Part shown: piece by piece, positions 1 to 33,415 of the stretch
Layout: every line of letters starts with the position of its first letter
Numbering within the stretch: position 1 is the first letter of the stretch
Source of the DNA: Candidatus Dormiibacterota bacterium
GTDB lineage: Bacteria; Patescibacteriota; Saccharimonadia; UBA4664; DATLOE01
Direction: 5' to 3'
Length of the DNA stretch: 33,415 nt
Assembly: GCA_035536395.1 (NCBI GenBank)
Contig: DATLOE010000001.1
Span: 1 to 33,415, forward strand
Translations under genes and position numbers: made by a program
The notes under the pieces: generated by a model
The model's database searches: none
What the model saw: only the letters and a program-made list of their open reading frames with translations
What the model was told of the DNA's origin: nothing

Positions 1-617
1 TCGGTTGAAGTATCAATCTGAGTGTGAATAGGTCTATACCATCTGCCTTCTGGAGGGATACGACTTAAGACAAACCGTGGCAGCGAATAGCTAAAGAGGG
101 TTTTGCCATTGACTGCGACATCCTCCAGATCGATGTGCTCAAATTGCGGCTCATTGACCAATAAAGAACTCTTCTCTTCGAAGCAGAGAATCGTAATGGT
201 CAGATTTGGGTGCTGTTTTTTCAACTCTAGGAGCGGTCCGTGGAAGGCACTGCCGTCATGGGAGGCCAGAATGATCTCCGTAACGTCACCCTCTTGGACT
301 CTAGCCTGGAAATGCTGGATGATATCGTCATCAATATCGCCCTCACCATTCAGTTTTGGCTTGGTAAATACGTTGTAGCCGATATCTTTGAAGAGATACT
401 CGACCCACCTCAGTGCTGAGCTGGTTGGAGACAGGTTGAGGAATATGCAAGCTTCCAGGAATTCTCCTCTGTAGGCACGCGGGCCCGTAGCAAGCCACTC
501 ATAGAGCAGCTTCCAGTCCGGCCTGTCCTCCTGCTTGGGCGGCCTGCCAATTATGCGGCCCAGCACCCCGTCGATATTGGGCGCATCAAGTAAGAACAAT
601 ACGCACTTTTCGGACAT
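1..617 (-). CDS. NYN/LabA-like (DUF88) domain protein, C-terminus cut by the window edge
   Basis: The reverse strand reads open from ATG at 617 to the window edge (205 codons, no stop), so the protein is partial. The N-terminus has the NYN-type layout: a hydrophobic strand leading into D11-x-x-N14, an acidic cluster DIDDD at residues 94-98, and a strand ending in ASHDGS (118-123, D121). In NYN/PIN-like metal-dependent RNases these acidic residues bind the catalytic metal. This suggests RNA cleavage or processing in the cytoplasm, but substrate and activity are inferred. GGGAG lies just before the ATG, and an extended -10 (TGG-TATATT, 652-660) lies about 35 nt upstream, so this gene has a leader. 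It diverges from rpsT. A nuclease-dead regulatory NYN protein is the main alternative. Confidence 0.72.
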   Translation of the reverse strand, partial: MSEKCVLFLLDAPNIDGVLGRIIGRPPKQEDRPDWKLLYEWLATGPRAYRGEFLEACIFLNLSPTSSALRWVEYLFKDIGYNVFTKPKLNGEGDIDDDIIQHFQARVQEGDVTEIILASHDGSAFHGPLLELKKQHPNLTITILCFEEKSSLLVNEPQFEHIDLEDVAVNGKTLFSYSLPRFVLSRIPPEGRWYRPIHTQIDTST

Positions 618-711
618 TTTTCTCCCAATCCGATTGCTCTTCAAGTTTTCAAATATACCAAGTTCTAATTAAAGAGATTTTTACTCTTGAAGTCAATGTG
701 CGCACACCATC

Positions 712-740
712 TTTACAAAAGCCCGCAATTTGGTTATAGT
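712..740 (+). promoter_or_regulatory. rpsT promoter, near-leaderless
   Basis: TTTACA (712-717), a 17-nt spacer and TATAGT (735-740). The expected transcription start falls at about 747-750, on or just before the rpsT ATG at 750. No Shine-Dalgarno sequence precedes that ATG. Confidence 0.65.
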
Positions 741-749
741 CCTTTCGTT

Positions 750-1115
750 ATGCCTATTATTAAATCCGCTATTAAGAGAGTCCGTCAGTCCGCTAAAAGA
801 CGTAGCCGCAACCTGGCCGTAAAGCGGGCTATTCACGATGATGTCAGAACCCTCCAAGATTCCATTGCCAGCGGGGATAAAAAGGCTGTTACGGAGAACC
901 TGAAGGCGGCTATTTCCGAAATCGACCGCGCAGTAAAGAAAGGTACTTTGCACAAAAATACTGCTGCCCGACGCAAATCGAGCATTACTAAGCAGGCCAA
1001 CACCGTAGTAGGCAGCGCCAAGCCAGCAGATAAAACCGCGGCCGCCAAAGTTAAGCCTGCCGCCGCCAAAAAGAGTGCGCCTAAAACTAAGGCCGCAAAA
1101 CCGAAATCTAAGTAG
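750..1115 (+). CDS. rpsT: 30S ribosomal protein S20 with a long Lys/Ala-rich tail
   Basis: S20 binds 16S rRNA in the body of the small subunit. The start MPIIKSAIKRVRQSAKRR is the usual S20 N-terminus, and the helical core continues to about residue 85 with HKNTAARRKSS, the family's C-terminal rRNA-binding signature. The protein is 121 aa against about 87 in most bacteria. The extra 35 or so residues are a low-complexity Ala/Lys/Pro tail resembling histone H1 tails, probably disordered and RNA-binding (inference). An in-frame ATG at 687 was rejected because it lies upstream of the promoter. The ATG at 750 follows a -10 box by 9 nt, so translation is probably leaderless. The 64-aa gene downstream follows after 7 nt and is likely co-transcribed. 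Confidence 0.95.
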   Translation: MPIIKSAIKRVRQSAKRRSRNLAVKRAIHDDVRTLQDSIASGDKKAVTENLKAAISEIDRAVKKGTLHKNTAARRKSSITKQANTVVGSAKPADKTAAAKVKPAAAKKSAPKTKAAKPKSK

Positions 1116-1122
1116 GGGTAAT

Positions 1123-1317
1123 ATGGCAAAAACGCCGGAGACTTCGCAATCACAACTGCACGATTTGTGCGGCGATTTAATGGAGCACACCAAACTGCTG
1201 CGAGATTACGGTACTACACCGGGTAATGTTTGGCTTGCCAGGAGTGAGCTTAATAAGATCGATCAGTTGACTGGGGAAATAGAACAGTTGCTAGAAGAGA
1301 TCAAAGCCGAATCTTAA
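1123..1317 (+). CDS. Small uncharacterised helical protein (64 aa)
   Basis: I do not recognise this gene. It encodes 64 aa, predominantly helical and acidic toward the C-terminus (INQ-like heptads in residues 40-64, ending LLEEIKAES), which suggests a short coiled coil or helical hairpin. An AGGGGT Shine-Dalgarno overlapping the rpsT stop region precedes ATG 1123, so it probably forms a two-gene operon with rpsT and is translated by reinitiation or its own SD. Its stop codon overlaps the stop of convergent holA: the four bases TTAA carry both TAA codons. A role linked to ribosomes is suggested only by the neighbour. The spacing, SD and codon use argue that it is real. Confidence 0.68.
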   Translation: MAKTPETSQSQLHDLCGDLMEHTKLLRDYGTTPGNVWLARSELNKIDQLTGEIEQLLEEIKAES

Positions 1318-2249
1318 ACTCTGACTTTTTCGGCTACATTATATATTAGACGCTCAATCATAGTTTCGGCATCCCCCGCGCCTGTTTTTATTTCGTAATC
1401 GGTTTCTACAGATTGTAAAAACGCCCAGCGCAGAGCTTCTTCTGAAATATTTAACTGACGCGAAAGCATTTTGCCCGCTACAAATGGCGACATGCCGCTG
1501 TTTTTAGACAGCGTCTGGGCTGAAACATTGCCGGCGGTTTTAGCCAGCAGTAAATTGCGCAGCTGCCATATAATCATGCTCAAAATATACATTTCACTGA
1601 CGAGCTCACTTCTCAGCTGCCTATATAAAGACATAGCTTTAGGCACTCGGCCGGCTGTCATATTTTCTACCAAATCAAAAATCGATTCATTCTGGTTAGG
1701 TACTACCAGCTTAGCTATGGATTCGACCGTGATCTTAGGATCAAGGCCGGCCAGTTTTATAATCTCCCCCTGCAGCCGCCACTGGTCTTCGCCGGCAGTC
1801 TCGATCAATTTCAAAATGGCGGGGCCGTCTATCTCGGCGCCGCTGGCCTGGGCCTCACGCTTTACCCATTGCTGCAGCTGCGAACCGCTCAAGGGATGGA
1901 ATTTGATCGCCTTAGAACCAGCCGACAGATGCTTAAAATATGAAGTCCGCTGATCAGCATTAGAGTCATAAAACACCGCTACAGTTGTGGGTGAAACAGC
2001 CTGGGTTATTTGCCCTATTTTTTCGGCAAGTTGTTTATTTTGGGCGAGGTCTTCAATGATTACCAGGCGGCTAGTGGTAAGCAAAGGAGCGGCTTGGAGG
2101 GCAGAGAGTAGATCTTGCATCTTAACCTCTTTGCCTTCGATTTTTTCTACACCAAACTCACTGGCAGTCTTTTTTAAATATTCAGACTTTAAGCGGGCAA
2201 TCTGCTGCCTGGCTGCAAAACTATTCGGTCCATAAAAGAAAAAAATCAT
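1314..2249 (-). CDS. holA: DNA polymerase III subunit delta
   Basis: Delta opens the sliding clamp as part of the clamp loader. The 311-aa protein begins with the family's short strand and loop (MIFFFYGPNSFAARQQI), where a degenerate P-loop sits, and continues with the AAA+-like fold. Motifs such as LLTTSRLVIIEDL, VAVFYDS and the helical C-terminal collar domain are in the expected order. Length is close to the usual 320-345 aa. It lies 4 nt downstream of mutM. No good SD is visible, but TAAAAT (2256-2261) ends 6 nt before the ATG, so either coupling to mutM or an internal leaderless promoter could drive translation. The two genes appear to be one repair/replication operon. Confidence 0.88.
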   Translation of the reverse strand: MIFFFYGPNSFAARQQIARLKSEYLKKTASEFGVEKIEGKEVKMQDLLSALQAAPLLTTSRLVIIEDLAQNKQLAEKIGQITQAVSPTTVAVFYDSNADQRTSYFKHLSAGSKAIKFHPLSGSQLQQWVKREAQASGAEIDGPAILKLIETAGEDQWRLQGEIIKLAGLDPKITVESIAKLVVPNQNESIFDLVENMTAGRVPKAMSLYRQLRSELVSEMYILSMIIWQLRNLLLAKTAGNVSAQTLSKNSGMSPFVAGKMLSRQLNISEEALRWAFLQSVETDYEIKTGAGDAETMIERLIYNVAEKVRV

Positions 2250-2253
2250 ATCT

Positions 2254-3120
2254 CTATTTTACTCCCAGCTTCTGGCATTTGGGGCAGTAGTGCGTACCGC
2301 GCCCTGCAACCCTGGTTTTAACAATCTCTGTCGCGCACACGGGGCAAGGCTTGCCTTGGCGCCTAAACACTCGCGCATACTGCAGATAATCCCCTTGCTT
2401 GCCCAGCGCGTTCACGTAATGTGTAAAGCTGGTGCCGCCGTGTTTAATGCCAAGCTTGATAATAGCTTTAATGGCTATGTGGAGGCGCTTAACCTCAGCC
2501 GATTTTAGTGAACCGGCCAGGCGGGCAGGGTGAATCTTGGCCAAATGCAGAGATTCATCAGCATAAATGTTGCCGACTCCGCTGACGGTCGATTGATCGA
2601 GTATTACAGCTTTAACGGGTGCACGAGCGTGACTTTTAAACTCGCGTGTTAGCACATCGGGTGTAAATGCGCTGCCGAGCGGCTCCGGACCCATCCGTAC
2701 CAACAGTTTATCTAGGTTCACATGAGCCGTTTCTACCAGCTTGATCCAGCCAAACTTTCGCTGGTCGTTAAAGAACAGCTTGTCTCCGTTTTTGAATGTA
2801 AACACAGCTCGCGTGCTTTTATCGGGTAAATTGTGCTCCATGCTGGCGGTCGGATGCCCACCAGCAAACCGCTGACCACCCTTTTTCTGCAGCACTAGTT
2901 GGCCTGTCATTTTAAGGTGGAACATAAGGCTCATATCGCGGTTCAGATTCATAATTAGTACTTTACCGCGGCGATCCAGCGATTTAACCTTATGGCCGAT
3001 GGCCTTTTTGGCATCAGGAAAACTCTTAGCCCACAGCGCCCTAGCCTCGGCTATAGTCTGGCCGGCAATCTCTGCATCAAGCCCGCGTTTAATTGTCTCG
3101 ACTTCAGGTAACTCCGGCAT
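2254..3120 (-). CDS. mutM: Formamidopyrimidine-DNA glycosylase (Fpg/MutM)
   Basis: Removes oxidised purines such as 8-oxoguanine and nicks the abasic site by beta/delta elimination. The start MPELPEVE exposes the catalytic Pro after Met removal, followed by the catalytic Glu; this fixes the start codon. The beta-clamp lysine region (DRRGKVLIM, about residues 49-57) and the H2TH segment (STVSGVGNIYADE) are intact. The C-terminal zinc finger has four cysteines (CPVC...CPKC). The 288-aa length is slightly above the usual 270-275. A TATAAT sits 23 nt upstream of the start with a weak GGGGGCAGG leader, so it appears leader-bearing. It heads an operon with holA. Confidence 0.95.
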   Translation of the reverse strand: MPELPEVETIKRGLDAEIAGQTIAEARALWAKSFPDAKKAIGHKVKSLDRRGKVLIMNLNRDMSLMFHLKMTGQLVLQKKGGQRFAGGHPTASMEHNLPDKSTRAVFTFKNGDKLFFNDQRKFGWIKLVETAHVNLDKLLVRMGPEPLGSAFTPDVLTREFKSHARAPVKAVILDQSTVSGVGNIYADESLHLAKIHPARLAGSLKSAEVKRLHIAIKAIIKLGIKHGGTSFTHYVNALGKQGDYLQYARVFRRQGKPCPVCATEIVKTRVAGRGTHYCPKCQKLGVK

Positions 3121-3160
3121 CCTGCCCCCATAAAAGTAGGGTTATTATACCGCAGTCGGC

Positions 3161-3886
3161 TTAAAATTCGTCTTTGGTGTAGTGATGCTGTTCTTCTACG
3201 AATGCGCCCTTGGAACCTAAAATCATTTCCAGCTCAGTTTCAAAGCTAGTGTAGCGCTTCTCTAGCTTTCTAGCTTCATCGGCCGTCATCCATTTATTTA
3301 GTCCACCCTCGAATTTTTCCATCAGTTCCCCTGTAGGGTTCGTGCAATGAACCACGAAGAACATCTTGTCTTCCATTGCCTCTTCTTGGCCTTCAATATA
3401 AGTATGCTCATGATACAAGCCGCATACACGGTACTCGGCAGAAAGCTTGGTTTCTTCATCTAGCTCACGCTCGGCAGCACGTACGATAGTCTCGCCCCAG
3501 CGAATCTTACCGGTCGGGAACCCCCAGTAGCCGTAGTAAGGGTTCTTGGTGCGCTGCTGGAATAGCAGCTCTTGCCGACCATTCATCTCCCGCTCGATTG
3601 CGAGCAGCACCGCCACCTTGGGCTGACGCTCAATCGTCTTATTATCAGTATCGAGCTTATTGGCATACTCCTTGCCCTTGTGGGTTAGCTTGTAGCGGCC
3701 ACGGCCGACCTTTTCTACCAAACCGATCTCCACTAGACGGGCGATATGGAAATTAAAATGATCACTGGTCAGGCCGGTGGGCTTTTGCAGCTCCGCATAG
3801 CCGGCCTCCAATACGAACAGTAGTTCGCGCAAAATACTTGTTTGGGCTTTATGGACCTTAACTTCTAGAGTCATATTTGTACTCAC
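3161..3886 (-). CDS. Winged-helix / Nudix hydrolase fusion protein
   Basis: Residues about 10-75 form a winged-helix DNA-binding-like domain (recognition segment TGLTSDHFNFHIARLVEIGLVEKV, wing GRGRYKLT). Residues about 90-240 are a Nudix domain. The Nudix box, starting at GKIRWGE and ending RELDEETKL, keeps the G, E, RE and EE metal-binding residues, but the usual Gly of the final EExG is Lys. Nudix enzymes hydrolyse nucleoside diphosphate derivatives. In NrtR-type regulators the order is Nudix then winged helix; here it is reversed, so it may be a ligand-sensing transcription factor or a housekeeping pyrophosphatase with a DNA-binding arm (inference). The start is GTG with AGAGGA 8 nt upstream; an internal ATG at 3874 is possible. 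Confidence 0.82.
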   Translation of the reverse strand: MSTNMTLEVKVHKAQTSILRELLFVLEAGYAELQKPTGLTSDHFNFHIARLVEIGLVEKVGRGRYKLTHKGKEYANKLDTDNKTIERQPKVAVLLAIEREMNGRQELLFQQRTKNPYYGYWGFPTGKIRWGETIVRAAERELDEETKLSAEYRVCGLYHEHTYIEGQEEAMEDKMFFVVHCTNPTGELMEKFEGGLNKWMTADEARKLEKRYTSFETELEMILGSKGAFVEEQHHYTKDEF

Positions 3887-3965
3887 AGCTTATTCCTCTG
3901 AATGTACCAAAAGCTTAAGCCATAAAACTAGTAAAGTCGACTTCACTAAGTAGATAAAAGTATGA

Positions 3966-3988
3966 GGGCGCGGGATAATCCCGCGCCC
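3966..3988 (-). terminator. Intrinsic terminator after the small winged-helix gene
   Basis: Two perfect 10-nt arms (GGGCGCGGGA and its complement) with a 3-nt loop, just after the stop of the minus-strand gene at 3999. The reverse strand then has only a short T-rich tail (ATACTTTTATC), so efficiency is uncertain. It could also insulate the Nudix gene. Confidence 0.7.
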
Positions 3989-3998
3989 ATACACGCAC

Positions 3999-4349
3999 CT
4001 AACTCGGAGGGGGTTCTGACCAAAGAACAACCAGGCCTGCTGATGTAATGCGCCATGTATCTACCCCTGAAACCCACGTGTTGCCGTACCCGGAATGGCC
4101 AGTATTGTGCTTAAGCAGCAGGCCGGCCTCTGTCAGTAAATCCAAGTCTTTTTTCAGCACTTCAGAATCATAGTCGGGTAGAAGACTCTTCAATATACGG
4201 TCCAGACTGAAGCTTTGAGGCATTTTGACAGCCGAATTATGCTCTAAAATACCCCCCGCTGCGATAGTAGCCAGCAGCAAGCGCCGCCTAGCCTTAACTT
4301 CCATTTCCTGGACGGCTGGTGGTATGGTCCGGTCACTGACTTGTGTCAA
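3999..4349 (-). CDS. Small winged-helix-like protein (116 aa), unknown function
   Basis: No confident family. The central part (residues about 25-85) has helix-turn-helix-like spacing: LLLATIAAGG, SLDRILKSLL, DSEVLKKDLDLLTEAGLLLKH, then a wing-like strand pair ending WRITSAGLVVLW. That pattern resembles the winged helix of the neighbouring Nudix fusion, so a transcription regulator is a reasonable guess, not a demonstrated function. The start is TTG at 4349 with a strong GGAGGG Shine-Dalgarno 4-5 nt upstream. The terminator at 3966-3988 follows it. The gene lies 80 nt downstream of polA on the same strand and might be read from it. Confidence 0.6.
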   Translation of the reverse strand: MTQVSDRTIPPAVQEMEVKARRRLLLATIAAGGILEHNSAVKMPQSFSLDRILKSLLPDYDSEVLKKDLDLLTEAGLLLKHNTGHSGYGNTWVSGVDTWRITSAGLVVLWSEPPPS

Positions 4350-4429
4350 AATTCCCTCCTAGACTCAAGGTGCAGGTACAGCTTAAATCTAGGTTAATAA
4401 AGAGAGTTCGGCTAGTCGAATTTTTTTGA

Positions 4430-7141
4430 CTATAGCTCGCCCCAGGATTTACCGATTCTGGTTTCGGCCACAATCGGCACGCCGAGATCGTAAACATTCT
4501 CTAGGGTTTCCTGCATAATCTTAGCTACTTCTGCGGATTGTTCTTCATTACACTCTACAATCAGTTCGTCGTGTATTTGCAGAAGCATTTTGGCGCCCTC
4601 GGGCAGCTTGGGCGCAAGCGCAACCATGGCAAGCTTCATAATATCGGCAGCTGTGCCCTGAATGGGCACGTTCACCGCCATCCGTTCGGCAGCACCCGCT
4701 ACCATGAAGTTGTTAGAGTTAATCTCCCCACAGGGTCGCCGCCGGCCGAGCAAGGTTTCGGTGTATTCATTTTCTCGGGCGAACTTCTTAAGATTATCTA
4801 TGTACTCAGCTAACCCTTTGCGCAGCTCAAAATAGCGTTTAATGAATCCCGCGGCTTCCTCACGGTTCATGCTGGTAGCCACACTCAAACCGTGCGGGCT
4901 CATGCCATACAGCACACCGAAATTGATCGTTTTGGCATTATAGCGCTGGTCTTTGGTTACTTCCGTAAGCGGAACATTGTACAGCTCAGAAGCCGTCTGC
5001 TGGTGCAGGTCTATTCCCTTTTTAAAGGTCTCTATCATATCGTCGTCTTTGGAGAGCGCTGCCGCTACTCGTAACTCAATCTGCGAATAGTCGGCCGCCA
5101 CGAACACCCGGCCTTTTGGCGCAATAAATGCCTTACGAATCTCGCGGCCGATTTCGGTACGGATAGGAATGTTCTGCAAATTCGGGTTGGTGGAGCTAAG
5201 GCGGCCGGTCTGGGCAATGGTCTGATTAAAGCTAGTGTGCACGCGCCCATCTGGCTTTACCAGCTCCGGCAGCGCATCCACATAGGTAGTCTTTAGCTTC
5301 ATAAGCTCGCGATACTCAATTATCATCTCTATTACCGGGTGTGCTTCGCGCAGCTTATCGAGCTCTTTAGCGGCAGTAGAAAGGCCGGTCTTGCCCCTTT
5401 TCACGCCGGCCGCGGCCAAGCCCAGCTTATCGAAGAGAATTTGTGATAACTGGGCCGGTGAGCTGATATTAAACCGCGCGTCACAAGCCTTATATATCTT
5501 TTCCTCTAGAGCTAGGACATCCTTAGTAATTTTCTGGCTAAACTGCCTCAAAAACCCAACATCCAGTTCAATTCCGGCCAGTTCCATCTCAGCCAGCACC
5601 GGTATCAGCGGCCATTCGGTGGCTTCGGCTAGTTTATTCAGATTCCCCTCAAGCTCCCTCCTCAGCTGCTCATAAAGGCGCCATGTCATATCGGCATCTT
5701 CAGCCGCGTAAGTGGTGGCAGCCTCAATCTCCACCCCGCCAAAGGTAATCTGATTGCGCCCATGGCCTATTAGCTCCTTAATCGGGATCATCTCAATGCC
5801 AAATTCACGGTAAGTAAGATCGTCTAGCGACTGAGAGCGGCCAAGCGGATTAGTTAAAAAGGCGGCAATCATGGTATCAAAAACAATCGGGCGCGGAGTA
5901 ATGCCATGGCGGCAAAGTATTTTATAATCGAACTTTGCATGGTGAGCTACTTTTCCGATTTTCGGATCTTCAAAGACGGCTTTAAGTGCTGAGCAGACTT
6001 CTTTGGAATTTAATTGGTCGCCCTCATGATGGGCTACCGGTATATAGTAAGCCTCACCCTTCTTGCAGCTCACGGAGATACCGACCAGGCCGGCAGTAAC
6101 GTCATCTACACTGTCGGTCTCGGTGTCAAAGGCGAAGGTCTGGCACTTTTGCAGTGTTGCAACCAGCTCATCCAGCTGTTTTTTTTTGGTAACGGCTTGG
6201 TATTTAACATCACCTAGGTGCTTGCGCTCCTTTTTGGGCTCGCCGGCATCAAACAATGTCGGCTCATTACTTAGCTCGGAAGGCAGCTTGGCCAGCAGGC
6301 TTTTAAAATCGAGTCGGCGAAACAGTTCGTGGATTTTCTGCCGGTCATAGCGCCCCACCCCTGCTTTATCCAGCTCAAGCTTTACCGGCGCGTCACAGGC
6401 GATTTGCGACAGTTCGTAGCTGAGGTAGGCAACTTTTTTACCCTCTTCCAGCCGCTCACGCAGCTTGCCCGAAGTCTGTTCAATATTTTTATACACACCG
6501 TCCAGGCTGCCGTGGGTTTTAATCAGATCCATCGCGGTCTTTTCGCCGATGCCGGCCACACCCGGAATGTTATCGCTGGCATCCCCCTTTAACGCCTTGA
6601 AATCTACGAATTGCTCAGGGGTCAGCCCGTATTTCTCCTGCATAGCAGCGCGATCGTAAATTACCGTGTCGGTAAAGCCGCGACGCATGGTGTAAACCTT
6701 GGTGTTGTCATCGATCAGCTGCAGTTCGTCCAGATCGCCCGTTACGATAATGCTCTCCAACCCCTTCTTTTCAGCCGTTCGGGCCAGTGTGCCTATGATG
6801 TCATCGGCCTCATACTTATCGAGCTCCACCCAAGGCATACCGAGCGCTTCTGTAACCTCCCTGGCGTAAGGAATCTGCGCATACAAGTCATCTGGCTGCT
6901 TTTTGCGATGCGCTTTGTACTCCGGGTAAATATCCTTGCGAAAGGTATCGCTCGATTTATCCCACGTCATTATGGCGTACTGGGGTTTAAGGTCCTGCAG
7001 CATCTTTAATAGGATTGTGGTAAAGCCGTAGACTGCATTGGTCGGAATGCCTTTTGAGTTGGTTAGGTGCGGAATAGCATGATAACCGCGATGAAACACG
7101 GCACTGCCATCCACCAGTACTAAACGGGGCTTTTTGCTCAT
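4430..7141 (-). CDS. polA: DNA polymerase I (5' nuclease, proofreading and polymerase domains)
   Basis: This 903-aa protein fills gaps and removes primers. Residues about 1-290 are the 5'-3' nuclease (LVLVDGSAVFHRGYHA start, TGDLDELQL, GDASDNIPGVAGIGEKTA). A 3'-5' exonuclease follows with intact acidic residues (FAFDTETDS, HHAKFDYKIL, YAAEDADMTW), so proofreading looks functional, unlike Taq-type enzymes. The polymerase palm carries DYSQIELR, the O-helix region KTINFGVLYG and HDELIVE. A first ATG at 7150 would add three residues, but it forms part of the -10 box TATAATG. The ATG at 7141 gives MSKKPRLVLVDGS and lies 7 nt after that box, so I chose it; the mRNA is probably leaderless. It is head-to-head with the gene at 7204. 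Confidence 0.95.
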   Translation of the reverse strand: MSKKPRLVLVDGSAVFHRGYHAIPHLTNSKGIPTNAVYGFTTILLKMLQDLKPQYAIMTWDKSSDTFRKDIYPEYKAHRKKQPDDLYAQIPYAREVTEALGMPWVELDKYEADDIIGTLARTAEKKGLESIIVTGDLDELQLIDDNTKVYTMRRGFTDTVIYDRAAMQEKYGLTPEQFVDFKALKGDASDNIPGVAGIGEKTAMDLIKTHGSLDGVYKNIEQTSGKLRERLEEGKKVAYLSYELSQIACDAPVKLELDKAGVGRYDRQKIHELFRRLDFKSLLAKLPSELSNEPTLFDAGEPKKERKHLGDVKYQAVTKKKQLDELVATLQKCQTFAFDTETDSVDDVTAGLVGISVSCKKGEAYYIPVAHHEGDQLNSKEVCSALKAVFEDPKIGKVAHHAKFDYKILCRHGITPRPIVFDTMIAAFLTNPLGRSQSLDDLTYREFGIEMIPIKELIGHGRNQITFGGVEIEAATTYAAEDADMTWRLYEQLRRELEGNLNKLAEATEWPLIPVLAEMELAGIELDVGFLRQFSQKITKDVLALEEKIYKACDARFNISSPAQLSQILFDKLGLAAAGVKRGKTGLSTAAKELDKLREAHPVIEMIIEYRELMKLKTTYVDALPELVKPDGRVHTSFNQTIAQTGRLSSTNPNLQNIPIRTEIGREIRKAFIAPKGRVFVAADYSQIELRVAAALSKDDDMIETFKKGIDLHQQTASELYNVPLTEVTKDQRYNAKTINFGVLYGMSPHGLSVATSMNREEAAGFIKRYFELRKGLAEYIDNLKKFARENEYTETLLGRRRPCGEINSNNFMVAGAAERMAVNVPIQGTAADIMKLAMVALAPKLPEGAKMLLQIHDELIVECNEEQSAEVAKIMQETLENVYDLGVPIVAETRIGKSWGEL

Positions 7142-7148
7142 ACAAAGC

Positions 7149-7176
7149 ATTATAACGTGAAGAGGCCTACTGTTAC
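7149..7176 (-). promoter_or_regulatory. polA promoter (leaderless)
   Basis: On the reverse strand GTAACA (7171-7176), 16-nt spacer, TATAAT (7149-7154), then 7 nt to the ATG at 7141. The last two bases of the -10 are the start of an upstream in-frame ATG that I therefore reject as a start. Confidence 0.7.
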
Positions 7177-7190
7177 GCTAAAGTTTTTTG

Positions 7191-7196
7191 TATACT
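7191..7196 (+). promoter_or_regulatory. -10 box of the 7204 gene (leaderless geometry)
   Basis: TATACT with 7 nt to the ATG at 7204. No convincing -35 is visible. It shares the 60-bp gap with the divergent polA promoter. Confidence 0.5.
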
Positions 7197-7203
7197 TTAA
7201 GAA

Positions 7204-7656
7204 ATGAACGCTAGCATAATTTTAAAAGTGGCTTATACTTTTCTAATCTTAGGCGCAATTTTGTCTTTGATATCCGCAATCATTAATCTAATACCCGCTG
7301 TTATCTACGGACCGTTAGCGATACTTGGTATCTTGAATGGCAATTGGTCGAGTTTACTATATTTAGTTATTGTTTGTTTAATTTTATTAAACAGTTTTCT
7401 GCTTTTCTGGTTCGCTAGAGGCATTAAGCAGTTAAATATAAAAAGAACACGGTGGTTATTGATGTATACCCTTATACTGTTTCCATCCTTTATCTTCTAT
7501 CTAAGTAACGAAAAAACTGAAAAGTTTTGGAATGGAGAGCTTGTATCCAGTGTAAAAACATATTCGGAGGCAGAATTAATACTGTTTACACTCTTCCTAG
7601 CTTTTCTACTTATACTATTTTTTAGGGCATATAAAGTAATTAAATTGAGTACCTAA
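7204..7656 (+). CDS. Four-helix integral membrane protein, AT-rich, unknown function
   Basis: No family recognised. The 150-aa protein has four hydrophobic stretches (about residues 8-32, 35-70, 84-100, 122-143) separated by short basic or polar loops such as GIKQLNIKRTR. It should sit in the cytoplasmic membrane with both ends on the same side. Base composition is visibly richer in A/T than the flanking genes and codons ending in A/T dominate, hinting at a different origin. It has a leaderless-type -10 and no SD. It is the only plus-strand gene within a long minus-strand block (4.0-16.3 kb) and ends at a strong bidirectional hairpin. Confidence 0.7.
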   Translation: MNASIILKVAYTFLILGAILSLISAIINLIPAVIYGPLAILGILNGNWSSLLYLVIVCLILLNSFLLFWFARGIKQLNIKRTRWLLMYTLILFPSFIFYLSNEKTEKFWNGELVSSVKTYSEAELILFTLFLAFLLILFFRAYKVIKLST

Positions 7657-7661
7657 ATGTG

Positions 7662-7694
7662 AAGGGCCCCGAAAGGCTCGGGACCCTTCGGGGC
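7662..7694. terminator. Bidirectional terminator between convergent genes
   Basis: Perfect 8-bp stem (GCCCCGAA at 7666-7673 with TTCGGGGC at 7687-7694), plus an alternative AAGGG/CCCTT pairing. It sits between the plus-strand gene ending at 7656 and the minus-strand gene ending at 7695. Following T runs are short on both strands. Confidence 0.7.
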
Positions 7695-8204
7695 TTAATG
7701 TTTTCGCCGCTGGCGAACCAGGGCCTGATGCGCCGCCCACTGCGGTATTTCAGCCACTAGAATCCGGTGACGTCCGTATGCAAATGCCAATTCATCTGTG
7801 CGCATCCAGATATCGAATTGGCTATGAGCACCGATGTGGTCCTCTCCTTTTACGATCTTGCCTTTCAGGGGTCCGCTTCGTATCTGATACCACCTACCTA
7901 GCGGCCACCAGCGCACTACAGCAACAACCCCATCACGAGGATAGCGCTGATTGGCCATTTGAGTGGTCAAGGCATAGGCCGTGCTCCTGAGCCGGTAGAA
8001 GCGCTTAGCGCGTACCTTCCAGGGATGTTTTCGGCGCTTTTTAGGGCGCCCATTGATTTTGGACGCAGCCCGGTCTTGCCGAACTCTATCTTCTACAACC
8101 GGCGCCTCAGCGCTAGGCTGTACAGTGGTGTTGGCCTGCCCGAAGGCAGACGTAGCACTCAGCGCAAAGAAAAGCGCGAGAACTGTTACGGTTGACTGTC
8201 GCAC
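7695..8204 (-). CDS. Secreted 3D / RlpA-like double-psi beta-barrel protein
   Basis: The 169-aa protein starts with a signal peptide (basic MRQ, hydrophobic core, cleavage likely after SAFG or AFGQA) and a basic, probably disordered linker (RPKKRRKHPWKVRAKR). The C-terminal part (about 72-160) fits the 3D domain found in lytic transglycosylase-like and Rpf/YocH-type wall proteins: STAYAL, VVAVVRWWPLGRWYQI, IVKGEDHIGAHSQFDIWM, YGRHRILV. Only some of the eponymous Asp residues remain (D in GEDH and QFDIW), so activity is uncertain. A role in peptidoglycan remodelling outside the membrane is inferred. The start is GTG with AAGGAG 6 nt upstream. An unusually long, structured leader of about 200 nt precedes it. 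Confidence 0.62.
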   Translation of the reverse strand: MRQSTVTVLALFFALSATSAFGQANTTVQPSAEAPVVEDRVRQDRAASKINGRPKKRRKHPWKVRAKRFYRLRSTAYALTTQMANQRYPRDGVVAVVRWWPLGRWYQIRSGPLKGKIVKGEDHIGAHSQFDIWMRTDELAFAYGRHRILVAEIPQWAAHQALVRQRRKH

Positions 8205-8408
8205 TTGCTACTCCTTGATCGGATTGGGAAATCCCTCTCTCCTCAGGTTGTTATGGGTGCGGCAATCGCTCTTGGCAGTCTCTCGCGGCCGTCTTTGACG
8301 ACCGGGCTACTTAAAGCCGTACGAGATCTACAGCGATCACCTTCCCGGCTGAGTGCCGGGATGGAGCAACTTGCGGAAGGTAGTACCTCCATGGGTTGTG
8401 GACAATCT
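8205..8408 (-). ncRNA. Structured 5' leader of the 3D-protein gene, riboswitch candidate
   Basis: No gene is credible in the 247 bp between the sigma-factor gene and the GTG at 8204. The reverse strand folds into nested helices. A 6-bp hairpin uses 8387-8392 and 8361-8366. A 7-bp hairpin uses 8343-8349 and 8355-8361. A 9-bp helix with two G-U pairs joins 8333-8341 to 8261-8269, enclosing a TCTCG/CGAGA helix (8322-8326 with 8281-8285) that bears two hairpins (8305-8318 and 8287-8303). A further GGATT/AATCC hairpin lies before the SD. Helices kept by G-U pairs argue for selection on RNA shape. Cyclic-di-AMP (ydaO) riboswitches often precede wall hydrolases, and the CCGCACCC...AACAACC stretch is loosely similar to that family, but I cannot confirm this. 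Confidence 0.5.
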
Positions 8409-8414
8409 AATTCC

Positions 8415-8442
8415 AGACTAACAGATTAAAGTAACGGTTCAA
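8415..8442 (-). promoter_or_regulatory. Putative promoter of the structured leader
   Basis: TTGAAC (8437-8442), 16-nt spacer, extended -10 TGT-TAGTCT (hexamer 8415-8420). The predicted start near 8408 gives a leader of about 204 nt. The -10 hexamer is weak, so this is tentative. Confidence 0.4.
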
Positions 8443-8451
8443 GCCCAAGCG

Positions 8452-9561
8452 TTATCTAAGGTAATCTTTCAGTTTTTTGCTCTCACGGTGCTTACGCAGC
8501 TTAGCCAGTGCTTTGGCCTCAATCTGCCGAATGCGTTCGCGGGTCACGCCGAACTCCAGCCCCACCTCTTCCAGTGTGTGGCTGCGTCCATCCTCCAGCC
8601 CGAAGCGCATTCTGAGTATCTTCTGCTCGCGCGGGGTTAAGAGGGCAAGTACTTCATTCACATGCTCTTTTAAGAGCTGGTGAGTGGCTAGTTCTTCGGG
8701 CGTCATAGATTCTTCGTCGGGAATGAACTCACCTAAGTTAGAATCGCCATCATCGCCCACCGGTGCCTCAAGTGAGACAATATCCTGCTTGATCTTGAGA
8801 ATATGATTCACCTTATCAACATCAATCTCCATCTCGGCCGCAATCTCCTCTGGTAGCGGGTCGCGCCCCAGTTCTTGCACCAGACGGCGCTGGGTGCGAA
8901 TGAGCTTATTAATAGTCTCTACCATATGCACCGGAATTCGGATCGTCCTGGCTTGGTCGGCAATGGCACGAGTAATAGCCTGGCGGATCCACCAGGTAGC
9001 GTAGGTCGAAAACTTAAAGCCCTTGGTGTAATCGAACTTCTCAACCGCGCGCAGTAAACCGGCTGAACCTTCTTGGATAAGATCGAGTAAGTCCAGCCCG
9101 CGGCCAATATATTTCTTGGCAATCGAGACTACCAGGCGCAGGTTGGCCTCTACCATTTTGTCTTTTGCAGCTTTATCACCTTTAGCTATCCGCTTGGCCA
9201 GCTCAACTTCTTCTTGGGCGGTCAAAAGCGGCACCCGGCCTATTTCTCGTAAGTAGAGGCGCACTGAGTCATCGGCAATATCTTTGGCGTAATCCTCATT
9301 TGCATCTTCGGCAGAGTCCTCTTCAGCCACCTCCCATATGAGACGCTCTTTTTGATCGGTCAGCTCAACGCCGTTTTCTAGTAAAGCAGCATAGAGCTCA
9401 TCGAGCTCCTCCAGGTTTTCCTCGGCGTCTGGAAAAACCTGCGAAACTTCCTGCTGGGTTACAAACCCTTGCTCTTTGCCTTTTTGAATCAATCTTTCTA
9501 TTTCCGGAGAATAGGAAGTCTTTTCCTCTTCGGGTTCTTGCTTAGCAGCTTTTCTAGCCAT
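8452..9561 (-). CDS. rpoD: Primary RNA polymerase sigma factor (sigma-70/SigA)
   Basis: At 369 aa this is a compact group 1 sigma factor. Region 1.1-like sequence is acidic (residues about 1-90). Region 1.2 is [21 protein letters not shown], region 2.3/2.4 contains [21 protein letters not shown] followed by [11 protein letters not shown], region 3 is [15 protein letters not shown], and region 4.2 is [21 protein letters not shown]. These recognise the -10 and -35 elements described in this window. GAAAGGAA gives a clear SD. It follows dnaG by 31 nt, so replication primase and sigma factor are co-transcribed, as in the macromolecular-synthesis operons of many bacteria. It is the only sigma factor in the window. 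Confidence 0.96.
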
Positions 9562-9592
9562 ATATTTCCTTTCTTTTAAGGCAAAAGAGGCC

Positions 9593-11326
9593 TTATTCGT
9601 CTTCGTTAATTAGTGCTTGATACTCACTCAGTAGCATATGGGCAAGCTGCGTGTCGCCCTTAGTTTCGGCTTCACGCAGTTTTTTGCTAAGTTTAGCTTT
9701 TATGTCTTTATGAGAGCTAATTTGCAGTCTTCTTACCAGCTCATATGCTTCAAAGCTGCGATCTGCTGGAGCCAGCGAGCCATATAGCTCCTCGCCCCGT
9801 AGTGTTAGGATTTTTACATAATCGCCGGTTTTTGGCAACCCGGAGGCGATTTCGGTACCAGACTTATCGCCGGCCTTGCGCATAACCTCTAAAATCTCTT
9901 GATGGGTAATGTTTTCAAAATTAGCCGCCGTCAGGTCATCCAAACTCAAACGCACCTCGGGATAAGCCAGATTAATCGCCAGTACTGCTTCTTCCAGCAG
10001 GCTTTTGGCGTGCCTGGGCTTAGCGGGAGCTGGCTCTGGGGCTGACTGCTCAGGCTGCTGCTTGACCTGCTTTTGCAGCTTTTCTTTTATCGCATCTTGG
10101 CTGGCATTAATTTTAGAGGCCAGTTTCTGCACGTAATGATCCTGCTCTACCGCGTCAGCCAAGTGCCCGATGATAGTCGCCAAACGATCGCTGTACAGGC
10201 GCTTTCCGGTGGCACTGTCCAGATCGTACTTTTCGGCCAGTTTATCAAACAAATAATCAATGGCGTACTTGGCGTCCGCTATGTATTTCTCCCAGCTTTT
10301 TGGATTCTCTTGAATCAAATCATCCGGGTCTTTGCCCTCGGGAATGTCAACCATGGAAAGCGTAATACCCAGGCTTTGGCTTAGGTCAATCGCCCGCTCC
10401 GCAGCCTTTAGGCCGGCGTCATCGGCATCAAACGCGATCTTTATGTTGCGGGTTAGGCGGCTGAGAGTTTTAAGCTGGTGCAGGGTCAGGGCCGTGCCGC
10501 TTACAGCTACTACTTGTTTTATCCCTGTCTGGTGACTGACGACTACATCCATATTGCCCTCTACTATCACCACTTCATCGCTGCGGCGAATAGCCTCCTT
10601 GGCCAAATGCAAGCCAAAGATGGCTTTGCTTTTATCGAATAAAACCGTTTGGGGGGTATTGAGGTATTTCGGCATAGAATCATCCAGTACTCGCCCCATG
10701 AATCCGATGGGAGTCCCTTGAATGTCGCAGATTGTAAACATCAGCCGCTGGCGGTGAATGTCGAATAAATTAGACCGCCCGGCTTTCTGCCCGGCAAGGC
10801 CCGCCTTTTTGAGCTCTGCGGCTGTAAAGCCTTTTTTTTGCAGAAAATCTGTGAGTGCTGTCCAGCTGTCGGGCGCGTAGCCGACCTCAAAATCTTCCAC
10901 AGTCTGCTTGCTCAGCTTACGTTTTTTTATGGCATATTCATAAGCCGTCTTATTTTTAACAAGTGTAGCCTGATAATACTTAACGGCCCAGCGCAGGGCT
11001 TCTGTTAATCGATCCTGCTCTTTTTTTACTTTAGGGTCGTAGCCCTGGCTGCTCAGCTGCACACCGGCTTTGGCAGCCAAAACCTCCAGAGCACCTCGGA
11101 AATCGAGACCGTCCATTTCCATTACAAATGCAAATATATCGCCGCCGCGCTGGCAGCCGAAACAGTGCCAAATGCCCTTTTCAGGGCTAACCATAAAACT
11201 AGCTGTCTTTTCATTATGAAACGGGCAAGGGGCTTTAAGGTTGCGCCCGGACTGCTTTAATTCAATGTAGCCGCCAACGATCTCAGCCACATCAAGCTTG
11301 TCTTTAATCTGCTCCACTTCTGTCAT
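9593..11326 (-). CDS. dnaG: DNA primase DnaG
   Basis: Makes RNA primers at the replication fork. The 577-aa protein has the N-terminal CHC2 zinc finger (C34, H37, C55, C58), the basic RNA polymerase domain with [18 protein letters not shown], the TOPRIM segment ([32 protein letters not shown]) and a helical C-terminal region for helicase contact with a Pro/Glu/Ala-rich linker ([18 protein letters not shown]). TAAAAT (11333-11338) ends 6 nt before the ATG and no SD is present, so translation should be leaderless. It leads the dnaG-rpoD operon. Confidence 0.95.
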
Positions 11327-11332
11327 GGTGGT

Positions 11333-11338
11333 ATTTTA
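11333..11338 (-). promoter_or_regulatory. dnaG -10 box (leaderless geometry)
   Basis: TAAAAT, 6 nt before the dnaG ATG. The -35 region overlaps the T tract of the terminator just upstream and is poor, so this call rests on the -10 only. Confidence 0.5.
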
Positions 11339-11353
11339 TCAGATAAGTGCAAG

Positions 11354-11385
11354 TAAAAAGGAAAAGGCCGGTCATATGACCGGCC
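11354..11385 (-). terminator. Intrinsic terminator of the 72-aa gene
   Basis: A perfect palindromic stem (GGCCGGTCAT and its complement, 11366-11385) followed on the reverse strand by TTTTCCTTTTTAC. The same interrupted T tail follows the hairpins at 11895 and 25337. Confidence 0.85.
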
Positions 11386-11415
11386 AATACCGTTTAAAAA
11401 GTCTTTTGAGATGGG

Positions 11416-11634
11416 TTAGGCGGCGGCGAGGTATTTCTGAAGCATAGCTTCCCGCCTCTGCTCTGGAGACATCTGCAAAAGGTTGTCGATGCGAGCACGC
11501 CGCAAAGTCAGGACAGTAGAGGGTGAAGATTCGATCTCTTCTTTTCTAGCCTCTTCAAGATCACGGCGAATGACCGTATCGGCCATCTTGGGGTCTCCGT
11601 TTTTTAGGAGTTCTACCATGTTCGTTTCAACCAC
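11416..11634 (-). CDS. Small uncharacterised protein (72 aa)
   Basis: Not recognised. It is a charged, helical protein with a central stretch rich in Arg and Glu (RRDLEEARKEEIESS) and a C-terminal LQMSPEQRREAMLQKYLAAA that could form an amphipathic helix. I chose GTG at 11634 because AGGAG lies 7 nt upstream; a TTG at 11655 would place the SD inside the coding region. A strong terminator follows it, so it is an independent short transcript between dnaG and tRNA-Ser. No transmembrane segment or signal peptide is present. Confidence 0.6.
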   Translation of the reverse strand: MVETNMVELLKNGDPKMADTVIRRDLEEARKEEIESSPSTVLTLRRARIDNLLQMSPEQRREAMLQKYLAAA

Positions 11635-11760
11635 AGTTATTCTCCTCGGAGTCAAAGCTTTTTAACGGTCAGTTGCACCACCTCAGTAGCGTAACTTACC
11701 CTCTATTGTGCCATTGTCCGCCTATAAGCACAACCGTTTTTGATTGATAAATACTGTTTA

Positions 11761-11850
11761 TGGCGGAGAGAGCGGGATTCGAACCCGCGATACGGTTTCC
11801 CGCATACACGCTTTCCAAGCGTGCGCCTTCAGCCACTCGGCCACCTCTCC
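11761..11850 (-). tRNA. tRNA-Ser(GGA)
   Basis: 90 nt with a long variable arm typical of serine tRNA. Acceptor GGAGAGG pairs with TCTCTCC (one G-U), anticodon loop TTGGAAA gives GGA (reads UCC/UCU), T-arm has GGTTCGAATCC, and CCA is encoded. Confidence 0.96.
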
Positions 11851-11884
11851 TCGACCGACTTATTTTACTCTGTAAAAGCCGTAA

Positions 11885-11922
11885 GTAAAAGGAAAAGCGG
11901 CCACTCTTTTAAGTGGCCGCTT
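11885..11922 (-). terminator. Terminator overlapping the sugar-transferase stop codon
   Basis: An 11-bp stem (AAGCGGCCACT, 11912-11922, with 11895-11905) whose loop contains the TAA stop, followed by TTTTCCTTTTAC on the reverse strand. Confidence 0.8.
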
Positions 11923-12526
11923 CAAAAACCGGCTGCTCGTTCGCCCAAAGCCTCCTTGCGCCTTGGAGCATGATTGGCACGGTCAAGGCCATGATCTTTA
12001 TGTCCAGCCACAAGCTTGTGCTCTTAATGTAGAGCATATCAAATGCCGTAGCCTGCTCCGCGTCAGGAAGCAGTGGCAATCTGACCTTGGCTAGCCCTGT
12101 CATTCCGGGACGGACCGCTGTGCGGTGACCGTAGCTGGGTATTCTTTCTGAAAGCTCCTTGTGCTTCTCTACCGGATGCGGCCTAGGACCCACCAAGCTC
12201 ATATCACCCTTAATGACGTTAATGAATTGGGGAATCTCATCCAAGTGTGTAGCGCGAATCAGCTTGCCAAAGCCGGTCAAACGCTCATCGGCCAAACTGC
12301 GGCAAATGTAAATCGGGGTTTGAGGCTCAAACTTCATGGACCGCAGTTTAATGAGGGTGAATACCCTTCCGTTCTTTCCCACTCGCTTTTGGCGGTAAAT
12401 GGCAGGCCCCTTGGAGGTAGTCTTTACCATGACCACCAGAAGAAGCAAGAGAGGCGCCGCTAGCAGTAAAAGGATTGTGGCAAGCGCGACGTCCAGTACT
12501 CGCTTAAAAACTCCGTAACGAGGCAT
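11909..12526 (-). CDS. Monotopic sugar-phosphate transferase (undecaprenyl-phosphate dependent)
   Basis: Transfers a sugar phosphate from a nucleotide sugar to undecaprenyl phosphate, the first step for a surface glycan. The 205-aa protein is the minimal catalytic form. It has a re-entrant hydrophobic helix after FKRVLDVALATILLLL, the basic patch YRQKRVGKNGRVFTLIKLRSM, and the catalytic DE in THLDEIPQFINVIKGDMSLVGPRP. Later conserved elements RPGMTGLAKV and YIKSTSLWLDIKIM are present. It lacks the N-terminal membrane domain of WbaP-type enzymes. The start ATG 12526 has GGGAGG immediately upstream; TTG at 12538 was rejected. The sugar cannot be told from sequence. It lies 129 nt after the isomerase gene, which would supply hexose phosphates. 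Confidence 0.88.
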   Translation of the reverse strand: MPRYGVFKRVLDVALATILLLLAAPLLLLLVVMVKTTSKGPAIYRQKRVGKNGRVFTLIKLRSMKFEPQTPIYICRSLADERLTGFGKLIRATHLDEIPQFINVIKGDMSLVGPRPHPVEKHKELSERIPSYGHRTAVRPGMTGLAKVRLPLLPDAEQATAFDMLYIKSTSLWLDIKIMALTVPIMLQGARRLWANEQPVFEAAT

Positions 12527-12655
12527 TGCACCTCCCAAATGTCGATGATCAAGCTTTTGCTTAAATCGATTTTGCAGGCAAGCCAGTCTTTTGGCAAGCT
12601 AATTCTTAGCGGCAGATGCTAACTGAGCCAACTACTATACGGAAGCTCTAGTATA

Positions 12656-13684
12656 TTAAGGTAGTTCTTTTTTGAGTTTTTCGATCAGGTCAACGGGGGT
12701 TGGATCAACACCATTTAAGAAGGCGAGATAGGCGCTAACAAAATCGCCCAGTAGCATTGTCCATAACATCTGCTGTAGCTTGGTTTCGCCTTGGGCTTCT
12801 ACCGCGATTGGAGCCGGCATTTTGCCGGAAAGCAGGCGGGCAGTTACTTCGAACCGTTTTTTGATCTGTGGGTGGTCCAGCTTTGAGGTAAGCTGTACAA
12901 CCCTAAATGGTTTGTCTGTGGGGTTCAGCCAGCCCATAAATTCATTGTGGCTGAACTCTGGCTGTTGGTTATAAAAAGCCAAGTTCTTGGCATTCTCGTT
13001 AATGTCTATCTTCCACTTGAGGGCGGGCATAGCTAGTGCCGGGCCACTATAAATGACAGGCGTAAAGCCCACCAGTTTTTCAGCAATTTGCTTCGCTGTG
13101 TTTTCTGCCGTTTTGATACTGAGGGTAAAGTAAGACACCTCTTGGCGCGCCCAGTCGGCCTGACCCTCCAGCTCTTTAACCGACCCGTTTAGCAGATCGA
13201 GCCGCTCCAATAAATCGATCAAGGCCTTAACACCGAATAAAACGGCCAGCCTGGGCTGAATGCCTTCTGGAATCTGAATGTAGCAATACTGATTTTTAGC
13301 AGCAAGCTCTTGCAGCTTGCCCCCTGAACTCACAAGTACCAGTTTGGCCTTGGCCTTACGAGCCGACTCCAGAGCCGAAAGGGTCTCCTCTGTGTTACCT
13401 GAGTAGCTGTATATGATAACGAGGGAATCTTCAGACACAAAAGCCGGTAGAGAGTAATCGCGCACAATTGTAATCGGCAAACTCAGCTGATCGCTCGTCC
13501 AGCTACGCACAAACTCTGCTGCCAGCGCCGAGCCGCCCATACCGGCCACTACGATATTTTGGATACCTTCTTTATCTGGCAATTGATACTCGTACCGCTG
13601 TTTAAGCTGGTCGGCTTGCCCAGCGATTATCGCCAGCGCGTTGCTGCGATCGAGTTGCTCTACGTATTTTTCGTCATCTAGCAT
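12656..13684 (-). CDS. Bifunctional phosphoglucose/phosphomannose isomerase
   Basis: Interconverts glucose-6-P, fructose-6-P and mannose-6-P. The 342-aa protein has two SIS domains. Residues 48-52 (GMGGS) and 93-100 (SYSGNTEE) contact the phosphate, QPR at 143-145 belongs to the active site, and H244-N245-E246 in FSHNEFMGW carries the ring-opening histidine. This dual-specificity form is typical of archaea, some actinobacteria and candidate phyla, in place of classical PGI. TAAAAT (13691-13696) ends 6 nt before the ATG with no SD, so it appears leaderless. Upstream is the terminator of the long non-coding transcript, so it is a separate transcript feeding glycolysis and the neighbouring glycan pathway. 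Confidence 0.92.
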   Translation of the reverse strand: MLDDEKYVEQLDRSNALAIIAGQADQLKQRYEYQLPDKEGIQNIVVAGMGGSALAAEFVRSWTSDQLSLPITIVRDYSLPAFVSEDSLVIIYSYSGNTEETLSALESARKAKAKLVLVSSGGKLQELAAKNQYCYIQIPEGIQPRLAVLFGVKALIDLLERLDLLNGSVKELEGQADWARQEVSYFTLSIKTAENTAKQIAEKLVGFTPVIYSGPALAMPALKWKIDINENAKNLAFYNQQPEFSHNEFMGWLNPTDKPFRVVQLTSKLDHPQIKKRFEVTARLLSGKMPAPIAVEAQGETKLQQMLWTMLLGDFVSAYLAFLNGVDPTPVDLIEKLKKELP

Positions 13685-13690
13685 ACGGCT

Positions 13691-13696
13691 ATTTTA
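13691..13696 (-). promoter_or_regulatory. -10 box of the isomerase gene (leaderless geometry)
   Basis: TAAAAT with 6 nt to the ATG at 13684. No recognisable -35. Confidence 0.45.
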
Positions 13697-13730
13697 GCAG
13701 TAGTTAGGGTAAAAGTGAGTAGGAATAGAA

Positions 13731-13757
13731 AAGAAAAAAGGGCCTCGTATGAGACCC
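13731..13757 (-). terminator. Terminator of the long non-coding transcript
   Basis: A 7-bp stem GGGTCTC/GAGGCCC (one G-U) with an ATAC loop, followed on the reverse strand by TTTTTTCTTTTC. Confidence 0.88.
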
Positions 13758-14267
13758 TGGGTGGTATGCATGGTGGTATGCATTTCTTTTTGAGGAGCCG
13801 CGGGCGCCGCGGAGACACCGCACTATGGCGATACGATAGCATTGGCCGTTGTGGCCAAAAGCGATTGTCGTATAAGGGTCCAAGCAATCTAGGCCCGTCG
13901 GCGAGACGCTTGAATGCCTCTACGAACGTTCACTTACGCTACCGCTTGGTCTCCGCGGCGATTCACGGGATATAAGGATTACCGCCCAACCGACAGACTC
14001 CGCATTAGCACGAACAGTAAGATGTGCCTACGGATGCCTGTTGCCCGGTTGGGCTACACAGACACTGGAGTAACCCCTCCTCTGTTCTGCCCCTAATTCA
14101 GCTCAGTGGCTTTCGGACGTCAGCCTGCCTTTTTCCGTATAGCGCCGTAATATTAACGGCTCGCGCGGATAAAGTGGCTATGGCTGGCCTAATACCGGCT
14201 TTGCTGAAGTGGGGCGACTTGTTTGGGAACTGGTACCGTGAGACTTTTGAGCACCTCACGAACTATG
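13732..14267 (-). ncRNA. Long structured non-coding RNA (about 536 nt), family not recognised
   Basis: The 670 bp between groEL and the isomerase gene hold no credible protein. A near-consensus promoter (TTGACA, 17 nt, TAATAT) and a strong terminator define one reverse-strand transcript. It contains a perfect 12-bp helix (13949-13960 with 13805-13816), a 9-bp helix (14046-14054 with 13984-13992) enclosing nested CAG/CTG, TCCG/CGGA and GCAC/GTGC pairs, a CGTGAG/CTCACG hairpin near the 5' end, GCCGT/ACGGC, ACAGA-GGAG/CTCC-TCTGT, and a TATCGTAT-closed hairpin with TTGGCC/GGCCAA. I looked for RNase P, tmRNA and SRP signatures and found none that fit. A strongly divergent RNase P or tmRNA remains the main alternative, because the size and independent transcription suit a housekeeping RNA. 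Confidence 0.7.
13760..13783 (-). repeat. Tandem 12-nt repeat near the 3' end of the non-coding RNA
   Basis: Two perfect, adjacent copies of ATGCATACCACC (reverse strand). Each holds the self-complementary ATGCAT, which might support RNA dimerisation or serve as a binding site. Confidence 0.7.
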
Positions 14268-14273
14268 CCGGCT

Positions 14274-14302
14274 ATATTACTTAATTTTGTTAATTATGTC
14301 AA
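14274..14302 (-). promoter_or_regulatory. Strong promoter of the long non-coding RNA
   Basis: TTGACA (14297-14302), a 17-nt A/T-rich spacer, then TAATAT (14274-14279). It is one of only three perfect -35 boxes paired with a well-spaced -10 that I found in the window; the others serve groES and the pilin operon. Confidence 0.75.
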
Positions 14303-14353
14303 TAGCCATTAAAAAAGTTGCTGTCTTTTTGTGGTTTTAACTAGAGACGAAGG

Positions 14354-16003
14354 CTAGTACATGCCTCCCATGTCAGGTGCAGCTCCGCCAGCCGGTTTCT
14401 CTTCTGGGATCTCGACTATGAGACCCCCCATTGTCATAGCTGTACCGGCAATGGAGACGGCGTTCTGGACTGCCTCGCGTGTGACCTTGGCTGGGTCAAC
14501 TATGCCGGCCTCTTTCATTACTACTGTCTTAGACGGGCTATTAACATCCACGCCTACTCCGGCCTTGGCCTCTAGCACCTTGGCAAGCTTTTCTTCGGCA
14601 TTTAAGCCGGCATTCAGCATCAGCTGCCTGAATGGCTCCACTAGGGCATTCTTAAGTATTAACTGCCCAGCTTCTTGAGAGTTGCTCACCCTGGTCGGCT
14701 CCACATCAAGTTCTTTTGAAAGATCGGCCAGCGTTACGCCGCCGCCAGGCACTATCCCTTCAGCCACAGCAGCTTTTGTAGCCGCTACGGCATCATCCAC
14801 CCGGAACTTCTTCTCTTCGATCTCGGTTTCTGTGGCTCCACCGACCTTAATTACGGCTACCTTGCCGGCTAGGGAGGCCAGCCGCTCTTCAAACTTCTCT
14901 TTTTCAAACTCGCTGGTAGCGTTTTCGGCCTGAGCTTTCAGCTGGCTAATGCGAGAATTTACTTCGGATGAACTGCCGGTGCCCTCTATGATCGTAGCGT
15001 CGTCCTTAGTGGCAATGATTTTGCGTGCAGAGCCCAGCATATCCACGGTAGCGTTTTCGAACGTTACGCCCTGCTCATCGCTAATTACGGTAGCGCCAGT
15101 GAGAATGGCAATGTCTTCCAAGATCTCCTTACGCCGGTCACCAAAAGATGGCGCCTTAATAGCCAGCGCGCTAAACACGCCTTTAAGACGGTTAAGTACT
15201 AATGTGGCTAGGGCCTCGCCCTCCACATCTTCGGCGATAATCACCAGTTCCTTTTTGCCACCTTGGGCTACCTTTTCAAGTAAAGGTAAGATGTCTTGGA
15301 TTGAGCCGATCTTCTTATCTGTTACAAGTATTAGCGGCTTTTCATAAATCGCTTCCATTCGGGTGGCGTCAGTCACCATATACGGGCTCACATAACCACG
15401 GTCGACCTTAAAGCCTTCGACCACTTCTTTCTCCAGCCCCAGCGTCTGCGACTGCTCGACAGTTACCGAACCCTCTTCCCCTACGGCTTCAATCACATCG
15501 GCAATCAGCTCACCGATTTCAGAATCGCCAGCCGAAACGGTAGCTACTTGGGCAATCTTTTCTTTATTGCCGGCTATCTTTTCGGTCATGGTATCGATCT
15601 TTTTAATCAACTCACCGGCGGCTTCGTCTAATCCGCGCTTAAGATCCATTGGGTTGTGACCAGCGGCAATCAACTTATTGGCTTCACTCAAAATGTGGTA
15701 AGTCAGAACAGTGGCAGTCGTGGTGCCGTCGCCAACCTCATCGTTAGTTTTTGAGGCAGCCTGCTTAATAAGCTCTGCGCCTATGCCACGGCCGAGCGAT
15801 TCGCTGTCTTTCTTTTCTTCCAGCTCAACGGCCTTCGCTACTGTTACGCCATCGTGCGTTACGGTCGGCCCGCCGTAGCTTTTGCCTATTACCACGTTGC
15901 GGCCCTTGGGACCCATGGTTACCTTAACTGCATCATATAATTCTTTGGCTCCTTGTAGGACCCTAGTTCGCGCGTCGTCATCATAAAAAATTTGTTTGGC
16001 CAT
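14354..16003 (-). CDS. groL: 60-kDa chaperonin GroEL
   Basis: ATP-driven folding chamber subunit. The 549-aa protein shows the family hallmarks: [22 protein letters not shown], the ATP motif [25 protein letters not shown], and a C-terminal GGM-type tail ending PDMGGMY that lines the cavity. It starts 9 nt after groES, and a strong AAGGAGG SD overlaps the groES stop codon, so the two are co-translated in one operon. The CIRCE element upstream of groES should control both. The gene is full length with no unusual features. Confidence 0.98.
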
Positions 16004-16012
16004 AATTCCTCC

Positions 16013-16276
16013 TTACTGCCTGGCTAACGCCAAGACATCCTCTTCTTTCATTATTAAAAGCTCATCACTCCCGACCTTTACAGCATCGGGCTTGTACTGG
16101 CTGTAGACTATCTTGTCGCCAATTTTAATCTCTTTTACATCTTTACCGACAGCCACTACCTCACCTATTTGCGGTTTTTCTTTAGCTGATTCTGGAATGT
16201 AAAAACCAGAGGCACTTTTGGCCTCGGCCTCTAACGATTTAACCACTAATCTATCTGCAAGCGGTTGTAATTTCAT
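16013..16276 (-). CDS. groS: 10-kDa co-chaperonin GroES
   Basis: Caps the GroEL chamber. The 87-aa protein begins MKLQPLADRLVVK and contains the mobile loop (SLEAEAKSASGFYIPESAKEK) and the conserved GKDVKEIKIGDKIVYSQY. An upstream in-frame extension to 16306 was rejected: GGAGGAG lies just before ATG 16276 and the family start matches. The promoter and CIRCE lie in the 100 bp upstream. Confidence 0.97.
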   Translation of the reverse strand: MKLQPLADRLVVKSLEAEAKSASGFYIPESAKEKPQIGEVVAVGKDVKEIKIGDKIVYSQYKPDAVKVGSDELLIMKEEDVLALARQ

Positions 16277-16299
16277 TGCTCCTCCACTCTTACATAAAA

Positions 16300-16326
16300 T
16301 TAGCACTCTTAGTGCTAGACTGCTAA
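16300..16326. promoter_or_regulatory. CIRCE operator (HrcA binding site), one mismatch
   Basis: Inverted repeat TTAGCACTC, 9-nt spacer, GACTGCTAA. The second arm differs from the perfect GAGTGCTAA by one base. It lies between the groES -10 and start codon, over the expected transcription start, as in HrcA-repressed groE operons. The hrcA gene is not in this window. Confidence 0.9.
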
Positions 16327-16330
16327 TTTA

Positions 16331-16359
16331 ATCTTAATAAGCTAGATTTTTTGTGTCAA
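16331..16359 (-). promoter_or_regulatory. groES-groEL promoter
   Basis: TTGACA (16354-16359), 17-nt spacer, TAAGAT (16331-16336) on the reverse strand. The leader is about 50 nt and includes CIRCE and an SD. Confidence 0.75.
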
Positions 16360-16379
16360 GAGCCGTTATTTTTGCTTGC

Positions 16380-16407
16380 TTGCCGGGGCAGAATCATCAG
16401 ATATAAT
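16380..16407 (+). promoter_or_regulatory. Promoter of the amidinotransferase-family gene (leaderless)
   Basis: TTGCCG (16380-16385), 16-nt spacer, TATAAT (16402-16407), then 7 nt to the ATG at 16415. The in-frame ATG at 16409 lies only 1 nt after the -10 and should not be in the RNA. Confidence 0.7.
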
Positions 16408-16414
16408 AATGCCA

Positions 16415-17212
16415 ATGGTTAAAACAGTCCTAATGTGCCGGCCCACCTATTTTGAGGTGGCTTACGAAATTAACGCCTGGATGCATGTAGATAATCCGGT
16501 AGATGTGACACTGGCAAAGACGCAGTGGCAAAAGCTGTACGATACATACGAGAAGCTAGGGTATGAAATTCAATTAATCGAGCCCGCAAGTGGTCTGCCC
16601 GATATGGTGTTTACCGCCAATGGGGGTCTGTTTATCGAGGGGAAGGCTATGCTGCCAAAGTTTAAGCACCCTGAGCGCCAGCCGGAAACCGCACAGTTCG
16701 AAGCGTGGTTTAGGGCAAATGGAGCGAAAGAAATCTGTATGCCGAAGAATGATTTTGAGGGGGAGGGCGATTGCCTCTACAATGGCTACGCTATTTTTGC
16801 GGGACATGGGTTTAGGTCCAGCCCAAAGGCAGCTGACGAACTAGCAGAGTTTTTTAATAAGCCGGTTGTCAGCCTGCGCTTGGTCGACCCAAAGTTCTAC
16901 CACCTAGATACGGCTATGTGCCCAATTGATAGCGACACCGTAATGTATTACCCCGCAGCCTTTGATGCGGAAAGCAGACAGAAACTTGTTCAACATTTCC
17001 CGAAACAGATCGAGGCTAGCCCCAGTGACTCGGCTGCTTTTGGTCTGAATGCGGTTAGCGATGGGGGTAGCATTGTGATGTCGGCTGCAGCTGAGGGTTT
17101 AATTAGGCGATTGAAAAGTGAGGGATACAACCCGATCGGCATAGATGTAAGCGAATTCCGCAAATCTGGTGGAGGGGTAAAGTGCTGCACATTGGAGCTA
17201 CACCATGGTTAA
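16415..17212 (+). CDS. Amidinotransferase/DDAH-family guanidino hydrolase
   Basis: A 265-aa protein of the pentein fold. It has the substrate loop PDMVFTANGGLF (about residues 55-66), the acidic patch NDFEGEGDCLY, the catalytic His in FYHLDTAMCPID and the catalytic Cys near the C-terminus in GGGVKCCTLEL. Family members hydrolyse or transfer the amidino group of arginine or methylarginines, giving citrulline or ornithine products. The FTAN rather than FTRD motif makes a plain DDAH assignment unsafe. It may help degrade or sense host-derived arginine (inference). It is a single-gene transcript, probably leaderless. It converges with the MurE-like gene, and a weak 6-bp hairpin with a T5 run at about 17235-17270 may end it. 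Confidence 0.8.
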   Translation: MVKTVLMCRPTYFEVAYEINAWMHVDNPVDVTLAKTQWQKLYDTYEKLGYEIQLIEPASGLPDMVFTANGGLFIEGKAMLPKFKHPERQPETAQFEAWFRANGAKEICMPKNDFEGEGDCLYNGYAIFAGHGFRSSPKAADELAEFFNKPVVSLRLVDPKFYHLDTAMCPIDSDTVMYYPAAFDAESRQKLVQHFPKQIEASPSDSAAFGLNAVSDGGSIVMSAAAEGLIRRLKSEGYNPIGIDVSEFRKSGGGVKCCTLELHHG

Positions 17213-17253
17213 AGCAGTGGACATAGGTGGGAAAGTACAGAAAAAAAGCAGCC

Positions 17254-18555
17254 CTATTCTGTTTTTAGTTTAAGCGCCTGCTGGGCTGCCTCAACTTCAT
17301 TCCAAGGCCTTTTGCCGGAGCTTCCTAGTATCGACTTTTCATGCCCTTTGCCCAGCATCAGCACTGTGTCGCCGGTGCGAGCCAAAGAAACGGCCTTCTG
17401 AATAGCTTCTGCACGGTCATGGATTAAAAACAGGTCCTTGCCTTTAGCCTTGCCGGCCTGCTCAGCCCCGGCAGCGATTTCATCTAGAATCATCATGCCG
17501 TCTTCGCTGCGGTCGTCTTCTTCGGTTACTACCACAATATCGCAGAGGCGCCCGGCAATCTCTCCCTGTAGCGGCCGCTTGGCATGATCGCGCTCACCTG
17601 CAGAACCGAAAACGACTATCAGCCTGCCTTCGGTCATGGGCGCCAGTTCGTTAAAGACCTTCTCGAAAGAATCGGGCGTATGAGCGTAATCGACAATCAC
17701 ATTAAAGTCCTGGCCGCAATTTACCTGAGTCATGCGCCCCTCCACCGCTTCCAGCGAGGCAATCCCCTTCTCTATCTGCTCATCAGTCAATTCCAGAATT
17801 AAACCGACACACACAGCCGCCAGTGAATTAGATACATTAAAACTGCCGGGCAGGTGGGTAGTAATTTTCAGAGTTGCCGCCCCCCGGCGTACATGGTAGG
17901 TACTGCCCGCCGCAGTTGAACGCAGCTCGAGCGGGTAGACATCACTAGCTCCTTCCTTTAGCCCGTAGCGAATAGAATTCGCTACTTCGGCAGCAAACAA
18001 GCCGGCACTAGGATCGTCATCGTTTACCACACCGGCTTGTCTGCCGCGTCGGTTTCGGCCGACCAGGGTAAACAGCTTTTTCTTGGCATTCAGGTAGTTT
18101 TCAAAGCTGCCGTGGTAATCGAGATGTTCATGAGCCACATTGGTCATTACAGCAAGACTATACGGCACACCCCAAACCCGGTTCTGGGCCAGAGCATGAC
18201 TGGTAGTTTCCAGCACCAGCCATTTAATGCCTTTTTGTTTCATTTTCTTAATTTCACGCAGCATCATGCCAGAGGGCATTACTGTCATGCGGGTATTGTT
18301 AGGCTGCGGGCCGTCACCATAATCGACCGAAACGGTCGTTAGCATTCCTGTTTTATACCCCGCCTGCTTCAGCATGGAAGTTATTATGGTGGCTGTGGTG
18401 GTCTTGCCATCGGTGCCGGTCACCCCAATAATCTCAAGATTACGGGCCGGAAAACCGTAATAAATATTCATAATTACCGCCTCAAGCAGGTGGCCATAAG
18501 GTTCGATTATGCGGAAGAGCGTCTTGGGAATAAAAGCTTTAATTAATTTTCTCAT
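17254..18555 (-). CDS. murE: MurE-like Mur ligase lacking the N-terminal domain
   Basis: Mur ligases add amino acids to UDP-MurNAc peptides using ATP. The P-loop GVTGTDGKTTTA begins at about residue 44, followed by ETTSHALAQNR, NVAHEHLDYHG, the carbamylated-Lys region YLNAKKKLF, DYAHTPDSFEKV and GSAGERDHAKRP. These mark the MurE branch. At 433 aa it lacks most of the N-terminal UDP-binding domain of usual MurE (about 490 aa). The DNPR motif that selects meso-DAP is replaced by DDRSED in TEEDDRSEDGM, so the amino acid added is not predictable. Extended -10 TGA-TATACT (18562-18567) ends 6 nt before ATG, supporting this short start. The two FemAB genes nearby suggest a joint cell-wall role. Confidence 0.85.
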   Translation of the reverse strand: MRKLIKAFIPKTLFRIIEPYGHLLEAVIMNIYYGFPARNLEIIGVTGTDGKTTTATIITSMLKQAGYKTGMLTTVSVDYGDGPQPNNTRMTVMPSGMMLREIKKMKQKGIKWLVLETTSHALAQNRVWGVPYSLAVMTNVAHEHLDYHGSFENYLNAKKKLFTLVGRNRRGRQAGVVNDDDPSAGLFAAEVANSIRYGLKEGASDVYPLELRSTAAGSTYHVRRGAATLKITTHLPGSFNVSNSLAAVCVGLILELTDEQIEKGIASLEAVEGRMTQVNCGQDFNVIVDYAHTPDSFEKVFNELAPMTEGRLIVVFGSAGERDHAKRPLQGEIAGRLCDIVVVTEEDDRSEDGMMILDEIAAGAEQAGKAKGKDLFLIHDRAEAIQKAVSLARTGDTVLMLGKGHEKSILGSSGKRPWNEVEAAQQALKLKTE

Positions 18556-18561
18556 AGCACT

Positions 18562-18570
18562 AGTATATCA
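18562..18570 (-). promoter_or_regulatory. Extended -10 of the MurE-like gene (leaderless)
   Basis: TGA followed by TATACT, 6 nt before the ATG at 18555. A TTGTCA lies 19 nt upstream, a long spacing. Confidence 0.55.
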
Positions 18571-18639
18571 AGCCGAATTAGACGATTGACAATCACAGCC
18601 CCAAAAGCGAAGATAAACATAACAGCTAAGGGGGTGTAC

Positions 18640-18885
18640 GTGAAGTTAATGCAAAAAATATATCCGAATTTAACCACTAAGGAAGAAAGGCGGCTGGTTA
18701 AGCTTTGCTTTTGCATTTTTGCAGCCTCATGTACTGTCATTACCCTTTTTATACTGCTCTACCGTCTAGGTTTTGAAATCAGCATCTTGGTTTCGGAAAA
18801 CGTCATAGGAATGTGCTGCGCTGCAAGTCTAGTGTTTATTATCTACTTGGCAGGTATGGATGCCAAAAAAGCGAGCCAAAGTTAG
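18640..18885 (+). CDS. Small two-helix membrane protein (81 aa)
   Basis: Not recognised. GTG at 18640 follows a good SD (AAGGGGG, 5 nt) and opens an 81-aa protein: a basic N-terminus (KLMQKIYPNLTTKEERRLVK), hydrophobic segments at about residues 22-42 and 50-73, and a short polar tail. An in-frame start at 18586 is possible but lacks an SD. A TTGACA at about 18592 with a weak -10 could be its promoter. It lies between the divergent MurE-like gene and the convergent FemAB gene, so a wall-related role is suggested only by position. Confidence 0.55.
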   Translation: MKLMQKIYPNLTTKEERRLVKLCFCIFAASCTVITLFILLYRLGFEISILVSENVIGMCCAASLVFIIYLAGMDAKKASQS

Positions 18886-18897
18886 ACTTTTACTCTC

Positions 18898-19911
18898 TTA
18901 GTAGAATAGCCGCTTTTTAGCGCGGATCTCATAAGCTGCGGCCAAGCGTTCCCCAAATGCCCGCCAGAGCCTATATGAAGCCGTATTAAGCACTAAATCA
19001 TACGTACCGATGAACTCGCTTATGCTTGGGTTAAAACCGGTCTTAAAGCGCGCCAGGCCGCTTAGGGGGTGATTAGGGTTATCAATCTGATCAGCTGGCG
19101 GTGTGCCATGTAGGTCGTATTCTTTCACACTCCTAGCCTTCAGCCATTTCGTAATCTCCCATTGCAGCAGGTATGGCGCTTGCAGCTCGCTATGCTCACG
19201 CACCGAACCGCCGTCTTTATACAGGGCTGCTGAACCCAGATAGGTTACAAAAGCTCCAGCCAGCACCTTGCCTTCGTAGCTGGCAAAAAACATCTGGCCA
19301 GTGCCGCTATTCGCATGCAGCTGCCAAAAGTCGGTGAAATACGCCTTATCACGCAAGTAAAAACCTGCGCGCCTCTGGGTGCTTTGCATTAAGCTGTACA
19401 TCTGCTTGATCGATTCTGGGTTAGTTTCAACCGTCTCAACCTTTACCCCCTTCTTTTCAGCCAGGCGAATGTTATATCTGGTCTTTTGCTTGAAGGAGGC
19501 CAGTATCTCGTCTTCGCTGGGCGCAAGATCAACTATGACAGTTGCGATGTTGTACTGGATGTCATGCGGCGCCCTTTCAAAGCCCGAGCCTACCACGCCA
19601 CCTTTTTTTATTTCAGGGTCGATTCTTACGGCAAAGGCGTCGGTTTTTTTAAGTTTGGCCGCCAGCCGCTGCAGCTGCACAGTGTCTTTCACGCCAGGCC
19701 CTTTAGGGATATACCAAAATTTGCCTAATCCTAATATTTCCCTTTGCAAAGCCAAAATCGCAATGTTTTCAAATACTAAATGTTTGGCCTGCCAGCCGTG
19801 CCTACTCTTAACCTCGCCGAAGGCTCTAGCCTGCAGCACGTTGCCGCCATCGGGGTTGGCCGCTACTAGCTCATTCCACTTTGCTAGTTCCTCGGCTGTC
19901 GCTTCTCTCAT
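18898..19911 (-). CDS. FemAB-family peptidyltransferase, paralogue 1
   Basis: FemAB/FemX proteins use aminoacyl-tRNA to add the first residues of the interpeptide bridge to lipid II. The 337-aa protein has two GNAT-like halves. Typical elements are YNIATVIVDL, SFKQKTRYNIRLAEKKGVKVE, LAGAFVTYLGSAALYKDGGS, and the C-terminal signature YDLHGTPPAD...GLARFKTGFNP...IGTYDLVL. There is no long coiled-coil arm. It overlaps the upstream paralogue by 4 nt (ATGA), so translation is coupled. The residue added is unknown; Ser, Gly or Ala are typical (family knowledge). Confidence 0.88.
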   Translation of the reverse strand: MREATAEELAKWNELVAANPDGGNVLQARAFGEVKSRHGWQAKHLVFENIAILALQREILGLGKFWYIPKGPGVKDTVQLQRLAAKLKKTDAFAVRIDPEIKKGGVVGSGFERAPHDIQYNIATVIVDLAPSEDEILASFKQKTRYNIRLAEKKGVKVETVETNPESIKQMYSLMQSTQRRAGFYLRDKAYFTDFWQLHANSGTGQMFFASYEGKVLAGAFVTYLGSAALYKDGGSVREHSELQAPYLLQWEITKWLKARSVKEYDLHGTPPADQIDNPNHPLSGLARFKTGFNPSISEFIGTYDLVLNTASYRLWRAFGERLAAAYEIRAKKRLFY

Positions 19912-20861
19912 AGAGGTAGAATCCTTTTTACCAGGCGATAAAACAAATACTTAACCGACTTAATAGGAATGTCATATGTGCCGGCATACTCTACTGGCTC
20001 TCCGCCGAATGATTGCTTGAACTTGCTCAGGCCAGCCCACGGGTGGTTTGGCTGATCAGATGGGGCGACCCCCCAAAAATCGAACTTGGTCAGACCGGCC
20101 GCCTTGGCATCCAAAATCATGTGCCACACTAGAGGCCTAGCAGCCTGCAGCTCCTTATTCAGCTGCTGGAACGAAGCCGCATGGGCATAGTAACGAGTTC
20201 CACCGAAATCGAACCCAATGGCGCCTGCCACCTCCTTGCCATCCATGCCGGCAAAGAAGAGCTTGGTTGCACCTTGCGGCATGAGTGTGGCTAGAAGCGC
20301 CGTCATATACTTATCACTATGCGGCCGAAACCCTGACTTGCCCGCAGTATCATGCAGCATGTCTAAAAATAATTTTATATCCCGTTCGCTAGATGATGAC
20401 CGCAGCACTAGCCCAGAGCGCTCACTTTTATTAATAATGTTTCGGTTGCCGGAGGAAAGATTTGCGCGCAGTTGCTCAGGCGTAGAGGATAGGTCTAAAA
20501 CCCAGCTGCGAGAAGGCTGCATATCTGGTATTCGTCTGCCCCTGCTTAAGGCCTCTTGGCTGATATTCCCAATAGGTTCAAACCTGACAAAGTCTACCCC
20601 CTCTTGCTTACCCGCAGCCTGCAAGGAGCGTAGCCAATCCTCGCCCGTCCCAACTGCCGGGCCGTAAGGAACGTATAAGTACTTCACTCCCCTGCCCTCT
20701 ACAACCGAGCCGCACCACATCCAACCCTCGCCTTGTCCATAGACTACTTTACGGCCCAAGTCAGCTTGGAACTGCGCCCAAGCTCGGCTTTGCAGAATGC
20801 CGCCGCCTAGCTCAATAAGAGCTTCGTCCCACGATTCTTGAGGTATTCCAGTATTGATCAT
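19908..20861 (-). CDS. FemAB-family peptidyltransferase, paralogue 2
   Basis: The 317-aa first gene of the pair shows the same fold: YLYVPYGPAVG, NLSSGNRNIINKSERSGLVLR, EVAGAIGFDFGGTRYYAHAAS, and FDFWGVAPSD...GLSKFKQSFGG...AGTYDIPI. Divergence from its neighbour suggests that the two add different residues or act in sequence, as FemA and FemB do in Staphylococcus (inference). TGG-TACAAT ends 8 nt before ATG, so it also looks leaderless. It is transcribed away from tsaD; its start and the tsaD -35 lie within about 30 bp. Confidence 0.88.
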   Translation of the reverse strand: MINTGIPQESWDEALIELGGGILQSRAWAQFQADLGRKVVYGQGEGWMWCGSVVEGRGVKYLYVPYGPAVGTGEDWLRSLQAAGKQEGVDFVRFEPIGNISQEALSRGRRIPDMQPSRSWVLDLSSTPEQLRANLSSGNRNIINKSERSGLVLRSSSSERDIKLFLDMLHDTAGKSGFRPHSDKYMTALLATLMPQGATKLFFAGMDGKEVAGAIGFDFGGTRYYAHAASFQQLNKELQAARPLVWHMILDAKAAGLTKFDFWGVAPSDQPNHPWAGLSKFKQSFGGEPVEYAGTYDIPIKSVKYLFYRLVKRILPL

Positions 20862-20869
20862 TACCGCTT

Positions 20870-20878
20870 ATTGTACCA
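20870..20878 (-). promoter_or_regulatory. Extended -10 of the FemAB operon
   Basis: TGG then TACAAT (20870-20875), 8 nt before the ATG at 20861. No -35 match. Confidence 0.45.
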
Positions 20879-20886
20879 GTTTGCGC

Positions 20887-20915
20887 TTGATAGCTGGTAG
20901 CAGATGGCAGATACT
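20887..20915 (+). promoter_or_regulatory. tsaD promoter (leaderless)
   Basis: TTGATA (20887-20892), exactly 17 nt, GATACT (20910-20915), then 6 nt to ATG 20922. The upstream in-frame ATG at 20904 lies inside the promoter. Confidence 0.72.
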
Positions 20916-20921
20916 AAGCCC

Positions 20922-21953
20922 ATGAACGTTTTGGGAATAGAAACATCTTGCGATGAAACCGCCGCTGCCGTAGTGCAGAACGGTACCAAGCTGCTGAGTA
21001 ATGTGGTGGCCTCACAGACAGAAATTCATGCTCAGTATGGAGGCGTGGTGCCAGAGGTGGCAGCCAGAAGCCATATAGAAGTAATGCTGCCGGTAGTAGA
21101 GCAGGCTCTGGCAGAGGCTGGGGTGGATTGGAGCGGTATAGACTCCATTGCCGTTACACATGGCCCTGGACTGGTTGGCTCACTCCTAATCGGAACACTC
21201 ACGGCCGAGACATTAGCTGAGCTGAAAAACAAACCACTCTACCCTATCAACCATGTCCAGTCGCACGTTTATGCCAATTTCCTAATTGATACTCAACCAA
21301 AATTCCCGCTTTTGGCATTAATCGTTTCTGGTGGCCACACCCAGCTGGTTTTGTTTAAAGATCATGGTAATTACCGGCTTCTCGGCCAGACTCTGGATGA
21401 TGCTGCCGGTGAAGCATTTGATAAAGTCGCTAAGATGCTAGGGCTAGCCTACCCCGGTGGGCCGTCAATTGCTGCAGCTGCATTAAAGGGAGACGATCTC
21501 GCCTATCCCCTGCCCAAGCCCAAACTTGAAGGCTTAAACTTCAGCTTCAGCGGATTGAAAACAGCTGTACTCAGAACTGCCCAGCAGACAGCCGGAAAAG
21601 ATTATAAACTTTCCTCTTCCGAGCTGCCAAAGCTGTTAACCGAAAAACAAAAGCATGACCTAGCAGCCTCATTCCAAAAAACCGTAGTGGATATTCTAGT
21701 GAACCGTACGCTTGAAGCCTACAGCCAGCACCAGCCTACTTCAGTCGTAATAGCTGGTGGGGTAGCGGCTAACCGATTGCTCAGAGATGAGCTCAAAAAG
21801 CAGCTGCCCGCTGAAATCAGCTATGCTCCTATTAACCTCTGTACAGACAATGCTGCCATGGTGGCCTCTCTGGGCTACTTTCAGGCTCAAATCCACCAGC
21901 CTGTGGATTATCCTGATATCAAGGTGGCAGTTAATCCTGTTTTGAGCATGTAG
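20922..21953 (+). CDS. tsaD: tRNA threonylcarbamoyladenosine (t6A) transferase TsaD
   Basis: Transfers threonylcarbamoyl to A37 of ANN-decoding tRNAs, with TsaB and TsaE. The protein (343 aa from the chosen start) begins MNVLGIETSCDETAAAV, matching the family N-terminus exactly. The metal-binding histidines lie in NHVQSHVYANF, and the ATPase-fold motifs VSGGHTQLV, DDAAGEAFDKVAKMLGL, YPGGPSI, VIAGGVAANRLLR and CTDNAAMVA are complete. Starting at 20904 would add six residues not seen in the family and would need RNA from upstream of the promoter. The geometry and homology therefore agree on 20922 and leaderless initiation. The 3' end carries the valS -35. Confidence 0.97.
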   Translation: MNVLGIETSCDETAAAVVQNGTKLLSNVVASQTEIHAQYGGVVPEVAARSHIEVMLPVVEQALAEAGVDWSGIDSIAVTHGPGLVGSLLIGTLTAETLAELKNKPLYPINHVQSHVYANFLIDTQPKFPLLALIVSGGHTQLVLFKDHGNYRLLGQTLDDAAGEAFDKVAKMLGLAYPGGPSIAAAALKGDDLAYPLPKPKLEGLNFSFSGLKTAVLRTAQQTAGKDYKLSSSELPKLLTEKQKHDLAASFQKTVVDILVNRTLEAYSQHQPTSVVIAGGVAANRLLRDELKKQLPAEISYAPINLCTDNAAMVASLGYFQAQIHQPVDYPDIKVAVNPVLSM

Positions 21954-21969
21954 CTTTATCTTGTAAAAT
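21942..21969 (+). promoter_or_regulatory. valS promoter (leaderless)
   Basis: TTGAGC (21942-21947, within the end of tsaD), 16-nt spacer, TAAAAT (21964-21969), then 6 nt to ATG 21976. Confidence 0.65.
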
Positions 21970-21975
21970 CTACTT

Positions 21976-24510
21976 ATGAAGATGGAAAAGGCTTACGAGC
22001 CAAAGCGGTATGAGGCCGGAATTTATAAACTCTGGGAAGAGTCTGGCGCTTTTGAACCTCAGGGCGACCCCAAGAAAAAGCCCTTTTGTATTATTATGCC
22101 GCCTCCAAATGCCAACGGCTCTCTCCACACTGGGCACGCAATGTACACAGTGGAGGATGTCATTACCAGATTCAAGCGTATGCAGGGCCACCCCACCCTT
22201 TGGCTGCCTGGCACCGATCATGCCGGTATTGAGACTCAGTATGTGTACGAACAGGAGCTAGCCAAGCAAGGCAAAAGCCGTTTTGATTTAGGGCCCACAC
22301 AGTTTTACAATGATTTGCTTACTTTCACAAGAAAACATCAAGGGCAAATTGTCAACCAGTTAAAGTCTCTAGGTCTAAGCGCCGATTGGAGTAAGCTCAA
22401 ATTCACGCTAGATGAAGACGTAATCGAAATCGTATATGACACTTTCAAGAAGTTGCACGATGATGGCTTAATTTACCGTGGTAACAGAATAGTTAACTGG
22501 TGTACTAGGTGTAATGCCGCCTTTGCCGATGTGGAAATTAAGCATATTGAGAGAGAGGACGAAATATATACTCTCGATTACGGCTCACTAAAGATCGCTA
22601 CCACCCGCCCCGAGACAATCTTTGCCGATGTGGCAATAGCCGTTAACCCAAAGGATAAGCGTTACAAAAAACTAATAGGGCAATCGGCTACCATTCCCTT
22701 GGTTAACCGCCCTATTCCTATCGTGGCCGATACGCACGTAGACCCAGATTTCGGTACCGGCGCGCTTAAGGTTACGCCAGGGCACGACGCTCACGATTAT
22801 GAGATAGGAATTCGCCACACTTTGCCAGAAATTACCGTTGTAGATCCTAGCGGTAAGATGATTAACGTGCCTGAGCAAGTCGCCGGCCTCTCGGTGGGCG
22901 CTGCCCGGTTAAAGACTGTCAGCTGGCTAGAAAAAGAAGGTAAGATGGCAGGCCGTAAATCGCTCATCCACTCTGTTGGCACACATGACCGTTGTGGAAC
23001 GGTAATAGAACCCCTCATTACCGAGCAGTGGTTTATGCATGTAAAGCCTTTGGTCGAACCGGCTATAAAGGCCGTAAAGGAGCAAGATACCAAGCTCTAC
23101 CCCGATAGGTTCAAGAAAGTGCTGATTAGCTGGCTGGAAAACCTGCATGATTGGAATATTAGCCGACAGATATGGTGGGGCATTCGTATACCTGTCTACT
23201 ACAAAACATCGAATGATCCGCACAAAGAAGCATATATAATCTCATGGGAAGAAAAAGAGGCTATCGCCTATTACGGCAGGGGTAATTACCGAGCGGAAAC
23301 CGACACCTTCGACACTTGGTTTTCTTCAAGTCAATGGCCTCACATTACCCTGATGACCACAGGCGAATTCAAACGCTTCTACCCTACTGCTTTTATGGGA
23401 ACAGCTCGCGATATTTTGACGAAATGGGTTGCTACCATGATGATGATGGGCCTTTATCGCACTGACAAAGTCCCCTTCTCTGATGTCTATCTCTGGGGTA
23501 TGGTGAACGATGAACATGGTAAGAAAATGAGTAAGAGTAAGGGCAATGTGGTTGATCCTTTAAGGATGACCGAGAAATACGGCACTGATGCGCTCAGATT
23601 AGCTCTGACACTAGGTATTACCCCCGGAAACGATGGCTCATTAAGTGAGAGAAAGATAGAAAGCTACCGTAATTTCTGTAATAAGCTCTGGAATGTAGCC
23701 CGTTTTACCCTAGAAAAGGCCGATGACAGCGTGAGGCCTGGCAAGCCAGAGCCTAAAAGCCTAGCTGACTGGTGGATACTGGATAAATTGACTAGGGAAA
23801 CTACCGATATCACTGCTGCGATAGAAAATTATAAGTTTAGTGAAGCTGGTGAAAGAATCTACTCCCTACTCTGGAATGACCTGGCCGATTGGTATATTGA
23901 AGCCTCTAAAAAGGAGGTTAACCCGGGTGTACTGGTCTACTGCCTAGAAACAATCCTCAAACTCGCCCACCCCTTTGCTCCATTTGTAACTGAAGCTATT
24001 TGGCAGAAAATCCCTTGGCAAAAGCAAAATCTCATTACTGCAGCTTGGCCGGATCCAAAACTGTCTTATTCAGCACAGAGTAAGCATTTTGAACAGATTA
24101 TGGCTTTGGTAAGCCAAATTCGTAGCATTAAAACCACTTTAGGAATTTCTAAGCCGTCATTACTTTTTAAGTCCTCTAAAATCATTACGGACAATCTGAA
24201 TCTGATTGAAGGCTTAGCAGGAACAGGAAGTATTACAGAGAGCAAGCAGGGGAGCGGGCTGCAGATTCCAGTGCGGGGTATGACTGTTTGGATTGATGTC
24301 GATCAAAAAACAGTTAATAGCTACCAAAAACAGCTTCAGAAACAAAGCAGCGAGATAGGGGGGTACCTAAAAAAACTAACCTCCCAGCTAGCTAATAAAC
24401 GTTATATAGAATCTGCTCCTAGTCATCTCATTCAGCAGACCAGAGAGCGCAAAAAAGAAGCAGGGGAGTTGAAGGCAAAGCTTGATGAACAGATTAAAGC
24501 CATCAAATAA
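21976..24510 (+). CDS. valS: Valyl-tRNA synthetase
   Basis: Charges tRNA-Val. The 844-aa class Ia enzyme has the HIGH-type motif in PPPNANGSLHTGHAM, the editing domain (about residues 190-340; TTRPETIFADVAIAV, GTGALKVTPGHDAHDYEIG), DTWFSSSQWP, the KMSKS loop in GKKMSKSKGNVVDP, and an anticodon-binding domain with a C-terminal coiled coil (QLQKQSSEIGGYLKKLTSQLANKRYIESAP) that is typical of ValS. The start may be the first or third codon (both Met). The last 26 nt overlap the next gene. Confidence 0.97.
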   Translation: MKMEKAYEPKRYEAGIYKLWEESGAFEPQGDPKKKPFCIIMPPPNANGSLHTGHAMYTVEDVITRFKRMQGHPTLWLPGTDHAGIETQYVYEQELAKQGKSRFDLGPTQFYNDLLTFTRKHQGQIVNQLKSLGLSADWSKLKFTLDEDVIEIVYDTFKKLHDDGLIYRGNRIVNWCTRCNAAFADVEIKHIEREDEIYTLDYGSLKIATTRPETIFADVAIAVNPKDKRYKKLIGQSATIPLVNRPIPIVADTHVDPDFGTGALKVTPGHDAHDYEIGIRHTLPEITVVDPSGKMINVPEQVAGLSVGAARLKTVSWLEKEGKMAGRKSLIHSVGTHDRCGTVIEPLITEQWFMHVKPLVEPAIKAVKEQDTKLYPDRFKKVLISWLENLHDWNISRQIWWGIRIPVYYKTSNDPHKEAYIISWEEKEAIAYYGRGNYRAETDTFDTWFSSSQWPHITLMTTGEFKRFYPTAFMGTARDILTKWVATMMMMGLYRTDKVPFSDVYLWGMVNDEHGKKMSKSKGNVVDPLRMTEKYGTDALRLALTLGITPGNDGSLSERKIESYRNFCNKLWNVARFTLEKADDSVRPGKPEPKSLADWWILDKLTRETTDITAAIENYKFSEAGERIYSLLWNDLADWYIEASKKEVNPGVLVYCLETILKLAHPFAPFVTEAIWQKIPWQKQNLITAAWPDPKLSYSAQSKHFEQIMALVSQIRSIKTTLGISKPSLLFKSSKIITDNLNLIEGLAGTGSITESKQGSGLQIPVRGMTVWIDVDQKTVNSYQKQLQKQSSEIGGYLKKLTSQLANKRYIESAPSHLIQQTRERKKEAGELKAKLDEQIKAIK

Positions 24511-25327
24511 GCTACTGTTCTGGGCGGGCGGCGCTGTTTTAGCTACTAGTGTGTTCTTTGGGTGGGTAATTCCCTCGACTAAATCGCATGCCCAAAAGCT
24601 GGCAACCCAAGCTGAACAGTACCGCTCAAGCAACCCGGCCCAGGCTTTAGCCGGCTATAAAATGGCAGCCTTCCTCGACCCCAGCCAGCCTGATTACAAC
24701 TACAGAATGGCAGATATTTACCTGGCACAAAACCAGCCAGGTAAAGCCATGAGAGCGCTTGATCAAGCCGGAACCCCTAACGCACAGTTAAAGGCTATTG
24801 AAATTGAGCTGAGATCCAGCCGCTTCCAGGCAGCCCAGAAAAGAATCGAAAAAGCTATTAAGCTCGAGCGGACTCCTGGGTTATACATACTGCAAGCCAA
24901 AGCCAGCCTAGAGGCAGGGGATAGCGCTAATGCTCTTGCCTCGGCCAAAGCAGCAGGCAATAAAGCAGCTTCAATAGAATCTTTTGCTCAGCGGGTACAC
25001 TCCAAACAGCAGGGTGCCACCGCGCTAGCTTTAGCCAGGGATTTATATGGTAATGGCATGCCTGTCTCGGCGAATCGGATTTTGGATGAAACAGCACCTG
25101 AGAGCACCCTTTGGTATGCCCTCAAGGCCGATATACTGCTAACCCAACAGAAAGTAACAAAAGAAAACTTACTAGCGGCTAAAGATTACTTGAAAGCAGC
25201 CATTAAGATGGCGCCTTATGATATTAGCCTGCACAGGCAGATAAAATCGGTTTTTGATAGGCTAGGCGACAAACAGCAGAGCCAAGCAGAGGAAGAATTA
25301 ATCAGGCAACTGGTAAGCCAGAAGTAA
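24485..25327 (+). CDS. Membrane-anchored TPR-repeat protein
   Basis: The 280-aa protein has an N-terminal anchor (basic MNRLKPSNK, hydrophobic LLFWAGGAVLATSVFFGWVI) and then about 240 residues of helical repeats facing outside. TPR-like units are visible: PAQALAGYKMAAFLDPSQPDYNYRMADIYLAQNQPGKAMRALDQA, RIEKAIKLERTPGLYILQAKASLEAGDSANALA and a C-terminal pair ending AEEELIRQLVSQK. TPRs are protein-binding scaffolds; the partner is unknown. It overlaps valS and is likely translationally coupled; ATG at 24485 is preferred over the adjacent TTG. It may belong to the surface assembly apparatus, but nothing in the sequence shows this. Confidence 0.7.
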   Translation: MNRLKPSNKLLFWAGGAVLATSVFFGWVIPSTKSHAQKLATQAEQYRSSNPAQALAGYKMAAFLDPSQPDYNYRMADIYLAQNQPGKAMRALDQAGTPNAQLKAIEIELRSSRFQAAQKRIEKAIKLERTPGLYILQAKASLEAGDSANALASAKAAGNKAASIESFAQRVHSKQQGATALALARDLYGNGMPVSANRILDETAPESTLWYALKADILLTQQKVTKENLLAAKDYLKAAIKMAPYDISLHRQIKSVFDRLGDKQQSQAEEELIRQLVSQK

Positions 25328-25369
25328 AAAGTAAAAGGCCCGGCCAGAGAATAAATCTCCGGCCGGGCC
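25325..25369 (-). terminator. Terminator of the two-gene unknown operon
   Basis: A 9-bp GC stem (GGCCCGGCC at 25337-25345 with GGCCGGGCC at 25361-25369), followed on the reverse strand by TTTTACTTTTTAC. The plus strand lacks a T run, so it serves the reverse-strand operon. Confidence 0.82.
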
Positions 25370-25396
25370 GTACCCCCCCCTGGGGCGTAGCAGCTA

Positions 25397-25603
25397 TCAG
25401 CTGGGTGTGGGAAGCCAAGGGGCTTCTGTGAAGTCGCCACCCAGCGTCTGAGCCTCCTGGCAGAACCTGTGCTGGGAGATCACTGCCTGGCCCTCTAGGG
25501 CCACCTGAAGCTCCTCGCAAGCCTCAAGGGGTGGCAGATGACCGAGCATGTCGGTAAACGGCGTGTCGGCCTCTGAGTCCCTTGTAAGTACAGCAGATTC
25601 CAT
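25397..25603 (-). CDS. Small uncharacterised protein (68 aa)
   Basis: Not recognised. It starts at ATG 25603 with a strong GAGGAG SD 4-5 nt upstream and follows the 168-aa gene by 13 nt. The protein is acidic, has one Cys (HRFCQEA), no membrane segment, and a Pro-rich end (PWLPTPS). Position and a shared terminator make it the second gene of a two-gene unit. Base composition is GC-rich relative to nearby AT-rich stretches. The function is unknown. Confidence 0.55.
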   Translation of the reverse strand: MESAVLTRDSEADTPFTDMLGHLPPLEACEELQVALEGQAVISQHRFCQEAQTLGGDFTEAPWLPTPS

Positions 25604-25616
25604 ATCTCTCCTCTGT

Positions 25617-26123
25617 CTAGTGGTTGGCGGTTACAAGTGTGGCTTCAGTCTGACGCTGAAAGCGACCGGTAGCCCGGCTTTCTGCTCCAGATGCTGATTT
25701 GGCCGGTTCAGGGGAAGGCTCTTGATCCCTCGGCCGGCCAGCCCATTCAGGCCGCTCGCTTGTCTCTCGTAGAGACACGAGGTAAAAACCTTCTTCTTTC
25801 GCCTTTAGGCTGCCTAGGAAAAAATCTATCTCCCTAAGCTCTATGCAAGGCGGAAAGTTTTCGTCATCTGGGTGCCTTAGAACCATTCTGCCGGGCAGCT
25901 TGGTGGTCGGATCGGCGAAATTGAAGTCGATGACGTACTCCATCGCCGGTACACTGAACTGGCAGGGACTGATTAGGCACCAATCTCCTGCAGCAGTACG
26001 AAAAACCTCCATAACAGTCGGCAAGGAGTCGCAATCGCATGGATTCAATACCTTGCGGGCTGTGCTTTGGATGGCACTTACGGCACTACTAACTACGGTA
26101 CTACCCGGTAGCGTTTTGAGCAT
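25617..26123 (-). CDS. Uncharacterised protein (168 aa)
   Basis: Not recognised. ATG 26123 has GGGAGG about 10 nt upstream; earlier in-frame starts lack an SD. Residues about 25-130 look like a compact soluble domain with alternating strands (LPTVMEVFRTAAGDWCLISP, MEYVIDFNFAD, LPGRMVLRHPDDENFPPCIEL, EEGFYLVSLRETSERPEW). The last 40 residues are polar and Pro/Ser/Arg-rich, probably disordered. Three or four cysteines occur (CDCDS, WCLI, PPCIE). It is probably cytoplasmic. The 229 bp upstream hold only a possible TATAAC box and an inverted repeat (TCTTACC/GGTAAGA, about 26228-26247). Confidence 0.55.
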   Translation of the reverse strand: MLKTLPGSTVVSSAVSAIQSTARKVLNPCDCDSLPTVMEVFRTAAGDWCLISPCQFSVPAMEYVIDFNFADPTTKLPGRMVLRHPDDENFPPCIELREIDFFLGSLKAKEEGFYLVSLRETSERPEWAGRPRDQEPSPEPAKSASGAESRATGRFQRQTEATLVTANH

Positions 26124-26352
26124 ACGGGTGTAACCTCCCTTGTTATAGTTTGTCCACGCCTCAATACCGCTCTCTATCGGAACAGCACAGAGCCATCGGC
26201 AAACACAATTCAAGCTATAAATGGTCTTACCCTTTAAGGTAAGAAGTTAGAATAACATCAAGTTTGTCAGTTGGCAATAACATTTTTAACAAAACAATGT
26301 GGCGAATAAAAAGTTTTTTTGGGCGGTTGCTAGCTTGTAAGAAATTATCTAT

Positions 26353-26442
26353 TGGCGGAGAGGGTGGGATTCGAACCCACGATACCGTTGCCGGCATACC
26401 GCTTTTCGAGAGCGGCGCCTTCAACCACTCGGCCACCTCTCC
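26353..26442 (-). tRNA. tRNA-Ser(CGA)
   Basis: 90 nt, acceptor GGAGAGG, anticodon stem CCGCT/AGCGG with loop CTCGAAA (anticodon CGA, reads UCG), long variable arm, T-arm GGTTCGAATCC and encoded CCA. Confidence 0.96.
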
Positions 26443-26461
26443 GTATTGCATAATTATTGCA

Positions 26462-26538
26462 TGGTGCGCTCGGCAGGGCTCGAACCTGCGACCTCCAGTA
26501 CCGCAAACTGACGCTCTATCCAACTGAGCTACGAGCGC
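26462..26538 (-). tRNA. tRNA-Arg(GCG)
   Basis: 77 nt. Acceptor GCGCTCG/CGAGCGC, D-arm GCTC/GAGC, anticodon stem TCAGT/ACTGG (one G-U) with loop TTGCGGT, so anticodon GCG (reads CGC and CGU), T-arm GCAGG/CCTGC, discriminator A and encoded CCA. Most bacteria read these codons with an ACG tRNA edited to inosine. Confidence 0.93.
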
Positions 26539-26585
26539 ACATCAACCGCAAAAGATTACCATAAACTGGGGCTTCTGGGAAGGCG

Positions 26586-27086
26586 CTAAAACCGCATATA
26601 ACGGCTTAGGCGCTCTACCATATCCAGCTTGCGATCGGCCCTGGGAAGATGGGCAGCCAGAACCTGCCCGATGCTTTCAAAATTGTCGTTTTCACAGATT
26701 AAGGTTAGCCGGGGCATAAAACGGCGTGAAGGCTCCAAATCTATACTGCGCCAAGCTACCTCCTGAAGCACACCATATGATCTGAACTGATTGTATGGAT
26801 ACAGCTTACCCTCCACCGTAATACCATGCTCGTCTACCTGGTAATTTAGGGTGCGGGGGGCTTTTTTGGAATACATAAATAGAGCCAGGGTCATAACAGC
26901 TACTACCGCCACACTAAACCATTGCTGGAAATAGGCAAGAACGGCCGCTAGGGCAGCCATAATTAAGATTAAACTTAAGTACCAGAACGTAGGTTTTTCA
27001 TGAAACACGTACTCAGATGCCTGCCAAGTAACAGGTTTAATATGAGTATTATCTTCGGCCGCCTGGAGGTTTTGTGGTAGCTCCAT
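26586..27086 (-). CDS. Two-helix membrane protein with a C-terminal soluble domain
   Basis: Not recognised beyond topology. The 166-aa protein has a polar N-terminus (residues 1-30), two hydrophobic helices (about 33-52 and 56-74) split by a two-residue turn, and a soluble C-terminal domain of about 90 residues with strand-like pattern (RTLNYQVDEHGITVEGKLYPYNQFRSYGVL, FMPRLTLICENDNF) and a helical end (DRKLDMVERLSRYMRF). The layout, a hairpin plus a PH-like beta domain, resembles small bacterial PH/DUF membrane proteins. No clear SD is visible; AGAGAG and a weak TAAATT precede the ATG. It is flanked by tRNAs on both sides. Confidence 0.65.
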   Translation of the reverse strand: MELPQNLQAAEDNTHIKPVTWQASEYVFHEKPTFWYLSLILIMAALAAVLAYFQQWFSVAVVAVMTLALFMYSKKAPRTLNYQVDEHGITVEGKLYPYNQFRSYGVLQEVAWRSIDLEPSRRFMPRLTLICENDNFESIGQVLAAHLPRADRKLDMVERLSRYMRF

Positions 27087-27157
27087 CTCTCTGTAATTTA
27101 CTGCTCTTATTATGCATTACGCTTATGGTAAAGTAAATTTTTTATATTGATGCAAAA

Positions 27158-27185
27158 TTGTAAACCGGGCTGCAGCTGTTATAAT
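27158..27185 (+). promoter_or_regulatory. Promoter of the tRNA-Ser(TGA)-tRNA-Ser(GCT) unit
   Basis: TTGTAA (27158-27163), 16-nt spacer, TGT-extended TATAAT (27180-27185). Predicted start near 27193, about 25 nt before the first tRNA. Confidence 0.75.
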
Positions 27186-27217
27186 CGATTTTCGTCAGAT
27201 AGAATAGTCATTAGCGA

Positions 27218-27307
27218 GGAGGGGTGACCGAGTGGTTGAAGGTAGCAGTCTTGAAAACTGCCGTGCCGGCAACGGTACCGTGGGTTCGAATCCCACCCCC
27301 TCCGCCA
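27218..27307 (+). tRNA. tRNA-Ser(TGA)
   Basis: 90 nt, acceptor GGAGGGG/CCCCTCC, anticodon stem GCAGT/ACTGC with loop CTTGAAA (TGA), long variable arm, T-arm GTGGG/CCCAC, discriminator G and encoded CCA. Confidence 0.96.
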
Positions 27308-27333
27308 AAGTTTGTTAAAATACTAGACGACGT

Positions 27334-27426
27334 GGAGAGGTACCCAAGTGGCTGAAGGGGCTGGTTTGCTAAACCGGTAGGGGGGCGCAAGTTCCCGCGA
27401 GAGTTCGAATCTCTCCCTCTCCGCCA
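27334..27426 (+). tRNA. tRNA-Ser(GCT)
   Basis: 93 nt, acceptor GGAGAGG/CCTCTCC, anticodon stem CTGGT/ACCGG with loop TTGCTAA (GCT, reads AGC/AGU), long variable arm, T-arm GAGAG/CTCTC, encoded CCA. It lies 26 nt after tRNA-Ser(TGA), probably on one transcript. Confidence 0.96.
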
Positions 27427-27553
27427 AGTAATGCATCTGACTTTAGTCGGATTTATTACTTGATGAGATAGACTTGCACGAGCGCGGCGCGAGCAAAGCG
27501 AGCCGTGAGAGTTCGTCACAACGTGGTGCAGTATCTCTCCCTCTCCGCCAAGT
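27409..27553 (+). repeat. Duplicated 3' end of tRNA-Ser(GCT): att-like or decayed tRNA copy
   Basis: A 21-nt direct repeat (27409-27429, covering the T-stem, acceptor strand and CCA of tRNA-Ser, and 27533-27553). The second copy is preceded by the same GAGAGTTCG as the tRNA T-arm, but with about 17 extra bases in the T-loop position and no 5' acceptor partner. In between lie a nested hairpin (AAGTAAT...ATTACTT around ATCTGACT/AGTCGGAT, 27426-27461) and a helix GAGATA/TATCTC with TGCAC/GTGCA inside. Duplication at a tRNA 3' end is the mark left by integrase-type elements. A decayed tandem tRNA is the other reading. No integrase gene is in the window. Confidence 0.6.
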
Positions 27554-27574
27554 TATTATTTTTATCAATTTTAA

Positions 27575-28231
27575 CTAGTGCTTGGCGGCTACTGCGCCCC
27601 AGACCGTCTTAGCACCGGCAGATTTTAATACCCTAGCGCATTCATTTAGTGTGGCGCCTGTTGTCAGCACGTCGTCTACCACCAATACCTTTTTCTGGGG
27701 CAGGGGATTATTAACTACAATTGTATCTTTTATTTGGCTCAAGCGATCATTTCGCCGCGCGCCGACCTGCTGCTTACTGCCTAGGCGAATCATAGTCGGG
27801 CAATAGGGCACTCCCATATGGATAGAAAGCGCCTTGGCCAACAGCTCAGCTTGGTTATAGCCGCGCTGGCGGTAACGGCTGGCCGCTATCGGAACACTTG
27901 TAATGAAATCAAAGCCGGCAGCTGGCACATGCGGGGTCATAGCCACCGCCAATACCTCTGCTGCATCGCGATTGCGCTCGTACTTTAGTAGGCCGATTAG
28001 CTTTTTTACAGTGCCTTCATAGTGAGAAGCCACTACCACACCGCTTAAATTGGCAGACGAACGACAGGTTTTGCATGTTCTGCCCAGCGCGCTTAGCTTA
28101 TTACACCTGAAACAAGTTGGTGTTTTTTTTACAACGATATAAGTACGGCAATTTTGGCAAATTAGCGCTCCTTCTCGGTTGCATTCCAGGCATTCAGGAG
28201 GCGAAATAATTTGTAATAGGGCTTGAATCAT
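27575..28231 (-). CDS. comFC: ComFC-type phosphoribosyltransferase-like competence protein
   Basis: The 218-aa protein has an N-terminal double zinc ribbon with four CxxC pairs (CLEC, CQNC, CFRC, CKTC; residues about 14-60) and a C-terminal PRT domain with the PRPP motif VLVVDDVLTTGATL. FDFITSVPIAASRYRQRGYNQAELLAKAL is the family's diagnostic segment. ComFC acts with ComFA on incoming single-stranded DNA during natural transformation (family knowledge). CPR bacteria, which depend on scavenged nucleotides, often keep com genes. The gene ends 21 nt after the tRNA-Ser repeat and diverges from hsp20. No clear SD is seen. Confidence 0.88.
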   Translation of the reverse strand: MIQALLQIISPPECLECNREGALICQNCRTYIVVKKTPTCFRCNKLSALGRTCKTCRSSANLSGVVVASHYEGTVKKLIGLLKYERNRDAAEVLAVAMTPHVPAAGFDFITSVPIAASRYRQRGYNQAELLAKALSIHMGVPYCPTMIRLGSKQQVGARRNDRLSQIKDTIVVNNPLPQKKVLVVDDVLTTGATLNECARVLKSAGAKTVWGAVAAKH

Positions 28232-28263
28232 AAAAAATCATTTAGTTTATGCTTACCGGTGTA

Positions 28264-28293
28264 TTGCTTTTATCTGATGAGTTTGCATATAAT
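28264..28293 (+). promoter_or_regulatory. hsp20 promoter
   Basis: TTGCTT (28264-28269), 18-nt spacer, TATAAT (28288-28293). The leader is about 73 nt. AAGTA/TACTT flanks the GGAG SD and places it in a loop. No CIRCE is seen. Confidence 0.6.
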
Positions 28294-28373
28294 ATGCGAA
28301 AGGCAAGACACGTGCAACATATGGTGTTGGTGGCGAGGCCTCAATTTGTTCAAGTACTAAGTGGAGAATACTT

Positions 28374-28811
28374 ATGGCAAAAAAGAGCCAAAACAGCGAA
28401 GAAAATGTGCTTCAGGATGAGTTCCTGAGCGAAGCAGATGACAGCCAAGATTGGCTGCAAGAGGAAGAAGAGGAAGAGGTAGAGGGTCAGCTGGCCGTTG
28501 ACGTTTATCAGACCAAAGAAAACGTCGTAATTAAGGCCCCGATTGCCGGGGTGGATCCTAAGAACTTAGAAGTCGCTATTGCCGAAGACGTAGTTACTAT
28601 TCGCGGCGAAAGAGTAGAAGAGAGTGTAGTAGACCGCGAGCACTATTACGTGCAGGAGTGCTACTGGGGGGCATTTAGCCGCTCAATCATTCTGCCAGCC
28701 AGTGTTAATGCTGATAAGGCAGAAGCCTCGCTTAAGAACGGTGTGCTGACGATTTCTATTCCGAAAGTCGTCCAGGACAAAGTTAAGAAGATTAGAGTCG
28801 TAGCCAGCTAA
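28374..28811 (+). CDS. Small heat shock protein (Hsp20/alpha-crystallin family)
   Basis: ATP-independent holdase that keeps unfolding proteins soluble. The 145-aa protein has an acidic disordered N-terminal arm (runs of Glu at residues 31-37), the alpha-crystallin domain (about 44-130; VDVYQTKENVVIKAPIAGVDPKNLEVAIAEDVVTIRGE) and the closing ASLKNGVLTISIPK signature. The C-terminal IxI tail is not obvious: it ends KKIRVVAS. GTGGAG precedes ATG by 7-8 nt. The gene has its own promoter and shares a bidirectional terminator with the last pilin gene. Together with the groES-groEL operon it forms the stress set of this window. Confidence 0.95.
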   Translation: MAKKSQNSEENVLQDEFLSEADDSQDWLQEEEEEEVEGQLAVDVYQTKENVVIKAPIAGVDPKNLEVAIAEDVVTIRGERVEESVVDREHYYVQECYWGAFSRSIILPASVNADKAEASLKNGVLTISIPKVVQDKVKKIRVVAS

Positions 28812-28826
28812 CTGCCGGCTACACCA

Positions 28827-28857
28827 CTAAAAAAGCCCCTTGCCGGGGCTTTTTTAG
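28827..28857. terminator. Bidirectional terminator between hsp20 and the pilin array
   Basis: Stem AAAAAAGCCCC/GGGGCTTTTTT with a TTGCC loop. T runs on both strands suit both convergent genes. Confidence 0.92.
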
Positions 28858-28869
28858 TATCAAAGATTA

Positions 28870-29277
28870 CTAAGCAGCAGGGGCTAGCTGGCCGGTCACA
28901 AAGCCGACAATAGCAAAGGCCAGAATGGCAACTACAATACCGATGATGGCATATAGAATGGTGTTCTTAGCCGATTCAACTTTTTTAGGGTCACCATTAG
29001 AGATTACATACTGCAAGCCACCCAAGATCAACATAATGACGGCTATGGCGCCGATCAGGAAGATGAGAATGTTAGCAATTTGCTGGAATGTACCGCCCTC
29101 ACCGAATAGGGTGGTGGTGTTACTGGTGCCTTTAGCACAATCTGCGCCTTCACCAATGGTCAGGCTATTCGGGTCACAGGCTGCATCCTGTCCTAGTGCG
29201 GCAGCAGGAATAAAGGTGCTGAAGTAAACGCCGGCTTCGGCGGTTTTTCTTAATACTTTAGAGGTAGTGTTTTTCAT
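28870..29277 (-). CDS. VirB2/TrbC-like pilin, paralogue 8 (last, separate promoter)
   Basis: 135 aa. Residues 1-30 form a signal-like segment (VYFSTFIPAAALGQDA), followed by a short exposed part with a Cys pair (CDP...ADC, 13 residues apart) and two membrane helices joined by the array's hallmark loop SNGDPKKVESAKNTILYAI. The second helix is IGIVVAILAFAIVGFV. The hydrophobic-loop-hydrophobic core is that of VirB2/TrbC pilins, the subunits of type IV secretion or conjugative pili. It is separated from the other seven by 62 nt and has its own -10 boxes and SD (AAGGA), so its expression may be set independently. Pilin function is inferred from family resemblance. Confidence 0.72.
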   Translation of the reverse strand: MKNTTSKVLRKTAEAGVYFSTFIPAAALGQDAACDPNSLTIGEGADCAKGTSNTTTLFGEGGTFQQIANILIFLIGAIAVIMLILGGLQYVISNGDPKKVESAKNTILYAIIGIVVAILAFAIVGFVTGQLAPAA

Positions 29278-29293
29278 TATGATTCCTTTTTTT

Positions 29294-29327
29294 AAGATTA
29301 TACCTTAATCTTACCGTGATTATAGCA
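29294..29327 (-). promoter_or_regulatory. Tandem -10 boxes with overlapping palindrome before pilin 8
   Basis: Two TATAAT boxes (29319-29324 with a TGC extension, and 29297-29302) lie 16 bp apart. The second is inside a 7-bp inverted repeat (AAGATTA/TAATCTT, 29294-29312), which may be an operator or an RNA hairpin. Leader to the ATG: about 12-35 nt. Confidence 0.5.
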
Positions 29328-29339
29328 TAAGTACTTTAC

Positions 29340-29699
29340 TTATTTAATATTGCTTGTAACGAAGCCGATTATAGCGTAAGCCAAAATAGCCACTACTACT
29401 CCGACTACACCGTACAGAATGGTGTCTTTGGCCCTTTTGATTCGGGCCGGGTCGCCGGCAGAGGTTACGTAGGTCAGTCCGCCAATGATTAGTACAAGCA
29501 CAGCCACGGCGCCTACCACGAATATCAGCACATTTGCTATCTGCTGGATGGAGTTTACCAGCGATTGAGGTGCGCTTTCCGGCCTAACCTCGGCTGCTCC
29601 CCTGTGGGCTTCGTTGTGAGCCTTGCCTTCGTGAAAAGCCATGGCAGCGCCTGGAACAAGCAGAGATAGATAAATTAGTGAGCTAGTCAGTTTCTTCAT
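29340..29699 (-). CDS. VirB2/TrbC-like pilin, paralogue 7
   Basis: 119 aa. It has a signal peptide (MKKLTSSLIYLSLLVPGAAMA) with cleavage likely before FHEG, a His/Glu-rich exposed part without cysteines (HEGKAHNEAHRGAAEVRPES), then two helices around SAGDPARIKRAKDTILYGV. It overlaps paralogue 6 by 4 nt (ATGA), so translation is coupled. Lack of the Cys pair and the His-rich stretch distinguish it from its neighbours; the stretch could bind metal. This is a guess from composition. Confidence 0.72.
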   Translation of the reverse strand: MKKLTSSLIYLSLLVPGAAMAFHEGKAHNEAHRGAAEVRPESAPQSLVNSIQQIANVLIFVVGAVAVLVLIIGGLTYVTSAGDPARIKRAKDTILYGVVGVVVAILAYAIIGFVTSNIK

Positions 29700-30115
29700 A
29701 ATCTTGTTAGTACAAATCCTACTACAGCATAGGCTAGTAGCGCCACTATTAACCCCATAACCGCATACAGAATGGTGTTTTTGGCTTTGGTGATGCGGGC
29801 TGGGTCGCCAGTGGAGGTTACATAGCCGATACCGCCGATTATTATTATTACCACTGCTACCGCGCCGGCGATAAAGAGCAGAGCGTTATTAATGTTATTT
29901 ATGAAAGTCGTGAGCTCCTTACCAGTATCACACCGAACCATATTACCGGCGGTGGCAGTAGGAACACTTTTTCCTTCGCCATCTAGGGGGGTGCCTTTGG
30001 CCCCTAGGCAGGCTTCATATTCAGCTCTTGTAGCTGCCAGCACTTGAGCTGAGGGTGCAATTATTAAAACTCCAAGCATGACCGTAAAAAATGATGCCAG
30101 AAATCGCTTTCCCAT
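29696..30115 (-). CDS. VirB2/TrbC-like pilin, paralogue 6
   Basis: 139 aa. Signal peptide ending AQVLAA, an exposed part of about 40 residues with one Cys pair (YEACLG...MVRCDTG), then two helices around STGDPARITKAKNTILYAV. The nucleotide sequence is identical to paralogue 5 over 60 bp at this loop (29757-29816), far more than neighbouring parts, which indicates recent duplication or gene conversion. One nt separates it from paralogue 5 and it overlaps paralogue 7 by 4 nt. Confidence 0.73.
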   Translation of the reverse strand: MGKRFLASFFTVMLGVLIIAPSAQVLAATRAEYEACLGAKGTPLDGEGKSVPTATAGNMVRCDTGKELTTFINNINNALLFIAGAVAVVIIIIGGIGYVTSTGDPARITKAKNTILYAVMGLIVALLAYAVVGFVLTRL

Positions 30116-30116
30116 A

Positions 30117-30458
30117 CTAAAGCCTCCCGATGACGAACCCGACTATGGCATATGCCAGGATCGTAACTATTAAGCCAATAACCGCATACAGAATGGTGTT
30201 TTTGGCTTTGGTGATGCGGGCTGGGTCGCCAGTGGAGCCGATGTAGCCGATGCCGCCTATAATCAGAATGACAACCGCAATTGTACCGGCTAGATAGAAT
30301 CCCATGTTAATAAGGTTGCTAATGTATCCCGTTAATGCCCCCTCCCCGCAAGTTCCGCCTACGGCTTGTGCCCCTTCGCATTGCGGCTGCGCCAAAGCTA
30401 TGGCAGGAATTAGTGCCACGGAACCGGCTGATATTAATCTGGTTAAAAACTTCTTCAT
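30117..30458 (-). CDS. VirB2/TrbC-like pilin, paralogue 5
   Basis: 113 aa, the shortest signal-bearing member. Signal peptide MKKFLTRLISAGSVALIPAIALA with cleavage before QPQC, a Cys pair 10 residues apart (QCEGAQAVGGTCGEG), then two helices around STGDPARITKAKNTILYAV. Its start codon overlaps the stop of paralogue 4 (TAATG). It shares a 60-bp identical stretch with paralogue 6 (30178-30237). With so little sequence beyond the membrane part it is the closest to a bare VirB2-type pilin. Confidence 0.74.
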   Translation of the reverse strand: MKKFLTRLISAGSVALIPAIALAQPQCEGAQAVGGTCGEGALTGYISNLINMGFYLAGTIAVVILIIGGIGYIGSTGDPARITKAKNTILYAVIGLIVTILAYAIVGFVIGRL

Positions 30459-30877
30459 TAAAGCCTCTGTATTACGAATCCTATAATCGCCCGCGCGATA
30501 ATGGCTACGATTAACCCGATAATAGCATATAAAATCGTGTTTTTGGCATTGGCGATTCTAGTTGGGTCGCCGGTGGAGGTAATGTACTTAATGCCGCCGA
30601 TGACAATAAAGGCAATAGCTACGATTGAAGCCGCGAATATGAAGAGGTCTAGCAGGGTGGCCAAGTAGCTAGTCTGGGCATCACCGGCAGCATTTTGGCT
30701 TGGCTTGTCTAAGCTCTGATTACCCTTATTGCAGCCCGCTAAAAATGAAACCTTATTTGCATCTTGAGTGGCTTCACAGGCACCGTTTTTAATTGTCTCT
30801 AGTGGCCCCGCGGCCAAAGCCGGGGAGCTAAGCGAAAAGCAGGCAACAAGAGCCAGGGTATACGTAAGCTTTTTCAT
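30458..30877 (-). CDS. VirB2/TrbC-like pilin, paralogue 4
   Basis: 139 aa from MKKLTYTLALVACFSLSSPALAA, a clear signal peptide; the start at 30919 was rejected because it would precede the signal peptide. The exposed part has a Cys pair (GACEA...LAGCNKG), then two helices around STGDPTRIANAKNTILYAI. TACAAT (30885-30890) ends 7 nt before ATG, so an internal leaderless promoter inside the operon is possible. Otherwise it is read through from paralogue 3 after 16 nt. Confidence 0.73.
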   Translation of the reverse strand: MKKLTYTLALVACFSLSSPALAAGPLETIKNGACEATQDANKVSFLAGCNKGNQSLDKPSQNAAGDAQTSYLATLLDLFIFAASIVAIAFIVIGGIKYITSTGDPTRIANAKNTILYAIIGLIVAIIARAIIGFVIQRL

Positions 30878-30893
30878 TACGCCAATTGTATAA

Positions 30894-31529
30894 CTACTTG
30901 GGTAGATTGGCCACCACAAAGTCTACAATCGCTTTAGCCAAGATGGCTAGTATCAGGCCAATAATGGCATAGGTAATGGTATTCTTGGCGCCTTCGATGT
31001 TCTTAGGGTTGCCACTAGAGCTGGCGTAACGGATGCCTCCTAGCACAAGGAAGAAGGCCGAAAGCACAGCCGTCACCAAGACCAGCAAGTCGACTATGAC
31101 CACAGCAACTCTTTTAAATGTCAGGTTGGGGGTATTAACATTATCTACCTTGCCGGCAATCTCATTAACGTCTTTTTTAATAACCCGATCAATATATTGA
31201 TCGGTTCTGTCTCTAAGGGTTTGAGGCTGGTTCGGCTGGCCTTCCGTAATGTTCTGCACCCCTGCACCCACATACTGCATTAAGCAGCCATCAACATCGC
31301 CGGTTTTCTGTGAGTTGCACTGGTATTTTTTTGCAGCTGCCTCAATTTCGGCCACCACATTATCGCAAGTGCCTTCGGCATTAGTTCCCACCTGATTTTT
31401 ACACTGGGCTATGTAAGTGGAGGCTTTGTAGTTGCCGGCCAGCAAGTTCGGTGCCGCAAAATAGGCAGCAGCTGAAATTGAGAAGAGCAACCCTGCGGCC
31501 AAAAACGGTTTTTGGAAAAAAGGCTTCAA
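30894..31529 (-). CDS. VirB2/TrbC-like pilin with a long exposed domain, paralogue 3
   Basis: 211 aa, the largest of the array. After a signal-like helix (LAAGLLFSISAAAYFAAP) comes an exposed domain of about 120 residues with four cysteines (AQCKNQ, GTCDN, YQCNS, DGCLM) and a charged helical stretch (RDRTDQYIDRVIKKDVNEIAGKVDN). The two membrane helices surround SSGNPKNIEGAKNTITYAI, with Asn in place of the usual Asp of GDP. It may be a tip, base or adhesin-type subunit rather than a bulk pilin (inference). It overlaps paralogue 2 by 4 nt. Confidence 0.7.
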   Translation of the reverse strand: MKPFFQKPFLAAGLLFSISAAAYFAAPNLLAGNYKASTYIAQCKNQVGTNAEGTCDNVVAEIEAAAKKYQCNSQKTGDVDGCLMQYVGAGVQNITEGQPNQPQTLRDRTDQYIDRVIKKDVNEIAGKVDNVNTPNLTFKRVAVVIVDLLVLVTAVLSAFFLVLGGIRYASSSGNPKNIEGAKNTITYAIIGLILAILAKAIVDFVVANLPK

Positions 31530-31810
31530 CGGAATCTGCCTAATATAAATTCAATTATCAGAAATGCCCCGGCTGAGAGCACCAGCCCGAATATGGCGTA
31601 GGTAATGGTGTCTTTAGCGCTTTTGATTCTACCGGGATCGCCTTGGGAAATTACATAGTTAATACCGGCCCAAATGATCATTATGACGGCCAGTACGCCA
31701 GATAAGATAAGGATGATTTCTATGATGTTAGCAAAAATTATCGGTATGACGGCAATACTGTTAGAAGATAAATCCGCGCCTTTAAAAATACTGGGAAAGA
31801 GATCGTTCAT
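31526..31810 (-). CDS. VirB2/TrbC-like membrane protein without signal peptide, paralogue 2
   Basis: 94 aa. It lacks a signal peptide and the exposed Cys-containing part: only a short N-terminus (MNDLFPSIFKGADLSSN) precedes two long helices around SQGDPGRIKSAKDTITYAI. It may insert by the Sec-independent or YidC route, or be an accessory inner-membrane subunit. It starts 1 nt after the stop of paralogue 1. The lost ectodomain makes it the most divergent in design. Confidence 0.7.
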   Translation of the reverse strand: MNDLFPSIFKGADLSSNSIAVIPIIFANIIEIILILSGVLAVIMIIWAGINYVISQGDPGRIKSAKDTITYAIFGLVLSAGAFLIIEFILGRFR

Positions 31811-31811
31811 G

Positions 31812-32258
31812 CTATGTTACCCCGATTAGGTTTAGGAAGGCCGCCATAATTAAGAGTAGCACGAGGCCGGTGGCCGCCTGCTGAAGCTGCTTTTTGGCCG
31901 CCTTAATGTCATCCGGGCTGCCCCCAGAGATAATGTAGCGGAAACCGGCATAGATAATCACAGCTACCAGCATTAGCCCGAGTAGGCCAAGCATGAAGTT
32001 TGCCAGGGCTTTGATAAAGACAAATATCGGATTGGTGTTCTGATCGCCCACGCAGGTAGCTGTGCCAAACAAACCGCCCGTGCCGACAAAGACTCCGCGG
32101 CGATCATTGCAGACTACTTTATTTTCCGGATTCTCAGCATTTTGGGCACTTGGAGCGTTTTTTGAGCTTTGAGCATAGGCGACCAGCGACACATTAGTGC
32201 CAAGCACGGCAGCCACAAGAAACGGGGTGATAATTATTGCGGTAAGCAGGTTCTTCAT
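31812..32258 (-). CDS. VirB2/TrbC-like pilin, paralogue 1 (first gene of the array)
   Basis: 148 aa from MKNLLTAIIITPFLVAAVLG. A signal peptide ends at VAYA, followed by a Ser/Asn/Pro-rich stretch, a Cys pair 19 residues apart (VVCNDR...TATCVGD) and two helices around SGGSPDDIKAAKKQLQQAA. The loop is the least conserved of the eight (GSPDD for GDPAR), and the second helix differs (TGLVLLLIMAAFLNLIG). Start ATG 32258 is preferred over 32267 because TAGAAT ends 7 nt before it, so the mRNA is leaderless or nearly so. It leads the operon. Confidence 0.72.
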   Translation of the reverse strand: MKNLLTAIIITPFLVAAVLGTNVSLVAYAQSSKNAPSAQNAENPENKVVCNDRRGVFVGTGGLFGTATCVGDQNTNPIFVFIKALANFMLGLLGLMLVAVIIYAGFRYIISGGSPDDIKAAKKQLQQAATGLVLLLIMAAFLNLIGVT

Positions 32259-32265
32259 TACCCCC

Positions 32266-32295
32266 ATTCTATCTGTGTAGCTTACCTGATGTCAA
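32266..32295 (-). promoter_or_regulatory. Pilin-operon promoter
   Basis: TTGACA (32290-32295), 18-nt spacer, TAGAAT (32266-32271), then 7 nt to ATG 32258. It probably drives at least paralogues 1-7. Confidence 0.72.
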
Positions 32296-32310
32296 AAAGC
32301 TTATGACAGA

Positions 32311-32340
32311 TTAGCAATATCAAGATAAATCGATTAAACT
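32311..32340 (+). promoter_or_regulatory. Promoter of the VirB6/TrbL-like gene (leaderless)
   Basis: TTAGCA (32311-32316), 18-nt spacer, TAAACT (32335-32340), then 7 nt to ATG 32348. It diverges from the pilin promoter; the two -35 boxes are 15 bp apart. Confidence 0.55.
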
Positions 32341-32347
32341 TATGCTT

Positions 32348-33415
32348 ATGAAGCGGAGCAGGTTACTCCTGACGGTGAGCATGTATTTTGTGGTTGCAAT
32401 TGCAGCCGTATTTTTGCCGTCTTTTGACGTATCTATAAATAATGGAGTAAGTATCAAAATCCCTGCCGCTCATGCTGCCGATGCAAAAAAGATGTGTGAG
32501 GATAGTGATAAAAAAACCCTCTGCGAAATACTTGTAAATGAGGCGAGCACACAACTGGATGACTGTAAGGGTAACGCACTAGAGAAAGCGGGCTGTCAGT
32601 CGGCTCTCATTACTTCACTTCAGTCAAAGTGCCAAAGCAGCTCGAGCGATACAGCAAAATATCGTACATGCATAAGATCTGAGGCAGCCAGCGCCTCACC
32701 AACAACCGGCAGTGGTGGCGATGATGAAGGCTGCGGCACGGCATTCGATTGGATTGTCTGTAAAATCATCCGGGGGGTGGCCGATACGGTAGAGTTTGTG
32801 GAAGACAGGTTCATTCAGCCGTTTTTGGACTTTAAACCGCTTAGTACAAGTGTAGATTCAAACCCGATGTATAAGGTCTGGCAAGTGATGCGTAATCTTG
32901 CCAACGCCCTGTTCATCATCATCTTTCTAGTCTTCATTTTCGCGAATACGCTCTCTATTAACCTCGATGCCTATACCGTCAAGAAAATGCTGCCCAAACT
33001 GGTAGCGGCGGCTATTTTAGTACAGCTGTCTTACTTGCTGGCCTCGCTGGCAATCGATATTACAAACATCTTCGGCCGTGGGCTGTTTATATTGGGTAAT
33101 GATATTATTCCGCCCTACAGCAGCCCCGACGGCAGCGGGGAAGTGCGGGGAGGGCTGCTCGGCTTAACTGGTCTAGCGGTTGGCGCAGCAAATCTGGCTT
33201 TTGGCGCAGTTACCGGCAGCATCTTCGTGGTGATGATCGGCGCCTTCTTCGGTATTATGGCAGTGTTTTTAACGCTGATGTTCCGGCAGATATTAATTAC
33301 CGTCCTCATTATCGCAGCACCAATTGCATTTGCCTTGTGGGTACTACCCAATACCGAAAACCTCTTCCGTAAGTGGTTGGATATGTTCATAAAAGTACTG
33401 GCTATGTATCCGTTA
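32348..33415 (+). CDS. VirB6/TrbL-like polytopic protein of a type IV secretion system, 3' end cut
   Basis: Reads open to the window edge (356 codons, no stop). The N-terminus has a hydrophobic segment (TVSMYFVVAIAAVF) and a processing-like AAHA; next comes an exposed region of about 100 residues with at least seven cysteines (KMCED, TLCEI, DDCKG, AGCQS, SKCQS, RTCIR, EGCGT). From about residue 190 there are at least four membrane helices (ALFIIIFLVFIFANTLS, KLVAAAILVQLSYLLASLAI, GSIFVVMIGAFFGIMAVFLTLMF, ILITVLIIAAPIAFALWVL), then a polar NTENLFRKWLDMF. That order, with the RQILITVLIIAAPIAF helix, fits TrbL/VirB6-type channel proteins. The neighbouring pilin array supports this. The start is 32348, not 32342, by promoter distance. 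Confidence 0.8.
   Translation, partial: MKRSRLLLTVSMYFVVAIAAVFLPSFDVSINNGVSIKIPAAHAADAKKMCEDSDKKTLCEILVNEASTQLDDCKGNALEKAGCQSALITSLQSKCQSSSSDTAKYRTCIRSEAASASPTTGSGGDDEGCGTAFDWIVCKIIRGVADTVEFVEDRFIQPFLDFKPLSTSVDSNPMYKVWQVMRNLANALFIIIFLVFIFANTLSINLDAYTVKKMLPKLVAAAILVQLSYLLASLAIDITNIFGRGLFILGNDIIPPYSSPDGSGEVRGGLLGLTGLAVGAANLAFGAVTGSIFVVMIGAFFGIMAVFLTLMFRQILITVLIIAAPIAFALWVLPNTENLFRKWLDMFIKVLAMYPL

Follow-up and report, generated by a model that had tools for sequence, protein, structure and literature searches.

A sizeable minority of first-in-unit genes in this Saccharimonadia genome appear to be expressed from leaderless mRNAs, with Shine-Dalgarno (SD)-led initiation mainly inside operons, an arrangement wide across Patescibacteria; we put the probability of this reading at about 0.9. 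A leaderless-type interpretation had been proposed in a preliminary description of the window, and it is supported by a sharp peak of -10 boxes 6–7 nt before start codons, conservation of these boxes together with the start codon, exclusion of SDs at boxed starts and phylum-wide enrichment over an in-phase control. The window, which is the whole 33,415-nt stretch of DNA analysed, is contig 1 of 22 in a 642,558-bp genome of the Saccharimonadia (TM7, Patescibacteria). Its RpoD has a Candidatus Saccharibacteria MAG as best match, with Saccharibacteria among several of the next hits. The genome's own 16S rRNA ends in GGATCACCTCCTTTCT and its anti-SD is intact.

Direct reading of 14 named starts in the window recovered most of the promoter boxes ascribed to them. 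Eleven carry a hexamer with at most one mismatch to TATAAT at the distance given, counted as the nucleotides between the end of the box and the ATG. Two more, tsaD and the VirB6-like gene, have weak boxes with two mismatches, and the one claimed 7 nt before "pilin 1" has no support: no pilin start fits, since the one at 29277 is SD-led with its TATAAT 19 nt away, and those nearby either carry an SD or lack a good box. Boxes with at most one mismatch are rare: of the 974 ATGs in the window, 2.4% have one at 6–7 nt. The starts had also been described as lacking a good SD, and none is in place at the 11 good-box starts; at holA a GGAG lies 12 nt away, too far. The proposed SD-led contrast group held as well, with SDs at groES, groEL, rpoD and hsp20. 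The features are:

735..740, plus strand: -10 box TATAGT of rpsT, 9 nt before the ATG at 750; predicted leader of 2–3 nt
2256..2261, minus strand: -10 box TAAAAT of holA, 6 nt before the ATG at 2249
7149..7154, minus strand: -10 box TATAAT of polA, 7 nt before the ATG at 7141; the ATG at 7150 lies within the box
7191..7196, plus strand: -10 box TATACT of ORF 7204, 7 nt before the ATG at 7204
8452..9561, minus strand: rpoD, SD-led; its product is the presumed sigma factor for these boxes
11333..11338, minus strand: -10 box TAAAAT of dnaG, 6 nt before the ATG at 11326
13691..13696, minus strand: -10 box TAAAAT of an SIS/phosphoglucose-isomerase-like gene, 6 nt before the ATG at 13684
14354..16003, minus strand: groEL, SD-led contrast (AGGAGG) with no close -10 box
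16402..16407, plus strand: -10 box TATAAT of the DDAH-like gene, 7 nt before the ATG at 16415
18562..18567, minus strand: -10 box TATACT of murE, 6 nt before the ATG at 18555
20870..20875, minus strand: -10 box TACAAT of FemAB paralogue 2, 8 nt before the ATG at 20861
20910..20915, plus strand: weak -10 box GATACT (two mismatches) of tsaD, 6 nt before the ATG at 20922
21964..21969, plus strand: -10 box TAAAAT of valS, 6 nt before the ATG at 21976
30885..30890, minus strand: -10 box TACAAT of a T4SS pilin gene, 7 nt before the ATG at 30877
32335..32340, plus strand: weak -10 box TAAACT (two mismatches) of the VirB6-like gene, 7 nt before the ATG at 32348

Two start codons had been moved downstream on the strength of box geometry, and both relocations agree with protein relatives. 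TsaD structures align their own Met1 to the second Met of the window protein, at ATG 20922. At polA, the upstream ATG at 7150 is part of the -10 TATAAT itself, and relatives begin at the downstream Met. The longer spacings at rpsT (9 nt) and FemAB paralogue 2 (8 nt) would give leaders of 2–3 nt rather than none. The protein of ORF 7204 has no Pfam match. The T4SS pilin genes form a tandem array at 28870–32267 of the window (T4SS_pilin, PF18895; all four of the genes tested match), adjoined by the VirB6-like gene. No gene was called in the roughly 550 bp (13740–14290) that separate the isomerase gene from groEL, and this interval gave no Rfam family at gathering score, no tRNA and no tmRNA.

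Genome-wide gene starts show the same box at the same place. The preliminary description had predicted a sharp peak in the distance histogram, and we drew one from the window plus about 290 kb of further stretches, 325,790 bp of the 643-kb genome in all. A gene finder written for the test, using coding statistics and start-codon type and taking no promoter or SD input, called 286 genes in this sample (82% coding). Starts with a divergent neighbour, or with 25 nt or more of upstream sequence, were classed as unit-type. Of the 152 such ATG starts, 21 had a TATAAT-like box at 6 nt and 9 had one at 7 nt, whereas each off-peak distance had about 2. Dinucleotide shuffles averaged 1.9 per position, and none of 500 matched the combined 6 and 7 nt count of 30, for which about 3.7 were expected. 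The peak was thus as sharp as predicted. An extended TGn lay upstream of 34% of boxes versus 7% in shuffles, and -35 elements were not enriched at boxed starts in this sample (p=0.22).

Boxes and SDs tend to exclude each other and differ in operon position. A strict SD occurred at 1 of 30 boxed starts versus 34 of the 122 other unit-type starts (p=0.003). Boxes were rarer at operon-like starts (5/75 versus 30/152 unit-type, p=0.011), which were also richer in SDs than unit-type starts. The excess over off-distance controls came to 31 genes, or 11% of genes with start miscalls allowed for. By strict box, the leaderless-type share is at least 11% of genes in this genome and 5–22% in relatives, a lower bound in that near-consensus boxes alone were counted. 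The leaderless-type starts that had been called widespread are therefore present, but as a minority, about 11–17% of genes by strict box. The proposed two-mode initiation is incomplete: more than half of the unit-type ATG starts (88 of 152) lack both a strict SD and a -10 box at 6–7 nt, which points to some further way of initiating or to errors in start calling.

These positions suggest a route to leaderless expression. First-in-unit genes (polA, dnaG, valS, murE, holA and others) would be read from a sigma70-type promoter whose -10, often extended as TGnTATAAT, ends 6–7 nt before the start. At standard sigma70 spacing, a -10 ending there sets +1 at the A of the ATG or beside it, and for this reason we infer leaderless mRNAs at boxed starts: RNA polymerase would begin on the A of the AUG or within about 1 nt of it, and the ribosome would recognise the 5'-terminal AUG directly. 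Operon-internal genes, and some others, would instead use a canonical SD paired with the intact anti-SD. The arrangement is probably widespread among Patescibacteria, to differing degrees. Zheng et al. 2011 (PMC3160421) reasoned from spacing in the same way.

Orthologues keep the box together with its start codon. In dnaG it lies at 5–9 nt in 27 of 30 class genomes, in 19 of them at exactly 6, and most of these boxes are perfect TATAAT or TATACT in surroundings that differ. For polA, a box at about 5–9 nt occurs in 25 of 30 class genomes, where composition alone predicts 2.2, and in three of the remaining genomes an SD takes its place, the expected exchange of modes. The N-termini of both proteins are conserved across the class while the flanks have diverged. 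Outside the class, 28 of 88 other Patescibacteria have a polA box at 5–9 nt (6.6 expected), 16 of them at 6 nt. Fewer independent events lie behind these counts than the numbers suggest, as near relatives are not independent and some family f6 genomes have nearly identical upstream DNA. We dropped rpsT as a conservation test: its mode turns over among relatives between a 9–10 nt box (G001 and G008 likewise carry TATAGT, at 10 nt) and an SD, found in several others.

The box-to-start spacing is enriched across the phylum. We counted TAWAAT-N6-ATG in whole genomes against the in-phase control TAWAAT-N12-ATG, as pattern counts rather than gene calls. The N6/N12 counts were 41/8 in this genome, 1463/502 in 26 class genomes and 13341/7814 in 261 other Patescibacteria. 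N6 exceeded N12 in 266 of these 287 Patescibacteria, and 167 passed a 5% false discovery rate against the Firmicutes baseline. SD-led sigma70 genes of Firmicutes share the -10 consensus and rely on SD-based initiation machinery. Unlike the Patescibacteria, 18 Firmicutes genomes showed no N6 excess (2977/2980, ratio 1.00), and 94 starts from Firmicutes loci had no box at 6–9 nt and no peak. Two other controls were rejected: the reversed pattern, biased even in Firmicutes (about 1.4x) and replaced by off-spacing controls, and N10, which does not share the reading phase of N6 (Firmicutes ratio 0.82) and gave way to N12. Gene-start histograms peaked in G001, G034, G235, G296 and G194, and were weak or flat in the relatives G020, G206 and G047, so use varies between lineages. 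G024 has one of the strongest pattern excesses (151/22), yet in the 90 kb sampled its called starts show an excess of only about 6%.

Could the boxes arise without promoters? Many bacteria have an AT bias around the start of non-SD genes (Nakagawa 2017, PMC5397173), and TATAAT-like hexamers might be a by-product of an AT-rich, unstructured start-codon context or of U-rich tracts that bind S1. Such a by-product is very improbable, given that the consensus is confined to 6–7 nt with background levels at 3–5 and 8–11 nt, carries the TGn extension, exceeds dinucleotide shuffles, keeps its fixed spacing in dnaG and polA while flanks diverge, and shows no excess in AT-rich Firmicutes.

If the boxes are promoters, their transcripts might still carry leaders of 1–5 nt and be near-leaderless rather than strictly so. 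Spacings of 7–9 nt do occur (rpsT 9, FemAB paralogue 2 8, polA 6–9 across the class), but the mode is 6 nt (21/30 in this genome, 19/27 for class dnaG), which at standard spacing puts +1 on the A of the AUG. We regard short leaders as very unlikely to be the rule, and they differ from strict leaderlessness only in degree. Least credible of all is that the close box drives a transcript whose protein begins at a downstream SD-led start, leaving the near AUG unused. Start codons were called from sequence alone, which leaves room for such an error, but the near AUG fits the conserved N-termini of DnaG, PolA and TsaD.

Leaderless genes are a known kind; the open-licence literature searched gave no account of their wide use in Patescibacteria. 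Of 953 bacterial genomes surveyed by Zheng et al. 2011 (PMC3160421), 207 had them; most were Actinobacteria and Deinococcus-Thermus, with a TA-like TANNNT signal about 12 bp before the start. As in those phyla, the -10 hexamer here begins about 12–13 nt before the start, SDs are absent and SD-led genes coexist. Unlike them, this genome belongs to another phylum, has medium GC (50%) and shows a full TATAAT rather than a TAnnnT consensus, and its strict-box share of 11% (5–22% in relatives) compares with about 20% and 40% reported for Actinobacteria and Deinococcus-Thermus (PMC3160421). Medium-GC leaderless genomes (Aquificae, Chloroflexi; PMC3160421) belong to other phyla and have a TATAAT-type consensus at the same position. 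The text of Zheng et al. does not use the words TM7, candidate or phyla. In the open-licence full texts searched, no report of leaderless genes in Saccharibacteria or Patescibacteria turned up. The sole related remark found concerns YchF, which promotes translation of leaderless mRNAs and is conserved in a comparison that takes in CPR (PMC12641178).

Leaderless initiation may well be an ancient, phylum-wide trait of Patescibacteria, a view we hold with modest confidence. Under it, the core replication genes dnaG and polA would have been leaderless since at least the Saccharimonadia ancestor, followed by lineage-specific expansion and loss, perhaps tied to reduced ribosomes. Some family f9 genomes show a 4–7 fold pattern excess. 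Patescibacteria make up a very large, mostly uncultured share of bacterial diversity, and their ribosomes are reduced. If leaderless expression holds for many of their genes, gene callers that rely on SDs can put starts in the wrong place, which would happen at tsaD and polA if the first ATG were taken, and promoters could be read straight from the genome at each such start codon. Constructs for reporters and expression in Saccharibacteria would need another 5' design, and the phylum would be a natural test bed for small ribosomes starting on a 5'-terminal AUG. Leaderless-type starts may use GTG too: polA of G020 (L157) starts with GTG and has TATACT 6 nt upstream.

Follow-up and report, generated by a model that had tools for sequence, protein, structure and literature searches.

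Known type IV secretion systems (T4SSs) make their filament from one pilin, and classical TrbC/VirB2 systems usually carry one pilin gene per locus. The pilins described here share with the classical family (PF04956) a small size, two transmembrane helices, a T4SS neighbourhood and, in most members, a signal sequence, but all of them fall below its cut-off. Within Patescibacteria, 441 arrays of 2-11 pilins have been reported (Quinonero-Coronel et al. 2025, PMC12102498). These are tandem genes of the same pilin families, found with chromosomal T4SSs and especially in Saccharimonadia, and identity between members is low there as well; the eight-gene array studied here is an ordinary member of this group.

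One such array belongs to the cultured, naturally transformable Southlakia epibionticum ML1, where an MPF-FATA-like T4SS cluster (SEML1_0006-0019) combines a series of six pilins with VirB4 and cell-wall enzymes, and the array is essential by Tn-seq (Wang et al. 2023, PMC10633639). The ML1 cluster has no coupling protein, and likewise no PF02534 protein was found in our genome; our eight pilins, however, are known from genomic evidence only. Bartonella and Anaplasma also carry T4SS pilin genes amplified in tandem, whose products vary in their exposed parts (PMC12102498). These bacteria are diderm, and, compared by description only, our array differs from a recent amplification in that position is conserved between families. 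Finally, the Mbov_0395 family of pilin-like proteins from mycoplasma ICEs (NF045849) has the same core as our array members, although it belongs to conjugative elements; the PF02534 search gave no match here.

The pilin operon and the T4SS genes

The window, a stretch of 33,415 nt, derives from the class Saccharimonadia (Patescibacteria), and the source organism is ultrasmall and probably a host-dependent epibiont. As originally predicted, eight pilin genes lie in tandem: all eight ORFs are present and adjacent on the minus strand (28870-32267). A search of the whole genome, which is 96% complete, found no T4SS_pilin copy outside the array. The features are as follows.

32342 to 33415, plus strand: polytopic membrane protein, VirB6-like, a fragment cut off where the contig ends (33415)
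32266 to 32295, minus strand: promoter-like TTGACA-18-TAGAAT between the pilin genes and virB6, upstream of pilin member 1, 11/12 consensus matches
31812 to 32258, minus strand: pilin member 1, 148 aa, 2 Cys in the ectodomain, PF18895 42.4 bits
31526 to 31810, minus strand: pilin member 2, 94 aa, no signal peptide, 0 Cys, PF18895 36.6 bits
30894 to 31529, minus strand: pilin member 3, 211 aa, 4 Cys, PF18895 38.8 bits
30458 to 30877, minus strand: pilin member 4, 139 aa from the ATG at 30877, PF18895 44.6 bits
30117 to 30458, minus strand: pilin member 5, 113 aa, PF18895 43.1 bits
29696 to 30115, minus strand: pilin member 6, 139 aa, PF18895 56.3 bits
29340 to 29699, minus strand: pilin member 7, 119 aa, 3 His, no Cys, PF18895 44.3 bits
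28870 to 29277, minus strand: pilin member 8, distal, PF18895 48.5 bits, preceded by a 62-nt gap

Member 1 probably starts at 32258, and for member 4 the likely start is 30877 (MKKLTYT...) rather than the listed ORF start, 30919. Gaps between the genes are at most 62 nt, and the remaining junctions are short overlaps. The eight genes form one operon and are probably co-translated. Over 59 arrays, the median gap was 3 nt; genes 2-4 were preceded by median gaps of -1 to 0 nt and the last gene by one of 68 nt, and the proximal genes are translationally coupled. Since the promoter scan returned a chance number of sites in the pilin/virB6 region, the promoter-like sequence is suggestive at most; a terminator scan was likewise at chance level overall.

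This arrangement bears on the proposal that the copies are stage- or host-specific alternatives, of which one or a few would be made at a time. The exposed parts do vary in length, charge and cysteine content, as had been predicted. However, here and in the relatives the genes overlap or abut in a single translationally coupled operon, and the present one begins with a single strong promoter-like site. We consider this explanation very improbable.

The neighbouring gene is putatively VirB6-like, as predicted. Homologues were found in 72/80 relatives, and the pilin array was divergent from virB6 in all 65 loci compared. The fragment itself had no Pfam or NCBIfam match. Its AlphaFold model is helical (pLDDT 78.6), and the top four Foldseek matches in the PDB were TrwI/VirB6 of R388, at non-significant E values (>1); one full-length homologue matched TraJ at E 2e-4, far below the cut-off. 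The window contig ends inside virB6, and another contig of the same genome, C11, starts inside a VirB6-type gene. After the C-terminal end of that gene, C11 encodes PrgI/VirB3 (PF12666, 56.4 bits, cut-off 27), a TrsD-like protein (E 9e-9, below the cut-off), a VirB4 ATPase of the CD1110 family, MPF-FATA type (NF045971, 371 bits, cut-off 325), and an M23/SLT cell-wall enzyme. The T4SS ATPase on which the original prediction staked its reading is thus present, together with PrgI and the TrsD-like protein. Linkage of virB6 to prgI was observed in three relatives (L054, L061 and L086), in which prgI was assigned by likeness to the C11 protein. The PF02534 coupling protein was absent from the 96% complete genome; a weak P-loop match was seen on contig C9.

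Family and fold of the eight pilins

All eight proteins exceeded the curated cut-off of the T4SS_pilin family (PF18895, 26.6 bits) in a profile search, with scores of 36.6-56.3 bits and E values of 5e-9 to 3.5e-15, which rules out unrelated membrane families. None reached the TrbC/VirB2 cut-off (PF04956, 27.9 bits), the best being member 6 at 25.3 bits. The prediction of VirB2/TrbC-like proteins therefore stands in so far as these are probably VirB2-type T4SS pilins, but T4SS_pilin and not TrbC/VirB2 is the family that fits. Member 7 alone passed the NF045849 cut-off (42.6 bits, cut-off 40). The GDPxRIxxAKxTI loop had been described for all eight, but it is not common to them all: GDP is found in six, GNP in member 3 and GSPDDIKAAKKQL in member 1.

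Signal sequences, judged by hydropathy only, were absent in member 2 and weakly hydrophobic in member 8. As predicted, member 2 has no signal peptide; its hydrophobic segment starts at roughly residue 14-25. Member 3 has the largest ectodomain of the array, about 113 residues. The exported parts of members 1-8 contain 2, 0, 4, 2, 2, 2, 0 and 2 cysteines, all even numbers, as expected of disulphides. Member 7 had been called His-rich, but it has just 3 His. The cores of members 5 and 6 are 70% identical in the identity matrix, and this pair is likely the youngest duplication of the array.

In the AlphaFold model, member 8 is a two-helix hairpin (63-92/97-131) with pLDDT >90 over most of its length. 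Foldseek comparison of the hairpin with the PDB returned helical hairpins only, with no significant match; the Aeropyrum conjugation pilus, at rank 19 with E 5.7, was not taken as evidence. Sequence searches of the PDB gave no match for either member 6 or the member-8 lineage profile.

T4SSs of other Gram-positive bacteria are not known to have pilins. The two-helix subunits might form no filament, and instead a ring or channel collar with VirB6 in the monoderm envelope, with the members at different places. The T4SS_pilin family is defined by sequence only, and fixed positional lineages with a short, signal-less member would suit a complex of fixed stoichiometry. On the other side, the distal members combine the hairpin with strong conservation, as expected of classical pilins, and both the family name and the literature treat these proteins as VirB2-like pilins. 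We judge a filament-free collar unlikely.

Position in the array across relatives

When each pilin was compared with its nearest relative in another family, 198/334 pairs shared the same position class, whereas 2000 label shuffles gave 107.7 +/- 9.4, with a maximum of 138. Position 1 was nearest to position 1 in 64/65 cases, and on the tree it forms one lineage (18/19 rows, 100% support). Member 1 belongs to this lineage, grouping with 17 other position-1 pilins at 100% SH-aLRT, and the lineage adjoins the divergent virB6 in the relatives examined. The 'first' class required 2 changes on the tree and the 'second' class 4, compared with about 18 after shuffling. The 'last' class required 17, as many as shuffled labels, and the tree gives no support for the last position as one clade. 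Because 'last' and 'mid' are inseparable on the tree, roles can be assigned to the distal members with little certainty; most forks are unresolved because the pilin core has only about 70 columns.

Members 1-5 and 8 are collinear with the eight-gene array of another genome, G001. Member 2 is closest to position 2 of that array (51%), and members 3 and 4 have their best matches at positions 3 and 4. Member 2 is also the counterpart of a short member without signal peptide that recurs throughout the class in second or third place. Core identity between families was 0.50 for distal members, the best conserved, versus 0.29 for first members. Within our array, member 8 is best conserved, with core identity of up to 74% to distal members of other families, and it is a candidate for the major pilin.

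These comparisons bear on the possibility that the array offers alternative forms of a single subunit, which multiplied and diversified to match host strains or to escape phage or host defences, by analogy with the VirB2 paralogues of Bartonella and Anaplasma. The authors of PMC12102498 prefer this reading, by that analogy. Within genera, median identity was 0.35 for ectodomains and 0.65 for cores, with the ectodomain lower in 98/105 pairs, so host-driven divergence of the exposed parts is possible; members 5 and 6 look like fairly recent duplicates. However, relaxed constraint would also give faster divergence outside the transmembrane core. Moreover, the nearest relative lay within the same array for just 52/348 pilins, 125/141 reciprocal best pairs within genera kept the same place, and positional identity persists across families in genes that form one coupled operon. 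Positional identity conserved throughout the class is hard to reconcile with variation against host or phage, which we regard as fairly unlikely. The comparison, across about 60 relatives, suggests that the copies are old subunits with fixed roles, not interchangeable disguises.

Copy number across the compared arrays ranged from 3 to 8, so not every subunit is indispensable. Eight copies had been thought unusual, and they lie at the high end of the ordinary range (mode 5-6; 2-11 in the published survey). Nor is the system undescribed: such arrays are already reported there, and PF18895 was present in 371/380 sampled genomes of the phylum. Nothing about the locus as such is out of the ordinary there. 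What this analysis adds concerns function: orthology by position, the pattern of gaps and a short member that recurs, none of which is mentioned in the accessible text of PMC12102498. When the literature was searched for heteropolymeric pili of Saccharibacteria, the one paper returned was an unrelated study of a type IV pilus.

A proposed composite assembly with fixed subunit roles

Conserved position, translational coupling and the gap before the last gene favour a co-expressed assembly over stage-specific or antigenic variants. Among the three explanations offered originally, the heteropolymeric one is thus favoured, with the assembly itself predicted from sequence comparison. With moderate confidence, we propose that the operon supplies fixed-role subunits of one composite T4SS filament or channel used in host contact. 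The array would be the VirB2-like pilin operon of a chromosomal, MPF-FATA-related T4SS in a probable epibiont of the Saccharimonadia. Sec would export its eight co-translated products, apart from member 2, which would probably insert without a cleaved signal; all would be kept in the membrane as two-helix hairpins. VirB4, PrgI and VirB6 would then build from them a single surface structure that contacts the host bacterium. Genes 1-3 may encode old, distinct and probably minor subunits with base or VirB6-proximal, adaptor or tip roles, and the repeating major pilin may come from genes 7-8, with a translation site of its own.

That T4SSs of Patescibacteria have an obligately heteropolymeric pilus or collar of several (here eight) fixed-role VirB2-type subunits is a tentative extension, which we hold to be possible rather than probable. 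If true, it would be unlike known T4SSs, and array order, with minor subunits first and the major pilin last, would reflect assembly roles. In the single cultured Saccharibacterium that has been tested, epibiotic growth requires the T4SS, including its pilins. If positions do correspond to fixed roles, what is learned from single-member deletions and structures in one cultured strain would hold for the whole class, and the interpretation of these arrays as host adaptation would need revision.

Organization of the pilin array

The genome (642,558 bases in 22 contigs, 96% complete) carries eight minus-strand ORFs head to tail between an Hsp20 gene and a VirB6-like gene. The original prediction described the locus correctly in outline: eight adjacent ORFs, a pilin family and a VirB6-like neighbour. 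In profile searches all eight exceeded the Pfam cut-off for PF18895 (T4SS_pilin), but none reached that for PF04956 (TrbC/VirB2). The GDPxRI motif said to be shared by all eight and the reported His-richness were both somewhat overstated. A whole-genome search found no other PF18895 protein, making these eight the full set.

Features of the window
11761-11850, fourth tRNA-Ser (GGA)
18898-20861, FemAB-family gene pair (adjacent) with a Mur ligase nearby, probable role in peptidoglycan cross-bridge formation
21976-24510, valyl-tRNA synthetase, before the array
26353-27426, 1.1-kb cluster of three tRNA-Ser genes (CGA, TGA, GCT) and a tRNA-Arg gene
27575-28231, ComF-type phosphoribosyltransferase, before the array
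28374-28811, Hsp20 gene, array flank away from virB6
28870-32267, minus strand, pilin members 8 to 1, numbered from virB6
32342 to contig end, VirB6-like gene, other flank, cut by the contig end

The neighbourhood is syntenic, since a similar synthetase and ComF-like gene adjoin the array in two relatives of the same taxonomic order (L061 and L057). A near-consensus promoter-like site (TTGACA-18-TAGAAT, 32266-32295) stops 7 nt short of the probable pilin 1 ATG (32258), and a transcript from this putative promoter would therefore be leaderless or nearly so.

The ORFs mostly abut or overlap (4-nt overlaps, 1-nt gaps), the exceptions being members 4 and 8, which follow gaps of 16 nt and 62 nt. 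This operon structure argues against alternative expression, in which the copies would be stage- or host-specific pilins. Among the arrays compared, the median gap before genes 2-4 was -1 to 0 nt, and that before the last gene was 68 nt (over 40 nt in 66%).

Secretion components on a second contig

The window contig, C1, breaks off inside the VirB6-like gene at position 33415. Contig C11 of the same genome (locus L023), read on the minus strand, begins with a fragment encoding the C terminus of a VirB6-type protein. After it come PrgI, a TrsD-like protein, VirB4, an 884-aa protein and an SLT/M23 cell-wall enzyme. A T4SS ATPase, the lack of which would have counted against the original prediction, is present in the genome.

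Features of C11
7655-8929, VirB6-type protein, C-terminal part
PrgI (PF12666)
VirB4 ATPase (NF045971, CD1110 family; 371 bits vs cut-off 325)
1517-4171, minus strand, 884-aa protein, downstream of virB4
224-1516, minus strand, SLT+M23 enzyme, downstream of virB4

Because relatives of the same taxonomic order (L054 and L061) have two tandem virB6 genes with a PrgI-like gene directly next to them, the assembly may lack a second virB6 between C1 and C11. The fragment on C11 could be aligned to both virB6 types. The VirB6-like gene is putatively VirB6 by its place, by the literature and by its predicted helical structure; the four best PDB neighbours of that model were R388 TrwI/VirB6, all with E above 1. 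A Pfam search with the 884-aa protein gave no match, and its C-terminal end, judged by eye, resembles D-Ala-D-Ala-type peptidases. In Southlakia epibionticum, essential peptidase/lysozyme genes lie at the place matching that of this protein and the SLT+M23 enzyme. The coupling protein (PF02534) was not found in this 96% complete genome.

Arrays across relatives and pilin position

Of 80 relatives (those bearing names being Candidatus Saccharibacteria/Saccharimonadia), 75 have PF18895 proteins, mostly in 5-8 copies. Phylum-wide, the family is present in 371 of 380 genomes, and the highest copy numbers are at least 15. The array was oriented away from virB6 in all 65 loci having both. Five genes (20 loci) and six genes (19) were the commonest sizes, followed by four and seven (8 each), eight and three (4 each) and one (2), a tally that includes some arrays cut by contig ends. 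Three genomes of the same class (G012, G068 and G077; 98-100% complete) had neither PF18895 matches nor a detectable VirB6 homologue, an apparent loss of the pilin/VirB6 part of the T4SS.

About 20 loci, mostly in family f9 (including L084:9248, L088:9414, L075:6984 and L105:10265), have a single additional pilin gene, which is encoded on the other strand and faces the array 1-2 kb past its distal end; the window has none. Relatives also contain very long pilin ORFs of 340-714 aa (L190:9123-10145, L106:8063 and L073:6647, minus strand; L120:7125, plus strand), some possibly with more than one pilin core; those of L106 and L120 have 18-20 cysteines.

Arrays of this kind are already known and are not a new system. 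A published survey counts 441 VirB2 arrays, each with 2-11 genes, among 383 assemblies; they are abundant in Microgenomatia and Saccharimonadia and have a mean identity of 25%, and the authors suggest host-strain adaptation by analogy with Bartonella and Anaplasma (PMC12102498). Epibiotic growth of S. epibionticum requires the T4SS, which includes a pilin series (PMC10633639), and a review calls the same system a T4SS that possibly forms a pilus (PMC12857230). As far as that literature shows, the positional analysis adds to these accounts.

Nearest relatives were identified over about 70 core columns. In other genomes they occupied position 1 for 64 of 65 position 1 pilins and position 2 for 51 of 63 position 2 pilins; the closest relative lay inside the same array for only 52 of 348 pilins. 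With nearest relatives taken from other families only, position class (first, second, mid, last) matched in 198 of 334 cases, compared with 107.7 ± 9.4 (maximum 138) in 2000 shuffles of labels inside arrays. In a tree of pilins from 19 arrays of different families, 18 'first' pilins formed one set with 100% support, the 'second' label took 4 changes, and all five labels together took 31, vs 65.8 when shuffled. 'Last' and 'mid' pilins intermingled in the distal half, which is where arrays grow and shrink; in the window, the cores of members 5 and 6 are 70% alike. The array of G001, from another family and also of eight genes, has collinear matches for members 1-5 and 8.

This positional orthology argues against interchangeable variants drawn from one pool and favours lasting, different subunit jobs. 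The ectodomain was less conserved than the core in 98 of 105 within-genus pairs; with the exposed parts diverging faster, host-driven selection may act in addition to such fixed roles.

Proposed subunit roles

Most arrays have at position 2 or 3 a short pilin (about 95 aa, usually without cysteine, without a signal peptide), which member 2 of the window resembles. About 90% of members have an even cysteine count, which is consistent with disulphides in an exported part. Between families, core conservation is highest in distal members (0.50, vs 0.29 and 0.32 at the first and second positions).

Given the operon structure and positional orthology, we prefer a composite assembly whose subunits would differ in role; that the pilins join in one assembly, and as a filament, we infer. 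The conserved distal pilins would form its repeating unit, and the proximal pilins may be minor or base/tip subunits.
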